From Alphaproteobacteria bacterium (GTDB lineage: Bacteria > Pseudomonadota > Alphaproteobacteria > UBA9219 > RGZA01): a stretch of DNA of 64,000 nucleotides. Numbering within the stretch: position 1 is the stretch's first letter; the number at the start of each line of letters is the position of its first letter. Of this stretch, positions 1 through 64,000 are shown piece after piece. The notes under the pieces are model-generated. The model had not been told where the DNA came from, searched no databases, and saw nothing but the letters and a program-made list of their open reading frames with translations. The DNA lies in NCBI GenBank assembly GCA_021732145.1, contig JAKFVN010000002.1, positions 1 to 64,000 on the forward strand, read 5' to 3'. The translations under genes and the position numbers were made by a program.

Positions 1-1357
1 GTACTGTTCTGCCCCAACCTGCAACACGATCCATAACACCAGGGCTTTGTTCAGCTTGCTGGGGTGCAGCAGTTAGTGTCGAGCTTGGTATCGATTGATT
101 GCGCGTGCTGCTTGGCGCGGTTGAGCGTGGTGCTTCGCTTGGCATTTCGCTAGGCGCTGCCAAACCGGGCGTTGAAAAATTCTTCGGGCCCTTAAACGGC
201 TTCAGCAGGTTTGGCACGGTTGGTGCCGGGGTCAATGTTGCGCGCGGGCGTGACATCGGCGCGCCATTCGGGCCAATATCGGTAACGTTTTCCGGCAATT
301 GCTCAACGCCTTGTTCACGCTCAACGCGCTCGGCTTCGCGGCGGCGCTCAAGGCTGCGCGGGTCGGTATCAAGGCGCTCCGAGCGCGGGGCATTATTGCC
401 CGGATCAACGCGTGTGATTACGCCCGGGCGCGGTGTCAGGCCATATCTGCGTTCATATTCTTCAGCCCTGCGGATTTCTTCTGGGTTTCGATTATCGCCT
501 TGTTCTCTCTGGCGCACTGAATACGGCGCATTATTTTCCGGATGAACGCGCGTTACCACGCCTGGAACTACATGCTCAACGCCGCGGTTCTGCTCAAGCT
601 CCGCAGCCTTGCGCTTTTCCTCTTCCGTGCGCGGGTCAACGTAAATCGGCGGCACATACGCAGGTTCGTGGTGATGATGCGAAATATCGCGCGGCGGTGA
701 AACATCGGTCATCGCGGCGATTGCTGGAATAATCACGCTGCTTGATCCTGCATCATCGTCAACGCCGCGCGCCATATTGCCACTGCGCGTGCTGGTGGCG
801 GGCGCAAACGAAGCGGCGACAATCATAGCGCCGGAATCCGCATCAAGGTTACGGCGGCGGCGCTCGTAATTCGCCCATGCCTGTGCAATGTTTTGCGTTC
901 CGCTCAGCAATACCGCAGCGGCCGCCAATGCTTCGGCAGAGCCGATATTTGCAGATTTGATGCGCAGCCATGCCGCGAGGATTTTGTTTTCCTGAATATT
1001 GTCCTGCTGCAAGCGCTCTTGCTGCGCCCTGCGGGTCATGTCTTCCTGCTTTAAAAGCTCGTTTTCAATTGCGTTATCAGTAATCGCTACCGCATTGGCG
1101 GATTGTGAATTTCGCAGCAAGGCACCAAGGAATTCTTGCGCATTCTTGGGATTCATGCCGCGCAGCAATCCTTGCACGGCGCTGACCACGTGCGGAATAT
1201 GGGAATGCTGCGAAAGCGGCAATCGCGCCGTTACCGCCTTGGTGATTTCGTTTGTGTTGGCATTGCTGTCGGGATCTTCTTCACGCTGATGCCACAACGC
1301 ATCGACGACACCGCGCGAACGATATCTATTCTGGTCGAGGCTATGCGGTCCTAACAT
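1..1357 (-). CDS. Hypothetical protein with internal ~44-aa tandem repeats; 3' end truncated by window start
   Basis: Reading the reverse complement from ATG at 1357 (MLGPHSLDQNRYRSRGVVDALWHQREED...) gives an uninterrupted frame to position 1. Absent from the ORF track because no stop lies in the window. The listed + strand ORFs here are antisense shadows. Confidence 0.8.
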   Translation of the reverse strand, partial: MLGPHSLDQNRYRSRGVVDALWHQREEDPDSNANTNEITKAVTARLPLSQHSHIPHVVSAVQGLLRGMNPKNAQEFLGALLRNSQSANAVAITDNAIENELLKQEDMTRRAQQERLQQDNIQENKILAAWLRIKSANIGSAEALAAAAVLLSGTQNIAQAWANYERRRRNLDADSGAMIVAASFAPATSTRSGNMARGVDDDAGSSSVIIPAIAAMTDVSPPRDISHHHHEPAYVPPIYVDPRTEEEKRKAAELEQNRGVEHVVPGVVTRVHPENNAPYSVRQREQGDNRNPEEIRRAEEYERRYGLTPRPGVITRVDPGNNAPRSERLDTDPRSLERRREAERVEREQGVEQLPENVTDIGPNGAPMSRPRATLTPAPTVPNLLKPFKGPKNFSTPGLAAPSEMPSEAPRSTAPSSTRNQSIPSSTLTAAPQQAEQSPGVMDRVAGWGRTV

Positions 1358-1628
1358 TGGCGGCATCACGTCTCGTAAAAAATAAAATCTAAAATTTTAT
1401 CTACTGTGCTTATTCACAGCGAAAATTTGTCGGCACAAAAATATGGCCAAATGCCCTAAGTGCCTTTAAATTATGCGTTATATTGCTAACCAAGATGTTA
1501 ATTTAACCGCGCATTCATTTTGTTTTAACGCTATATTAACCGCGATAGCGCAAGGCGCGATTACGATGCCTCCACAGAGGCTTTAATCGCGTGAATTTGC
1601 AAACGTTTTAATTTTAGCGGCCAAAACC

Positions 1629-2276
1629 ATGTCGATCATTTTCACCAAGAACAAGCTGGTTATCGCAACCCATAACGCCGGTAAGGTTAAAGAATTCGCG
1701 GTTCTTATTAACCAAGAAGGTCTTTCGCTGCTCAGCGCGGGCGAACTGAATTTACCCGAGCCAGAGGAAACAGGCCTAACCTTTGCCGCCAATGCGGAGC
1801 TAAAATCACGTGCCGCCGCATCAGCGTCTGGGCTTCCCGCACTTGCAGATGATAGCGGATTGAGCGTGGATGCATTGGATGGCGCACCAGGAATTTATTC
1901 CGCAAGGTGGATGAGAGAAACAGGCGCAGTCGCGGTTGTTCCGCACAGCGGAACAGAGCAGTCGCGCCAAACAAATCCAGCGTTTGATAAAATCAAAAAG
2001 CTTCTCATCGATAAAAACATCAATCCGAATGGTGCGCGGGCGGCCTTTATTTGCGTGCTATCCCTCACCTTGCCTGATGGAAAAACCATACTGGCAGAAG
2101 GAAACGTTGCGGGGCAATTGTGCTTTCCGCCGCGCGGCGCGGGCGGGTTTGGCTATGACCCGATTTTTATTCCGGATGGAGACACCCGAAGTTTTTCCGA
2201 GATGCCGCAGAATGAAAAAAACAAATACAGCCACCGCGCACGCGCTGTTATGGAATTGAAAAAGCATATCGGATGA
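1629..2276 (+). CDS. rdgB: XTP/dITP diphosphatase (RdgB/HAM1 family) with an in-frame repeat insertion
   Basis: KLVIATHNAGKVKEF, ADDSGLSVDALDGAPGIYSARW, GFGYDPIF motifs; overlaps hemW by ATGA. Confidence 0.95.
   Translation: MSIIFTKNKLVIATHNAGKVKEFAVLINQEGLSLLSAGELNLPEPEETGLTFAANAELKSRAAASASGLPALADDSGLSVDALDGAPGIYSARWMRETGAVAVVPHSGTEQSRQTNPAFDKIKKLLIDKNINPNGARAAFICVLSLTLPDGKTILAEGNVAGQLCFPPRGAGGFGYDPIFIPDGDTRSFSEMPQNEKNKYSHRARAVMELKKHIG
1925..1979 (+). repeat. Palindromic element, copy in rdgB
   Basis: GTCGCGGTTGTTCCGCACAGCGGAACAGAGCAGTCGCGCCAAACAAATCC; GTTCCGC/GCGGAAC stem. Confidence 0.75.
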
Positions 2277-3448
2277 AACTGGGGATGAAACCACTTGCCT
2301 TATACATCCATTGGCCGTTTTGTTTAGCAAAATGCCCCTATTGCGACTTCAACAGCCATGTGAATGCACGCGCCCAAAATAAACAAGAACATGAAACGCG
2401 CATGGTGAATGCGCTGCTTTCCGAAATGCGGTATTGGCATGAACGCGTTACGCCGCGTCCCCTCACCTCCATCTTTTTTGGTGGCGGCACGCCTTCCCTG
2501 CTCGCGCCGTCCAATGTCGCGCTGCTTTTGAATGAGGCAAATAAGCTGTTTGGCTTCTCGCCCACCATCGAAATCACGCTCGAAGCCAACCCGACCAGCA
2601 GCGAAGCCGAAAAATTCAAAGGCTTTGCCGATGCCGGCATCAACCGTTTATCCATCGGCGTTCAATCGCTCAATGATGCGGATTTAAAGGCATTGGGGCG
2701 TGAACACACAGTTTCGGAGGCTATTGGTGCGATTGAAATGGCGCAGCGTATGTTCAAGCGCCATTCCTTTGATTTGATCTATGCCCGTAAAGGGCAGTCA
2801 TTGAACCAATGGGAAAACGAACTCCGCGCAGCGCTGAAACTCGCTGCTGCGCATCTATCGCTTTATCAACTCACCATCGAACCCGGCACAGTGTTTGCGC
2901 AGAAAACCGCTGCGGGTCATACATTCACCGCGCTGGATGATGTGGCAGATGAAATGTACGCACTAACCCAAAGCATCTGCGAAGATGCCGGTTTGCCGGC
3001 CTATGAGGTTTCCAACCATGCAAGGGTGGGGGAGGAAAGCCGCCATAATCTTTCCTACTGGCATTACGATGAATATATGGGCATTGGCCCCGGCGCGCAT
3101 GGCAGGGTACACATGAATGATAATTATTTTTCTACCAATACGCTGCGTCCACCCGAACAATGGCTGCGCGACGTGGAAGCCAAAAAAGTCGGGTTGGAAA
3201 GCCAAGCTGAATTATCCAGAAACGACCAGAAAACCGAGCATGTATTGATGAATTTGCGTTTATTCAACGGCATTAACAAAGCCGATTGGCAGGCGCGTTA
3301 CGCTGAACCGCTCTACACTTTTTTGAATACCAAAAACAAAGAATTTTATATTGCGGAAAATCTTCTGGCAGAAGACACGCATGTTTTACGCGCGACCAAA
3401 AACGGCATGATGATGCTGAACCGCTTAACGGAAAAACTGGTGGCTTGA
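2273..3448 (+). CDS. hemW: Radical SAM heme chaperone HemW / coproporphyrinogen III oxidase-like
   Basis: YIHWPFCLAKCPYCDFNSHV radical-SAM CxxxCxxC motif, FFGGGTPSLL, SIGVQSLND. Confidence 0.93.
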   Translation: MKLGMKPLALYIHWPFCLAKCPYCDFNSHVNARAQNKQEHETRMVNALLSEMRYWHERVTPRPLTSIFFGGGTPSLLAPSNVALLLNEANKLFGFSPTIEITLEANPTSSEAEKFKGFADAGINRLSIGVQSLNDADLKALGREHTVSEAIGAIEMAQRMFKRHSFDLIYARKGQSLNQWENELRAALKLAAAHLSLYQLTIEPGTVFAQKTAAGHTFTALDDVADEMYALTQSICEDAGLPAYEVSNHARVGEESRHNLSYWHYDEYMGIGPGAHGRVHMNDNYFSTNTLRPPEQWLRDVEAKKVGLESQAELSRNDQKTEHVLMNLRLFNGINKADWQARYAEPLYTFLNTKNKEFYIAENLLAEDTHVLRATKNGMMMLNRLTEKLVA

Positions 3449-3449
3449 G

Positions 3450-4358
3450 CTACGCCATTTGAGGATGGGCAAGGCCATCCCGTTCCATCTTCCTGGAACG
3501 TACGCTGCCCTGGCCATATTGCATCGCCATCTGCGCCTTGAGCTGCGCTGCATGCGCTTCCGACAGAACCGAGAATACATGGTTCGGCGTACCCAAACGC
3601 GCATCGCGCTGCAACGCGGCGTGCTGAATGGATGTTCTGCTTGGCATGCCGTAATAATCTTGCGGGCCGGTAAATACTTCATTGGTTGCATGAAGTGCGG
3701 CGGCATGCGAAATGCTGGATAGTTTGACGCGGTTGATGGTCGGGTTGCCATGCACGCCCGCCATGCTGGCTTCGCCTGACTGAACCGTAATCGAACCCGG
3801 CATATAGGAATTGTTCATGCTGACATTACCCACCATCCGTGCGCGAATGGAGCCGATAACATTCATGCGTTCATGATTATAGGTATCGAAGGTGACGTTA
3901 GCACCCCTTACGCCGCTGCCAAAATTGACAAAGCCATGGGCAACGATGCTTGCGCCCGGTTTCGAGCTATTGAAATTGACAAGACCCGCACCCTTGGTGG
4001 CAAGGCGGATATCGGCTGGCAGCCCGCTTACATTCATGCCGCGGTTGGTGGTAAGGCGGCCGGGTTTACGTAACTTGGAACCAGCCTCGGCAATCGCTCT
4101 CAAATTTTGTACAGGATCCGATATGTCGTAAGGCTGACTTGTTGGAACATTCTTTTGCATCGTTCCATCATCAAGCATAATATCGGTTTTATACATGTAG
4201 CTGGAAGGGCGGTTAAATCCGATTGGATTAAACGGGTTCCATCCGCGCATTTGCAAATGCACAAGATCGACATTCGATGGGCTTGCGGAATCGTCCGAGG
4301 AACCGCGTCCAAGATACGCTGCTCTGCTTCCAATTCTTTGCGCGCTTCTCATATACAT
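3450..4358 (-). CDS. Hypothetical protein
   Basis: 302-aa ORF, the only long ORF in the interval; no family recognised. Confidence 0.6.
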   Translation of the reverse strand: MYMRSAQRIGSRAAYLGRGSSDDSASPSNVDLVHLQMRGWNPFNPIGFNRPSSYMYKTDIMLDDGTMQKNVPTSQPYDISDPVQNLRAIAEAGSKLRKPGRLTTNRGMNVSGLPADIRLATKGAGLVNFNSSKPGASIVAHGFVNFGSGVRGANVTFDTYNHERMNVIGSIRARMVGNVSMNNSYMPGSITVQSGEASMAGVHGNPTINRVKLSSISHAAALHATNEVFTGPQDYYGMPSRTSIQHAALQRDARLGTPNHVFSVLSEAHAAQLKAQMAMQYGQGSVRSRKMERDGLAHPQMA

Positions 4359-4639
4359 CAGCGACCCAAATCGGGTTTTGAAAATATCACTGGCACCATG
4401 ACTGTGGTTAAGTGCCGCGCGGCGACATTTCCTAAACCATTGAAATAAAAAAACTAATCAAACCAATATCGTAAACTTTTAGTACTAATATTGGTATACT
4501 AGACCAAAATCATAGGAATTGCAAAACTTTCATGGTGAATATTTTAAGCGCTTGATAAGGCAAAGAAATTCGAACTGCCTTTATTAAGGAAGGTGCGAAA
4601 AGGGTAGACAATTTACAGAGGCCATAATCCTGCTGCGGC

Positions 4640-4712
4640 TAAGGATTTTTATGCAGTTTGAAAACCGAAGCGCAGCGTACGCATAAGTACGTGAGCACCA
4701 GAAGGGCACAGA
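4640..4712 (+). repeat. Second dispersed repeat family (ACCGGAGCGCAG...), degenerate copy
   Basis: GAAAACCGAAGCGCAGCGTACGCATAAGTACGTGAGCACCAGAAGGGCACAGAGG. Confidence 0.75.
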
Positions 4713-4745
4713 GGCGTAAAAAGCCACCGCCGCAGTCAGGGATTA

Positions 4746-5561
4746 TTATACTGAAGGGCCATACATGTAATTTGCGCGAAGCTTCATCGCGCGCGCCATG
4801 TAAGATGGCATTGGCTTGCCGGGCTGCATTTGCTTCAGGTTCAACGCGCCTTGCGCGCCTTCCATGTTTACGCCTGCCATCTGGCTGCCACCAAAATTTG
4901 CGTTTGCAACCTTTGCGCCAGAGAAATCGGAATTGGTAAGGTGCGCGCCGCCAAGGTTAGTACCTTGCAGCTTCACGTTCTTTGCCTTCAAATTGGTGGC
5001 TGAATTTTCGCCAATGAAGTTTGCGCCGGAAAGATTTGCGCCAGTAAAGGTCGAACCATCCAGACGGCTGTCACGTACGGTTACGTTTTCCATATCGGCA
5101 TTGGTTGCATTAAGCGGAGCAGAGATGCCAACCAAGGTTGCATCTTTCATCTTTGCATTGGAAAGGTTGATGGAGCCAACGCCGCCGGTTAAAACCATGC
5201 CCGACAAATCCATGCCGGATAAATCGGCGTTGCGTTCGGTGATGTTGATGATGGGGGTGCGCTTGATTTTCAATTCGGCCATCTTGCCCTTTACGGCTTC
5301 GATTAAACCGCGTGTGGTGCCTGAAGGATTTTGCACCAGCAATTCACCGCCACCAGCGAGTTGCACTTTTTGCAAACGTGCCGCATTGGAAGTTGGAGCA
5401 GGTTTAAGATCATCAAAACGGATGCTGGATTTTTGTGGCTTCAACCCATCCAAAGCGAAGTTCATCACTGGATTTTTTTGGGGCTTTGGAGCAGCCGCAA
5501 ACAGCTCGGACTTAAGTCCTTGGTAATTTCTGCGTGATGCTGTGTAGGTCTGCAAACTCAT
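4746..5561 (-). CDS. Pentapeptide-repeat protein
   Basis: Runs such as NADLSGMDLSGMVL, GSTFTGANLSGANFIGENSATNLKAKNVKLQGTNLGGAHLTNSDFSGAKVANANFGGSQMAGVNM. Confidence 0.9.
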   Translation of the reverse strand: MSLQTYTASRRNYQGLKSELFAAAPKPQKNPVMNFALDGLKPQKSSIRFDDLKPAPTSNAARLQKVQLAGGGELLVQNPSGTTRGLIEAVKGKMAELKIKRTPIINITERNADLSGMDLSGMVLTGGVGSINLSNAKMKDATLVGISAPLNATNADMENVTVRDSRLDGSTFTGANLSGANFIGENSATNLKAKNVKLQGTNLGGAHLTNSDFSGAKVANANFGGSQMAGVNMEGAQGALNLKQMQPGKPMPSYMARAMKLRANYMYGPSV

Positions 5562-5713
5562 AGATACAAACGTACCCGAAACGAGTTAACGAGACCTTGA
5601 AATTGTCCGGTATCTTATTGATATTACTATGTAATTTTGGATTTAGGCTAAATATGTTTTGAATTTTATATGTCTGAGAAAGCCCAATTTTGACTAGGTT
5701 TAGGCGAAAATCA

Positions 5714-5777
5714 TGGATTTCGAGAACCGGAGCGCAGTGTACGTTTGAGTACATGAGCACCGGAAGCGCAGAAATAC
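5714..5777 (+). repeat. Second dispersed repeat family, copy 2
   Basis: GATTTCGAGAACCGGAGCGCAGTGTACGTTTGAGTACATGAGCACCGGAAGCGCAGAAATAC. Confidence 0.9.
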
Positions 5778-5798
5778 GCGATTTGCAGACAGACCTAG

Positions 5799-7151
5799 TT
5801 AAAATTTACGCGGCGCCGGGTCAACAACCTTCGTGCCGCCAGCGGTTACTTCGAGTACCGCAAGGCCGCGCTCGGCTACCCCGTCATGATTAAGCCTGAA
5901 AATTCCATCCAATCCGGCGAAACCACTTGGATTGGTTAATGCGTTTTCATCATAACCTTGCCCCTGTTTTGCCAGAACCGCCACCAACGCGGTTGCATCG
6001 TAAGCTAGGCTGGCAAGACGCACGGGCTTTGCGCCATATGCTTTTTGATAACGCGATACGAATTTGGAACGCTGCGCAGGGTCGCTCGTTGCAAAAAATC
6101 CGCCGACCAGAACATTGTATTGCTGCACATTCTGTTCATCCCATAATCCGGTGCCGATAATAGGAATATCATGCGCCGACAAAGCAACAGCGGTTAACTC
6201 TGCCGCAACACTTCCCAAGGCCGCGCCGCCATCCGGCAATAAAATGCCTTGTATTTCGCCGCGCTTTGCAGAGATGGCAGCTACTGCTTTTTTGATGCTG
6301 TCCTTGCTGTTTGCGTAACGCTGCGTTTCAACAATGCTGATGCCGGAATTTTGCGCAGCCGCCACGGCCATGTCACCATAAATGGATGATGGCGCAAGGA
6401 TGGCGATGCTGCGCACGCCCTTTGCCGATGCATATTGCAAGGCGCGTTGCACTTGCTGCATTGGGCTGAAGCCCAGCACATAGGTGCCGCCGCCCGCCAC
6501 ATTCGCATCATTGGTCAGCGCCAGAACGGGCACGCGGCCAGCGATGAATGTTTTTACTTCGGCTGCGCTTTCGGAAAAGACGGGGCCGATGATGACCTGC
6601 GCGCCTTCTTCCATTGCCAGCGTGGCCGCGCGCACCGCGTCGGTAGCACTCGAGCCGCTATCGCGCGGAATAAGTTCAAAATTATCTGCCGATAAATCAT
6701 TCACCGCCATTTGCGCAGCGTCCTGGAATGACTTGCCCATGCTGGCGTTTTTGCCCGAAAGCGGCAGCAGCAATGCAACCTTCACCGCACGCGCATTCGT
6801 TGGCTTTCCGGCCATGCTTTGGGGTTGTTGTGCAGGCAATGTTCCATCCAGCGTGCCTTGCTGCACTCCATTATTTCCTGCGCTATCCAATGGCTGGCTG
6901 GTCACTTCGCCGGCTGGGGCGGGCGCTTCGGCAGTGCCGTTTTGCTGGCCACCTGCCTTATAGCCGCCGGATGCGCGGTCGGTTCGAAACCAGCTGCCCA
7001 CTTCACGCGACATATTGGAGGCGGTGTTGCAACCGCCAAGCGTTAACAGAAAAACGGCAAGAAGCGCAGCGCATGAAATACGTTGCCCGAACTGACCAGC
7101 GAGGCGGCGGTTTATGCCGCCGAATAAACAATTTTTATTTGGGGTTCGCAT
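5799..7151 (-). CDS. Penicillin-binding protein activator / periplasmic-binding-protein-like lipoprotein (LpoA-like)
   Basis: Lipobox LLTLGGCNT; KVALLLPLSGKNASMGKSFQDAAQMAV; divergent from rsmI, a common alphaproteobacterial arrangement. Confidence 0.85.
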   Translation of the reverse strand: MRTPNKNCLFGGINRRLAGQFGQRISCAALLAVFLLTLGGCNTASNMSREVGSWFRTDRASGGYKAGGQQNGTAEAPAPAGEVTSQPLDSAGNNGVQQGTLDGTLPAQQPQSMAGKPTNARAVKVALLLPLSGKNASMGKSFQDAAQMAVNDLSADNFELIPRDSGSSATDAVRAATLAMEEGAQVIIGPVFSESAAEVKTFIAGRVPVLALTNDANVAGGGTYVLGFSPMQQVQRALQYASAKGVRSIAILAPSSIYGDMAVAAAQNSGISIVETQRYANSKDSIKKAVAAISAKRGEIQGILLPDGGAALGSVAAELTAVALSAHDIPIIGTGLWDEQNVQQYNVLVGGFFATSDPAQRSKFVSRYQKAYGAKPVRLASLAYDATALVAVLAKQGQGYDENALTNPSGFAGLDGIFRLNHDGVAERGLAVLEVTAGGTKVVDPAPRKF

Positions 7152-7195
7152 GGCGCAATGGCTCGTGTAAGTTGTGGTCAGTCAAGGAGAAAAGC

Positions 7196-8182
7196 GTGGC
7201 TAGCGGTAAAAAATATAAGGGCGAACCAGCAAAAAAGCAAGAACGCGCAGGCGCGGGTGCGCCCAGTTCGTCCGAGCGGGTGCGCGATAGCGCAGAGCGA
7301 ATGACGAATAGGGGCGCAGAGCGTTCGCGCAAAAATACTTCTGGGAGCTTGGCTTTAATAGCCACTCCTATCGGCAATTCTGCGGATATTTCGCTGCGCG
7401 CGCTCGATACGCTGCGCAAGGCCGAACTCATCTTTTGCGAGGATACGCGGCAAACCCAGAAGCTGCTGATGATGCATGGCATAACCGGCAAGAAACTGGT
7501 GGCAGCGCACCAGCATAATGAAGCCGCGGCCGCCAAAAAAATCCTTGAAGAAATCAATGCCGGCAAGACCATTGCCTATGCCAGCGATGCGGGCTTGCCT
7601 CTCATTTCTGATCCTGGCGAAACCATCATGCAGGTGATGATAGAAGAGGGCGTGAATGTCACCAGCATTCCCGGCGCGAATGCGGCGCTGACCGCATTGC
7701 AACTTTCCGGCCTGCCGCCACTGCCGTTTTATTTCGCGGGATTTTTGCCGCCCAAAACCAAAGCGCGCAAAGACGCGCTGAAACTATTGCACTCCATTCC
7801 AGCGACGCTGGTGTTTTATGAAGCGCCGCATCGCCTGGCCGAAACGCTAGCCGATATGCTGGCCGTGCTGGGTAACCGCCATGCCGCCTATGCGCGCGAG
7901 CTAACGAAAATGCATGAAGAAGTGCAACGCGGCACCTTATCGGAGCTTTCAAAGCACACCGAAAAACAGGAACGCATTCGCGGCGAATGCGTGATTTGCA
8001 TTGCGCCGCCAGATGCAGAAACCGCGCAGCATGATGATGCGGATGAAATTGATAAACTGCTTTTAAGCGCGCTCCAAACACTCAGCCCGCGCGATGCCGC
8101 CTTTGATGTTGCCGCCAAAACCGGGCAGCAACGCCGCGCATTATATCAACGCATCTTGGAATTGAAATCAAACACGCGGTAA
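7196..8182 (+). CDS. rsmI: 16S rRNA (cytidine(1402)-2'-O)-methyltransferase
   Basis: LIATPIGNSADISLRALDTLRKAELIFCEDTRQTQKLL, ASDAGLPLISDPGE. GTG start at 7196 preceded by AAGGAGAAAAGC; the N-terminal extension contains the palindromic repeat. Confidence 0.9.
   Translation: MASGKKYKGEPAKKQERAGAGAPSSSERVRDSAERMTNRGAERSRKNTSGSLALIATPIGNSADISLRALDTLRKAELIFCEDTRQTQKLLMMHGITGKKLVAAHQHNEAAAAKKILEEINAGKTIAYASDAGLPLISDPGETIMQVMIEEGVNVTSIPGANAALTALQLSGLPPLPFYFAGFLPPKTKARKDALKLLHSIPATLVFYEAPHRLAETLADMLAVLGNRHAAYARELTKMHEEVQRGTLSELSKHTEKQERIRGECVICIAPPDAETAQHDDADEIDKLLLSALQTLSPRDAAFDVAAKTGQQRRALYQRILELKSNTR
7264..7336 (+). repeat. Palindromic element, long-form copy in rsmI 5' region
   Basis: CAGTTCGTCCGAGCGGGTGCGCGATAGCGCAGAGCGAATGACGAATAGGGGCGCAGAGCGTTCGCGCAAAAA. 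Confidence 0.88.
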
Positions 8183-8201
8183 GGGCACATCCGCCAACAG
8201 G

Positions 8202-8558
8202 CTATCGTGGCTGCGGCGTTGGGGCGGCACCATTGATCGTTCTCTCAAGATTCTGCTTAACGTAAGACCCCGTCTCCAGCTTGAGCACGTCACCTGTAGG
8301 GGTTGTAAGATCCACTCTCGGCATAAACCCGCCTGTTGAGTTAAACGTTCCCAAATCTGTTTTAATGGTGCCGCCGGAACGGTGGTCATACTGCGATATA
8401 TCCGCATTATAAAACTGGGGCTGCATCCCTGGTCTTGCCACAACAATTTGTGCTTTTCTGTCTGGCGTAGCCATCAAGCCATACATGTTATTGCCGTTTG
8501 ACCATGCGCCATATAACGTCATGTTTGGTTGCCGTGCCACAGGTTGCGGGTCTGCCAT
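8202..8558 (-). CDS. Hypothetical protein
   Basis: 118-aa ORF between convergent rsmI and yraN; no family recognised. Confidence 0.55.
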   Translation of the reverse strand: MADPQPVARQPNMTLYGAWSNGNNMYGLMATPDRKAQIVVARPGMQPQFYNADISQYDHRSGGTIKTDLGTFNSTGGFMPRVDLTTPTGDVLKLETGSYVKQNLERTINGAAPTPQPR

Positions 8559-8767
8559 GATTATTTTTCCTAATCCTGTAAATTTTTTTATTAACCTAAC
8601 AACTATTTATAAAAATCTGCTTAATTGGCTATTTACCTATTCTTTTCAACGCTAAAGGGACAATAAAAAACATCGCTGTTGAAAAAGCAGTCCTTCATTG
8701 GAATGATATCCATTAACATTTAATCAGGCAGGTTCGCGGTTACTGCCTTTGCTGGCATGACTTAAAC

Positions 8768-9142
8768 ATGAAACCATTCTCTAAGCAAAAAATGGGCAGT
8801 CAATCTTACGCTTATGGCTTATGGGCCGAAAAATGCGCCGAACTTATCCTGCGCATGAAGGGTTACCGCATTTTGGGCCAGCGCATCAAAACGCCGTCCG
8901 GGGAAATTGACATTCTGGCGGCCAAGCAAAAAACGCTTGTTGTCGTGGAAGTAAAAAAACGCGGTGATGATTTTTCGGCGGCTGCCGCCATCCGCCCCGC
9001 GCAGCAAGCGCGCCTCATTGCATCGGGTAGTTACATGATGGGGCAGTATCAGGGCTTTAACACGGTGCGCTTTGATGCCCTGCTGTTTGCCCCCAAAACC
9101 ATGCCCAAACACATTAAAAACGCGTTTTTTGCTGCATATTAA
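8768..9142 (+). CDS. YraN family (UPF0102) endonuclease-like protein
   Basis: AYGLWAEKCAELILRMKGYRILGQRIKTPSGEIDILAAKQKTLVVVEVKKR; follows rsmI as in many genomes. Confidence 0.92.
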   Translation: MKPFSKQKMGSQSYAYGLWAEKCAELILRMKGYRILGQRIKTPSGEIDILAAKQKTLVVVEVKKRGDDFSAAAAIRPAQQARLIASGSYMMGQYQGFNTVRFDALLFAPKTMPKHIKNAFFAAY

Positions 9143-9174
9143 TATATTTTTACTGTTCTCGATTAGACTAGCTG

Positions 9175-10035
9175 ATGATGCAAGTAGAGCAGGATCAAGC
9201 ATTGCGCATTTTAATGTCGGCAGGCGAAGCGCCGGATGAGAAGCTTGATATTGGCGAAGTGGCGCTCGCGCTCGCCGCGATTGAAGAAAATGCGCAGGAC
9301 AATATCGCGGCGCTGCCATCCTACCGTTCATTCCTTGATATGATTGTGCGCGACATCATGCGCAAGGGCGGCGATTTATCATCCGCTAAGCCAACCCTTG
9401 ATGAGCAGATTTTATTATTGCGCAACACGCTGGTGCATAATTACGGCTTCACCGGCGACCGCGACAGTTACAATAGTTTGGAAAACGCGAACCTGATGCG
9501 CGTGATTGACCGGCGCAAAGGGCTGCCCGTGGCGCTCGGTATTCTCTACTTACACATTGCGCGCAAGCTTGAATGGAAGATGGTGGGACTTAGCTTTCCC
9601 GGGCATTTTTTGCTGCGATTGGAAGTGGGCAGTGACCGCGTCATTCTAGACCCGTTCGATAATTGCGTGGTGCGCCACACGATTGATTTGCGCGAGCTTT
9701 TGAAATCAACCCAGGGGCTGGATGCCGAGCTATTGCCCGAACATTATGAACCGGTGAGCGACCGCCAGGTGCTGCTGCGCTTGCAGAACAACATCAAGAT
9801 GCGCCGCTTGCAGCATGGCGCATTGGAAAAGGCGGTTGACTGCTTGCAAACGATGGTGCTGTTCGCGCCCGCCGAAGCGATGCTGTGGCGCGAGCTTGGG
9901 TTATTTCATGGCAAGATAGGCAACATCAAAAGCGCGGTCACCGCGCTGGAAACCTTCATGAAACTGGGCGTGCCGGAAAGTTTGAAACACCAAACCGCGC
10001 TCATCCTGCAAAAGCTGCGTTCAGGATTGCAATAA
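9175..10035 (+). CDS. SirB1-type transglutaminase-like/TPR protein
   Basis: RRKGLPVALGILYLHIARKLEWKMVGLSFPGHFLLRLE plus C-terminal TPR-like segment. Confidence 0.85.
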   Translation: MMQVEQDQALRILMSAGEAPDEKLDIGEVALALAAIEENAQDNIAALPSYRSFLDMIVRDIMRKGGDLSSAKPTLDEQILLLRNTLVHNYGFTGDRDSYNSLENANLMRVIDRRKGLPVALGILYLHIARKLEWKMVGLSFPGHFLLRLEVGSDRVILDPFDNCVVRHTIDLRELLKSTQGLDAELLPEHYEPVSDRQVLLRLQNNIKMRRLQHGALEKAVDCLQTMVLFAPAEAMLWRELGLFHGKIGNIKSAVTALETFMKLGVPESLKHQTALILQKLRSGLQ

Positions 10036-10038
10036 AAT

Positions 10039-10773
10039 TTACTGAAGGCGGCTGTTTCCGGGGCTGGTGTGCCATGCCTTTTCAATCAAGGCTGCTCTGG
10101 CGGCATCACCGTTGGCGGCGGCCTTGCGGTTATCCAATACGGGCGCAGCCGCCGATGCATCGCTGCGGTTATCTTCCAGCACGCGTTTCACAGCGCCGTT
10201 TAAAACACCGATGGTGTATTCATCATATCCCGTCAAACTGCGGCGAACGGTTTCCTGCCCCAAAAAGGTTCTGGTTCTGAATGTACCCGCTGCTTCATCC
10301 TGCGCCATCAACGCCGTAATTTGCTTATGCCACACGGCCATCAACTGGCCGCGCACGCCAAAACTTTGCGTGAAGTTTCCATTTAATACGCTGAATATAT
10401 CCAATGCACGGCTGGCAATGCCTTCAGGGCCAATGCCTGGAGAAGATGGGCGTTGCTCACACTTACGCTCGCCCGCTGCTTCGCAAAGCGCTTTCACCGC
10501 AGCATCAACCGCTTTGGTTTTTTGCTGGGCATTTTTGGTATGGCTTGCAACAAAACTGTAAAAATCGGTGCGCACTAACGGGTCAGCAACATGCTTGGCG
10601 ATTTTTTCTGCATAGGCTAAAATGCTGTCGCGCTCATCGTATTTAAAAGCTTCTTTTAATTCCGCCAAGGCGGCTGCGGGATTATCCGGCAAACGTGCGG
10701 CGACTTCCACATGCGCATCGGCAAATTCAGCGTCTGTAATGTCGCGGCTTGGGGGTGTAGTCTTGTTGCTCAT
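10039..10773 (-). CDS. Hypothetical protein
   Basis: 244-aa ORF, the longest in the interval. Confidence 0.6.
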   Translation of the reverse strand: MSNKTTPPSRDITDAEFADAHVEVAARLPDNPAAALAELKEAFKYDERDSILAYAEKIAKHVADPLVRTDFYSFVASHTKNAQQKTKAVDAAVKALCEAAGERKCEQRPSSPGIGPEGIASRALDIFSVLNGNFTQSFGVRGQLMAVWHKQITALMAQDEAAGTFRTRTFLGQETVRRSLTGYDEYTIGVLNGAVKRVLEDNRSDASAAAPVLDNRKAAANGDAARAALIEKAWHTSPGNSRLQ

Positions 10774-10871
10774 ATCCTATTTCCTTGGCAATGAAACTAA
10801 GCCTTGGTTTTACTTTCAAAAAGTGTTTTTTGGCCTTTCTTTTTTAAGATTTGCGTCTAACGTTATGCCTT

Positions 10872-11822
10872 ATGAGTAAAAAATTACGCATCGCACTGCA
10901 AATGGATCCCCTTCAGGGGATTAACGTACATGGCGACAGCACTTTTGTGCTGGGCCTGGGCGCTCAGGAACTGGGCCACACCCTTTACGGTTACCAGCCC
11001 AAAGACATGTTCTGGCAAAATGGGCGGGTGGTTGCGCGCGCGCAGGAAGTGATTTTCCGCCGCGAAGCGGGGAACCACTTCACGATTGTCGGCGACAGAA
11101 TCCTGAACATGAACCAGGATGTCGATGTGATTTTGCTGCGCCAAGACCCACCGTTTGACATGGGCTATATCACCAACACGCATTTGCTTGACCAAGTGGA
11201 TGGCCCAACCATCATCAACAACCCCATGGGCGTGCGCAACGCGCCGGAAAAACTGCTGATGCTGCGCTGGCCTGATTTATTGCCGCCAACACTGATTGCG
11301 TATGATGCGCGGGATATCACTGATTTTACGAAGCAATATGGCACGGTGGTGGCCAAGAAATTATACGGCAATGCAGGTCGCGATGTATTCCGCTTTGCAC
11401 TGACCGAACTGGACGAGCTTCTAAATCTCGCCAAGGCGCATCTTGAAAAAACCGGCGAACCCGTTTTGCTGCAACCGTTTTTGCCGGAAATTGCGCAGGG
11501 CGATAAGCGCATTATTTTATTCGATGGCAACCCCGTTGGCGTGATGCAACGCATGCCAAAGGCGGGGGAATTCCGCGCGAATTTGGCGCTTGGGGCCTCT
11601 GCCCATAAATGCGAATTAACGCCGCGCGATAAGGAAATTTGCAGCACCATCGCGCCAACCTTGCGCGACATGGGGCTTTATTTTGCGGGCATTGATGTCA
11701 TCGGCAATCACCTGATTGAAATTAACGTCACATCCCCCACCGGCCTCCAGGGCATTAATAACCTTTATGATTTAAAGGGCGATGCGCGCATGGAAATGCT
11801 GTTCTGGAAGGGCCTCGCTTAA
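10872..11822 (+). CDS. gshB: Glutathione synthetase
   Basis: MSKKLRIALQMDPLQGINVHGDSTF, ATP-grasp segments, GIDVIGNHLIEINVTSPTGLQGI. Internal Met at 10872 preferred over 10851. Confidence 0.94.
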   Translation: MSKKLRIALQMDPLQGINVHGDSTFVLGLGAQELGHTLYGYQPKDMFWQNGRVVARAQEVIFRREAGNHFTIVGDRILNMNQDVDVILLRQDPPFDMGYITNTHLLDQVDGPTIINNPMGVRNAPEKLLMLRWPDLLPPTLIAYDARDITDFTKQYGTVVAKKLYGNAGRDVFRFALTELDELLNLAKAHLEKTGEPVLLQPFLPEIAQGDKRIILFDGNPVGVMQRMPKAGEFRANLALGASAHKCELTPRDKEICSTIAPTLRDMGLYFAGIDVIGNHLIEINVTSPTGLQGINNLYDLKGDARMEMLFWKGLA

Positions 11823-11909
11823 CATACGCCTTAACCCTTTTCTGTTAATTGCTTTCAGGCCTTTGCGGTATAACTTCCCATATATTTTAAACATATTGGA
11901 ATCATACGC

Positions 11910-12317
11910 ATGCCTCTTATCCCGTCATCAACACCGCTTCCTATCACCATGCTACGCATTGTGAGCCTTGCTTCCAGTTGGACATTGGCGTCCTTGGGCG
12001 TTGCAAACCCGGCCGGCGCGCAAGATGCAGCCGAACGCCGCGAAGGCGATATCGATGTGATGGCAACCATTCCGGTGGACTGCAAATTAGATGATGCATC
12101 GCTGGCAACTGTGATTGCCGAAAAGCTGAATGCGTTTTTAACCGCAGAAAATGCAGCGGGCACATTGGGCATTAAAAAAGGCCCATATGAAGCATCCGTT
12201 TTTCCAGCCCCCATGCTGGCTTACCTAAGAGAGCGCGGCCATGTGGATATGGATGTCAGCAGCCGTGAACGCTTTAAGCGGGGCCCTCGCTTCCAGTGCG
12301 TTCGCGAACTATCCTAA
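11910..12317 (+). CDS. Hypothetical (possibly exported) protein
   Basis: 135-aa ORF with signal-like N-terminus (LASLGVANPAGAQ); start uncertain. Confidence 0.5.
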   Translation: MPLIPSSTPLPITMLRIVSLASSWTLASLGVANPAGAQDAAERREGDIDVMATIPVDCKLDDASLATVIAEKLNAFLTAENAAGTLGIKKGPYEASVFPAPMLAYLRERGHVDMDVSSRERFKRGPRFQCVRELS

Positions 12318-12386
12318 TTAAAAGTTCCTAGCTTAAATCTTCAAAACAGGTTTGAATGGGGCATCCCCCGCTCGAACAGGTTATTC

Positions 12387-13067
12387 ATGCGCCACATCAT
12401 TCTTGATACCGAAACCACCGGCTTTGATCCCTTGCAAGGCCACCGCATTGTCGAAATCGGCTGCGTTGAAATGGTGGGGCATATTGCCACCGGAAAAACC
12501 TATCAATGCTATTTGAACCCTGAACGCGAAGTGCCGGTTGAGGCGCAAAAGGTGCATGGCCTGACCGATGAATTCCTGGCCGATAAACCCTTATTCAGCC
12601 AATGCGTTGAAGCGTTTCTGGATTTCATCGGCGATGACCCGCTGGTCATTCATAACGCGCCGTTCGATATGGCGTTTTTAAACGCCGAATTGCAGCGCAT
12701 CGGCTTTCCGCCGCTTGCCAAAAACCGCGCGATTGATACGGTAATTTTGGCGCGCAAAATGTTTCCGGGCGCGCCTGCTAGCCTCGATGCCTTATGCAAA
12801 CGCTTTAAGGTCGATGCATCCAACCGCCAATTGCATGGCGCATTGCTTGACTCGCGCCTTCTTGCCGATGTGTTTGTGGAATTAACCGGCGGGAAACAAA
12901 CCGGTTTGAACATCGAATTTGGCGCAAAAACCAAAACCGAAAAAACCGCCATTAAAGCCACCACGCGCGAGGAGCGCACGTTTCCGTTATCTGCCGAAGA
13001 ACTCGCCGCGCATGATGCCGCCATTGCGGGTATCAAGGGACATATCTGGGATAAGAAAGCGTCCTAA
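12387..13067 (+). CDS. dnaQ: DNA polymerase III subunit epsilon
   Basis: [28 protein letters not shown] (ExoI), [16 protein letters not shown] (ExoII), [14 protein letters not shown] (ExoIII). Confidence 0.95.
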
Positions 13068-13774
13068 AGCGGGGTAGATAAATTCACATCCAAGAACTTA
13101 TAGCTGCGCTCAAACGCTTGCTTGGAAGCGGCTGCATCAAAATGTTCGCCGTTAATGCGTGAAAATGCATGTTCAACGCCAGGGTAGACATAGCTTTCGA
13201 TATGCGGATTTTTTGAAACCGCATCCTTCACTTTTTTCAGAACATCGCCGTTCAGGTATTTATCGTTTTCGGCAAAATGCATCAGCAGCGGATTTTTGAT
13301 ATTGGGAACTTCATTCAGCAAATCGGCAAGGCCCACGCCGTAATAGCTGATATTGCAATTCGCATCGCTCTTTGCGGCCATTAAATAAGCCAGCTTTCCG
13401 CCCAGGCAAAAACCCATCGTGCCCACGCGGCCATTGCTGCTTTCCAATGTGCGCGATTTTTTGAGTGTGCTTTGCAAATCCTTCAGGCACAGCCCTAAAT
13501 CCATGCCGTTCATATATCCGATCGCCTGTTGCCATTCTTCCGGCGTTTTATCGGTCAGCTCCACGCCCGGTTGCTGCCGCCAGAAAATATCCGGGCAAAT
13601 GGCGTGATAGCCTTTGGCTGCCCACGCTTCGCACATGGCGCGCATCGATGCATTCACGCCAAAAATTTCCTGAATAACCAGCAAAACGGGGGCGTTGGCC
13701 TTGGTGGCTTTGGCCCAATAGGCGCCAAAGGTTTTGCCATCATGGCTTTGGATTTCAACATTAAATGGGGGCAT
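13064..13774 (-). CDS. Dienelactone hydrolase family protein
   Basis: [17 protein letters not shown] nucleophile elbow, HAFSR; internal Met (MPPFNVEIQ) as start. Confidence 0.9.
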
Positions 13775-13880
13775 CGGGCGCTCCTTTAAAATAGCGGGAC
13801 ATACCCATATATACTTCCTCATTGCCCGAGACAATAGACGAGCTTATTGTGCCCTCACCCCAATCCAGAAAGGTCTGCCC

Positions 13881-14153
13881 ATGAAGTTTACCGTGAATAT
13901 GGAATGCTCCCCTGAAGAAGCCCGCGCGTTTTTCGGACTGCCCGATGTGCAGCCCATGCAGCAGGCGATGATGAAGGAAATGCAGGAACGCATGATGTCC
14001 GGCATCAAGCAAATGGAACCGGATAAAATGATGCAGCAATGGCTGCCCATGAGCATGCAGGCCTTTGACCAATTCCAGAAAATGTTCTGGTCAAGCATGC
14101 AAGGTGGGGGGCAAACAGCAGCGCCCACCGTGCAAGCGGCGAATAAAAAATAG
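13881..14153 (+). CDS. Small conserved Met/Gln-rich protein (DUF6489-like)
   Basis: MKFTVNMECSPEEARAFFGLPDVQPMQQAMMKEMQERM; ATG at 13881 with upstream purine-rich RBS. Confidence 0.75.
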   Translation: MKFTVNMECSPEEARAFFGLPDVQPMQQAMMKEMQERMMSGIKQMEPDKMMQQWLPMSMQAFDQFQKMFWSSMQGGGQTAAPTVQAANKK

Positions 14154-14192
14154 CGTGCGAGTGGTTGTGCCTCTTGGCACAGAACGAGCCGC
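14154..14192 (+). repeat. Palindromic element, intergenic copy
   Basis: GCGTGCGAGTGGTTGTGCCTCTTGGCACAGAACGAGCCGC; TGTGCC/GGCACA stem. Confidence 0.8.
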
Positions 14193-14206
14193 AATAAAGG
14201 ACTCTG

Positions 14207-14518
14207 ATGTACTTCAACAATCATATCTTTTGCTGCACAAACTTGCGGCCCGAAGGCCATGAACGTGGTTCATGCGCTGGTAAGGGCAGCGAAAAACTGC
14301 GCAATTACATGAAGGATAAGGCCAAGGAATTGGGCATTCCATCAACCCGTGTGAACGGCGCGGGTTGCCTTGACCGCTGCGAATTAGGCCCCGTCATCGT
14401 CATTTATCCCGAAGGCGTGTGGTACCGCGCGGCGAATAAAAGCGACATCGATGAAATTCTGATTTCCCATGTTCAAAACGGCAAGCCGGTTGAACGCCTG
14501 ATGCTTCCCGCCAGATAA
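14207..14518 (+). CDS. (2Fe-2S) ferredoxin, thioredoxin-like fold
   Basis: HIFCCTNLRPEGHERGSCAGKGSEKLRNYMK...GCLDRCELGPVIVIYPEGVWY. Confidence 0.88.
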   Translation: MYFNNHIFCCTNLRPEGHERGSCAGKGSEKLRNYMKDKAKELGIPSTRVNGAGCLDRCELGPVIVIYPEGVWYRAANKSDIDEILISHVQNGKPVERLMLPAR

Positions 14519-14519
14519 C

Positions 14520-15857
14520 ATGTCCGGTTCTGATACCATCTATGCACTTTCATCCGCTGCGGGCAGGGCAGGGGTGGCGGTGTTCCGCGTATCGGGCGCG
14601 AATGCAAAATTCACCCTTGGCGCAATGGCGGGCGTGCAAAATCCTAAGGCCCGTCATGCGTATTTTTTGAAACTTAAAAACCAAAACGGTGAGCATCTGG
14701 ATGATGCGTTAGTGCTTTATTTTACGGGGCCAAACAGCTTTACCGGCGAAGACGTTGCCGAGTTTCACGTGCATGGCGGGCGGGCAATTATCACCGCCGT
14801 TCAATCATGCTTAAGCAGCCTTGGCTGCCGCATGGCGGAACCCGGCGAATTCACGCGCCGCGCCTTTGAAAACGGCAAGCTTGATTTAACGCAGGCCGAA
14901 GGCATCGCCGATATCATTGACGCCGAAACTGAAAGCCAGCGCGCGCAGGCTTTGAAACAAATGGGCGGCGCGTTATCACTGCTGACCCACCGATGGCGCG
15001 AACAATTACTGCGCATCCTTGCGCATCTGGAAGCGGATATTGATTTTCCGGATGAAGATTTGCCACCGGAAATTACCAAACAGCGTTTGAAAAACTTAAA
15101 CGAATTATCCGCCGAAATGGCCGCGCATTTATCCGATAAACGCGGCGGCGAGCGCCTGCGTGATGGCTTTTCCATTGCTGTATTGGGCGCGCCCAATGCC
15201 GGTAAATCCAGCCTTATTAACGCGCTCGCCCAGCGCGATGCCGCCATTGTTTCCGCGCGCGCGGGAACAACGCGCGACATTATCGAAGTGCATCTGGACG
15301 TGGCAGGATACCCTGTCATTCTTGCTGACACTGCGGGCCTGCGCGACACGGGCGATGAGATTGAAAGCGAAGGCATCAAGCGCGCCTTGAACCGCGCCGC
15401 GGAAGCCGATTTGAATATCGTGCTGTTTGATGCAACAGCAGCGCCCGATGAAACAAGTTTGAAACTGCTCAATGATAATAATGGGCGTGATAAAAGTTTT
15501 GCAGTGGTGAACAAAATTGATGTTGCAAACACCACCAAACTACCAAACGCATTTTACATCTCCGCGCAATCGGGCAAGGGCATTGCCGAATTGCTGGATG
15601 CCATTGCTGCGCGTTTAAAAACCATGCTGGATGAACAACCGGCCGCGCCACTCACGCGCGAACGCCACCGCGAAGCATTGACCCATTGCCAGCAGCATTT
15701 ACTGCGCGCGATAACGGCATATCAAGCTGGCAAACCACCTGAATTAGTGGGCGAAGATATTCGTTTAGCCACACGCGCATTGGCACGCATTACCGGCGCG
15801 GTGGATGTGGACGACATCCTCGACATCATTTTCCGTGAGTTCTGTATCGGGAAGTAA
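14520..15857 (+). CDS. mnmE: tRNA modification GTPase MnmE
   Basis: DTIYALSSAAGRAGVAVFRVSG, GAPNAGKSSLINAL, ADTAGLRDTGDEIESEGI, C-terminal FCIGK. Confidence 0.97.
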   Translation: MSGSDTIYALSSAAGRAGVAVFRVSGANAKFTLGAMAGVQNPKARHAYFLKLKNQNGEHLDDALVLYFTGPNSFTGEDVAEFHVHGGRAIITAVQSCLSSLGCRMAEPGEFTRRAFENGKLDLTQAEGIADIIDAETESQRAQALKQMGGALSLLTHRWREQLLRILAHLEADIDFPDEDLPPEITKQRLKNLNELSAEMAAHLSDKRGGERLRDGFSIAVLGAPNAGKSSLINALAQRDAAIVSARAGTTRDIIEVHLDVAGYPVILADTAGLRDTGDEIESEGIKRALNRAAEADLNIVLFDATAAPDETSLKLLNDNNGRDKSFAVVNKIDVANTTKLPNAFYISAQSGKGIAELLDAIAARLKTMLDEQPAAPLTRERHREALTHCQQHLLRAITAYQAGKPPELVGEDIRLATRALARITGAVDVDDILDIIFREFCIGK

Positions 15858-15937
15858 CAAACATAAAAATGGTTGTATACTTAAATATGGTGACTATCAT
15901 TCATCAATAACGAACGACAAACGAAGATAAATAACAA

Positions 15938-16363
15938 ATGGCAATTAGAGAACATCCGGAAAAAGGGTCTATTTTATATTGCGATTTCAATCAAGGATTC
16001 ACCGAACCTGAAATGGTAAAACGGCGTCCAGTTATTGTGGTGAGCCCAAAAATCGCAGCACGAAAAGGGCTTTGTACAGTTGTCGGATTAAGCACCACTG
16101 CGCCAAGTCCGGTAATGCCATATCATGCACAGCTTGATGTAAACCCTCCATTACCACCTTATTTCGAAAGTAAGGGGATATGGATAAAAGGTGACATGAT
16201 ATATTCTGTAGGATTTCACCGACTGGATTTTATCTCTTTTGGCAAAGATACAACCGGAAAACGTATTTACTATTTGTCAACTATTTCACCTGAGCAGCTA
16301 AAAGTTGTGCAATCATGTATACTTAGGGGTATGGGCATGCAAACATTGACAAAACACCTGTAA
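15938..16363 (+). CDS. PemK/MazF-family toxin
   Basis: GSILYCDFNQGFTEPEMVKRRPVIVVSPKIAARKGLCTVVGLSTTAP; no adjacent antitoxin ORF recognised. Confidence 0.8.
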   Translation: MAIREHPEKGSILYCDFNQGFTEPEMVKRRPVIVVSPKIAARKGLCTVVGLSTTAPSPVMPYHAQLDVNPPLPPYFESKGIWIKGDMIYSVGFHRLDFISFGKDTTGKRIYYLSTISPEQLKVVQSCILRGMGMQTLTKHL

Positions 16364-16380
16364 AATATATATGATTCGTT

Positions 16381-16463
16381 GTGGCTCTTAGGAAACTAAT
16401 CCACGTCTAAGTCCCCCACAGGGGCCGCCGTAACATCGGGTGAATGCAAATCCGGATACGGCG
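16381..16463 (+). ncRNA. Candidate structured RNA (three predicted hairpins) downstream of the PemK/MazF gene
   Basis: GTGG-ctc-TTAG-GAAA-CTAA-t-CCAC; CCCC-caca-GGGG; CGCCGTA...TACGGCG (7-bp perfect stem) containing GGGT/ATCC. Strand assumed. Confidence 0.35.
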
Positions 16464-16495
16464 CAGATAGTGCGACGTTTAGCGTATATGTAGTT

Positions 16496-17035
16496 TTATT
16501 TCTCAACAGTCTCTTTGAGATTCTTGAGACCATCCTCAAACATACCGCCGACCATCTTTTCGCAATCCATCACGATGCTCATCATCTTCTGGATGAGGCC
16601 CATCTTGCCGGACATCGACCATGTCACATTGGTGCCTTTGCCTTCTGGCTTGAAGGTGAACACGGCGGTGCTGGTGTCTTGCATGGGCTTTTCAAACTCC
16701 AGAAGCAATACGATGCGTTCATTTGGCACGCTTTCGGTAATCGTCATTTTGCCGGTGCCGACTTCCGGCTTTTCGCTGGTCCATGCCATCACTGCGCCAT
16801 TGCCCTGCGTTGCGCCGGAAAAGGTCGGGGTAGCGGCCGGGTCAAGCTTGGCCCACGGGCTCCACGCATCCCACTTATGAAGATCATTGATTTGCACAAA
16901 AACTTTCGCAACGGGGGCGTTGATCACGGTGCTGCGCGACACTTTCATGTCATCGGGCTTGGTCATCGCAATGCCAACCGCAATCAGCACAATCAAAATA
17001 AGGGCAGCAAGCAGCTTGTTAATCATGTCGGACAT
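16496..17035 (-). CDS. SRPBCC family (polyketide cyclase/START-like) protein
   Basis: STVINAPVAKVFVQINDLHKWDAWSPWAKLDPAATPTFSG; N-terminal TM helix. Confidence 0.85.
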   Translation of the reverse strand: MSDMINKLLAALILIVLIAVGIAMTKPDDMKVSRSTVINAPVAKVFVQINDLHKWDAWSPWAKLDPAATPTFSGATQGNGAVMAWTSEKPEVGTGKMTITESVPNERIVLLLEFEKPMQDTSTAVFTFKPEGKGTNVTWSMSGKMGLIQKMMSIVMDCEKMVGGMFEDGLKNLKETVEK

Positions 17036-17163
17036 GAGGGGGTTTCCTTTTGAAAGCGGAAGCTTAAAGCGGGTCGCAATTAAGTGACTATTGAATAACA
17101 TCTATTTGCAAAAAGTCAAAAATTGCTTCTTATGCCCATATAAACCTGCTAGATACTCCATCC

Positions 17164-18282
17164 ATGTCCTTCTCGTTTACGCTCCCCAAATGGTATGATT
17201 TGCATACGCATATGCGCCAGGGGGCATTGCTTGCGCCGCTGATTGAGCAGCATTTGAAAATGGGCTGCGCCGGCATTCTGGCAATGCCCAACACCAAGCC
17301 CCCCGTTGCCAAGGTTTTGAAAAGCGATGCGGGCGCTGATTTATCCATCGAAGAATATGTCTCGCAATTGAACGCCGCTGGCGGTCATGCGTTTTCCGAC
17401 ATCATTGCTCCTTTATATCTCTCGGCTGCAACCACGGCGCAGATGATTACGGCGGGCGCGCAATCTGGTTTGCTACGCGCTGCCAAATATTACCCGCCGC
17501 ATGGCACCACCAATTCTGAAAAAGCCATGTCGCTGAGCCATTTCATTCAAAACGGCGTGATTGCCGCGCTGGAAGAGCATGGCGTGGTGCTTTGCATTCA
17601 CGGCGAAAAGCACGATGTGGAAGGCGAAGCGTATTTTGGCCGCGGCACCAATGCGGAAGAAGCGTTTTATGAGGAAAAAATGCATTTACTCTGCGCCAGC
17701 TTCCCGAATTTGAAAATTGTCGCCGAGCATATTACCACCAAAATCGCCGCTGATTTTGTCAATGGATGCGGGGGTAATGTCGCGGCCACCATCACGCCGC
17801 AGCATCTGTTGTATAATGTCGGGCACATGATGCAGGGGCTGAAATATCACCTTTACTGCATGCCGGTTGTGAAATTTGAGGAAGACCGCGAAGCCCTGCG
17901 CCGTGCCGTGCTTGACCCCCTTAACACCAAATTCTTTGCGGGCACCGACAGCGCGCCGCACTGCGTGAAGGCAACGCCCTGCGGCTGCGCGGCGGGTTGC
18001 TATACGGGCGGCATTGCCCCGCAACTCTACGCACAGGCATTTGAAAACGCAGGCGCGGATTTATCAAACGCGAAAACGCAGCAAGCCTTCATCCATTTCT
18101 TGTGCACCAATGGCGCGCAGTTTTATAATCTTCCTGTGCCAAGCGAAACCTTCACGCTCTCGCGCAGGCCATCGGAAGTGCACGCGCTGAAAACCGAGCT
18201 TGGCACCATCACGCCATTGCCGATTGGCATGCTATCCACCCAGGCAACCAGCACCACGCTGAACTGGAGCGTGGAATGCTGA
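17164..18282 (+). CDS. pyrC: Dihydroorotase (class II, PyrC type)
   Basis: WYDLHTHMRQGALL, AMPNTKPP, ITPQHLLYN, FFAGTDSAPH. Confidence 0.9.
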   Translation: MSFSFTLPKWYDLHTHMRQGALLAPLIEQHLKMGCAGILAMPNTKPPVAKVLKSDAGADLSIEEYVSQLNAAGGHAFSDIIAPLYLSAATTAQMITAGAQSGLLRAAKYYPPHGTTNSEKAMSLSHFIQNGVIAALEEHGVVLCIHGEKHDVEGEAYFGRGTNAEEAFYEEKMHLLCASFPNLKIVAEHITTKIAADFVNGCGGNVAATITPQHLLYNVGHMMQGLKYHLYCMPVVKFEEDREALRRAVLDPLNTKFFAGTDSAPHCVKATPCGCAAGCYTGGIAPQLYAQAFENAGADLSNAKTQQAFIHFLCTNGAQFYNLPVPSETFTLSRRPSEVHALKTELGTITPLPIGMLSTQATSTTLNWSVEC

Positions 18283-19385
18283 TGAAGCTGCTGCATCTTC
18301 TGCCCCCTGAAGACGCGCACGCCCTTACCATTAAAGCATTGCAGCTTGGCCTTGCGCCGGAGTTGCAAAATAATTCTGATTTAAGCCTGTCGCTGTTTGG
18401 CAAAATCATCCGCAATCCCATCGGGCTTTCAGGGGGGGCAGATAAGGAAGCGGCCGCGCTGGCGGGCTGGTCAAAAATGGGCTTTGGCATAGTGGAAGCG
18501 GGCACCGTCACCATGCATGCACGAAAGGGCAATCCGCGCCCGCGCATGTGGCGCATAAAACCAGCCCGAGCGGTTGCGCCACCTGCGTCAGCAATGGGCA
18601 CAGAGCGAATGGTGCATGATTACGCAGTTGTAAACTGGCTGGGCTTGCCCGGCCAAGGCCTGCCGAATTTCGTGAAAAACCTGCGTGAATTTCATAATCA
18701 CCCATCGCGCAAGAATTTATGCGTGGGCGCAAGCATCGCATCACCCGATAATGTGCTGGCTGAGTTTGAAATGCTGGCTGAAAGCATTCAGCCATATGTC
18801 GATTATATCACGCTCAATGCATCATGCCCCAATGTTGCCGATCACAGCCACCGCATTGAAGACACGGCCGCCGCGCACATCCAAAGGGTCAAGCAAGGTG
18901 CGGGCCGCATTCCAGTATTGGTCAAGCTTGGCCCGACCAATCACAAGGAATCGCTGGAGCGAATTGTCAACGCGGCATTGGCTGCAGGCATTAATGGCTT
19001 TGTTGCAACCAACACCGTTCCTTATGCGAGCAGAGAATTACTGGGCAACGTCAATTTCGAATGGCCTGAAGCATTCAAGGACGGCGACGGCCGACCTCAA
19101 AAAGACTCTGGGAGCTTGCGCGAGCGAAGCCCAGCGGCATCTGAGCGAATTAAAGTCGGCGGATATTCCGGCAAACGGCTGCTCGATATTTCCTGCTGGA
19201 TGGTGAGTGAAATACGAAAACTGGTTCCAGAATCCATGCCTATTATCGGCGTGGGCGGTGTGCAAAGCGGGAATGATGCCAAGCGCTTGATGCGCAGCGG
19301 CGCGAACGCCATCCAGCTTTACACGGGCCTCATTTACAAAGGCCCCGCGCTGCTCAACGACATCGCCAGCGCGCTTTCAGAATAA
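18276..19385 (+). CDS. pyrD: Quinone-dependent dihydroorotate dehydrogenase with two in-frame insertions
   Basis: NPIGLSGGADKEA, VEAGTVT, TLNASCPNV, VKLGPT, GATNTV-like and GVGGVQSGNDAKRLMRSGANAIQLYTGLIYKGP motifs. Confidence 0.93.
   Translation: MLMKLLHLLPPEDAHALTIKALQLGLAPELQNNSDLSLSLFGKIIRNPIGLSGGADKEAAALAGWSKMGFGIVEAGTVTMHARKGNPRPRMWRIKPARAVAPPASAMGTERMVHDYAVVNWLGLPGQGLPNFVKNLREFHNHPSRKNLCVGASIASPDNVLAEFEMLAESIQPYVDYITLNASCPNVADHSHRIEDTAAAHIQRVKQGAGRIPVLVKLGPTNHKESLERIVNAALAAGINGFVATNTVPYASRELLGNVNFEWPEAFKDGDGRPQKDSGSLRERSPAASERIKVGGYSGKRLLDISCWMVSEIRKLVPESMPIIGVGGVQSGNDAKRLMRSGANAIQLYTGLIYKGPALLNDIASALSE
18562..18618 (+). repeat. Palindromic element, copy in pyrD
   Basis: AGCCCGAGCGGTTGCGCCACCTGCGTCAGCAATGGGCACAGAGCGAATGGTGCATGA. 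Confidence 0.85.
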
Positions 19386-19522
19386 CTTCAAGGCTGGCAA
19401 AATAATTTCAAGGCCTGCAATACGCATAGAACGGCACGCCGCGAACTGGCACGCTATTGCCATAGCAGTACTGCGATGAAATCATGGAGATAACGCAATA
19501 ATATCCTGGCATGTCGCATGGG

Positions 19523-19768
19523 TTATTGAGTGTCCAGCCCCGCGATGCACATGTCCCTGCATTTGGAATGCTTGGCGAAAGGAAGCACCCGGCATCCGCA
19601 TTGATCAGTATTCAGCCGGTTGGATTCACAGCCATAGGCAATCAGCAGCTTAGTGCGTAAATCGCCGGAAATGGTAGAAACCTTGAATGCCAGCCATTCC
19701 TGCACGGTTCGCGTCGGCACAAAATAAGCCTTGTTGATTGCATCATAATTATCGGTATAGGGCATCAA
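19523..19768 (-). CDS. Hypothetical Cys-containing small protein, possibly frameshifted
   Basis: 81-aa ORF; the +1 frame downstream continues as a Cys-rich reading frame (see findings). Confidence 0.35.
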   Translation of the reverse strand: MMPYTDNYDAINKAYFVPTRTVQEWLAFKVSTISGDLRTKLLIAYGCESNRLNTDQCGCRVLPFAKHSKCRDMCIAGLDTQ

Positions 19769-19784
19769 GCTTGATTATGCCTGT

Positions 19785-20813
19785 TTAACCGTATTGAACG
19801 GCCTTTTGCAGCGATGCCTTGCGGCGCGCAATCGGCATTTCCGGAAAAACATTGTCCAGCTCACCGCGCAATTTCGCTTGCTCCGCATCCTGCTCATCGC
19901 CCAAATAACGCATCGCCATTTGGGTTGCCACGCGCAAATACAACATGCGTGTTTTTTGATAATCGCGGCTGGTGAAAATACCATTGGGCGTCAGATATCC
20001 TTTTTCATCAAAGCCGCGACCTTGTTCCATCGCCTTGTAATACCCGCCGCTCATATCGTAATGGCCATTTGCAAAAATGGGCGTATCGGCATTATCAAAT
20101 GTTTCCAAAAATACGTCGGCTTTATCCATCGGCGCAGCATGCGCGCGGATGCGCTGAAATACTTCGCCAACGGCAGCGCGCCATGATGTGATGGTGCAGG
20201 TATTGGTGCTCGCGATGCGCGTAGTAATTTTTGAATGTGCAATCGCATCAAATTTTTCTGCAACATTATCCCACAAACCTTCGCGGCCCGCGCATGCTGC
20301 TTGCAGCTTCAAGCGGATATTCCACAGCGCCATTTGTTCCTGATTGATGGTATTACTATTGGCAAAGCCGCTCATCGGCATACGCTTGATGGGAATGTTC
20401 AGCGCAGCAGCTTGTTCCCTGCGCGTTGCGCCCGGAAACACCACATCAAAAATCTCGCCCATTGTGCCTTTTTGGGGCGGCTTTTGTTCATGGCTCGCTT
20501 GGGTTGGCGATGCTGCATACAGCTTATCGAATTCTTCTTTTGCTGCGGCAGGGTTTGCTTTCCAACCAGCGGTTTCAAACAATATTTTTTCCCAGCCCTT
20601 ATCAATCAGCCAAGGCTGGCTGGGGTGAACAGTGCCAGCAAAAACTTTGATGAGGTATTTGTCGGTGACGCCAAGCAACACCGCCATGTCCGCGCGGTAC
20701 ATATGCGCGCCCATCATGCGTTCGATGAAATTGCCAAGCGGCGATAATTCCGACGTATCGCTTCGGGTGCCCTGACCAATCATGGGTGGCTGTTGTTTGG
20801 TTTTGTCTAACAT
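19785..20813 (-). CDS. Hypothetical protein
   Basis: 342-aa ORF; MQPPMIGQGTRSDTSELSPLGNFIERMMGAHMYRADMAVLLGVTDKYLIKVF hints at an HTH-like segment. Confidence 0.7.
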   Translation of the reverse strand: MLDKTKQQPPMIGQGTRSDTSELSPLGNFIERMMGAHMYRADMAVLLGVTDKYLIKVFAGTVHPSQPWLIDKGWEKILFETAGWKANPAAAKEEFDKLYAASPTQASHEQKPPQKGTMGEIFDVVFPGATRREQAAALNIPIKRMPMSGFANSNTINQEQMALWNIRLKLQAACAGREGLWDNVAEKFDAIAHSKITTRIASTNTCTITSWRAAVGEVFQRIRAHAAPMDKADVFLETFDNADTPIFANGHYDMSGGYYKAMEQGRGFDEKGYLTPNGIFTSRDYQKTRMLYLRVATQMAMRYLGDEQDAEQAKLRGELDNVFPEMPIARRKASLQKAVQYG

Positions 20814-20925
20814 GGACGCAACCTAACCCAAAACTTCGAAACTAATAAGGGGTGTTAGGTAAGGGGTTTGTAATGCTACAGAAAATTGCTGGGAGAGGCA
20901 GGTGGGGCAGCGCCAAGGCAGTAAA

Positions 20926-21552
20926 TCAATAATTCATTGAATGTTGTATCTGCTTGTGCACATCACTTGGCTTAAGTATTTCATCTGGCTTTTTATCAAA
21001 CAATAAAAAATTAGAAATAAATGGATAAGTAATATGGTCGATTTTCCCTAACTTTATTTCACTATACTGCTCTCGTAACTCCATTAAAAGTCGACCAAGT
21101 ACATTCATCCCAGTTAATGACCCGTCATCGTTTGGTTTTGCACCCCAAAAGCTGTCCTTCATTGACTCCTCAACAATCGCTCGCTGCTCTGTCTTTTCTA
21201 ACACATAGCCAAATCGTGACCAATTTTGCATTAGCTTGGCTCGCAAACACCATCTCATAATGTTTATACGTACCGCGTCCCAATCTTCTCGCGTTTTATC
21301 CCTATATTTCTTACTTTTCATTTTAGCTGTCATCGGGCTTGGCTGGTCTATTATAAGCCGCTGGATGTCAGGATAATTTGGAAATCTACAAGCTTGATAA
21401 AGCGCCTCTGCTGTTTGTACACGTACATTTATAATCAAAATTGGAAAATCTGGAGCCATATTTGAAAGCGGCCCATACTCACCTGTTGTCGTGCGGAAGT
21501 AGACAACATCTTTTTTTAGATAGGTGCGTATTTGGTTTTCGTAATTAGCCAT
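20926..21552 (-). CDS. NADAR (YbiA/DUF1768-like) family protein
   Basis: GPLSNMAPDFPILIINVRVQTAEALYQACRFP..., MRWCLRAKL, FWGAKPNDDGSLTGMNVLGRLLMELR. ATG at 21552 overlaps the upstream stop (TGATG). Confidence 0.88.
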   Translation of the reverse strand: MANYENQIRTYLKKDVVYFRTTTGEYGPLSNMAPDFPILIINVRVQTAEALYQACRFPNYPDIQRLIIDQPSPMTAKMKSKKYRDKTREDWDAVRINIMRWCLRAKLMQNWSRFGYVLEKTEQRAIVEESMKDSFWGAKPNDDGSLTGMNVLGRLLMELREQYSEIKLGKIDHITYPFISNFLLFDKKPDEILKPSDVHKQIQHSMNY

Positions 21553-22532
21553 CAATTTGTTTTTCGCGGAAAAAGTGGATACCAAGGATTCCCTGCCCAA
21601 AATGCAAGCGGGGCATTGTTGGGACAATTGCGATAAGTAACAAATGTTGACCCAAACCCCAAGGTTTGCAAAACCATATCGCCTAATGGGCGAGCATAGG
21701 TTGGCAACCGAGGGGAATCTATTCTTATTTTGCAGCCCTTCATTAGTAATTGTTGTTCTAAAAGATGGCGACCATTTTCTGTAGAAAAAATACCGAGCCT
21801 GCCAGTACTTCCTGGCCTGCGAAGTGTTGGTTCATATTTTAGACTTGCAGCATATGTTTCTGTTGGCCCATCTTTTGGAATTACAGTGGGGCGAAGAACA
21901 TCAGATTCATATATGTAGTACTTTCTATCTTCAAGTATATGCATAGCCCACCAGTAGAGCTGCATTTTCTTACCCGTCTTTTCCATAGCTTTAATAAGTG
22001 ATTGTTTAGCATAATACTGACCACCTGAATGACCAACAATCACAATTACATGAACAACGGTTTCATTAGGCGCAGTAGTTTCAAGCCATTTTGACAGTCC
22101 ATTTATTATAGTTGTGCCTGTAAATATACCATCATCTATATATACATATTGGCTAGGACTTTTACCGCACTGAGCAAGCTCGAGACCCGTTATCTCCTTA
22201 AGTGGTTTTGCAAATAACGCGAGAAACTCGCGCTGGCTTCTACCGCGGGTTTGTACATCTAAAAATTTTGTGGCATTCCAAAAAGTTCTTGGGTTGCCTC
22301 CGGTCAACTTGTCATTAGTCACCAATGAGGAAAGAAATCTTTCAACTTTGCTTTTTGGAACATACGTACGACCAAGAACATGGTGCATCTCATTTAAAAG
22401 ATCGTCCTGCACAGCTTTATCAAACTGAGATAGCCATTTTTCTACATGGGCTGCATCAGGTGCTGGTATCTCGTCGATGCGGTAATCGGAAATTATTGCT
22501 GCTGTTGCTTTAAGTAGTGCAGAAGTAGGCAT
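21552..22532 (-). CDS. Phosphoribosyltransferase-like protein of conflict-system type (PRTase-like)
   Basis: YVYIDDGIFTGTTIINGLSKWLE resembles a PRPP-loop (DDxxxTGxT) after a hydrophobic strand; large accessory regions. Confidence 0.65.
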   Translation of the reverse strand: MPTSALLKATAAIISDYRIDEIPAPDAAHVEKWLSQFDKAVQDDLLNEMHHVLGRTYVPKSKVERFLSSLVTNDKLTGGNPRTFWNATKFLDVQTRGRSQREFLALFAKPLKEITGLELAQCGKSPSQYVYIDDGIFTGTTIINGLSKWLETTAPNETVVHVIVIVGHSGGQYYAKQSLIKAMEKTGKKMQLYWWAMHILEDRKYYIYESDVLRPTVIPKDGPTETYAASLKYEPTLRRPGSTGRLGIFSTENGRHLLEQQLLMKGCKIRIDSPRLPTYARPLGDMVLQTLGFGSTFVTYRNCPNNAPLAFWAGNPWYPLFPRKTN

Positions 22533-22668
22533 TTACTTCTCCTGTAATAATTGCTGAGGTCCTAGTTTCACAAAAGCCTAATAAAACATTCAACCTTATC
22601 GCTTAGCAGTCAAACCAAAACACCTTTAAAATCAATTTTCAACTTCTGGTTGTTCATGACATGAAAAT

Positions 22669-22742
22669 TACATACTATTGTATGTGTTTCACGTGAAACA
22701 TTTTTGATAAGTCATTGTTTTAAAATATCATTTTGAAAAATA
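22669..22742. repeat. parS-containing repeat, copy 1
   Basis: ~74 bp, first 36 nt identical to copy 2 at 24812-24885. Confidence 0.85.
22685..22700. promoter_or_regulatory. parS site (ParB-binding palindrome)
   Basis: TGTTTCACGTGAAACA, perfect 16-bp palindrome matching the bacterial parS consensus; parAB ~11 kb away. Confidence 0.92.
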
Positions 22743-22746
22743 CCTT

Positions 22747-22797
22747 GCGCCCGAGCGGTTGCGCCTTTTGGCGCAGAGCGAATGGCGAAAAAATATG
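22747..22797 (+). repeat. Palindromic element, copy upstream of mnmG
   Basis: CGCCCGAGCGGTTGCGCCTTTTGGCGCAGAGCGAATGGCGAAAAAATATGC. Confidence 0.9.
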
Positions 22798-22841
22798 CAG
22801 GTCTTGTTTTGAACCGTCAAAAAATATATGTTCCGCGCATA

Positions 22842-24707
22842 ATGAATAGCAAACTCAAATTCGATGTCGTCGTTGTAGGCGGTGGTCATGCGGGCTGTGA
22901 TGCCGCGGCTGCGGCTGCGCGCGCGGGTGCCAAAACCCTGCTTGCGACCCATAAGGTTGAAACCATCGGCGAGATGTCCTGCAACCCCGCCATCGGTGGT
23001 TTGGGCAAGGGCCATCTGGTGCGTGAGATTGACGCGCTTGACGGGGTGATGGGCAGGGTGGCTGATGCCGCGTCCATCCAGTTCCGTTTGCTGAACCGCT
23101 CCAAGGGCCCAGCCGTTAGAGGCCCACGCGCCCAAGCTGACCGCAAGCTTTACCGCCAGCATATGCAGGAAGCCCTGAACGCGCAGGAAAACCTGACTAT
23201 TTTGCCTTTGGCGATTGAAGATATGCTGCTGGATGAGACAGGGAATATCCGCGCCGTAGTGGCGGCCGATGGCACTGAAATCGCCTGCGGCGCAGTGGTT
23301 TTAACAACGGGTACGTTCCTTCGCGGCCTCATCCATCAGGGGGAAACCAAGACCCCGGCAGGGCGGGTGGGCGAACAGCCGTCTATGGGTCTGTCGGACA
23401 GTTTGGAACGCTTTGGCTTTCCCTTGGGTCGCCTGAAAACGGGTACCCCAGCGCGCCTCGATTCCAAGACGATTGACTGGGCGGGCCTCGAGATGCAACC
23501 CGCTGATGATGCGCCCTATTACTTCAGCACTCTGACGACCAAAACGGCGAATCAGCAGATTGCCTGCGGGATTACCTATACCTCCCCTGAGGCACATAAA
23601 ATCATCACCGATAACATCCACCGCGCGCCAATGTATTCCGGCCAAATTCAGGGAACGGGGCCGCGCTATTGCCCGTCTATCGAAGACAAGGTCGTGCGCT
23701 TTGCCGAGAAGGAACGCCACCAGATTTTCCTCGAGCCGGAAGGCTTGGATGATGACACGATTTACCCCAATGGCATTTCAACCTCCCTGCCGATTGATGT
23801 GCAGGATGCCTTTGTGCGGGCGATTGGCGGGCTGAAAAACGTGCGCTTTATCCGCTATGGCTATGCGATTGAATATGACTTTGTGGATCCGCGCGAACTC
23901 AAGCAAACCCTTGAGACCAAGCGCGTGCCGGGCCTCTTTCTAGCTGGGCAAATCAACGGCACCACCGGTTATGAAGAAGCAGCCGCGCAGGGTGTTGTGG
24001 CAGGCCTAAACGCCGCCATGAAGACCTCGGCTTCCGCCCCCGTAATCCTCGACCGCTCTCAGGCCTATATCGGGGTGATGATCGATGATCTGATTACTCG
24101 CGGGACGAACGAGCCCTACCGTATGTTCACCAGCCGCGCCGAATATCGCCTAAGCTTGCGGGCGGATAATGCTGACCAGCGCCTGACGGCTTTGGGTATG
24201 CAAATCGGCTGCATCGGGGAGGAGCGTTCGAAGGCCTTTACCCAGAAAGCCTCGGCACTGGAAGAGGCAAGGGAATTGGCGAAAAGCCTTTCCGCTACCC
24301 CGCATGAGCTGGTGAAGATGGGGCTGACCGTCAATCAGGACGGCGTGCGCCGCAACGCCTATGACCTGCTGTCTTCAGGCGTTGAATACGCCCAGCTTTG
24401 CGAAATTTGGCCACAGCTAAAAGCGCTTAGCCCAGAGATTGCGGAGCAGGTGGAGATTGACGGCAAATATGCCGGATACATGGAACGCCAGGATGCCGAC
24501 ATCAAAGCCTTCCTTCGCGATGAGGCGATGCTGCTGCCAGCCGATTTGAACATTGATGAGGTCGGCAGCCTATCCGCCGAAATCCGCCAGAAGCTCAAGA
24601 CCGTAAAGCCCGCAACGATAGGGGCGGCAGCACGTATTCCCGGGATTACGCCCGCCGCCATTATCTCCCTTTTGCGCCACGTAAAGCGTGTGAAAAAGGC
24701 CGCTTAA
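22842..24707 (+). CDS. mnmG: tRNA uridine-5-carboxymethylaminomethyl(34) synthesis enzyme MnmG
   Basis: [64 protein letters not shown] 22842 preferred over 22782, which lies in a palindromic repeat. Confidence 0.96.
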
Positions 24708-24743
24708 TATATTCAAACGCCGCCTATAATCTTTATGGGGCTT

Positions 24744-24776
24744 CGCTCGCATAAGCTCGCGGACGACTTCGTCGTC
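24744..24776. repeat. Double-hairpin element downstream of mnmG (possible terminator)
   Basis: CGCTCGCATAAGCTCGCGGACGACTTCGTCGTC; GACGA-CTTCG-TCGTC stem. Confidence 0.45.
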
Positions 24777-24811
24777 TTGATACACCAAAAGGTTGTATAG
24801 AAAGCGGCCAA

Positions 24812-24885
24812 TACATACTATTGTATGTGTTTCACGTGAAACATTTTCGATAAATCATTGTTTCACAACACTATTTTAAAAAACA
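24812..24885. repeat. parS-containing repeat, copy 2
   Basis: Near-identical to 22669-22742, also with ACATACTATTGTATGT immediately upstream of the parS palindrome. Confidence 0.85.
24828..24843. promoter_or_regulatory. parS site (ParB-binding palindrome)
   Basis: TGTTTCACGTGAAACA exact second copy. Confidence 0.92.
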
Positions 24886-24897
24886 CTCTTGTGAGTG

Positions 24898-25503
24898 TCA
24901 AGCGGCGTGTCTCGCCTCCAGCGTTTGGATTTTTGCCTTTGCCGCCGCCAAAGATTCTGCGCGTTTTTCAGGGCCATAGCCGACGCCTTCGATGGCCAGC
25001 GTTTCAATATCGGTGATGCCAAAGAAACCGAGGACAGCGCGCAGATAACTTTCCTGATGTTCAATTGCCTGCAACGGCCCAGATGAATAAATCCCGCCGC
25101 GACCCAGCACGAGAATGGCCTTCTTGCCCTTCAATAATCCTTCAGGGCCAACGGCGCTGTAATTGAAGGTGAGGCCCTTGCGAGCGATATGGTCAATCCA
25201 CGCCTTCAATACCGAGGGCAGGCTAAAATTATACATCGGCGCTTCAATCACCAGAATATCGCTGGCTAATACTTCGCCCACAAGTTCGCGGGAAAGGGCG
25301 AGTTCCGGCGCATCCGGATTGGTGTACATCACATCAACGAAGGCGGGGGTAAGGTGGGGAACTGGGTTTTGCACAAGGTCACGGGTGATGACCTTCGCGC
25401 CCTTATGCGCGCGCTGCAACTCATCCACCGTCGCTTGGCCGATTTCACGGCTGACGGAAGTGTGGAGATTGCTGCTGGATGCGATGTGGAGAATGGTGGT
25501 CAT
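24898..25503 (-). CDS. azoR: FMN-dependent NADH-azoreductase
   Basis: TILHIASSSNLHTSVSREIG, EAPMYNFSLPSVLKAWIDHIARKGLTF, LGFFGITDIETLAIEG. Confidence 0.93.
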   Translation of the reverse strand: MTTILHIASSSNLHTSVSREIGQATVDELQRAHKGAKVITRDLVQNPVPHLTPAFVDVMYTNPDAPELALSRELVGEVLASDILVIEAPMYNFSLPSVLKAWIDHIARKGLTFNYSAVGPEGLLKGKKAILVLGRGGIYSSGPLQAIEHQESYLRAVLGFFGITDIETLAIEGVGYGPEKRAESLAAAKAKIQTLEARHAA

Positions 25504-25589
25504 GATACTGTCCTTCTTGCAAATGGGGTTATGAATGATTACATAGTTACAGATAGTAACTGCCAAACCCCCTGCAAGGAGGCACTTTC

Positions 25590-25979
25590 ATGTCACCAAG
25601 TAACACGAATGTTCGTGCCAAGAGATTGCCTGAACATGATTGCGCAACCGTGCGCCGCGTGGTGGATCGCATTGGCGATAAATGGAGTTTGTACTTAATC
25701 GGCACGCTGAAAGACGGGCCGATGCGCTTTAATGAAATCGCGCGCAACATCGAAGGGATTTCACAGCGCATGTTGACGCTGACGCTGCGCGGCCTTGAAC
25801 GCGATGGATTGGTATCGCGCAAAGTTTATCCAACCAAGCCGCCAAGCGTTGAATATGTGCTGACAGATTTAGGCCGTACGTTGTTGGAGCCCGTGAATGG
25901 ATTAGTGTTGTGGGCGCAAAAAAATACTACGCAAATTTTACAGTCGCAGGAAAAATTCGATAAGAAAACCGCGACGTAA
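25590..25979 (+). CDS. HxlR-family transcriptional regulator
   Basis: VRRVVDRIGDKWSLYLIGTLKDGPMRFNEIARNIEGISQRMLTLTLRGLERDGLVSRKVYPTKPPSVEYVLTDLG; divergent from azoR. Confidence 0.95.
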   Translation: MSPSNTNVRAKRLPEHDCATVRRVVDRIGDKWSLYLIGTLKDGPMRFNEIARNIEGISQRMLTLTLRGLERDGLVSRKVYPTKPPSVEYVLTDLGRTLLEPVNGLVLWAQKNTTQILQSQEKFDKKTAT

Positions 25980-25984
25980 CTTTG

Positions 25985-26011
25985 CTGTCAGTCAGCACAG
26001 TTAACAACAAG
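25985..26011. repeat. 27-bp direct repeat, left copy
   Basis: CTGTCAGTCAGCACAGTTAACAACAAG, identical at 27080-27106. Confidence 0.92.
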
Positions 26012-26031
26012 CAACAAGGTGTTGGATAATA

Positions 26032-26994
26032 TTAAGCGCTTGGTCGGTTTGTAAACAGTGGTCGAAAAGCCCTATCAAACTTTTCCAAAGTATCCTGCAA
26101 CCAAGCAAACTGCTCAGGCCAATCTTTTTCCTCATAAGGATCGCAAGGTTTATATAGACGAACACGAGATGCTTTTTTGTCCAGCATCTCACGCCATTCA
26201 AGTTCCGAACCAATGATAGCTTCAACATTATCTTTATGTTTGATTACTTCATTAAAAAGGATTTTTGCATCCTCAGAATTAATTGTGAGTCCGACGCCGA
26301 TTTTGTCCTCACGAGTAATAATAAGCGCAGAAGTGTGAGCCTTGCTCGTACCAATTCCAAAACTATACCAATGGTCGCGTGAAGGTTTTTGTGGACGTAG
26401 TTTGCTTTTTTGCTCCTGTAAATAGCCACGGAAAGCGGTCCAATATCTAATGCGGAGGTTTTGAGAAGGAGTTTCACTGTCCTCTTCCGTTAAGCTCTCT
26501 GCTTGTTGGCGAACAGTCGCTTCCCAATCGTTTGGCTGGCAGATGATATTAAATCTAGGCGCAGCAGGAGAGTCACCGATTTTCCATAACTCAACCTCAA
26601 GACCAAAAAAGCGCACGGACTTATCTGCCATTTGGTTAAGCCAATCAAGCGCGGCCCGATGCTCTTCACAAAATTCACGGGATATCCAAACGATGGTCTT
26701 TGCTTTAAGTCCTGACCCATAAGTCAAAAGCTGACCAAGGTGTTTATGGTCGGTCTTTTCAATCTGATTTTCGATTACAACCCAATGGTCATTTTCAGCC
26801 GTGTTTTTGCAAAGTATATCTGCGCGAAACGGGCCAACAAATTGCTCTTGAGCCTCTAATTCTAGGTCAATACCAAGTGTTTCACCTAAAATTTCTAGGT
26901 TTTCCTTTTCGGCCAGCCACGGGGTAAAGCCGCGGTCTTCTGTCGTCCACACAGTGCGTAAATCTACACGTTCAATACGGCCAAGTTTTTCCAT
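26032..26994 (-). CDS. DUF4268-type protein with PD-(D/E)XK-nuclease-like N-terminal domain
   Basis: FVGPFRADILCKNTAENDHWVVIENQIEKTDHKHLGQLLTYGSGLKAKTIVWIS, then a DUF4268-like C-terminal region (NLRIRYWTAFRGYL..., WREMLDKKASRVRLY). Confidence 0.82.
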   Translation of the reverse strand: MEKLGRIERVDLRTVWTTEDRGFTPWLAEKENLEILGETLGIDLELEAQEQFVGPFRADILCKNTAENDHWVVIENQIEKTDHKHLGQLLTYGSGLKAKTIVWISREFCEEHRAALDWLNQMADKSVRFFGLEVELWKIGDSPAAPRFNIICQPNDWEATVRQQAESLTEEDSETPSQNLRIRYWTAFRGYLQEQKSKLRPQKPSRDHWYSFGIGTSKAHTSALIITREDKIGVGLTINSEDAKILFNEVIKHKDNVEAIIGSELEWREMLDKKASRVRLYKPCDPYEEKDWPEQFAWLQDTLEKFDRAFRPLFTNRPSA

Positions 26995-27079
26995 TTTTAA
27001 CCCACTAGCGAAAAGCGCAATGACTAAGAAAAAAGGCTATCACACGGAATAGCTGGCAACAATCCCATAGGCACTTTTA

Positions 27080-27106
27080 CTGTCAGTCAGCACAGTTAAC
27101 AACAAG
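27080..27106. repeat. 27-bp direct repeat, right copy
   Basis: CTGTCAGTCAGCACAGTTAACAACAAG. Confidence 0.92.
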
Positions 27107-27113
27107 TAGGCGC

Positions 27114-28034
27114 CTAAATGTTATGCCGATACACGATGTGCTGATGCGCGATGCCTTGCTTGTGCAGCGTGCGGTGTGCTTCTTCCATCTCCGCTAAGCG
27201 CTTTGGCTTCATTTCATGGCGGTGCAATTTATCGCTGATAACGCGCGCAACGCCCACCTGAATAACGCCTTCCGTGCATGAATAACATGGGTCTGCGGTG
27301 GTGATGAGAATGCTGTCTTTGAAGAGGCCGCTGAGGCGTCCTTGCTTTGCGATACGGTCAAGGAATTTGAGACGGCGCTGCGCCATTTTATGCGGCGAGA
27401 TAAAATCCTTATTCCGTAATTCTTCGCGGCGAAGATGTGCGCGTTTCTTGATGCTGTCTTTGCTGCGCAGAACCAAATGCGTTTTCAAAACATCATGACC
27501 AACGGCTTTGGCAATCGCTGCGGGCTCTGCGCAAATGTTGAATGCAGCGCGGCCCTGCGTATAGGTCAGGTGCTTGCGTTGCAATTTATCGGATGGCTCC
27601 ATTTCATCCATCCAGAAATTCGCCGCTGCAAAACCAATCAGCTTGTTATCTGGGTTCACATAAACAACACCGGGGCCCTTGGCAGGATTATGCCGCATGC
27701 TTTGCACGACATGCGCCAGCGCCATCCATGCCTGCACGATATCATCATCTTTTTCCCAGCCCTTACCGCCGAGTGCAGATATTTTCTTGGCAATCGCTGT
27801 GAGCTTAGGTGACATCGCTTCACGCACTGTTTCCACTTCGCTGATATAGCCCATCATGGTGCTGCCATAGCTTTCCAGCGTTGCTTCATCTGGCTGCGCA
27901 TCATCCGGCTTTTCCGGCATTCTGATTTTCGGCACCAGCTCGGCATAGGGCGCGAGGCGGCGCGTGATTTCTTCCTTGGCTTCCGCAAGGAGCGCTAAAA
28001 TAGTGTCCAATTGGGCTTTGCGTGCTTGGGTCAT
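27114..28034 (-). CDS. CDA-fold nucleoside/nucleotide deaminase-like protein
   Basis: FNICAEPAAIAKA ... TTADPCYSCTEGVIQVGVARVI match the Zn-binding (C/H)AE and PCxxC motifs. Confidence 0.75.
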   Translation of the reverse strand: MTQARKAQLDTILALLAEAKEEITRRLAPYAELVPKIRMPEKPDDAQPDEATLESYGSTMMGYISEVETVREAMSPKLTAIAKKISALGGKGWEKDDDIVQAWMALAHVVQSMRHNPAKGPGVVYVNPDNKLIGFAAANFWMDEMEPSDKLQRKHLTYTQGRAAFNICAEPAAIAKAVGHDVLKTHLVLRSKDSIKKRAHLRREELRNKDFISPHKMAQRRLKFLDRIAKQGRLSGLFKDSILITTADPCYSCTEGVIQVGVARVISDKLHRHEMKPKRLAEMEEAHRTLHKQGIAHQHIVYRHNI

Positions 28035-30226
28035 GCGGGTGCCACTCGTTTAGCAGGTTGGCGCTTGGCAACGCGCGGTGATGCCTTTGATGGGCGCAGG
28101 CCATGTTCATGGCGGTGCGCGACCACACGCGCCTTACATTCAAGGGTGAGTTTTTTTAATTCATCAATTGTTGTTGCCAGCACATAGCCCTTATCGATAT
28201 GCGCGCGGGGGTTGACCAGCATCGCATCCACAAATGCATCGCCATGCATTTCGCGCATCATCTGGCCATTGATGTTATCGTCGTAATCATCACGGTGAAT
28301 GCCGGGCGCATAGAAAATCTTGTATTTATTGATGGCGGTTTCAGGCTTGATGATGCGCCATGCTTGGCTGTTCACGTCTTCTTCAATCGTGCCGTATCCG
28401 CCCCATGCGACCACCTCGATATCCGCAGCATCATACAGCGCGTTGCGGCGCTGGGTAATGTCAGGATACACCTCCCAGCGATGCATGCCCACCGGCACGC
28501 GGCCTTTCGATGTTTCATTGCGCAATAAATCAAAGGTTGAAACGCAGGTGATGTGATGACCCTTTTTATCGCGGTAGCCTTTGGCAAATGCGCCCATCGC
28601 ATGCAAATCGCCGCCGCCATAGGCTGCTGCAAATTGATGCTCGGCAAGGAACGCACCGTAAGCATGGTTGGCATCCATGATGAATTTATTATCGTTGCTG
28701 GCGGAGGTGTAAAAGCTGACCGTGACATCATCCGGATTGATATCAGCGCCGCCAATGCGCGCTTTGGTAGGCTGGGTTTCAGCCGACACGAACGGTTCGT
28801 AATAGGAAAAGCGGAACTCCAGAATCTGGTTAATCGCGGTGCGAATTTGCTGCGTGCTGAGCTGCGCGCCGGTGTTCGATTTAATCACATCGACATAGCT
28901 GTCGGAAAAATGCGCGACATTCTTATCCGACACTACCGCATCAATGCCGCGGAACAGCGGACGGTTGAGGTAGTTTTTGACAAAGCCGCGGCGGTAAAGC
29001 TTTACGCAAAAATCAATGACGTTCGACATGGTGCCATCATCCACCACAATGATGGGGCAATGCTTGGAGCGTGAACGCGTTTGGCGGTCGACCAATGCAG
29101 CAAAGAAATGCAATAACCGCATGGTTTTTTGCTTGGGCGATAGCCCCTTCATGCTTTGGAAAATCAGCGCATCGGCTTTATCCAATAGGGGTTCGATGGT
29201 GAGGGATGATGCATCGGTTTTATTGACGCCGCTTGATAAAATCTTGAAGCGGCCAATGCGGTCATCGGTTTTACCAAAGGAATAAATCGTGGGATTTTGC
29301 AATGGCTCCGCGCGGCGGATGAATGTGTTTTGCGCAGATGCTGTCCACACCCTTCGTATATCCGCTTCAGGCGCGGCCGCGCCCAGATAGGCTGCAAGGT
29401 CGCGCACAATTTTGCTGCGCGGGCTGACATTCAACATCCAGTTCAGATAATTTGCGCTTTGCGGTTGGTCTGGGCGCTCAACATCGGAGATATAATCTTC
29501 CGCTTCATCAATCGGGATAAGCGGGCGCATGATGGGCACATCAAGCCCATTGGGCATATGTGCGCGGTAGGATGATTGACCTTCAAAAACGCGGCGCGGT
29601 TCCAATGGGTCGGCTTTCGCGCTGTTCAAAATGAAGGTGATGATGGAATTAATCTTAGGCGGCACTTTCTTGCCAAGCTGCTTGGCGGCAAGGCGCAATT
29701 CATCCATCAAGGTTTCAAGCGTGACATTAGCAAGAACGGCTGCGGTTTCAGCGGCGGGGCCTGCCTGCGTGCCGTTATTGGCAATGCCGTGCAGCAAGGC
29801 TTCCGGCACATAGGCGGAAAGGCTGTCATGCAGAATTTGCCATTCGGGTAATTCGGTCGTTAGCGTCGCATCTTCAACCGCCATGTGATAGGTGACGTTT
29901 TTATCCTTGATGCCAAAGGCGCTTAGGCGCTGGCGCAGCACTTTGCGCAAATTGGATTTGGGATCATTCAGTGCGGAGACGACCTTTTCATGGTCGACCA
30001 TTTTCTGTTCCGCATTTTCAACGCGGTCACCGGTATCTTCATCGGCAACCACAAAGCCATCCATCACATCGGTGAGCTGGATGAAATGCAGCGGCACATT
30101 GCGATAGCGCGCAATCGCTTCATAGGTGACGGTTTTAAATGGCGTGGTTGTTTTGGTGATGATGACGTGTTCAATCGGCACGGGTTCGTGCGCACGCTCA
30201 TCCAATGCAGCGTTGGAGCTTTTCAT
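28031..30226 (-). CDS. Large protein with C-terminal LOG-family (Rossmann, phosphoribohydrolase-like) domain
   Basis: AAYGGGDLHAMGAFAKGYRDKKGHHITCVS...RRNALYDAADIEVVAWGGYGTIEED resembles GGGxxGxMG...PGGxGTxxE; start MKSSNAALDE. Confidence 0.7.
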   Translation of the reverse strand: MKSSNAALDERAHEPVPIEHVIITKTTTPFKTVTYEAIARYRNVPLHFIQLTDVMDGFVVADEDTGDRVENAEQKMVDHEKVVSALNDPKSNLRKVLRQRLSAFGIKDKNVTYHMAVEDATLTTELPEWQILHDSLSAYVPEALLHGIANNGTQAGPAAETAAVLANVTLETLMDELRLAAKQLGKKVPPKINSIITFILNSAKADPLEPRRVFEGQSSYRAHMPNGLDVPIMRPLIPIDEAEDYISDVERPDQPQSANYLNWMLNVSPRSKIVRDLAAYLGAAAPEADIRRVWTASAQNTFIRRAEPLQNPTIYSFGKTDDRIGRFKILSSGVNKTDASSLTIEPLLDKADALIFQSMKGLSPKQKTMRLLHFFAALVDRQTRSRSKHCPIIVVDDGTMSNVIDFCVKLYRRGFVKNYLNRPLFRGIDAVVSDKNVAHFSDSYVDVIKSNTGAQLSTQQIRTAINQILEFRFSYYEPFVSAETQPTKARIGGADINPDDVTVSFYTSASNDNKFIMDANHAYGAFLAEHQFAAAYGGGDLHAMGAFAKGYRDKKGHHITCVSTFDLLRNETSKGRVPVGMHRWEVYPDITQRRNALYDAADIEVVAWGGYGTIEEDVNSQAWRIIKPETAINKYKIFYAPGIHRDDYDDNINGQMMREMHGDAFVDAMLVNPRAHIDKGYVLATTIDELKKLTLECKARVVAHRHEHGLRPSKASPRVAKRQPAKRVAPA

Positions 30227-30334
30227 AGTCAATTCAGGCAATTCGTTAGTGTTAGCACCGACATGTCTATCATTCCCGTTTGAAACCAAAAAGCAAAAAG
30301 TCGCCGCGCCGCGCATTTTTTCTCAGATGTTTTA

Positions 30335-32395
30335 TTAACTTCTAAGAGCGGCGTGTCGTTGCAACTGCGCTGCGCGGTGTTCCGGCGATACCCGGTTTTC
30401 AATTCCAACAAAGGTTTCAGCGACCGCCAGAAATTGCGATGCCTTTGAAATATCAAATACGTCATTTTCGCTGCGCACATTGGTCTCCGCATCGACCCAA
30501 ATGGTTTGACCCGGCGCAACTTTTTGAATGCGCGCCATTTCGCCCGCAAGATTATGCGGGCCAAGGCCACCGGCATAGCCCGTGAAGCGGCCTTCCACGG
30601 GCGGCAGATATTCACGCGCCAGCTTGCCAGCGCCAGCCGATACATCATGGAATACCGATACGTTTGGAACATCAGCAAAGAGCGGCAGTAATGCCTTCTG
30701 GTCTTGGCCGTATTGAATAACGAATTCGATGTTCGGGTGCTTTTTAATCTGCTCAACCAAATCGCTTGGATTGATTTGATCGCCTGCATTTTCAAAACGT
30801 AAATTCAATTGCACGCGCTTGAATTGCGTTGCGAGCTTTACAGTATCCGCATCACCATTTGCAAAATCACCTAATGATGAACCGCATAAATGGATGGCGG
30901 CATGCTGTCCCTTATAGGTTTTGACGAAGCGGTTAATCCAGTCACGCGTTGGATAGCGCGGTTCGCCCGCTTCCTTGGGGTACCATAAAATACCCACTTC
31001 CATGAACGGGAAGCGCGCGGCCAGCTTGTTCAAGTCGCGGATGCGCACAGCGTCATCAACGCCGGAAACAGCGCAATATTTGAGTTTGATTTCGTTTTCA
31101 TTGGTGCGCAGCGTTGGAACGCCGGCATATAAATCGCTTAACGTGACGCCGGGGACAAAGCCTGCATCCCTCGCGGCCTGAACATAATCATACACGCCGG
31201 CATGGTAGTTATCATCGGTGACTTTGCCGACCACTTCCTGCCATGCGCGCGGCGGCACACGTGAGGGCGGCAGCGCAACGCGCATGCCAACGGTGGTGCC
31301 GTTGCCAGCGATATTGGCAAACTTCGCACCATTCATCGAATAAAGAAAATGGATGTGCTTCAGGCCAAACAGCTGCGCGGTTTCGCCCAGAATTTTATGC
31401 AAGCGCACATCTTCGCCGCCCACATAATCATGCGTGTGCTGGAAATAAAATTCTGCCGTATCCGGCAATTGCTGGGACTCACGCGATGCATAAACGCCCT
31501 TCTTCACAACCGCGCCAAGCGCGCGGCCTTCAAAGCGGCGCTGCGCCAAAATGAATACGCCGCCCGCACGCGCCAATCGCACACCTTCTTCTTTTGCAAA
31601 ATCCATATAGGCCTTGCAGGTGCAACGCGAGCTATCATGAATATCGGAATTGTCACACGCATCATGGATGCGAAGTCCAATTACCGTTTCCGGATTGGAC
31701 AAGCGGCGGATATCGCCAATCACCTGAAAATTGATGCCTTCATAGGTTGGCAAATACACTTCCAAATCACGGCGGTTGATGAAGTCAGGATTATTGGTGC
31801 CCTTGAATAATGCTTCGCGCAGCGCGTCTTCGCTGAGTTCAAACAACTTCGCCACGCTGGGCAAATGCCACACCGCATTGGTTGAAACCTGCGTGGTTTG
31901 CACATAGACATCGCCATTCTGGTCATGACGCACCACGACGCCGTCCGGCTTCATGGTTCCGGCTTTTACTTCGCGTTCGATGCCTTCAATATGTGCTTCA
32001 TCCGGCGTTGCGGAAATCATCGGTTTGATTTGCGCGCCGTCCTGCATCAAATCAGCGAAATATTCATGGGGGCGAAAACCGAATGGGTCGAGCGTTACAA
32101 GCTTGGTGGGGTCGAACGTACCAGCGCCTTCCTTGGCAGCAAGCGCTGCTTCGCTTAACGGGCGCGGCAATGGCACAAAGGTGGAGCGGGCGAGCGCCAC
32201 GCTGGGATCATGCAAATCCATAATCTCGCCTTTGGCGCGCGCAATTTCATAAAAAATTCCAAAAGGCCCCGACGAATTGCCAATCACATTTTTTGCATAA
32301 CCATTTCCATCGCGCACAATGAGCGGGCCGCGTTCTTGCGCGGTTGCTGCGCCCCAATGGATTGGAATATGCTTGAGCTGGGTTGCTGGGGTCAT
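30335..32395 (-). CDS. URC1-like GTP cyclohydrolase II homologue fused to a TrpF-like TIM-barrel domain
   Basis: GCH2 signature HDACDNSDIHDSSRCTCK (C-x10-C-x-C) and RRFEGRALG; N-terminal PIHWGA as in URC1-type proteins; C-terminal VSVFHDVSAGAG...FTGYAGGLGPHNL...IWVDAETNVRSEND resembles phosphoribosylanthranilate isomerase. Confidence 0.75.
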   Translation of the reverse strand: MTPATQLKHIPIHWGAATAQERGPLIVRDGNGYAKNVIGNSSGPFGIFYEIARAKGEIMDLHDPSVALARSTFVPLPRPLSEAALAAKEGAGTFDPTKLVTLDPFGFRPHEYFADLMQDGAQIKPMISATPDEAHIEGIEREVKAGTMKPDGVVVRHDQNGDVYVQTTQVSTNAVWHLPSVAKLFELSEDALREALFKGTNNPDFINRRDLEVYLPTYEGINFQVIGDIRRLSNPETVIGLRIHDACDNSDIHDSSRCTCKAYMDFAKEEGVRLARAGGVFILAQRRFEGRALGAVVKKGVYASRESQQLPDTAEFYFQHTHDYVGGEDVRLHKILGETAQLFGLKHIHFLYSMNGAKFANIAGNGTTVGMRVALPPSRVPPRAWQEVVGKVTDDNYHAGVYDYVQAARDAGFVPGVTLSDLYAGVPTLRTNENEIKLKYCAVSGVDDAVRIRDLNKLAARFPFMEVGILWYPKEAGEPRYPTRDWINRFVKTYKGQHAAIHLCGSSLGDFANGDADTVKLATQFKRVQLNLRFENAGDQINPSDLVEQIKKHPNIEFVIQYGQDQKALLPLFADVPNVSVFHDVSAGAGKLAREYLPPVEGRFTGYAGGLGPHNLAGEMARIQKVAPGQTIWVDAETNVRSENDVFDISKASQFLAVAETFVGIENRVSPEHRAAQLQRHAALRS

Positions 32396-32589
32396 CTGGA
32401 AGGTGGCCTCGCGCTAAAAAATATAAAATGCAATCGTTCTTAAAATCGCCCCCTCTTAGCATTCCGGTGAAGAAACGAAAAGAAAAATGTCATTGATTTT
32501 CTTAATTTTTTAGCGCCCAGTTACTACCCATGTAACTCTTTACCAAATCCCCTAAATCCGTTTTAACAGTTTTAAATTAACGTCCTTAA

Positions 32590-33219
32590 ATGGCCAGCAC
32601 CTTCACAGAAAGCGACTTCCTAACCGCCACCGAGGTAAGCCCTGAGGTGATGGCGAAGCTGCGCCATTATCACGCGAAATTATTAGAGTGGAACCCGAAG
32701 ATTAATTTGGTTTCAGCAAGCACCGCCGATGAAGCATGGCAACGTCACTTCATGGATAGCGCGCAGCTTTATCCCGTTTACCGCCATTCGGGCGATGAAA
32801 ACATAACCCTTGCCGATATGGGCAGCGGCGCTGGCTTTCCCGGCATGGTGCTGGCGATTATGGGCGCGCCCAATGTAACCCTGATTGAAAGAGATGTAAG
32901 GAAAGCCGCCTTTTTGCGCACCATTGCAGCCGAAACCAAGACCAATATCAACCTTTTGAACCTGGACGTTAAGAATGTGCCGGGGCCATTTGACATCATC
33001 ACCAGCAGGGCGTTGGCCGAGCTTTCCGAGCTGCTGGACATGTCGGAACATATGCGTAAACCATCCACACATTGCTTGTTTTTAAAGGGGAAAAACCTTG
33101 ACGCTGAACTCGTAAAAGCGCAAAAAGATTGGGCAATGGAGGTGCGCAAAATGGAAAGCGTAACCGACAACGATGCCTATATCATCAGGCTCACGGATAT
33201 TAAACGACTATCGCCTTAG
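32590..33219 (+). CDS. rsmG: 16S rRNA (guanine(527)-N(7))-methyltransferase
   Basis: YHAKLLEWNPKINLVSASTADEAWQRHFMDSAQL, LADMGSGAGFPGMVLAI. Confidence 0.95.
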   Translation: MASTFTESDFLTATEVSPEVMAKLRHYHAKLLEWNPKINLVSASTADEAWQRHFMDSAQLYPVYRHSGDENITLADMGSGAGFPGMVLAIMGAPNVTLIERDVRKAAFLRTIAAETKTNINLLNLDVKNVPGPFDIITSRALAELSELLDMSEHMRKPSTHCLFLKGKNLDAELVKAQKDWAMEVRKMESVTDNDAYIIRLTDIKRLSP

Positions 33220-33263
33220 CGCACATTATGCTGCGTTTTTAGGCAGCATTTAGGGGGCGCGCT

Positions 33264-34106
33264 TTGGTTGAGACTTTTCCACCCGTTAAAGTTTCTTTGG
33301 GCCGCATTATCGCATTAGCTAATCAAAAAGGCGGCGTGGGTAAAACAACCACCGCCGTAAATCTTGCAACCGCCCTTGCCGCCGTTGGCAAAAAAGTATT
33401 GGTTGTTGATGCCGACCCGCAAGGCAATGCGTCCACCGGTTTTGGCATCATGCGCTCCAAGCGCGGTATGGGTACGTATGAGTTACTCGCAGCCGAAGCG
33501 CGGGTGAGCGAAGTTGCACAAGCCACCATCATCCCGAATTTATCCATCGTCACATCATCGACCGCTCTCGCTGGCGCGGAAATTGAATTGGTGTCAGCCG
33601 AGCAACGCGAATACCGTTTGCGCAATGGATTGGAAGAAGCACGTGACACCTATGACTTCGTGCTCATCGACTGCCCGCCATCCTTGAACATGCTCACGCT
33701 GAATGCATTGGTGGCTGCTGATGACGTATTAGTGCCGCTGCAATGCGAGTTTTACGCATTGGAAGGCGTGTCGCAACTGGTGCGCACCATTGAACGCGTA
33801 AAGCAGGCATTCAACCCCGATTTGGAAATTGAAGGCGTTGTGCTGACCATGTATGACAAGCGCAACGGGCTTTCTGCCACCGTTGAACATGATGTGCGTG
33901 AATTCTTTGGCGAGAAAGTTTTTGAAACCGTTATTCCGCGCAATGTGCGTGTTTCCGAAGCGCCATCGCATGGCAAGCCTGTGCTGGTTTATGATCTGAA
34001 ATGCCCCGGCAGCCAGGCCTATATGCATCTGGCGCGTGAAGTATTGCTGCGCGACCGCGCGATGCTTGCCCAAAAGAAACCAGGTCACGAACAACGCGTC
34101 GCTTAA
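33264..34106 (+). CDS. parA: Chromosome partitioning ATPase ParA
   Basis: IALANQKGGVGKTTTAVNLATALAAVGKKVLVVDADPQGNASTGFGI; TTG start as in track. Confidence 0.96.
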   Translation: MVETFPPVKVSLGRIIALANQKGGVGKTTTAVNLATALAAVGKKVLVVDADPQGNASTGFGIMRSKRGMGTYELLAAEARVSEVAQATIIPNLSIVTSSTALAGAEIELVSAEQREYRLRNGLEEARDTYDFVLIDCPPSLNMLTLNALVAADDVLVPLQCEFYALEGVSQLVRTIERVKQAFNPDLEIEGVVLTMYDKRNGLSATVEHDVREFFGEKVFETVIPRNVRVSEAPSHGKPVLVYDLKCPGSQAYMHLAREVLLRDRAMLAQKKPGHEQRVA

Positions 34107-34140
34107 ACAAGTAGGCTTAATATTTTTAAAAAGATAAACC

Positions 34141-35151
34141 ATGACCAATCCATTGAGGAACGATATGAACGCCCCAATTTCACAACAGAACAACCCTGCA
34201 AAGCCAGCGCGTCTGGGCAAAGGCCTTTCCGCAATTTTTGCCGATGAAGACCCGACCGCGCCCGACCAAACCGGCAATCCGCGCACGCTGCCCGTTGGCC
34301 AGATTTATCCAAATGCCAAACAGCCACGTAAGGTTTTCGACAAGCAAGCTTTGGATGATTTAACCGCCAGCATCAAGGAAAAGGGCATTTTGCAGCCCAT
34401 TTTGGTGCGCCCGCATCCTGATAAATCCAACGCTTATGAAATCGTGGCAGGGGAGCGCCGTTGGCGCGCATCGCAGCAAGCGCAATTGCATGAAGTACCC
34501 GTCATCATCCGCGATATTAAAGACCGTGACGCGCTGGAATTTGCGCTCATTGAAAACATGCAGCGCGATGATTTAACGCCGATGGAAGAAGCCGAAACCT
34601 TCCAGCGTTTGACAACCGAATTTGGCCATAGCCAGGAAGAGATTGGAACGGCTTTGGGTAAAAGCCGCACCTATATTACAAACACGCTTCGCCTGTTGCA
34701 ATTGCCGGATGCGGTAAAGCAATTGATGCGTGACCATAAAACGCTGACCGGAAGCCATGCGCGTGCATTGCTTTCTGCTAAAAATCCTTTGGCGCTAGCG
34801 AATGAAGTGGTGCAGGGCGGATTATCGGTGCGTCAAACCGAAAACCTTGCCAAGACCAGCCATGACGAAAAAGGCGTAGCAGCAGGGGAAGGCGGTAAGC
34901 GCAAGCCACAGCTGCAATTGCCAAAAACCGCACGCAAGGGCAGTGCCTCACAACGCAGCCAAAGCGCACGCACCATTACCAGCAATGACAGCGCTGATAT
35001 CAAAGCACTGGAACGCGAAGTATCGTCATGGCTTGGTTTGAAAGTTGCGCTCACCCAAAAAGGTGATGGCGGCAAATTGCTGATTGACTATCAGACGCTC
35101 GACCAGTTGGAAGACGTGCTGAAACGCCTCTCCATCCCACCAAAAGAATAA
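34141..35151 (+). CDS. parB: Chromosome partitioning protein ParB
   Basis: GKGLSAIFAD, LPVGQIYPNAKQPRKVFD, GERRWRASQQAQLHEVPVIIRD, ENMQRDDLTPMEEAETFQRL. Confidence 0.96.
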   Translation: MTNPLRNDMNAPISQQNNPAKPARLGKGLSAIFADEDPTAPDQTGNPRTLPVGQIYPNAKQPRKVFDKQALDDLTASIKEKGILQPILVRPHPDKSNAYEIVAGERRWRASQQAQLHEVPVIIRDIKDRDALEFALIENMQRDDLTPMEEAETFQRLTTEFGHSQEEIGTALGKSRTYITNTLRLLQLPDAVKQLMRDHKTLTGSHARALLSAKNPLALANEVVQGGLSVRQTENLAKTSHDEKGVAAGEGGKRKPQLQLPKTARKGSASQRSQSARTITSNDSADIKALEREVSSWLGLKVALTQKGDGGKLLIDYQTLDQLEDVLKRLSIPPKE

Positions 35152-35161
35152 AACTAAGATT

Positions 35162-35419
35162 TTATTTTGGACAGAAAATGGGGCGCAGACCAAACGCGCC
35201 GCTACGATTGACGCCTGCTGCGCCATGGCATACGCCTCTTCCGCCAACGGTTGCATAAGGCGTTGGGTTGAACGTAACGCCGCCCACAGTAACGAAATTA
35301 GCGGCATCCCAAATATTGGAAGCAAGCTGCATGGGTTCAATTTTGTCTGGCTTTGGTGCTTTGGTTTCAGTTACACTGCGGAAGTTCGCTACGTAATCGA
35401 TAGACATGAAAGCACCCAA
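35162..35419 (-). CDS. Hypothetical protein
   Basis: 85-aa ORF; no family recognised. Confidence 0.45.
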   Translation of the reverse strand: MGAFMSIDYVANFRSVTETKAPKPDKIEPMQLASNIWDAANFVTVGGVTFNPTPYATVGGRGVCHGAAGVNRSGAFGLRPIFCPK

Positions 35420-35513
35420 TAAAAAGAAGTGAAATATGGGTGCATAATCGCAGATTATGCTTACGTAGCGCTTAACGATGCAGCAAATTTAGTTTGAATT
35501 TTATGGATTGGAA

Positions 35514-36023
35514 TTAGGCTACGTCGGTGCCGGGTTCGCTTGGTTTTGCTTCACGTACAGCATGCGGGCGCTCGCTATGTAGATTCTCGGTGGGTGGGTG
35601 TTCTGCTGCCTTGCTTAAATGAGCGGCGGTCTTTGGCAGCAAGGCCAATACATCTTCAACGCTTTCATTTACAAACACTTTACGTTCCGCCCCATTCACC
35701 TTCCAGCTCACCACCGTTTTCTGGCCGCGACGGTAGTGATCATCTTCGGTCACCTGCGCCACATGGTAATGGGCAAAATTGGGGTTGAGGGCAACCGGCT
35801 TGGTGCCGGACACGACGACGACAAAGCCAAGCACCATCGCCAGTTCATTGACGCTTCGATGGGCAGGAATAGGGCGCTGGCTAAGGGTATGAACGGTAGC
35901 TTGGGGCGTATAACCGTTTGGGACATCTTTGATGTCAAAGAAGCTGAATTCATCAGCGCGGCGGATGAGCACGATGCCATCGACGGCAAGGGTATGGCCG
36001 TTAATCTCTGTTTTAGTGGACAT
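35514..36023 (-). CDS. Hypothetical protein
   Basis: 169-aa ORF (MSTKTEINGHTLAVDGIVLIRRADEFSFFDI...). Confidence 0.65.
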   Translation of the reverse strand: MSTKTEINGHTLAVDGIVLIRRADEFSFFDIKDVPNGYTPQATVHTLSQRPIPAHRSVNELAMVLGFVVVVSGTKPVALNPNFAHYHVAQVTEDDHYRRGQKTVVSWKVNGAERKVFVNESVEDVLALLPKTAAHLSKAAEHPPTENLHSERPHAVREAKPSEPGTDVA

Positions 36024-36219
36024 TCACAATACCTTTGAAGCTTGAGGTTTTGGAAATCTGTATAAAAAGCGTAACTGCACTTTAAAAAGCGTAACCGCAA
36101 GGCACGAAATTAAAAAGGGGAAGTTCGTTAATGTGGGTGGATTTGAAAGTAAAATGGCCTCTATTCATTAACGCGTTCGGTTTTTATAAGGGATAGGACT
36201 TAATGCAAGGAGATATGAA

Positions 36220-36447
36220 ATGGCAAAAGAACGCGTCGTGATTAAAGAAGTGCCCGCTGATGTTCAGCGCGAAATTGGCGATAAGCTGGGCGAAATACTG
36301 ACCTCTACCCCGCCACAAGCGGAAGGCGAAGGATTTGAGCCACATATCAACACGGGTGCAGCGCCGCATCTTGGCCCGCGTCGCCCATCGAAATTGCCGC
36401 CAAAGGCATATGAAAAGCCTTACCGCACCTTTGATGATATTAACTAG
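36220..36447 (+). CDS. Hypothetical small protein
   Basis: 75-aa ORF preceded by AAGGAGATATGAA. Confidence 0.65.
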   Translation: MAKERVVIKEVPADVQREIGDKLGEILTSTPPQAEGEGFEPHINTGAAPHLGPRRPSKLPPKAYEKPYRTFDDIN

Positions 36448-36459
36448 TGATGATATCAA

Positions 36460-37074
36460 CTAGTGACACTTCAGCGTAATCACGAAGGCACCTGCGCCGC
36501 CATATTCGCGCGGCGCCTCTCGTACCCCCGAAATATGCCGCGCACTTTCATGGCGCGCATTCAGCCAAAGAACTAAATTTTTCTTTAGCACACCGTTGCT
36601 TCCCGACGCGCTTCCCTTGCCTGTAATAATCAAAACTGTTTTGCAGTGCTGCGCATGGCTTTGCGCGATGAAGCTAATGGCCTTGCGGTGCGCGGCTTCC
36701 TGCGTCAGGCCATGCAAATCGAGGCGCGCATCAATCTTGCGTTTCTTATTTTTGATATTGGAAAATACATCCGCGGCAATCGCGGGGATTTCCGCATGGT
36801 GTTTTTTATGCGCGTGTTTTGCGGCTGGCGCATGCGCGACCGGTTCCCATTTCTTCTTTAACGGCGCGGATTGAACAACATGTTTGACGCGCGCATGCGC
36901 TGGCTCGGCATCCGTTTTGAGCTTGCGCTTTTTCTGGTGTTTTTCGGTTTTCTTATGCGGCTCAATGACGGAAGTCGCTGCTTTCCACAGCGCGCGGTCT
37001 TCATCGGTTAAATGCGTTTTTTTCTTCATCTGCGTCACATGTTTTGGGCGAACCCTCTGCGCCCTATTCGTCAT
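36460..37074 (-). CDS. Smr/MutS2 domain protein (start may be 37029)
   Basis: IDARLDLHGLTQEAAHRKAISFIAQSHAQHCKTVLIITGKG...; ATG at 37074 lies within a palindromic repeat. Confidence 0.88.
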   Translation of the reverse strand: MTNRAQRVRPKHVTQMKKKTHLTDEDRALWKAATSVIEPHKKTEKHQKKRKLKTDAEPAHARVKHVVQSAPLKKKWEPVAHAPAAKHAHKKHHAEIPAIAADVFSNIKNKKRKIDARLDLHGLTQEAAHRKAISFIAQSHAQHCKTVLIITGKGSASGSNGVLKKNLVLWLNARHESARHISGVREAPREYGGAGAFVITLKCH

Positions 37075-37129
37075 TCGCTCTGCGCCTTCTTGTTAAAACA
37101 AGGCGACGCAACCGCTCGGACGAAGTTGG
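37045..37129 (-). repeat. Palindromic element, long-form copy at smr 5' end
   Basis: Minus strand: CTTCGTCCGAGCGGTTGCGTCGCCTTGTTTTAACAAGAAGGCGCAGAGCGAATGACGAATAGGGCGCAGAGGGTTCGCCC. Confidence 0.9.
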
Positions 37130-37154
37130 CGTAACCGGCCCTGCCCTATAAAAA

Positions 37155-37182
37155 AAACCCCGGCATTTCTACCGGGGTTTAA
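37155..37182 (-). terminator. Rho-independent terminator of the outer membrane protein gene
   Basis: AACCCCGG-CATTTCTA-CCGGGGTT stem followed (minus strand) by a T tract. Confidence 0.85.
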
Positions 37183-37204
37183 ATTACACGATCTACGCGA
37201 TCGA

Positions 37205-38878
37205 TTAAAGGTTGTTGCGGAAGCCAATCATGATCACATGCTTGCCAAAATCGGTGGTGGATGTCGTGCCATCCATCGCTTTCAGGGTCAGGCCCGTGTT
37301 CTGCTGATAGCGGTAGCCGAAATCAACCATCGCATTGGTCGAAAGATTGATGCCAAGGCCCGCCATCGCCTGCCACACGAAACCCACATCATTGTCATCA
37401 AGAACAACGCCGGATGGGCCAGTGCCCACGCGGTCGAAATCGCTGTAGCCAATACCAATGCCGCCGCCGAGATATGGGGAGAGATAACGGTTCGCGCGGA
37501 AATCAAGATAGCCATTGGCCATCAAATCAAGGCTGCGCACAAACCCATAGGCATTAGGATCCGCGAACTTGGTGGCACCCGTGCTGATGTTTTCCACCAA
37601 TGCCTGATCATAGGTGAGTTCAATTTCGGCGCGCGGGGCGAGCCAGCTGTTGAATGACTTGAACTCATAGCCTGCGGCGGTGCCAAGCTGCCAGCCGGTT
37701 TCAAATTCTTCCTGCCACGTTCTGCCCGCCAGATTAAAGCTGGCGCCCTGCGGAATGGAGAGGCCGGAGCGAATGGCGAGATACCACGGGCTGCTGGTGG
37801 TTGGGTCAAGCGCCATTGATGTATCGGATGATGGCGCTGCGGCTTGCTGCGGATAGCTGTCTTGCTGTACCGCGAATGCAGTGGATGGGGAATAGATTTG
37901 CGTTTGCGTTGTGTAACCCTGCGCCGGATAAGCTGAGGGTTGCTGTGCGCCATAGCTATACGTTTGAACCTGTGGCTGGGCTGCCGGTGCAGTCACAACA
38001 GGCGCGGTTACAACAGGCGCTTGCGCATATTGGGGGGACGCATCCGCAGGCGTTGCGGATTGGTAGCCATAGTTTGGCGCGGTGTAGCTTGGCGCTGACA
38101 CAGGCGCGTTTGATGCAACCTGGTAGGATGGCTGGTAGGATGCTGCGCCATCATAATTTGGCGAAGCAGTGATGCTGCCGACTGGCGCGGAATAGGTGGG
38201 TGCCGGGTACGTGGTCACTGGCACCGATGCGGTTATCGCCGGCGTTGTAATCGATGGCGGCTGGTAGCTTGGTGGCTGCACGCTAGCCGACGGCGCGCCA
38301 TATTGCGCAGATGAAGTGGGTTGCTGGGCTTGCGCCGTTATGCTTGGCGCAGCTGCGCCGCCATACGCATAGGCTTGCGTTTGCACATAGCCGGAACCCG
38401 GCGGCACAGCAATGGCCTGTGAATTTGGCGCTGCGCCGTAAGGCTGCGCGGATGCTGGCTGGCTGCCATTTACAACATAGCCTACGCTGGATGCTTGCTG
38501 CGTGGTTGTGCCGAATGATGAAGTGCGTGTTGCAGGAAGATAGGTTGGAACAACACCGTATTGCGCGGTTGCAACCGGGCGCGGTATTGCCTGGCCATAG
38601 CTGACTGCGCCCTGGCTTGCATAACCCTGCGTGCCGTATTGCGGAGCATATTGGCCCGAATATTGATTGAGCGGCGCATAACCCTGCTGCGCCTGGAAGG
38701 ATGGCATCATCATCGGCTGCAACTGGGGTTGCGGTGGCGGCAATGGAACGGTGCCATATCCGTATGGGTCAACATTCGATACCGAATAATTTTGCGCGAG
38801 AGCGGCCGTATTAAAAATCACAGGAACGAATAATGAAATGGCTAAAACAGAAACAGTTTTTAGTAAGGAGCGGTGCAT
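37205..38878 (-). CDS. Outer-membrane beta-barrel protein with long Pro/Gln/Ala/Tyr-rich N-terminal region
   Basis: Signal peptide; low-complexity ~40-350; C-terminal WYLAIRSGLSIPQGASFNL...SPYLGGGIGIGYSDFD...MVDFGYRYQQNTG...HVIMIGFRNNL barrel-like ending in F-R-N-N-L. Confidence 0.82.
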   Translation of the reverse strand: MHRSLLKTVSVLAISLFVPVIFNTAALAQNYSVSNVDPYGYGTVPLPPPQPQLQPMMMPSFQAQQGYAPLNQYSGQYAPQYGTQGYASQGAVSYGQAIPRPVATAQYGVVPTYLPATRTSSFGTTTQQASSVGYVVNGSQPASAQPYGAAPNSQAIAVPPGSGYVQTQAYAYGGAAAPSITAQAQQPTSSAQYGAPSASVQPPSYQPPSITTPAITASVPVTTYPAPTYSAPVGSITASPNYDGAASYQPSYQVASNAPVSAPSYTAPNYGYQSATPADASPQYAQAPVVTAPVVTAPAAQPQVQTYSYGAQQPSAYPAQGYTTQTQIYSPSTAFAVQQDSYPQQAAAPSSDTSMALDPTTSSPWYLAIRSGLSIPQGASFNLAGRTWQEEFETGWQLGTAAGYEFKSFNSWLAPRAEIELTYDQALVENISTGATKFADPNAYGFVRSLDLMANGYLDFRANRYLSPYLGGGIGIGYSDFDRVGTGPSGVVLDDNDVGFVWQAMAGLGINLSTNAMVDFGYRYQQNTGLTLKAMDGTTSTTDFGKHVIMIGFRNNL

Positions 38879-39045
38879 GATTTCCTCGTGAGTGGTGGTC
38901 AGGACGTGCGGTTTAAAGCGGATTTTCTGAATAAAAAATAGAAATTGAATTTGGCGGCGTAAGCGCCTTCGGTCAAGCGGTAGATTGGGTTTTAGGCCAA
39001 AAAAGGTGTTAATATTTAAGGGGTTAATTGGGGGAATATTTACTC

Positions 39046-39109
39046 CGCCCGCATAAGCGGGCGAGCCAGCAGTCGCTGGCTTTGGTTACCTGATTAAGGC
39101 TTAATCAGG
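39046..39109. repeat. Three consecutive perfect hairpins downstream of mltA
   Basis: CGCCCGC-ATAA-GCGGGCG; AGCCAGC-AGTC-GCTGGCT; CCTGATTAA-GGC-TTAATCAGG. Confidence 0.8.
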
Positions 39110-39934
39110 CAACAACACCCACATCGAACCTTGCGCATTCATCACCCCGGCACGCGCTCCCGCAGCATCGCCGGAGCCAAAATAAATATCCCCGCGAATG
39201 GCACCGCGTATGGCGGAGCCCTTATCGGCTGTGCGTAACTTTCGAACAAAAGCTTTGTTTTGTTCAATAGGATCAGCGGTTGCCACAATTACATCGAGGC
39301 CATAGGGCCAAATGCTGTCATCAATTGCAAGGCTCGCTTCGGGCATTAACACTTCGCCGCTGGCGCCAATCGGCCCATTTATTTTGTGTGGCCCATCAAT
39401 CATTTTAAAGAAGATGAAGGACGCATTGGAACAAAACACGTCCGCCTGTTTTTCGGGATTGGCGCGCAGCCAACTCTTAATCGACTGCATGGTGATGGGG
39501 AGCTGAAGCGCACCCATGTCTTTCAGCGTTTTGCCAATCGCGGTGTAGGGGTGACCGGATTTTGCGGCAAAGCCGATGCGCTGAATAGTTCCATCATCCA
39601 TCTGCACCGCAGCGCTGCCCTGCACATGCGCGAAAAACAAATCCACCGCATCATCGGTATACAGCAATTCCAGATTCTGGTTTTCCAATGCGCCGTTCGC
39701 AACCTCACGGCGCGTGACGGTTGGCGTGAGGGTTGATGGCGCGTAGACCGCATGAATGAAAGGTGGTTTTTTAACGCGGCTGCCGCGCAATAACGGTTCA
39801 AAGTAGCCGGTAAACAGGCCTTTATCTGAACCGTTTTCATCAATGACATGGTATGGATTTAAGCCCGCAACCGGCGCGTGCGGAACATCATCCCATGAAA
39901 CGTGTTTCAGAAATTTCCGGAAATGTTCTGCCAC
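39101..39934 (-). CDS. mltA: Murein transglycosylase A
   Basis: GLFTGYFEPLLRGSRVK, GTIQRIGFAAKSGHPYTAIGK, YFGSGDAAGARAGVMNAQGSMWVLLP. Confidence 0.93.
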   Translation of the reverse strand: MAEHFRKFLKHVSWDDVPHAPVAGLNPYHVIDENGSDKGLFTGYFEPLLRGSRVKKPPFIHAVYAPSTLTPTVTRREVANGALENQNLELLYTDDAVDLFFAHVQGSAAVQMDDGTIQRIGFAAKSGHPYTAIGKTLKDMGALQLPITMQSIKSWLRANPEKQADVFCSNASFIFFKMIDGPHKINGPIGASGEVLMPEASLAIDDSIWPYGLDVIVATADPIEQNKAFVRKLRTADKGSAIRGAIRGDIYFGSGDAAGARAGVMNAQGSMWVLLPD

Positions 39935-40357
39935 TTAGCGGATAAAGCCGAGCAGAATTCCGCCCAGCGTGAACTGGCATGCAACACCCACCATGAAGGC
40001 AAGCGTGCGCAGGAACGGAACGCCCAGCATGTACACAACGTAATGCGCCGCGCGCGCATAAAAATAAATCTCGCATGCCAGTGCCGATGTTGAATTGCCA
40101 ACGCCGGAAAAATTCACGGTAAGGGCAAGCGTTGCAAACACCACCAGATTTTCAATGGCGTTGTAATGCGCGCGCTTGGCGCGCTGCGCCCATGTGGCCA
40201 TGAGCGGCGTATCCGCGCTGCGGTCGGTGAAGGTTTTGAGGGGCCCCAATTGCACGATCAGGCGAAGGATATAGGGAACCCACATTGCCGCAGTCATCAG
40301 CGCGGTAAGGGTCAGCCAGAATAATTCAGGGGACAGGGCGGGCGCTGTTGGTGGCAT
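39935..40357 (-). CDS. MAPEG family protein
   Basis: RAKRAHYNAIENLVVFATLAL motif; multi-TM small protein. Confidence 0.88.
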   Translation of the reverse strand: MPPTAPALSPELFWLTLTALMTAAMWVPYILRLIVQLGPLKTFTDRSADTPLMATWAQRAKRAHYNAIENLVVFATLALTVNFSGVGNSTSALACEIYFYARAAHYVVYMLGVPFLRTLAFMVGVACQFTLGGILLGFIR

Positions 40358-40386
40358 AAAAACCTCCTGTTGTTATTCAGATTTTA

Positions 40387-41130
40387 TTACTCAGATTTTG
40401 TTTCTGCCAATTGCCAGTTGGGGTTGGATGATTTGGTATCGCGCTTGAATGTCCAGACATCGGTCAGGCGTTCCAGCTCGCGGCCCGGATCCTTGATGAT
40501 GCCGCCGTTTTTATCATAAACCATTTTCGCCTGGTCACTCACGCATTGCACGGTAATCAGCGCATTGCTGCCATCCATCGCTGCGCCAGTTAAATCCATA
40601 TCGCGGATGATGACGGTTTTCATTTCCCAGCGCTCGCCCTGCAATTCACGCGCAGAAATCGCGCTTTCAAACGCGACATACAGCTTCGGGGTGAGCAGGT
40701 TTTTCAATGTGCCGCGCTCGCCCGCGGCAAAGGCGCGCACAATCATTTCAAAGGCAAGACGCGCGCCTTTTAAAAAGCTGCGCTCATCAAAATTGGCATC
40801 GGCGCGCTGAATAGCAAAGAGTGCGCCCGCCAAGGATTCCTGCGCAGGCTCGGTTGCAAAAGGCTGATTGGGAATGGGTTGCTGCACGCCCATAACTTTT
40901 TGCGTGGCCAGCGGCAGCGCCAGCAAGTCATCCTTGTTCGCGGGCGGCTTGTCGCCCATTTTGCCATTACGCTGCGCGTCGTGCTGCTGGCCGGGTTTTT
41001 GGGCGAAGGGATTGCCCGAACGCCAAGCCGAGCGGTTGCTTTCATTCCCGTCGCGATTGCCGAGAACGGTGTAGAGCCGGTAAATCAAAATGCCTGCAAT
41101 GACTGCGTAAATCAGGGTTTCCAAGGAACC
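40387..41130 (-). CDS. Tim44/TimA-like domain protein (approximate TTG start)
   Basis: LETLIYAVIAGILIYRLYTVLGNRDGNE...FLKGARLAFEMIVRAFAAGERGTLKNLLTPKLYVAFESAI. Confidence 0.88.
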   Translation of the reverse strand, partial: GSLETLIYAVIAGILIYRLYTVLGNRDGNESNRSAWRSGNPFAQKPGQQHDAQRNGKMGDKPPANKDDLLALPLATQKVMGVQQPIPNQPFATEPAQESLAGALFAIQRADANFDERSFLKGARLAFEMIVRAFAAGERGTLKNLLTPKLYVAFESAISARELQGERWEMKTVIIRDMDLTGAAMDGSNALITVQCVSDQAKMVYDKNGGIIKDPGRELERLTDVWTFKRDTKSSNPNWQLAETKSE

Positions 41131-41349
41131 GCCTTTATGAAGATGAGGCTTTAAACTAGCGGGCGCAGCCCCCATGCGCAAGCATGGTAATGAACAGCAA
41201 ATCACCCCAAATATCCTTGGGGATATCACAGTTCAGCCACATTTCGTGACTAATTTAATCTTGACCCAGCCTTGAGGAACCATGAAGCTTCACGACTGAT
41301 CGTACAACGATACCCCTGACCACACGAACCTCTTCAAGGAGACACTTAA

Positions 41350-41619
41350 ATGAAAATTGCACGCACAATGACCACCGCTTTGCTCGCCGCTGTATTGCTC
41401 GCACCGGTTGCTGCATTTGCCGCGCCCATCGCGCCAACCACCACTCCTGCCGCTCAAGCAAAAGCTGGCGTTCACAAGGCAAGCGCCAAGAAGCACCACG
41501 CCAAGAAGCACCCAACTGGCAAGAAGCATACCAAGAAAACATCCGCTTCTGAAGCGGCTCCCGCAGCATCCGAAGCCGATGCAGCAGTGCCAGAAGCCGG
41601 CGCGCCCGCAGCACAGTAA
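41350..41619 (+). CDS. Small exported Ala/Lys/His-rich protein
   Basis: Signal peptide MKIARTMTTALLAAVLLAPVAAFA then AKKHHAKKHPTGKKHTKK; strong terminator follows. Confidence 0.75.
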   Translation: MKIARTMTTALLAAVLLAPVAAFAAPIAPTTTPAAQAKAGVHKASAKKHHAKKHPTGKKHTKKTSASEAAPAASEADAAVPEAGAPAAQ

Positions 41620-41640
41620 ATTGCTGCTGAGCTGAAATTT

Positions 41641-41672
41641 AAAGGGGAGCGAATTATTGCTCCCCTTTTTTT
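41641..41672 (+). terminator. Rho-independent terminator
   Basis: GGGGAGC-GAATTATT-GCTCCCC followed by TTTTTTTT. Confidence 0.93.
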
Positions 41673-41747
41673 TGCGTATTATTTTTTCGTGCCAGCTTGA
41701 CGCGGGGTTGCCTTGCAACCCTTGGTCATACACGCTATGACAATCTC

Positions 41748-42314
41748 ATGTACTTTGTTCGCCACGGCCAGTCCGAATTCAATGTTGTTTATTCCGCCAC
41801 CTTGCAAGACCCGGGTATTCGCGATGCGCCAATTACCGAGCGCGGCGCAGACCAGGCCTTGGGCGCGGCAAAGCATCTTAAACATAAACACATCACCAAA
41901 ATCATTTGCAGCCCCTATACGCGCGCGCTGCAAACCGCGGAGATTATTGCCAAGCATTTAGGCATCACCGCCATGATGGCCGAGCCACTGGCGGGCGAGC
42001 GCCGCTTATTCACCTGCGATATCGGAACGCCGCTCACGCAGCTCAAGAAAAAATGGCCATTGGTTGATTTCGCGCGCGTTGAGAATAAGAGCGAAGGCCG
42101 CGAGGAATGGTGGCCGGGGCATGATGAAAGCGATGATGATATTGCGCGGCGCGTCAATGCCTTTGCCAAATTGTATACAGGCGCGAATGATGCCGAGACA
42201 ACGCTTGTGGTCAGCCATTGGTATTTCATTTTTACCCTTTCGGGCAAAGACACGGAAAATGCGCAAATTGTGCGCCTTGATGAAAAAGGCAGATACCACC
42301 GCGAAGGGCTCTAA
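41748..42314 (+). CDS. Histidine phosphatase (phosphoglycerate mutase-like)
   Basis: MYFVRHGQSEFN (RHG), ICSPYTRALQTAEII, VVSHWYFI. Confidence 0.93.
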   Translation: MYFVRHGQSEFNVVYSATLQDPGIRDAPITERGADQALGAAKHLKHKHITKIICSPYTRALQTAEIIAKHLGITAMMAEPLAGERRLFTCDIGTPLTQLKKKWPLVDFARVENKSEGREEWWPGHDESDDDIARRVNAFAKLYTGANDAETTLVVSHWYFIFTLSGKDTENAQIVRLDEKGRYHREGL

Positions 42315-42421
42315 TTCCGCCATTCGCGCGGCCCGGGCGCAAGGTAATCCTTGTCAAACAGGCTTTGGCGACTTAAAACCTAGTCATTCCTGTTCTTCCT
42401 CTTTTATAGAAACATCCCATC

Positions 42422-42886
42422 ATGGACGCGATTACTGAACCAGCACCCATTTCCTTCAGCATCAATGCGCAATACATCAAGGATTTATCCTTTGAAGGCC
42501 CGGCGCATCCCGGCGATGTGATCAGCCCCAACCCGCCAAAAATTGATGTGCAGGTTTCCGCCGAAACGCGCCCGCTGGAACTGAACGTGTTTGAGGTAAC
42601 CTTGAAAACACGCGCAACCGCCACAGTAGAAAACAAGCATGCGTTTTTGATTGAGCTGGCCTATGCGGGCATTATTTCAACGCCACAGGGGCTTGATGAA
42701 AACGCGCTGAAATACTTGTTGCTCGTTGAAGTTGCGCGCCAATTATTCCCCTTTGCACGCAATATCATTGCGAATGCAACGCGCGATGGTGGCTTCCCGC
42801 CCTTGCTGTTGCAGCCCATTGATTTCAACGCGCTGTATAACCAGCAATTGCAGGGCGAAGCGCAGGCCGCGGCCGGCAACGCTTAA
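42422..42886 (+). CDS. secB: Protein-export chaperone SecB
   Basis: SINAQYIKDLSFEGP, FPFARNIIANATRDGGFPPLLLQPIDFNALY. Confidence 0.96.
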   Translation: MDAITEPAPISFSINAQYIKDLSFEGPAHPGDVISPNPPKIDVQVSAETRPLELNVFEVTLKTRATATVENKHAFLIELAYAGIISTPQGLDENALKYLLLVEVARQLFPFARNIIANATRDGGFPPLLLQPIDFNALYNQQLQGEAQAAAGNA

Positions 42887-42909
42887 CGGCCTGTCCCAGT
42901 TCGGATGGC

Positions 42910-43662
42910 CTAGAACTGTATGGCGTATTTCAGTTTCCATTTCAGCATGGTGTCTGGCGTGGCGGGCGTGGTGCCAAAGGTATAGACCAGTTCATAGCCC
43001 AGCTTTTGCGCCTTGTCGCCGCCGAACAATTCATCAAAGCCAAAATGGCCGGATACGGCAGGGCCGATGCCCAGCGACTGGTCGCGGAATGCGTTTTTCT
43101 TTTTGGTGTCGCCCAGTATTTCAACGCCGGGCTGGAATTGCGGCATCAGGTTGTATCTTGTTTGCCAGCGGTAGATAAAATTGATGCCGGGCTGCGCGGT
43201 ATCGCCAAGATCCTTTCTGACATACAGGTTCCCCGTATGTGAAAAACTGGCGATGTCCTTGCGTGCCAGGACGCCGAAGGTTATGTCATGGCTGCTATCG
43301 GATCGATTGGCGATGGTGAAATCATTATACAGCGCGGTATCCACGAAGAAGCCGTCCTTTGCGCTGGTTGTCTGCACGATATTTTCAAAGCGCGTGCGAC
43401 GATAGGTAAGGTCGCCCTTTTTATCCTCATCCGTCACCAGTTCAAACTTGGTCTTCCAGCGATCCGTCACGCCATAGGCAACGGTGTATTCAAATTCCTC
43501 GAAATGATTCTTGGGAAGCCTGGAACCGGATTGATAGCGTCCCTTTTGCTCGATTTCCAAAAGCCCTTTCTCCACATTCGGGGCTTTTACCGTCTCGCCA
43601 GCAAAGGCGGGCGCGGCAATCAGCAGCAACAAGACAATAAAAATGCAATAGAATGGTTTCAT
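42910..43662 (-). CDS. Exported outer-membrane-like hypothetical protein
   Basis: Signal peptide MKPFYCIFIVLLLLIAAPAFA; alternating beta-strand pattern, terminal F (KLKYAIQF). Confidence 0.75.
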   Translation of the reverse strand: MKPFYCIFIVLLLLIAAPAFAGETVKAPNVEKGLLEIEQKGRYQSGSRLPKNHFEEFEYTVAYGVTDRWKTKFELVTDEDKKGDLTYRRTRFENIVQTTSAKDGFFVDTALYNDFTIANRSDSSHDITFGVLARKDIASFSHTGNLYVRKDLGDTAQPGINFIYRWQTRYNLMPQFQPGVEILGDTKKKNAFRDQSLGIGPAVSGHFGFDELFGGDKAQKLGYELVYTFGTTPATPDTMLKWKLKYAIQF

Positions 43663-43715
43663 CGGTAACCTTGGCGTGAGTGAAAGCAAGAACCCACCAC
43701 AATGCACTTAAATGG

Positions 43716-44315
43716 TCAACCAAGCTTTTGCTGCGTCCTTATAAATGCCCTTAACCGGGCAAAAGTGACGGCCTTGCCAATGCCGGTTGGAACAACCATA
43801 TCCGCACGTTTACGTTTTATGGCATCGGGCATCTGGCGCGATAAAATCGCCATTAACTTGTGCGCATTCATGCCCTTGCGCGCCATGACGCGCTGCTTTT
43901 GAATAAAGGCAGGCGCTGAAACCACCATTACCGCGTCAACGCGCCTGTCGCCGCCGGTTTCATACAACAGCGGAATATCAAGTACCGCAATGCGCCTGCG
44001 CTGCGCGCGGCAACGCTTCAAGAAGGCGCGCTCGCTGGATTGCACCATCGGATGCAAAATCGCCTCCAATCTTTTCAAAAGCCGTGCATCTTCAAACACT
44101 GCCGCGCCAAGCACCGCGCGGTTGATGGCATTGGTTTTCTTATCATGCGCGGCTGCATGCAGCCTGGCGACGGCGGCAACCGCCTTGCCATTCGAGCCAA
44201 GCAGGGCGTGCACCACTTCATCCGAGCAATGCACGGGGATGCGCATGCGCCGCAACATGCGTGACGCGGTGCTTTTTCCCATTCCAATCGAACCGGTAAG
44301 GCCCAAAATGCGCAT
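43716..44315 (-). CDS. coaE: Dephospho-CoA kinase
   Basis: MRILGLTGSIGMGKSTASRML, VHCSDEVVHALLG, LDIPLLYETGGD. Confidence 0.95.
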   Translation of the reverse strand: MRILGLTGSIGMGKSTASRMLRRMRIPVHCSDEVVHALLGSNGKAVAAVARLHAAAHDKKTNAINRAVLGAAVFEDARLLKRLEAILHPMVQSSERAFLKRCRAQRRRIAVLDIPLLYETGGDRRVDAVMVVSAPAFIQKQRVMARKGMNAHKLMAILSRQMPDAIKRKRADMVVPTGIGKAVTFARLRAFIRTQQKLG

Positions 44316-44411
44316 TAATTTTCCCCAAATTGATGAAACTATGTTAGCCTTTAAAACCTTGTATAATCAAACGATATTAAGGCATGACCCATTTTAAACG
44401 ACGGCTATTCC

Positions 44412-44963
44412 ATGACGGCACCCATCGATAACATCCTGCTCCATGCGCAGCTTGCCAAGGTGCCAATGTGCGGCGAATTGGAAGAAGCGGTTGCGGGCCT
44501 TAGCCGAATTTCCCCGTCGGCGGTGATGAAATGCCCGTCGGAATATCTAAGCGCCGTTGCGAATGTGGTGGATGCGGATATCCGCCAAGCCATTGAAGAA
44601 AGCCAGCAGCCCGATAGCGTTTTACGCGCCAAGCGCGCATTGCTGATGGAATACCTGCGCGAGCGCAAGAGCCGCCCGGAAGATTGCGGTGAATTCTTAC
44701 AGGATGTGACAAGGCTGATTACCAATGTGCAGCGCCTATGGCTGAAGCTGGCCGCCGAAGTTCCACGCACGCGTATTTTCCAGATTGCGCCGCAATTTCC
44801 GGAACTGGTATTACCCATGAGCTTTGGGATGAAGTTTTACTTTGCGCATGAAACCATCGACCCGAATTTGGTGACGGTATTGCGTTCTGCCGCGCAATCG
44901 CCGGAAGAAGCGATGCGCCTTCGCCGCACGCCAAGCCCGCACGAGCATATTCATTTACAGTAA
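44412..44963 (+). CDS. Hypothetical protein
   Basis: 183-aa ORF between divergent coaE and convergent aroE. Confidence 0.65.
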   Translation: MTAPIDNILLHAQLAKVPMCGELEEAVAGLSRISPSAVMKCPSEYLSAVANVVDADIRQAIEESQQPDSVLRAKRALLMEYLRERKSRPEDCGEFLQDVTRLITNVQRLWLKLAAEVPRTRIFQIAPQFPELVLPMSFGMKFYFAHETIDPNLVTVLRSAAQSPEEAMRLRRTPSPHEHIHLQ

Positions 44964-45848
44964 TTATTCGGGTATCTTGGCGTTCATGATATCGGTCATG
45001 AGCAGCAGGCGCGCAGTGTCATCGACCACGGGTTTCACGCCGTACCACGCCTCGAAGCCCGGCACCGCCTGATGCAGCAGCATGCCAAGGCCATCCATAA
45101 TCGCGTGACCGCGGCGTTTTGCCTCCAGCAATAATGGCGTATGCAATGGCGTGTAGACCAAATCCGTCACCAGCGCATTATCATCCAGCGCGCGCAAATC
45201 CACATCCAGGGCCGGCTGGCCCTGCATGCCTTGCGTAGTGGTATTCACCAGCAATGCGCAATCCTTCATCGCATCGTCGCGGTCTTGCCATGCAACAGGC
45301 GTGATTTTCTTCACATGCGGCTGCATTTCCCTGGAAAGCGTTATGGCGCGGTCATTGGTACGGTTGGTTAAGCGGATTTCACCGCACCCGGCTTCCGATA
45401 ACGCAATAATCACCGCGCGTGATGCACCGCCCGCGCCAACGACCAAGGCCGGCTTTTTCTTTTGCCACGCCTTGCCCGCACCTTCCAGATTGGCGGTAAA
45501 GCCATAAACATCCGTATTGCTGCCAGCCAGGCTTCCCTTCTCGCCAACGACCACCGTGTTAATCGCGCCAACTTTTTTGGCGAGTTCATCCACCGTATCA
45601 ACCAGCTGAATGGCGTTTTCTTTATGCGGCACGGTTATGTTGCAGCCAGCAAAACCGAGCGGCGCAAGGGAGCGAAGCGCGGATGGCAACCCCAGCGGGT
45701 CAACCGCCATCGGGACATAGGCGCCATCAATCTGATAGCGGCGCAGCCAGTAATTATGGAGCAGGGGCGAACGCGAATGCGCAACGGGAAACCCCATTAC
45801 GCCTGCGATTTTTGCCTTACCGGTAATGCTGTAATCGTTCTTATCCAT
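44964..45848 (-). CDS. aroE: Shikimate dehydrogenase
   Basis: KIAGVMGFPVAHSRSPLLHNYWL, GCNITVPHKENAIQL, VVGAGGASRAVIIAL, LVTDLVYTPLHTPLL. Confidence 0.95.
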   Translation of the reverse strand: MDKNDYSITGKAKIAGVMGFPVAHSRSPLLHNYWLRRYQIDGAYVPMAVDPLGLPSALRSLAPLGFAGCNITVPHKENAIQLVDTVDELAKKVGAINTVVVGEKGSLAGSNTDVYGFTANLEGAGKAWQKKKPALVVGAGGASRAVIIALSEAGCGEIRLTNRTNDRAITLSREMQPHVKKITPVAWQDRDDAMKDCALLVNTTTQGMQGQPALDVDLRALDDNALVTDLVYTPLHTPLLLEAKRRGHAIMDGLGMLLHQAVPGFEAWYGVKPVVDDTARLLLMTDIMNAKIPE

Positions 45849-46007
45849 AATACGGCCGCATGGTCTCTTTGCCTGAAGGAAGCTAGCACTAAAAAACTAC
45901 ATATACACGCTATACTGCTTGGTCACTTAAATGAATTGACTCCTCCATACTATAGACGCATTGTTCGTACCACAAAAATACCGCTTTTACCTGACGATGG
46001 GGGTTTC

Positions 46008-46469
46008 ATGAGGAAAATCAAGATCGCAGTATTGTTCGTGATGGCACTGATGCTTAATGCTTGTGCAAATACTGCCGAGGAACACCGCGCCGCCGTAAGC
46101 AACCAAGATAAAGATAGGCTGACAGTAGGAACGGCCCAACGTGAAATCCACAAAGGCATGACTTCAGAACAGGTTGCTGAGGTTCTTGGTTCGCCCAACA
46201 TGGTTACAACGGATGAGTCGCGCCGCGAAAGCTGGATCTATGACAAAATCTCAACGGAAAAGGTTTATTCAACCTCATCCGGGGGTCTGGGCCTTATTTT
46301 TGGCGGTGCTGGCGGTATCGATGGTGGCGGCTTGCTTGGCGGGATTGGCGGCAGCCAGCGCAATGGTTCTGGCGCGGTAAGCACAACCCAGCGCACGCTG
46401 ACAATCATCGTGAAGTTTGATAACCGTCAGCGCGTGCGTGATTACGCCTATCGCAGCTCAAGTTTCTAG
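46008..46469 (+). CDS. SmpA/OmlA (BamE-like) fold lipoprotein
   Basis: Lipobox MLNACAN; GTAQREIHKGMTSEQVAEVLGSPNMVTTDESRRESWIYDK. Confidence 0.8.
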   Translation: MRKIKIAVLFVMALMLNACANTAEEHRAAVSNQDKDRLTVGTAQREIHKGMTSEQVAEVLGSPNMVTTDESRRESWIYDKISTEKVYSTSSGGLGLIFGGAGGIDGGGLLGGIGGSQRNGSGAVSTTQRTLTIIVKFDNRQRVRDYAYRSSSF

Positions 46470-46478
46470 GGGCCTTGC

Positions 46479-47006
46479 ATGAACATATCCTTGCGCATCA
46501 TCCTGCTTGGACTTCTTGTTGCTGTAGCCGGCTGCCAGCAGACAGTTCCAAAAGATGCCTTGCAGCTAAAGCAAGAAAGCTTGCAGGATCGTCAATCACA
46601 GACCCGCCGTTTTGACACAAAAGATGAAAGAAAGCTGCTGCGGGCGGGCGCGCAAGTACTTCAAGACCTTGGGTACACTCTGGAAGAGAGCTCTACGGAT
46701 GTAGGGGTTGTCGTTGGGTCAAAAGACCGTGATGCCACCGAAGCCGGACAGGTTGTTGGGGCAGTGGTCATGGCTGCAATGTTTGGCGTTGCAACACCGA
46801 TTGACGAAAAGCAGAAAATCCGTGTCAGCCTTGTAACCAAAAGCGCCGGAAAAAAAGCTACATCCTTGCGGGTTACGTTCCAACGTGTTGTATGGAATAC
46901 CAAAGGCGAGATTTCAAAAACGGAAGGCCTGAACGACCCGAAAATGTACCAGGATTTTTTTGACAAGCTGTCCCAATCGGTTTTCCTAACCGGTCACGAA
47001 ATCTAG
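46479..47006 (+). CDS. Lipoprotein, paralogue of the next gene
   Basis: Lipobox VAVAGCQ; RRFDTKDERKLLRAGAQVLQDLGYTLEES. Confidence 0.8.
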   Translation: MNISLRIILLGLLVAVAGCQQTVPKDALQLKQESLQDRQSQTRRFDTKDERKLLRAGAQVLQDLGYTLEESSTDVGVVVGSKDRDATEAGQVVGAVVMAAMFGVATPIDEKQKIRVSLVTKSAGKKATSLRVTFQRVVWNTKGEISKTEGLNDPKMYQDFFDKLSQSVFLTGHEI

Positions 47007-47022
47007 AAAAGGCTGAACCATC

Positions 47023-47451
47023 ATGAAAAAACCGCTCTTTCGCACTCTGGTGCTTGCATTCACCGCATTGCTGTTTTCCGGTTGCCAGACCGATAGCCGC
47101 GAACAGGCCTTGAGCACATCGCAAAGCCAGGTTGCCCTGCGTTCCATGCAAAGCCGCGCCTTTGATACGCGTGATACAAAGAAAATGCTGCGGACTGTTA
47201 TCGCAACGTTGCAGGATCTCAGCTTTGTAATCGATAAGGCGGATGGAACGCTGGGCACGGTCAGCGCAACAAAACTTGACGGGTACTCCATGCGCATGAC
47301 GGTGAGCGTGCGTGACCGTGGGAAATCACAGCTTATTGTCCGCGCCAGCGCCCAATACAATATTACAGCAATCGAAGACCCGCAACCCTATCAGCAATTC
47401 TTCACCGCCCTGGAAAAAGCGCTTTTCCTGACTGCGCATGAGGTAGACTAG
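47023..47451 (+). CDS. Lipoprotein, paralogue of the previous gene
   Basis: Lipobox LLFSGCQ; RAFDTRDTKKMLRTVIATLQDLSFVIDKA; shared C-terminal YQ(D/Q)FF...FLTxHE. Confidence 0.8.
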   Translation: MKKPLFRTLVLAFTALLFSGCQTDSREQALSTSQSQVALRSMQSRAFDTRDTKKMLRTVIATLQDLSFVIDKADGTLGTVSATKLDGYSMRMTVSVRDRGKSQLIVRASAQYNITAIEDPQPYQQFFTALEKALFLTAHEVD

Positions 47452-47453
47452 TT

Positions 47454-48092
47454 TCAGCGCAGGAGAATGCCCTGTTCGCGAAGCGCTTCCAAAAACGCCA
47501 TCAGCGGCAGGCCCAATACAACAAAGTGGTCACCTTCCACTTTTTCAAACAACTGGCTGCCAAGACCTTCCAACGCATAACAGCCCACGCTGCCCAGCAA
47601 GCGTTCACCCATTTGCGCAATATAGGCATTGATGAAATCGGGTGACAGCGTGCGCATATGCAGGGTTGCGATTTCGGTTTTTTGCCATACCGCCTTGCCA
47701 TCGCGCAGCAGCACGGCGGCAGAAATAAGCTGATGTTTTTTACCCGACAATAAATTCAACTGGCTGCGCGCGATTTTCACATCACCCGCTTTATCCAGCC
47801 AATGTCCTTCGCATTCCAGCATCTGGTCACATCCCAGCACCAGCATGCCTTTGCGTTCCGCGCTTATTTTCTTTGCCTTGGCAAGCGCAAGCGCTTCAGC
47901 GGTTGCCAAAATACTTGCGCCCTCCGCCTTGCTGATTTTCTTGATGCTGTCTTCATCAACATCGGATGCATCGGCAATAAAATCGAGGCCCGCATTTTTA
48001 AGCATCGCTCTGCGCGTCTGGCTGCCGGATGCCAGGACAAAGAGTTCGCGTTGCCAAAGATTATCTTGCTGGGCTGAATGGTTTTGCTGCAT
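47454..48092 (-). CDS. Maf family nucleotide pyrophosphatase
   Basis: FVLASGSQTRRAMLKNAGLDF, VLGCDQMLEC, VGCYALEGLGSQLF. Confidence 0.92.
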   Translation of the reverse strand: MQQNHSAQQDNLWQRELFVLASGSQTRRAMLKNAGLDFIADASDVDEDSIKKISKAEGASILATAEALALAKAKKISAERKGMLVLGCDQMLECEGHWLDKAGDVKIARSQLNLLSGKKHQLISAAVLLRDGKAVWQKTEIATLHMRTLSPDFINAYIAQMGERLLGSVGCYALEGLGSQLFEKVEGDHFVVLGLPLMAFLEALREQGILLR

Positions 48093-48095
48093 GGA

Positions 48096-48944
48096 TTAAT
48101 GCTCCTTCAGGCGCTTCTTGTTCAAAAGAATAAGAATTTCAGCGGATGTTTCTTCAATCGAACGGCGCGATACGTCAATCACCGGCCAGCCGCGCTTGGA
48201 ATAAAGACGGCGCGCTTGCAATACTTCTTCTTCCACCGCATCTTCATTGATGTAATCGGTTTCGCCTGTTTCATGCAGGAATCTAAGGCGATTGCGGCGG
48301 ATATCAATCAGGCTTCCCGCATCACGCGTGAGGCCGATAATCAGCGGCGTTGATAAATCCTGCAAGACATCGGGCGGTTCCACGTCTTTGACCAATGGGA
48401 TATTGGCAGCAAAAATGCCGCGATTGGCAAGGTATAAGCAGGTTGGCGTTTTCGATGTCCGCGATACGCCCAGCAAGATGACATCGGCTTTATAAAGCTT
48501 ATCAAGCCCCTGGCCATCATCGCAGGCCAGCGCAAATTCCATCGCTTCAATGCGCGCGTAATAATCGGTATCGAGCATGTGCTGCCTGCCTGCTTCCTTG
48601 CGCGCGGTCTCGCCAAGATAGGCTGATAGCGCGCCCAACACCGGTTCGAGCACGGGAATGCAGGGGATTTGCAACGCGCGGCAATGCTCCAGCAATTTGC
48701 GGCGCGGCCCTTCATGAATAACGGTGAACAAGACAATGCCCGGCTTTTGCGAGATGCCTTCCAGCACCATGTCCATCTGGCGTTCATGACGGATGAGCGA
48801 CCAGATGTGCTGATCCGCTTCCATGTCTTCAAATTGCGCAACGCATGCGCGCGCGACGTGATTCAATGTCTCCCCCGTTGAATCCGAGACCAGATGGAGG
48901 TGAAAGACTTTTTTTTGCTTGTCGTCTTTTTGGTTTTCCGGCAT
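48096..48944 (-). CDS. Pyruvate, phosphate dikinase regulatory protein (kinase/pyrophosphorylase, DUF299)
   Basis: FHLHLVSDSTGETLNHVARACVAQF, DVILLGVSRTSKTPTCLYLANRG, GWPVIDVSRRSIEETSAEI. Confidence 0.94.
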   Translation of the reverse strand: MPENQKDDKQKKVFHLHLVSDSTGETLNHVARACVAQFEDMEADQHIWSLIRHERQMDMVLEGISQKPGIVLFTVIHEGPRRKLLEHCRALQIPCIPVLEPVLGALSAYLGETARKEAGRQHMLDTDYYARIEAMEFALACDDGQGLDKLYKADVILLGVSRTSKTPTCLYLANRGIFAANIPLVKDVEPPDVLQDLSTPLIIGLTRDAGSLIDIRRNRLRFLHETGETDYINEDAVEEEVLQARRLYSKRGWPVIDVSRRSIEETSAEILILLNKKRLKEH

Positions 48945-49341
48945 TTATTTTTCTTTGCTATTCCTGTTTTAAATTATTCACATTTTTACTCACGGTGCAT
49001 GTGAAGGGATTCCGCGTAACTAAAAAAATTCCTGAAACCATTTTTTTGGCATCGCTTCTCGTTTTTGTTCCGCCGCTTCATGCATTCTGTATAAAAACTA
49101 TAAAGCGTTTTGGCAAAGCATGGTTTCTTTTTTTAAGCGTTGCTTTTCCTCTGACTTATCCACGCCGAATTAGCGGCGGTTTCCTTTCAAAAACGATTAT
49201 TTTATGGGGTTTTTATAGGATTATTCACATGCGGCATTTTGCATGCCCATCATGGTCATGAAATCATGGATAAACTGTGGGAAACCCTGTATCACCGTTA
49301 TTCACAGCCATCTACTATCTACTTCTATAAAAATAAAACTA
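48945..49341. other. Candidate chromosomal replication origin (oriC)
   Basis: AT-rich intergenic region directly upstream of hemE with DnaA-box-like 9-mers: TTATTCACA at 48974, 49221, 49298; TTATCCACG at 49156; reverse TTATCCATG at 49265-49273. Confidence 0.72.
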
Positions 49342-50394
49342 ATGAAGAAGAATAAAAAACTTTTATCCATTCTGAAAAATGAACCTTCGACGCATACGCC
49401 GATCTGGCTCATGCGCCAGGCCGGGCGCTACCTTCCCGAATATCGTGACTTGCGTTCCCGCGCAGGTTCGTTTATGAACCTTTGCTTCAATCCTGAAATG
49501 GCCGCCGAAGTCACCTTGCAGCCGGTTCGCCGGTTCGGTGTTGATGGCGCGATTTTATTCTCTGACATCCTGGTGGTTCCATATGGCCTTGGTTACAAAC
49601 TTGATTTCATCGAAAACGAAGGACCTCAGCTTGAAACCGCGTCCGAAGACGATGCTTCAAACCGCCATGTTCCAAACAGATTGGCCGCGTTTGAAGCCGA
49701 AAGCTTTTTCAAGCGCACTGCGCCGATTTATGAAACTGTGCGCCGAAGTAAAGCCGCCCTCCCGCCTGATGTAACGATGATCGGTTTTGCAGGCTCGCCA
49801 TTCACGGTTGCCTGTTACATGCTGGGTGGAAAAGGCAAAGACGAATTTGTCACTGCCCGCCAAAAAGCCCAGGAAAACCCGAGGTTTTTCGCGCATATCC
49901 TTGAATGCCTGATAGATGCCACCAGCTTTTACTTGAAAGAGCAAATCAAGGCAGGCGCAGAAGTCGTGCAGCTTTTTGATAGCTGGTCAGGGTTGGTTCC
50001 AGCAGAGCAATTCGATGAATGGGTGATTGCCCCTACCACGAAAATCACCGCCGCGGTAAAGCAGGAATTTCCGGATATTCCCATTATCGGTTTTCCGCGC
50101 ATGGCGGGCGAAAAAATCGCACGCTACGCAGAGGCAACAAAGGTGGATGCTATATCACTTGACCAAACTGTGGATTTGAACTGGGCGCAAAAGAATGTAT
50201 CAGTGGCACTGCAAGGCAATCTTGACCCGGAACGGATGCTGGGCGAAAAGCAACCCATGCTGGCGGCGGCGGAGAAAATCATGCGCGACATGCAGCGCCC
50301 ATTCATTTTTAATTTGGGTCATGGATTAACGCCGCACGTGCCGCCTGAAAACGTCGCGGCACTGGTTGAATTTGTGCAAGGGTTTAAGAAATGA
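49342..50394 (+). CDS. hemE: Uroporphyrinogen decarboxylase
   Basis: TPIWLMRQAGRYLPEYRDLR, GFAGSPFTVACYMLGG, FNLGHGLTPHVPPENV; start at MKKNKK. Confidence 0.96.
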   Translation: MKKNKKLLSILKNEPSTHTPIWLMRQAGRYLPEYRDLRSRAGSFMNLCFNPEMAAEVTLQPVRRFGVDGAILFSDILVVPYGLGYKLDFIENEGPQLETASEDDASNRHVPNRLAAFEAESFFKRTAPIYETVRRSKAALPPDVTMIGFAGSPFTVACYMLGGKGKDEFVTARQKAQENPRFFAHILECLIDATSFYLKEQIKAGAEVVQLFDSWSGLVPAEQFDEWVIAPTTKITAAVKQEFPDIPIIGFPRMAGEKIARYAEATKVDAISLDQTVDLNWAQKNVSVALQGNLDPERMLGEKQPMLAAAEKIMRDMQRPFIFNLGHGLTPHVPPENVAALVEFVQGFKK

Positions 50395-51365
50395 AAACCG
50401 CAGTCATTCTTTTCAACCTTGGCGGCCCCGATAAGCTGGACAGCGTAAAGCCGTTTTTGCTCAATTTATTCAAGGATAAGGCCATTTTAAGCGTACCGTG
50501 GTTTATCCGCTATCCGCTGGCATTGCTTATTTCCACAAGCCGCGAAAAAGAAGCTAGGCATATTTATGCAGCGATTGGCGGCGGATCGCCGCTGTTGCCA
50601 AACACAATTGCGCAAGCCCAAGCTCTGGAAAAAAAACTTGGCACGAATTACAAAGTATTCACCGTGATGCGGTACTGGCACCCGTTTGCGAAAGATGTGG
50701 CCAAGGATGTGAAGGCCTATGTGCCGGACAAAATCATCTATCTGCCGCTTTACCCGCAATACTCCACCACCACTACAAAATCCTCATTCGAGGATTTTGA
50801 TAAATGTTTTTTTGGGCATAATGGCTCTGCGCCAAAAGGCGCAATCGCGACCACGCCATTTGTCACCAAAATTATTTCTTACGAAACCAATGCAGGCCTG
50901 GTGAATGCTTATGCCAAACTCATCAAGCCGATTTATGAGGATGTGAAGGCCAAGGCAGGAAAAGCGCCGCGTATTTTATTCTCCGCGCATGGCTTGCCGC
51001 AAAAAACCATTGATGCGGGCGACCCCTATCAGAAACAGGTCTATGCGACGTGCAAGGCCGTGGTTGCTGCATTGAACATCCCTGGCCTGGATTGGAAAAA
51101 CACCTTCCAGAGCCGCGTTGGCCCGTTGAAATGGATTGAACCCTACACCGATAAGGAAATTGAAGTGGCGGGCGGAGAAAAAATGCCGCTGCTCATTGTG
51201 CCCATCGCGTTTGTCAGCGAGCATTCCGAAACCTTGTATGAAATCGAGCAGCAATACCGCGAACTTGCCAAAGAAAAAGGCGTGTCGGTTTTTGCGCGCG
51301 TGCCCGCGGTTGCAACTCACCCTGACTTTATTGACGGGCTGGCGGAGCTGGTACGTAAGGCTTAA
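50391..51365 (+). CDS. hemH: Ferrochelatase with an in-frame repeat-derived segment
   Basis: VILFNLGGPDKLDSVKPFLLNLFKD, LPLYPQYSTTTTKS, LFSAHGLPQKTID, QSRVGPLKWIEPYTD; ATGA overlap with hemE. Confidence 0.95.
   Translation: MKTAVILFNLGGPDKLDSVKPFLLNLFKDKAILSVPWFIRYPLALLISTSREKEARHIYAAIGGGSPLLPNTIAQAQALEKKLGTNYKVFTVMRYWHPFAKDVAKDVKAYVPDKIIYLPLYPQYSTTTTKSSFEDFDKCFFGHNGSAPKGAIATTPFVTKIISYETNAGLVNAYAKLIKPIYEDVKAKAGKAPRILFSAHGLPQKTIDAGDPYQKQVYATCKAVVAALNIPGLDWKNTFQSRVGPLKWIEPYTDKEIEVAGGEKMPLLIVPIAFVSEHSETLYEIEQQYRELAKEKGVSVFARVPAVATHPDFIDGLAELVRKA
50805..50852 (-). repeat. Palindromic element, inverted copy inside hemH
   Basis: Minus strand: GCGATTGCGCCTTTTGGCGCAGAGCCATTATGCCCAAAAAAACATT. Confidence 0.82.
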
Positions 51366-52366
51366 TTCTCTGGTGGCGCTTGGCCTTTCGATTTTTTGCG
51401 CGCCACAAGCGGCCGCACAAGTCGAAGAACAGTTCTGGAAATCGGCAATGGCATGCGGCCCGATAAATCATAGCCGGTTGCAAGCACAACCGCCGGATTA
51501 AGCGTTTCATGCACACGGATAATGCCGCTGCGCTGCATGCGCTTAACGAGGCGCGGCAGATAGCGCGCCATGTCGGTCGCTTCATCAAAACGGCGCAAAT
51601 CCGCATATAAAAAGCCCTGCTGCAAGTTCTGGTTGATGACGCTCATGGTGGTGCGGCGGTTGAAATGCGACACCATTGACCCGTTATAAATTTCATCCAG
51701 CCCGTCGATGACTCGTTGATGCGAGCCCATCGCGGCCAGCGCAATGTGATAGGATTGATAGGTGTCGAGCAAGTCAAGTGCGCGGCGGATTTTCTGGTCT
51801 TCTTCGCCGCTGGTGATGCCCAAAACGCGGCTGGTGTTATTCAATGCGCGAATTTTTTCGGCCAAACGAAGAATAGGATGTTCAGCCTTTACAAACCCGG
51901 TTTGTATCAAAGGCGGGGGCGGCGCATTAATCAAACTGATATGCATGCCCATGATAAAACGCCCAGTTGCGCGGTCTTCGATATGGATATCGATGCGCGG
52001 GAAGAAATGACGCAAGGCGCGGTGTTTCAAGCGTGAGCCTGCATCCCTGCGCGCGACAACATTCAATCGCAAGCCAACGTTTTTGGCGGCGCGCCCGATA
52101 AAGCGCATCATCGGCATGATGCTGGCATCGTGATAGCCGCTGTGTTTTGAATAAACGCGCAAATCAATATCGCAAATGCTGCGTATGAATAAGGGGGACT
52201 GGCCCGGCAATAAGCCATCGGCGCTGCCACGCACCACAAGCCCGTGCAAATTGGATTGCGCAATAAGCCATTCGCCGCCCCGCGTCTTGGCTAGCGCGTC
52301 CATCTCATCGAATAATTGTCTGGCGATGGCTGCTTTTTCGGGATGGTATTCGGTTTCAAGTGACAT
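51362..52366 (-). CDS. Hypothetical protein
   Basis: 334-aa ORF; part of a 3-gene minus-strand cassette between hemH and hemJ. Confidence 0.7.
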   Translation of the reverse strand: MSLETEYHPEKAAIARQLFDEMDALAKTRGGEWLIAQSNLHGLVVRGSADGLLPGQSPLFIRSICDIDLRVYSKHSGYHDASIMPMMRFIGRAAKNVGLRLNVVARRDAGSRLKHRALRHFFPRIDIHIEDRATGRFIMGMHISLINAPPPPLIQTGFVKAEHPILRLAEKIRALNNTSRVLGITSGEEDQKIRRALDLLDTYQSYHIALAAMGSHQRVIDGLDEIYNGSMVSHFNRRTTMSVINQNLQQGFLYADLRRFDEATDMARYLPRLVKRMQRSGIIRVHETLNPAVVLATGYDLSGRMPLPISRTVLRLVRPLVARKKSKGQAPPEN

Positions 52367-52368
52367 GC

Positions 52369-52692
52369 CTATTCACCATGCCCGAAGATATTATGGCGCA
52401 ACCGCGATAGCAAATGCGCTGCCTGTTGGTAAAAGCCCGCTGGGCGTTCGCGCTGCGGCCATGTGCCTTGTTCTTCCATGATATCGATTAAATGACGCAG
52501 CATGCCGGACATAACAACTGTTTCGCTGGAACCATTGGGGTCGTTGGAATCCTGCTTTTTATCGATCAAAATCGAAAAAACGCGTTCGCCGAACGCATCA
52601 TTAATCGTATCGGCGTTATCCCACAAATAGCTGGAGGCGGATGGCACAAAATGCGCTTCGCGCAGCACGTAAAATTTTGGATCAAAGGGCAT
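52369..52692 (-). CDS. Hypothetical protein related to the N-terminus of the adjacent ORF
   Basis: 107-aa ORF. Confidence 0.65.
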   Translation of the reverse strand: MPFDPKFYVLREAHFVPSASSYLWDNADTINDAFGERVFSILIDKKQDSNDPNGSSETVVMSGMLRHLIDIMEEQGTWPQRERPAGFYQQAAHLLSRLRHNIFGHGE

Positions 52693-52694
52693 GG

Positions 52695-53720
52695 CTAATT
52701 ACCAAATCCAAGATGCGAGATGTTTCTGGCAATCCAGCGCGGAATAGTGCCCAGCGCGCCTTTGACGCCGCGCTGCCATGCGCCGCTGCGCAACAGGCCA
52801 TCGGCAATCGCGTCAATCTGCGGCGATGAATCGTCGCGGCTCCAGTGCAGCATCCTTGGCGATAACAGATAGGCAGAATGCCCGCGCCGCCGGTTGATAA
52901 GGCAGGTGATTTTTCCCGTTGATTTCGGGACGCGCACCAAGCCGAGCTGCGCAAGGTTCAAGCGGCCCTGTTGTTGATGAACGATGCCCGGAATGCCGTG
53001 CAGCCTGCCGTTATTTTCGCGCAGGAGGATGCCGCGCCCGTCAAGCCCCATTGGCGCTGCGTCAATCGGTTCCAATGCAATGCGCTGTGATGGATTGCCT
53101 GATTTGCGCGTGCGTTCAAAGCGTGCGTCATTCGCGGCTTCTTCGCCCGCCATGACAAATAATCCGGTCAGGCGAATACCCGTGCTGCCCAAAAAATCGG
53201 ATTCTTCAATGACATGGTAATGCGTATGAAGGTTATCCAAATCCCTGTTGGAGGATATGGGGAAGCCGGGGAGATAAAATTTGCCATCATGCGGGCTGGT
53301 CATCGCAAAGAGCTGTGGCTGGCGAATAGAAAGCGCGGGCTGGTTAAACAACACCCATTGTGCATGAAGCATGCAAAGGCCCCTTGCCTGCTCAGTGCCC
53401 GGATTTCCAAGATCGGCAAGGTGGATGTATTTGTTTGGCTCCGCATCAATCGCTTTTTTATAGGCCGATAATAGCGGGTGGACATGGCCGCGCTGTGCTT
53501 CATTGTGCAGCAGCGCCTGGAAATTCACGCCGACCTTGTCCGATAAATTGAAAATCGGGCGACCATGCTCATTCTTTAATCCTGTGTCTTCAAGCAGCGC
53601 GTGGAATAAATTGTCCGGCGCTTTGCGTCCTTCCAGCACATCGGCATTATTCCAGATGCTGGTCGAACTTTTGGGCAGGGGGTGTTTTACCTCTTTGGCG
53701 GTTACGAATTCAGCGGTCAT
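52695..53720 (-). CDS. Hypothetical protein
   Basis: 341-aa ORF, start just upstream of hemJ on the opposite strand. Confidence 0.7.
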   Translation of the reverse strand: MTAEFVTAKEVKHPLPKSSTSIWNNADVLEGRKAPDNLFHALLEDTGLKNEHGRPIFNLSDKVGVNFQALLHNEAQRGHVHPLLSAYKKAIDAEPNKYIHLADLGNPGTEQARGLCMLHAQWVLFNQPALSIRQPQLFAMTSPHDGKFYLPGFPISSNRDLDNLHTHYHVIEESDFLGSTGIRLTGLFVMAGEEAANDARFERTRKSGNPSQRIALEPIDAAPMGLDGRGILLRENNGRLHGIPGIVHQQQGRLNLAQLGLVRVPKSTGKITCLINRRRGHSAYLLSPRMLHWSRDDSSPQIDAIADGLLRSGAWQRGVKGALGTIPRWIARNISHLGFGN

Positions 53721-53846
53721 GCGATTGTTTAAAATATCCCGTTTACGTTTAAGAATTTCGCGCCTATCTTAGCTTTTTGCAGGGTTCCCTGCACCTGCGG
53801 TAATACTTTCCCTTCACGTTTTCTGCCATTAACCCGCATTAACAAC

Positions 53847-54281
53847 ATGATGAACTATTATTCGCTAATCCTTGCATTTCATATCATCGCCATGATCGCG
53901 TGGATGGCCGGGATGCTGTATTTACCACGTTTGTTTGTCTACCACGCGGGCGCTGCTGCGGGGAGCGAGCTTTCCGAAACGTTAAAGGTGATGGAGCGCC
54001 GTTTATTAAAGTTCATCATCAACCCCGCGATGATTGCAACCTTTGTGTTCGGCATCACGCTTCTGATGCTGCAACCGGTTTACCTGCAAACCGGATGGTT
54101 TCCGGTGAAAGTCGGGCTGGTTCTGTTAATGGCAGGCGTGCACGGGTTTTATGCGGCCAGCGTGCGCCGTTTTGCAAAAGATGAAAATCAGCGCAGCGCG
54201 AAATTCTGGCGAATTATGAATGAAGTGCCAACCGTATTAATGATTGCGATTATTATTCTGGTGGTCGTGAAGCCGTTTTAG
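53847..54281 (+). CDS. hemJ: Protoporphyrinogen oxidase HemJ
   Basis: LAFHIIAMIAWMAGMLYLPRLFVYH, LLKFIINPAMIATFVFG, RRFAKDENQRSAKFWRIMNEVPT. Confidence 0.95.
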   Translation: MMNYYSLILAFHIIAMIAWMAGMLYLPRLFVYHAGAAAGSELSETLKVMERRLLKFIINPAMIATFVFGITLLMLQPVYLQTGWFPVKVGLVLLMAGVHGFYAASVRRFAKDENQRSAKFWRIMNEVPTVLMIAIIILVVVKPF

Positions 54282-54378
54282 GCCAAGCAGCCAAGTTTTT
54301 TTGCTTAATACTTTCATATTTTGCGTCCTAGCATTCTTACCGCGAGACAATATTTTTAAAAAATATTCAGGAGTTCAT

Positions 54379-54996
54379 ATGCAGCAGCACCATATTGCAC
54401 GCGACGTATTAGGCAATGTGACATTTGAAACCGGCACCAAGGCGGCGGATGCGCTGGAGGATGGATCACTCTTTGCCATTCGCATCAATGAACAAACCAA
54501 ACACGTTACATTTTTTTATTTAAACGGAAATGAGCCGCACGAGGAAACGCAGCGCCTGCATTATGTGCATTTGCTTGGGCCCGCATTGCGTGCTGAAAAC
54601 CGCAGCGAACATAGTTCCGGACAGAAAGAATTTGTTGCCTGCGGCGATGTGTTCATTCGCCCGGGCATGGTCGCCCATTTCAGGCCCGCGGCCGAACGCG
54701 TGAATGTGGTGCATTGGAACCAGAGCCATCATCCCTATAGCAGCGATTTGACCTTTACGCTGCTTGGCGGCAAGGCGGAGATGGTCATCCGCGGAATTCA
54801 GAACGGCGTGGCACGCCCGTTTAATCAGGCCGGCTATCACGTTATTCCGCGCGGCATGGCCAAGCCCTTTTTCATCGTGCAAAAGGCCGAAGACGGCGTA
54901 AAGCCGTTGCTGTTTGATCATCCGGAACGCCCGGGGCGCAATCGCATCCCGCTTGGCTCTGGCGCTGAGGTTCCGCGCCAATATGTATGTGTATAA
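54379..54996 (+). CDS. Hypothetical protein
   Basis: ORF from MQQHHIARDVLGN; no family recognised. Confidence 0.65.
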   Translation: MQQHHIARDVLGNVTFETGTKAADALEDGSLFAIRINEQTKHVTFFYLNGNEPHEETQRLHYVHLLGPALRAENRSEHSSGQKEFVACGDVFIRPGMVAHFRPAAERVNVVHWNQSHHPYSSDLTFTLLGGKAEMVIRGIQNGVARPFNQAGYHVIPRGMAKPFFIVQKAEDGVKPLLFDHPERPGRNRIPLGSGAEVPRQYVCV

Positions 54997-55318
54997 GGAA
55001 TAAGGCTGGATTTCTGCCGGAAATAATCTATTTACCTTGACAGTTAACCGGAAGTTTAGATATTCTGGGTACAGTTTTAAAGCGTTTGGTTGTTTTTGGG
55101 GCTTAACCCTTAAGTCTCAACTCTCAAAAAATACGCAATTTTGGCGTTTAGCACTTTTCTAAAAATCCCGTTCTGCAAGTTACCCTTTAGGCATCGCTGC
55201 GCATGAAGTGGTTCTTGAAAATCAGAAACCATATCGGGGCACATCGTGCAGGCGACGTAAAACTAAATCCCCTTAAACGAAACACGTAAACCCCCTGGTA
55301 ATAAGCTCAGTAAAAAAC

Positions 55319-56767
55319 ATGACAGATAATAACGAAAAACCCGCAGAAAAAACCGGTCTTAAAAAAGAACGCCTCACCGTAAAGCTCGCAGAAAAACCAG
55401 CCCCCGCCCCAGTGGTAGCGGAAGAGGCTGCGCCCGCGGCTGAAACAGCCCAAAGTGCGGTCGAAGCGTTTGGCGCGCACAACGGCACCCATGATGGTGA
55501 GGGCAAGCCGATGAATTTGAAGGAATTAAAGGTCAAGAATGCCGGCGAACTTTTAAAGATTGCCGAAGAACTGCAAATTGAAAATGCAGGCACGCTGCGT
55601 AAGCAGGATATGATGTTCGCGATTTTGAAATCGCTCGCTGAAAAAGACGTGCCGATTGCCGGTGATGGCGTTTTGGAAGTATTGCAGGATGGGTTCGGCT
55701 TCCTGCGCTCCCCTGAATCCAACTATTTGCCCGGCCCGGATGATATTTACGTAAGCCCAAGCCAGGTTCGCAAATTCGGTTTGCGCACCGGTGATACGGT
55801 GGAAGGCCAAATTCGTTCCCCCAAAGACGGCGAGCGTTATTTCGCGCTGCTCAAAGTAAACTCCATCAACTTTGATGACCCGGATAAAATCCGTCACCGC
55901 ATCAATTTTGATAACCTCACGCCGCTCTACCCGATGAAGAAGATTAACCTCGAAATCATCGATGCGAAGGCGAAGGATTTAACGACACGTATTATCGATT
56001 TGGTATCGCCGCTGGGTAAAGGCCAGCGCGCGCTGATTGTTGCGCCGCCGCGTACCGGTAAAACCGTGATGATGCAAAACATCGCGCATGCGATTACCGC
56101 CAACCATAAGGAAGTATATTTAATCGTACTTCTGATTGATGAACGCCCCGAAGAAGTGACCGATATGTCGCGCAGCGTGAAGGGCGAGGTTATTTCATCT
56201 ACGTTCGATGAACCAGCATCCCGCCACGTTCAGGTAACGGAAATGGTGCTGGAAAAGGCGAAGCGTTTGGTGGAAGCCAAGCGTGACGTCGTGATTTTGC
56301 TGGATAGCATTACGCGCCTTGCGCGCGCTTATAACACCGTTGTTCCATCATCCGGTAAAGTGCTGACCGGCGGTGTGGACGCCAACGCCTTGCAACGCCC
56401 GAAACGCTTTTTCGGCGCGGCGCGTAACATTGAAGAAGGCGGCTCCCTCACCATTATCTCCACCGCGCTCATCGATACCGGCAGCCGTATGGACGAAGTG
56501 ATCTTTGAAGAATTCAAAGGCACGGGTAACAGTGAAATTGTGCTCGACCGCAAGCTCGCCGATAAACGTACCTTCCCATCGATTGATATTTCGAAATCCG
56601 GTACGCGTAAGGAAGAATTGCTGGTCGATAAGGCAACCCTCACCAAAATGTGGGTGCTGCGCCGTATCCTTATGCCGATGGGTACATCCGACAGCATCGA
56701 GTTCCTGGTTGATAAGCTTAAGACAAGCAAATCCAACCATGATTTCTTTGATTCAATGAATACCTAA
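55319..56767 (+). CDS. rho: Transcription termination factor Rho
   Basis: [81 protein letters not shown]. Confidence 0.97.
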
Positions 56768-56792
56768 ATTCTAACTAGGCCGTTGGCTTTTT

Positions 56793-56855
56793 GACGATTT
56801 CTGCGCTTCCGGTACGCACGTACTTAACGTACGCTGCGCTCCGGTTCTCGAAATC
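56793..56855 (-). repeat. Second dispersed repeat family, copy 3 (opposite orientation)
   Basis: GACGATTTCTGCGCTTCCGGTACGCACGTACTTAACGTACGCTGCGCTCCGGTTCTCGAAATCATTC. Confidence 0.9.
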
Positions 56856-56907
56856 ATTCAAAAATCCTTAGGCCTAGCGAATTTAAATATTCTGCCGCTT
56901 ATCAAAA

Positions 56908-57615
56908 ATGGAAAACAACAAATACAAAAATCGTGACTGCGCTTATTGCGGCGGGGTAGGAATATCTGAAACGGCAGACAATGTCTTTGCGAAAGGTTTT
57001 TTCTCCATTAATCGTAGAGAACACCTGCCAAAAATCCCTGCATGCGACAAATGTAATAATGCTAAATCATCCTTAGAAAATGATTTGATGCCTTATTTGG
57101 CTTTCGGCGGACGCCACGTTGATGCATATGATAATCTTTCAATTGCAACACCGCCGCGCTTAAAAAGTAATGCGAAAATAAATCAAAAAATAAGACAAGG
57201 AATGAGCGAGGAGCTAATTAGCAAAAACGGTATTCTTCAAAAAAGAATGACGGTGCCATTCGAAGGAAAAAAACTACAGGAATTATTTTCGTATATTGTA
57301 AAAGGATTGGCATGGTTTCACATGGGGGTGTTGCTGAACGAAAGCCATACCGCTCGGGCCGGATATGTCACAAGCGATGTAGAAGAATTATTTAATGGTT
57401 TTATGGCAGGCAGTGCTAAAAAACGAGCATCTAATGCTTTAGGCATTGATACTTTTAAATATGAAGGTCTGCAATTAGAGCAAAACCCTGAAATGACCAT
57501 TTGGAAATTTTCAATATTTGGCGGGATTGAATTTGTAAGCAACGTAAAACAGTCAACGCATTTATGGGGAATGACAGGTTTGGCAAAGCAAATCGGTGAA
57601 ATTTATAAACAATAA
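56908..57615 (+). CDS. HNH-endonuclease-like protein
   Basis: CAYCGG...ADNVFAKGFF...PACDKCNNAKSSLENDL zinc-ribbon/HNH-like arrangement; AT-rich relative to neighbours. Confidence 0.6.
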   Translation: MENNKYKNRDCAYCGGVGISETADNVFAKGFFSINRREHLPKIPACDKCNNAKSSLENDLMPYLAFGGRHVDAYDNLSIATPPRLKSNAKINQKIRQGMSEELISKNGILQKRMTVPFEGKKLQELFSYIVKGLAWFHMGVLLNESHTARAGYVTSDVEELFNGFMAGSAKKRASNALGIDTFKYEGLQLEQNPEMTIWKFSIFGGIEFVSNVKQSTHLWGMTGLAKQIGEIYKQ

Positions 57616-57628
57616 TCTGATGCGGAAA

Positions 57629-58708
57629 TTACTTCCCGAGCCGTGCCACATTATAAAGGGCGCGTTCGCCAAGGCGCTCGGCGGGCATGCCGGTGGTTTT
57701 GCATTTCATCTCGGCTTCCAATAATGCGCACATGGCGTCCATGACTTTGCCAAGTGTCCAGCTGCGTAGTTGTTTTTGCATTTGCGCTTCGCGCTTGAAG
57801 AAAATGGGCGGGCGCATGGTCTTTACCGCTTCCATCGCGCCCATATGCTCTTCATCCATTTTGCCGAGGCCTTCGTAAATTTTGGTCAAATGGCGCGTGG
57901 CCGCGCGAAGGAATTGAATGGGCTGCACGCCTTCTGCCGCTAATTTCGCCAGCATCGCATCAAGCTTGGCGATATCACCCGAAGCCGCGGCCCACACCGC
58001 ATCATCCACTTCCTCACCCGCTGCATCGGTAATGCAGGCGGCGATATGCTCAACCGTGATATTTTTTTGGCGCGATGCCTCTGCGCCACCTGAAGAAGGT
58101 GTTGCAACCGGCCCTGCGCTTGGGTTCATCGCGTATGTGATAAGCTTATCCACTTCCATGCGAATGCCGCTGCGGTCAGGCGGTAATGCTGCGCAAAGCG
58201 CTGCCAGCGCGTCGCGGTCAATTGTGAAGCCTTCGGCCTTTATCATGCTTGAAATCGTCGCACTGAGATCCGCGCCTTCCTCCGCATAGCACGGAATGGC
58301 CATCGCCTTGGCATCATCTTCCACGCGGTTGCGCAGTTTGGAGCGTTTATCCAATTCGCCCGCTTCCAGCACCAGTACGCTGTCGCCCGATGGCAAATTT
58401 GCAAGCAAATGGTCGATGGCAGAAAAAGCAGAACCTTCACCCGCATCGCGCATGCGCACCAGTCGCCTTCCACCCATCATGGAGATGGACGACATTTCAT
58501 CATGCAAGCGCGATGGATTTTCATCGAGCGAGGAGGGAGAAATTTCCGAAACCGAAAATGGGTCGTTCACATCGGGCACGCATTTCGCGGCCAGTTTTTG
58601 CGCGCGTTCACGCACCAAGCCTGCATCGGGCCCGTAGAGCAAGAAGACGCGCATGCCCATATCGGGCTTTTCAATGAACCCAGCGGATTTGTTGGCGCTC
58701 AGCTTCAT
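57629..58708 (-). CDS. holA: DNA polymerase III subunit delta with an in-frame repeat insertion
   Basis: FLLYGPDAGLVRERAQKLA, GRRLVRMRDAGE, LVLEAGELDKRSKLR; adjacent to lptE and leuS. Confidence 0.93.
   Translation of the reverse strand: MKLSANKSAGFIEKPDMGMRVFLLYGPDAGLVRERAQKLAAKCVPDVNDPFSVSEISPSSLDENPSRLHDEMSSISMMGGRRLVRMRDAGEGSAFSAIDHLLANLPSGDSVLVLEAGELDKRSKLRNRVEDDAKAMAIPCYAEEGADLSATISSMIKAEGFTIDRDALAALCAALPPDRSGIRMEVDKLITYAMNPSAGPVATPSSGGAEASRQKNITVEHIAACITDAAGEEVDDAVWAAASGDIAKLDAMLAKLAAEGVQPIQFLRAATRHLTKIYEGLGKMDEEHMGAMEAVKTMRPPIFFKREAQMQKQLRSWTLGKVMDAMCALLEAEMKCKTTGMPAERLGERALYNVARLGK
58058..58121 (-). repeat. Palindromic element, copy in holA
   Basis: Minus strand: GGGCCGGTTGCAACACCTTCTTCAGGTGGCGCAGAGGCATCGCGCCAAAAAAATATCAC. 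Confidence 0.78.
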
Positions 58709-59319
58709 TTGAAGATGCTGCCCCCTTGCAATTCCGGCCTGGTCAGCGCATCAGGGCGCGTGGCGGGGGGCGTTACGAAAGGGCGGTTTAATTGCTCTTC
58801 CGTCATGGGCGTGGGCGAAAAATCCTTCTGCCCATAGTATGCCAGCAATTGCGTAACGATGAGGTCTGATAATTCGCGGATGGCGCGCTGCGCCGAATTT
58901 TCGCGTGACGATAACGCGCCATACTGCGCATCAATCTTATTGTAACTTACGAAGGTGCGCGATGTGCCGGTATAGAGTTTTTTCTGCGTCGTGCTATCCG
59001 TCAGGATATAATTGGCGATATAGGTGATTTTCTTGCGCAATGTGGTTGCGTCCCTTTGCAGGCCCAGATTCTCCTCGGTGGTGGCGAGGCTGATTTGCAG
59101 CGTGGCATCGGTTTTTTCCGGACGGCCCTGGCCATACATGCGGTCGATCAGATGGTTGCGCAGCTGCTGGCCCAGCTCATTGCTGATATTGGCGATTGCA
59201 ATGCGGTTGAGGCGCTTTTCCTGCACGGTTGCTTCTGCGCCAAAGGGGCGTTCCCCGTAAATCGGGCGGTAACAGGAGGTGAGGATGAGCGGCAGAAGAA
59301 GTACAATAAACAGGCGCAT
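58705..59319 (-). CDS. lptE: LPS-assembly lipoprotein LptE
   Basis: Lipobox LILTSCYRPIYG; position between leuS and holA. Confidence 0.88.
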   Translation of the reverse strand: MRLFIVLLLPLILTSCYRPIYGERPFGAEATVQEKRLNRIAIANISNELGQQLRNHLIDRMYGQGRPEKTDATLQISLATTEENLGLQRDATTLRKKITYIANYILTDSTTQKKLYTGTSRTFVSYNKIDAQYGALSSRENSAQRAIRELSDLIVTQLLAYYGQKDFSPTPMTEEQLNRPFVTPPATRPDALTRPELQGGSIFK

Positions 59320-59370
59320 AAGCGCACATTAAACCCACAAGACCAGCTTGTCTATTTATTCATCGCGCAC

Positions 59371-59703
59371 TTATTCATAACCCAGCTGCTTTAACTGGTA
59401 TTCCATGAACAGGAACGCGGCAATGCCTGGCACCACAAAACAGCCAATCAGCAGCCAGTCCTTTAAGGTTTTTTTGCGGCCGCGCAGGCCCTTGGAATAA
59501 TCACTGAGTTTCTGGCCAAAAAGAATAAGACCAATTCCCAATATGGCAAAGGCCACCAGAAAGGCAAAGCCATGCGGCATGATGATGGTTTCTTTTTCAT
59601 GCGTGATGGCTTCCGACATGGCGGCGTTGTAAAACCAGACAGACCCGCCACCGCCAATCAGCAAGGCAAGAACCCCGGCGATGCGTGGTTTATCAAGTGC
59701 CAT
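59371..59703 (-). CDS. Hypothetical membrane protein
   Basis: 110-aa ORF with three hydrophobic segments. Confidence 0.65.
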   Translation of the reverse strand: MALDKPRIAGVLALLIGGGGSVWFYNAAMSEAITHEKETIIMPHGFAFLVAFAILGIGLILFGQKLSDYSKGLRGRKKTLKDWLLIGCFVVPGIAAFLFMEYQLKQLGYE

Positions 59704-59717
59704 GATTACTCCTTAAG

Positions 59718-61097
59718 CTACTCTTTAAATTTCTGGCGCAGGATTGCTTTTGACCAACCGCTGAGGCGGGCCAAATTTTCCTCATCATGCGCATCACGCA
59801 CGCTGAGGCTTTGCTGATAATTCACATCGGCGCAGGCATTGGCGGCCGGAAGATGCGTTGAAAAACGGATGCTTTGCGTTTCGCGGCTTGGCGTTTCTTC
59901 AATCGCGATATCCTGGCGCAATGTCGTTGCGTTATAACGGAAGTAAAGCCGTGTTAAATAAGGCTTGCCCGCTTGCGCGCTGCCGCGCTGCAAATGCTTG
60001 GGATAGGCGGCTTTGGGCAGCATCATCCCGCCAATCAGATTATCGTTATTGGATGTATCATAGATTGGCGCGGCGGCTTTGGGCGCTTCGTTCAGCCAGT
60101 TCACGCCGATGGATGAAAGCACATCCGCTGGCAATTGCGCTTCATCGGCATATTCCACAATGAGCGCGTTGCTTTCCGATTTCACGCGCATATTGAGAAT
60201 GCGGTTATAGATGGATGGAAAATCGCGTGTGGCGTAAGACGGCATGCTCATATCCATGCGCGGGCCGTTGAGTGGAATAGAGCGCATCAGCGGGGAGCCT
60301 GCACGGCCCAATTGCGATACGACATACAGCGTAATCGCCTGACCGCCATCATTGAATACATCAACGGGCGTTACGTTGCGCTCGTAATTGGTATCGGGCG
60401 CGGCGTTCAGCGCATCAAAGCCCTTGGTGCGTGGTTTTTCTGCCGTTACCGCTGGCGCGTTAATCAGGCCAAGGCGCACAGGCAAAACCAGCTTTGGCGC
60501 ATCATACGCAATTTGCAGCGGCTTTAAATAACCAGCCTCCGCGCTTGCGCGCCTGGCCTTTATCAGCAAAAACGCATTGCCGCGCTGCGTATAGGGAAGA
60601 ATGATGCGGTCGGTTTTGGGCGGCAGTTTATAGCCCTTATCTTCCAGCCATTTGACCAATGTCGCGCCCTGCTCGGCGGGCAAAACGGAAATGTCATAGC
60701 TGGTATCATCCGCCACATGTTTGGTCGTCACCGCATAGGATTTTACATCCACGGCGGTTGTATTGCCTTTTTCAGTTGGGCAGGGGTCAGCATCGGTTTC
60801 TTCGCGAAGGCGCGGGGCGGTAACGGTATCGACCGCATCAAACAGCGATGCGCTCACCTCGTGTACATTTTGCGCCGTTACATTGGCGGGTACAGGGAAT
60901 AGCATCGTGAATTCGCGCTCAGATGATGCAACGCTTGGCAAGATGGTAAGCGTATGATGGCCGTTATGCGTCGCGATAATCAGTTTGGTAGATGAAACCG
61001 AAAGTGGCGCGTCATTGCTGCCAACCAGAAAGCCGGTGAATGCAGAAACAGGAAAACTGAAGAGAACCAGAGCAACGAATAACGAAAGCTTTTTCAT
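59718..61097 (-). CDS. DUF2330-like exported protein
   Basis: Signal peptide; HHTLTILPSVASSEREFTMLFPVPANV and DPCPTEK segment. Confidence 0.75.
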   Translation of the reverse strand: MKKLSLFVALVLFSFPVSAFTGFLVGSNDAPLSVSSTKLIIATHNGHHTLTILPSVASSEREFTMLFPVPANVTAQNVHEVSASLFDAVDTVTAPRLREETDADPCPTEKGNTTAVDVKSYAVTTKHVADDTSYDISVLPAEQGATLVKWLEDKGYKLPPKTDRIILPYTQRGNAFLLIKARRASAEAGYLKPLQIAYDAPKLVLPVRLGLINAPAVTAEKPRTKGFDALNAAPDTNYERNVTPVDVFNDGGQAITLYVVSQLGRAGSPLMRSIPLNGPRMDMSMPSYATRDFPSIYNRILNMRVKSESNALIVEYADEAQLPADVLSSIGVNWLNEAPKAAAPIYDTSNNDNLIGGMMLPKAAYPKHLQRGSAQAGKPYLTRLYFRYNATTLRQDIAIEETPSRETQSIRFSTHLPAANACADVNYQQSLSVRDAHDEENLARLSGWSKAILRQKFKE

Positions 61098-61117
61098 AAG
61101 TTCTCCTAAGTTACGTT

Positions 61118-63796
61118 CTAAGCCACCACATTCACAATCTTGTTGGGGACGATGATAACTTTCTTTGGTTGAGAGCCATTTAATGCGCGCACCACGGAAT
61201 CCTGCGCCAAAGCAATGGCTTCAGCCTTGTCCTTGGCACAATCCCTAGGTAATTCAATGGTTGCGCGGAGTTTACCATTCACCTGCACCGCTATGGTTAC
61301 CACGTTATCAACCAAAAGTGCGGCTTCGGGCGTTGGCCATGCTTCATCGACCAGCATGGTTTTGTGACCCAGCTTTTCCCACATTTCGGATGCGATGTGC
61401 GGCAACATGGGGGAGATAAGTTTGGCTACGGTTTCAACCCCTTCTCGGTAAATTATGCGTTGGTCTTTAGTTTCCTTGAGCATCATGCCAGCATCAGGTT
61501 GTGCGGCATCCTTATTGTTGGAAACAAGAACAGCCGCTGTTCCAACCTTGTACACATGAGATTCATACTCTTGTAAAAGATTTGTCAGTTCGCGAACCGA
61601 GGCAACAGCAGCGTTAAAAGCAAAGCGAGAAAGACAGTCAGTCACACGCGCTATTGTTTTATGAATGTGCTTTTTTAATTTGAGAGCCCCCTCTGCTGGA
61701 GCCCCTTCAATTTTTTCATTGATAGGAGGCAGGTCCAAATTTTCATCATCAACCAAACGCCACAGGCGGTTGATGTAACGCCATGCGCCGTCAATGCCGC
61801 TTTCGGTCCATTCCAGATCGCGCTCCGGCGGGCTGTCGGACAGCATGAAAAGCCGCGCCGTGTCTGCGCCGTAAGCATCAATGATGCGGCCGGGGTCAAC
61901 GACATTGCGCTTGGATTTGCTCATCACCTCAACGCGGCCAACGGTTACAGGGCGGCCTGTTTTTACATTTACAGCCGTGCCATCGGGGCGCTTTTCCATT
62001 TCTTCCGGATAAAGCCATTTGCCGTCTTCGTCTTTGTAGGACTCATGGCAAACCATGCCTTGCGTAAACAATCCCGCAAAGGGTTCTTTCAAACCGACAT
62101 GCCCTGTCTCATTCATCGCGCGGGTAAAGAAACGGGAATAGAGCAAATGCAAAATCGCGTGCTCCACGCCGCCCACATACTGGTCAACCGGCAACCAGTA
62201 ATCGGTCGCTGACTTAGTGATTGGCGCAGCATCATTTTTTGGCGAACAGAACCGCGCGTAATACCAGCTGCTATCCACAAAGGTATCGCAGGTATCGGTT
62301 TCGCGTTGCGCATCCGCCTTACAACTTGGGCATTTCACATGCTTCCATGTGGGGTGGTTATCCAAGGGATTGCCGCCTTTTTTAAAATCGGCATCTTCCG
62401 GCAGCACCACTGGCAATTGGATTTCCGGCACGGGCACCACGCCGCACGCTTTGCAGTGAATGACCGGAATGGGGCAGCCCCAGTAACGCTGGCGTGACAC
62501 GCCCCAATCGCGCAGGCGGAATTGCGTTACGCCTTCGCCAATGCCCATCGATTTCAATTTTTCAATCGCAGTTTTTTTGGCGGTGGCAACATCCAGGCCA
62601 TTCAGGAATCCGGAATTTTGCAATACACCATCGCCTGTATATGGCAATGGCTGCTTCTCACCCTTTTGCGCAATGACTTCAATGACGCTCAATTTATACT
62701 TGGTCGCAAAATCGAAATCGCGCTGGTCATGCGCGGGGCAACCGAAAATTGCACCCGTGCCGTAATCCATCAGCACAAAGTTAGCGATGTATACCGGCAA
62801 TGTTTTACCAGCAATGAAGGGATGCGCAACGGTGAGGCCTGTATCAAAGCCCATTTTCTCTGCGGTTTCGATGGCAGCTGCGGTGGTGCCGATGCGGTTA
62901 CATTCGGTGACAAAATCCGCAAGCTTGGTGTTGTTTTTCGCAAGTTCAGCTGTAATCGGGTGGCCCGGTGAAAGCGCAATGAATGATGCGCCAAATAATG
63001 TATCAGGGCGCGTGGTGAAAACCTCGATAGTCACCATTCGCTCGGCGTCTGCCGCTGGCGCGGGTGACGCGCCCGCCCGGGCGATAGGGGCGGTTAATTT
63101 AAAAAAGACTTTTGCGCCTTCGCTTTTGCCAATCCAGTTTTCCTGCATGAGGCGGACTTTTTCCGGCCATCTATCTAAAGTGGAAAGCGACTGAAGCAAG
63201 TCTTCGGCGTAAGCGGTGATTTTGAAAAACCATTGGTTCAGCTCGCGCTTTTCAACCAGCGCGCCGGAACGCCAGCCACGGCCATCAATCACCTGTTCGT
63301 TCGCCAGCACCGTTTCATCAATCGGATCCCAGTTCACGAAGGATTTACGGCGGTAGGCGAGGCCCTTTTTATAAAAGTCCAAAAACAGTTTTTGTTGCTG
63401 CTTATAATAGGTGACATCGCAGGTCGCGAATTCGCGCGACCAATCGATGGAAAGGCCGATGCGCTTTAATTCGCCGCGCATATTGGCGATGTTGTCATAC
63501 GTCCAGTCCTTTGGCGAAATGCCGCGTTCACGCGCCGCATTTTCGGCTGGCAGGCCAAAAGCATCCCAGCCCATAGGGTGAAGCACATTAAAACCCTGCG
63601 CACGGCGAAGGCGCGCCACCACATCGCCCAGCGTATAATTGCGCACATGGCCCATATGAATGCGGCCCGACGGGTAGGGGAACATCGATAAGACGTAGTA
63701 CTTCTTTTTCGAGGGGTCTTCTTTGGCTTCGAAACTTTTCTTCTCGTTCCAAAGGTTCTGCCACTTTTTTTCAGTCGCGCCGTGATTGTAATTCAT
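61118..63796 (-). CDS. leuS: Leucyl-tRNA synthetase with an in-frame repeat insertion
   Basis: [68 protein letters not shown]. Confidence 0.97.
63030..63088 (-). repeat. Palindromic element, copy in leuS
   Basis: Minus strand: CGCCCGGGCGGGCGCGTCACCCGCGCCAGCGGCAGACGCCGAGCGAATGGTGACTATCG. Confidence 0.78.
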
Positions 63797-63927
63797 ACCG
63801 TAAAGCTCAAATGGGAATGGGGGTTCTATAAATACCATTAATTACTTTCTTTGAAACGGTCTAAATTCACCCCCATAGAAAAAAGACCATATGTTCAAGC
63901 CGTTTTTTAAAGAATTGACCGATTTAA

Positions 63928-64000
63928 ATGCTAGCCGAAGTTTTAGATGCCCATATTTATGAGCTGAGCTACATCGCCCATGTTTTAAATAAATGGGATT
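63928..64000 (+). CDS. Possible 5' end of a downstream CDS (truncated)
   Basis: ATG CTA GCC GAA GTT TTA... open to window end (MLAEVLDAHIYELSYIAHVLNKWD); only 24 codons. Confidence 0.3.
   Translation, partial: MLAEVLDAHIYELSYIAHVLNKWD

Follow-up and report, generated by a model that had tools for sequence, protein, structure and literature searches.

The copies of a short palindromic element dispersed in the genome of an uncultured alphaproteobacterium are oriented according to the direction of the replication fork and not of the genes, and they were inserted into formerly empty sites, some of them in the hairpin loops of older copies. The family is real and apparently undescribed. It is probably, with a likelihood of about 60%, a non-autonomous and selfish hairpin mobile element with four cross-recognisable subtypes that would insert at the fork while single-stranded and folded. 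The mobility of protein-coding palindromes is not settled in the literature found. The near-uniform orientation relative to replication hints at how such elements move, and the family offers a handle on their mobility through its replication-locked orientation, its preferred 5' dinucleotide, its outer bases that vary but stay paired, its nesting in loops and its gradient from the origin. The orientation lock, the gradient and the nesting are new here and go beyond the original prediction, which was made on the window (the whole stretch of 64,000 nucleotides) and proposed a palindrome inserted in frame in housekeeping genes.

Copies, spread and hairpin structure

A covariance model (R1) was built from the window copies and run against the source genome G000 (2.09 Mb in 54 contigs, the window being contig C6:1-64000) and its relatives. 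Since R1 was trained on window copies, the remainder of the genome constitutes the independent test. All nine predicted copies were recovered, each no more than a few bases from its predicted position. With filters off, eight were scored by R1 at E<1e-9 and the copy at 63028 at 2e-4, the next-best match in the window having an E of 0.18. The genome search gave 83 matches at E<=1, about 75 of them at E<0.005, and the 3' motif of the element was found 25 times vs once for a reversed control pattern. About 84 copies were counted in G000, well beyond the initial nine; 150 of about 1,800 first-look candidates were scored and the count may be low. Chance repeats were ruled out by the genome-wide R1 matches, the motif control and the covariation of the stems.

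In the same genus, G002 carries 51-56 copies with R1 and 61 with a second model (R2), and the fragmented assembly G001 carries 15 with R1. R1 also found 12 copies in G004, a single one in G003 (same family) and 0-7 in each of the remaining genomes of the order that were searched, while none of 26 genomes of the class outside the order had a copy. An exact-pattern scan of GTDB genomes returned matches in metagenome-assembled genomes of the host's family and a few scattered singles, taken as chance. Plasmids and phages gave weak partial matches only. No Rfam family matched above its gathering score anywhere in the window, and no description of the element sequence was found in Rfam or in the openly available papers that were searched, in agreement with the original prediction, which had not recognised a described family.

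The unit is an interrupted hairpin of 45-60 nt. Its outer stem has 4-6 bp and is followed by an asymmetric internal loop, a middle stem of 2 bp and a small bulge, after which come the inner stem, usually of 5-7 bp, and a loop that varies. Mainly the internal loop distinguishes four subtypes: CGAGCGGTT/AGAGCGAAT in subtype A, AGTCGCGGTT/AGAGCAGTC in B, AGGGCCGGTT/AGAGGCATC in C and ACGAGCGGTT/AGAGCGAGTG in D. The stem arms covary between copies, as had been predicted: 85.9% of the stem cells are paired, and 105 cells show a double change, compared with 23 after shuffling and 9-31 in slid controls, so that compensatory pairing is well above both controls. The two outermost pairs of subtype B use all four bases, yet one is paired in 26/30 copies (z 5.9) and the other in 29/30 (z 7.3), which points to use of the element as a folded strand. 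Beyond them pairing falls to chance level, and this sets the boundary of the element. On the 3' side, an A-rich run flanks nearly all copies, and CT is preferred on the 5' side. In intergenic type A copies, CT occupies a fixed 5' position in 13 cases vs 2.2 expected; the 5' dinucleotide of type B copies is CT in nine cases (1.5 expected) and CA in five (1.9 expected). The motif CGTC was seen only in a few type A copies, within the stem, and GTAG has no conserved occurrence at the flanks.

Insertion into genes, empty sites and older copies

In the window, six of the nine copies are in-frame inserts in conserved genes, where five or six had been predicted, and the predicted insert peptides of RdgB, PyrD, HemH (inverted), HolA and LeuS were correct on checking. 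A subtype B copy (1924..1974, plus strand, R1 E 4.9e-12) is sense in rdgB (1629..2276, plus, Pfam Ham1p_like E 1e-55, also recognised by NCBIfam). In rsmI (7196..8182, plus, TIGR00096 E 1.5e-70), the insert is a composite (7243..7333, plus, fold -52.6 kcal/mol, z -5.45) of an outer B-like element whose loop holds a subtype A copy (7268..7312, plus, R1 E 2.8e-11), located in the N-terminal part of the gene; the G002 orthologue is 120 nt shorter at this site. A subtype A copy (18562..18621, plus, R1 E 6.8e-10) is sense in pyrD (18276..19385, plus, Pfam DHO_dh E 8e-51), and a B-like copy (50809..50856, minus, R1 E 4.7e-12) is antisense in hemH (50391..51365, plus, Pfam Ferrochelatase E 8e-103). 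The two genic copies that remain are sense in minus-strand genes: a subtype C copy (58063..58119, minus, R1 E 7.2e-12) in holA (57629..58708, minus, TIGR01128 holA E 2.4e-50) and a degenerate type A copy (63028..63084, minus, R1 E 2e-4) in the editing domain of leuS (61118..63796, minus, TIGR00396 leuS_bact, 1019 bits). Three window copies are intergenic. A subtype D copy (14153..14199, plus, R1 E 2.2e-12) lies upstream of mnmE, G002 having a D copy in the corresponding region, and a subtype A copy (22747..22794, plus, R1 E 5.4e-16) lies upstream of mnmG. The third, of subtype A (37063..37123, minus, R1 E 6.2e-12), occupies the loop of an outer C-like element in a composite (37043..37148, minus) that G002 also has at this site. 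The predicted copies at 7264 and 37045 are thus copy-inside-copy composites.

Genes were called with a simple in-house caller, according to which about 82% of the G000 DNA is coding. When the 84 G000 copies were tabulated, 25 were wholly inside genes, 3 over gene ends and 56 intergenic, which implies strong counter-selection of genic copies (p about 1e-25). The genic copies preserve the reading frame and use mainly one sense and one antisense frame. Compared with G002, the length difference is a multiple of three at 22/23 genic sites vs 11/27 intergenic sites. Among sense copies, one frame (ARAVAP..AERM) accounts for 28 cases vs 1 and 6 for the other frames, and among antisense copies one frame (..SAPSGATGPA) for 14 vs 2 and 1; these counts are partly non-independent, since species have some sites in common, and the preference persists once shared sites are removed (p 4e-6 for sense, 0.0015 for antisense). 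The host genes include rdgB, rsmI, pyrD, hemH, holA, leuS, xseA, purD, pheT, hisF, hisH, hemF, mnmA and a SpoU-type methylase gene.

G000 and G002 were compared as colinear genomes of about 80% identity, too diverged for exact ends or any target duplication to be defined. Among the 84 G000 sites, 59 were assessable: 36 are filled in both genomes, 14 are clean empty in G002 and 9 are absent or rearranged. The clean empty sites, located in purD, mnmA, hisF, hisH, holA, leuS and intergenic loci, prove insertion of the element, and many sites are old (36/59 shared), which makes this evidence of past mobility. PurD is the clearest case, with MITNE-GPKLIE in G002 and MITKE-AEPIAETAEASRYKI-VPKLIE in G000, whose gene is exactly 45 nt longer. 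The other orthologue alignments likewise revealed the lineage-specific inserts that had been predicted. The RdgB and PyrD inserts are present in G000 and G002 and absent from G001. In HolA, G000 (+48 nt) and G001 carry an insert where G002 has an empty site. The LeuS site, too, is empty in G002, the G000 gene being 45 nt longer. Orthologous sites are often occupied by different subtypes in different genomes. The HemH loop, empty in G001, carries a type A copy in G002 at the site of the B-like copy of G000. Insertions recur at one editing-domain loop of LeuS, a hot spot where G000, G001 and G026, a genome of a distant genus, carry different subtypes. In G026, too, the insert belongs to the family (G026:C15:11587-11631, E 1.5e-7); inserts shared by distant genera at the same positions without nucleotide similarity, which would have spoken against the prediction, were sought and not found. 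Between sister species, these genes offer a natural comparison of essential enzymes that have or lack an in-frame insert at a given loop, of use in studying how proteins acquire new segments.

Older copies are themselves targets. At rdgB, where G000 and G002 both have a B copy, G002 adds a C copy in its loop and the frame is kept. In total, 13 cases of loop nesting were found by a scan that covered same-strand nesting, with inner and outer copies co-oriented and once three deep. The element also multiplies in tandem, in arrays of 3-7 units, including a three-unit in-frame array in a FAD-dependent monooxygenase gene.

Orientation follows the replication fork

The origin of replication was placed from the rsmG-parA-parB genes (32590..35151, plus, Pfam GidB, ParA-type ATPase and ParB), from two exact parS sites (TGTTTCACGTGAAACA, at 22685..22700 and 24828-24843, chance expectation 0.01) and from the cumulative GC-skew minimum of G002, which lies at about 25-30 kb of its contig C2, colinear with about 30-35 kb of the window. 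Contigs were ordered by inference from the overlaps of the G000 and G002 assemblies, G000 C6 joining G002 C16 and C2, and G000 C8 joining G002 C2 and C5. The strand predicted from replication is held by 89/95 copies. With tandem arrays collapsed, plus and minus copies are distributed 16:1 (G002) and 17:0 (G000) on the left arm and 3:24 (G002) and 2:28 (G000) on the right arm. The two genomes are non-independent samples, many sites being common to both, and the lock is significant in each alone (p 6e-11 in G000, 4e-8 in G002). The orientation flips at the position of the GC-skew minimum and of parABS, inside the window. Since the left-arm fork moves left, the plus-strand element is there the leading-strand template and its complement lies on the lagging-strand template.

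Gene orientation was rejected as the cause of the lock. Genes in the same stretches are split 288:273 between strands, without bias, and where replication and the strand of the nearest gene are in conflict the element sides with replication 23:2; of the 89 copies oriented with the fork, 66 are also sense relative to the gene nearest to them. Per Mb, there are 163 copies on the origin contig, 79 and 44 on the two contigs next to it and about 10 in other parts, a drop of about tenfold with distance from the origin. A training bias of R1 toward origin copies does not account for this gradient, as R2, based on 88 genome-wide copies, shows the same pattern. A second repeat family in the order displays the same fork-orientation lock.

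Routes of movement and comparison with known systems

The hairpin, the one-way orientation at the fork, the nesting in loops and the 5' CT match, by analogy, single-strand transposition of the IS200/IS605 or REP-transposase kind. REP transposases cut at CT/CA (PMC8266576) and the orientation of IS200/IS605 elements tracks host replication (PMC5371812). An enzyme would recognise the folded strand via the asymmetric internal loop (in type A, CGA..GG against A..GAAT) and would cut beside the 5' CT or CA. The cut strand would be joined to the lagging-strand template where this is exposed as single-stranded DNA, and selection would purge gene-breaking copies and retain short Ala/Pro/Ser/Gly-rich peptides at tolerant sites. 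The enzyme may be supplied in trans, may have been lost or may belong to an unrecognised family. Neither of the two copy-richest genomes, G000 and G002, has a match to Y1_Tnp (PF01797), and no element copies flank the Y1 genes of relatives, save one copy inside ispDF beside one Y1 gene; an association with RAYT is therefore unsupported. The copies gather at the origin, whereas IS608 favours termination regions (PMC5371812), which, like the lack of a Y1 match and of a reverse transcriptase, speaks against insertion at the fork.

Hairpins might instead be copied by fork errors, through replication slippage or template switch and ectopic conversion, without any dedicated enzyme. The tandem arrays of 3-7 units, the nesting in loops, the different subtypes at the same orthologous sites and the lack of a detected transposase would fit such copying. 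It is nevertheless unlikely, since full-length units recur at unrelated sites with a preferred 5' CT and a fixed A-rich 3' side and fall into four conserved subtypes, both of which suggest a recognition event. We give equally little credit to a functional polar chromosome element, in which a protein for origin organising, repair or segregation would read oriented hairpins, selection keeping orientation and origin proximity and genic copies being a tolerated by-product. The second repeat family with the same lock is in its favour, but the distribution is patchy (a single copy in G003, a genome of the same family, with 0-7 in most genomes of the order) and site occupancy changes from one sister species to the other. 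Copies nested or in tandem, insertions into coding sequence and clean empty sites also resemble a mobile element and not a maintained site.

It is very improbable that an RNA-level element, such as a terminator or a stability hairpin, is selected at transcript ends. The RNA fold is stable and the excess of sense copies would be expected, but the A-run lies 3' of the hairpin and the T-run 5' on the other strand, so that neither strand is an intrinsic terminator; this flank layout and the absence of an Rfam match led to the rejection of a terminator or RNA family. Copies also occur in all intergenic contexts and inside coding sequence, and replication sets their orientation when in conflict with genes. 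No more credible is retro-insertion, in which a hairpin RNA with an A-rich 3' tail would be reverse transcribed and inserted at lagging-strand primers, like a bacterial SINE. Such a tail is present in nearly all copies and the orientation lock fits Okazaki-fragment priming, but no reverse transcriptase (PF00078) was found in G000-G004. Within the preferred reading of a mobile hairpin, one extension is possible but doubtful: an orphan element without recognised transposase would insert as a folded single strand in fork-exposed DNA near the origin and in the loops of its relatives. The fork-orientation rule obeyed by at least two unrelated repeat families of the order would then imply a general host- or fork-driven route for the spread of small hairpins, which could also explain protein-coding palindromes such as the Rickettsia palindromic elements (RPEs).

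The likeness to RPEs drawn in the original prediction stands in kind, for within one lineage the element is inserted in frame into conserved genes, and does not extend to sequence membership, given the length, sequence and tags. The element works like the protein-coding palindromes of Rickettsia and Wolbachia, yet is not shown to be one of them. Those are alphaproteobacterial palindromes found in frame in housekeeping genes and in intergenic DNA, with different types at the same orthologue site (PMC3767692, PMC2229807). RPEs are 100-150 bp long with long terminal inverted repeats, in contrast to units of 45-60 nt with an outer stem of 4-6 bp, and RPE-4/6 carry a CGTC tag (PMC3733652) that is not a terminal tag of the element; the sequences also differ. 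Loop nesting, replication-locked orientation and an origin gradient are not mentioned in the accounts of RPEs that were consulted. REP/REPIN sequences, which go with RAYT (TnpA_REP) transposases, resemble the element as short imperfect palindromes with conserved bulges, some intragenic copies and CT/CA close to the 5' end (PMC3733652, PMC8266576). Unlike them, the element has no GTAG tag and no RAYT gene in the copy-rich genomes, and it forms head-to-tail arrays and nests in loops, whereas REPs are usually inverted dimers. The IS200/IS605 elements IS608 and ISDra2 are replication-oriented and their hairpins are recognised as folded single strands (PMC5371812); the element differs from them by having no internal transposase gene and by clustering at the origin, not the terminus. 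Lastly, the Betaproteobacterial repeat element BRE, compared by description only, is also dispersed, with tandem arrays and some genic copies, but is reported not to be co-oriented with the fork (PMC3110155), in contrast to the fork-oriented element.

Orientation of a second repeat family

Besides the hairpin element, a second dispersed repeat family was observed, about 100 nt long and with the core GAACCGGAGCGCAG..GTACGTT..GAGCACCGG. It is present in 22 copies in the source genome, including those at window positions 4640-4739, 5716-5808 and 56765-56870, in 16 copies in the sister species G002 and in 11 in the compared genome G010. This family is also oriented with replication. In the source genome and G002, judged from the layout of the contigs, this holds for every one of the roughly 20 copies that fall on a mapped arm. 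In G010, which is near-complete, the orientation changes twice, roughly at the sign changes of the GC skew.

Particular copies of the hairpin element

One of the few departures from the orientation rule of the hairpin element is an inverted copy, the sole inverted one of contig C42, located in a cluster of type A copies (source genome, C42:8281-8886). The FAD-dependent monooxygenase gene at L101:8985-10349 contains three tandem in-frame copies of 54 nt each; its G002 orthologue contains a single one, and the array thus accounts for a coding-length difference of 108 nt. In the relative G022, an ispD-ispF fusion gene harboring a B-like copy (L122:821-874) adjoins an IS200-type transposase gene, the two being probably chance neighbours.

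Direct repeat around mnmG

The gene mnmG is flanked by a 75-nt direct repeat whose copies (window 22669-22743 and 24812-24886) share 88% identity and each enclose an exact parS.
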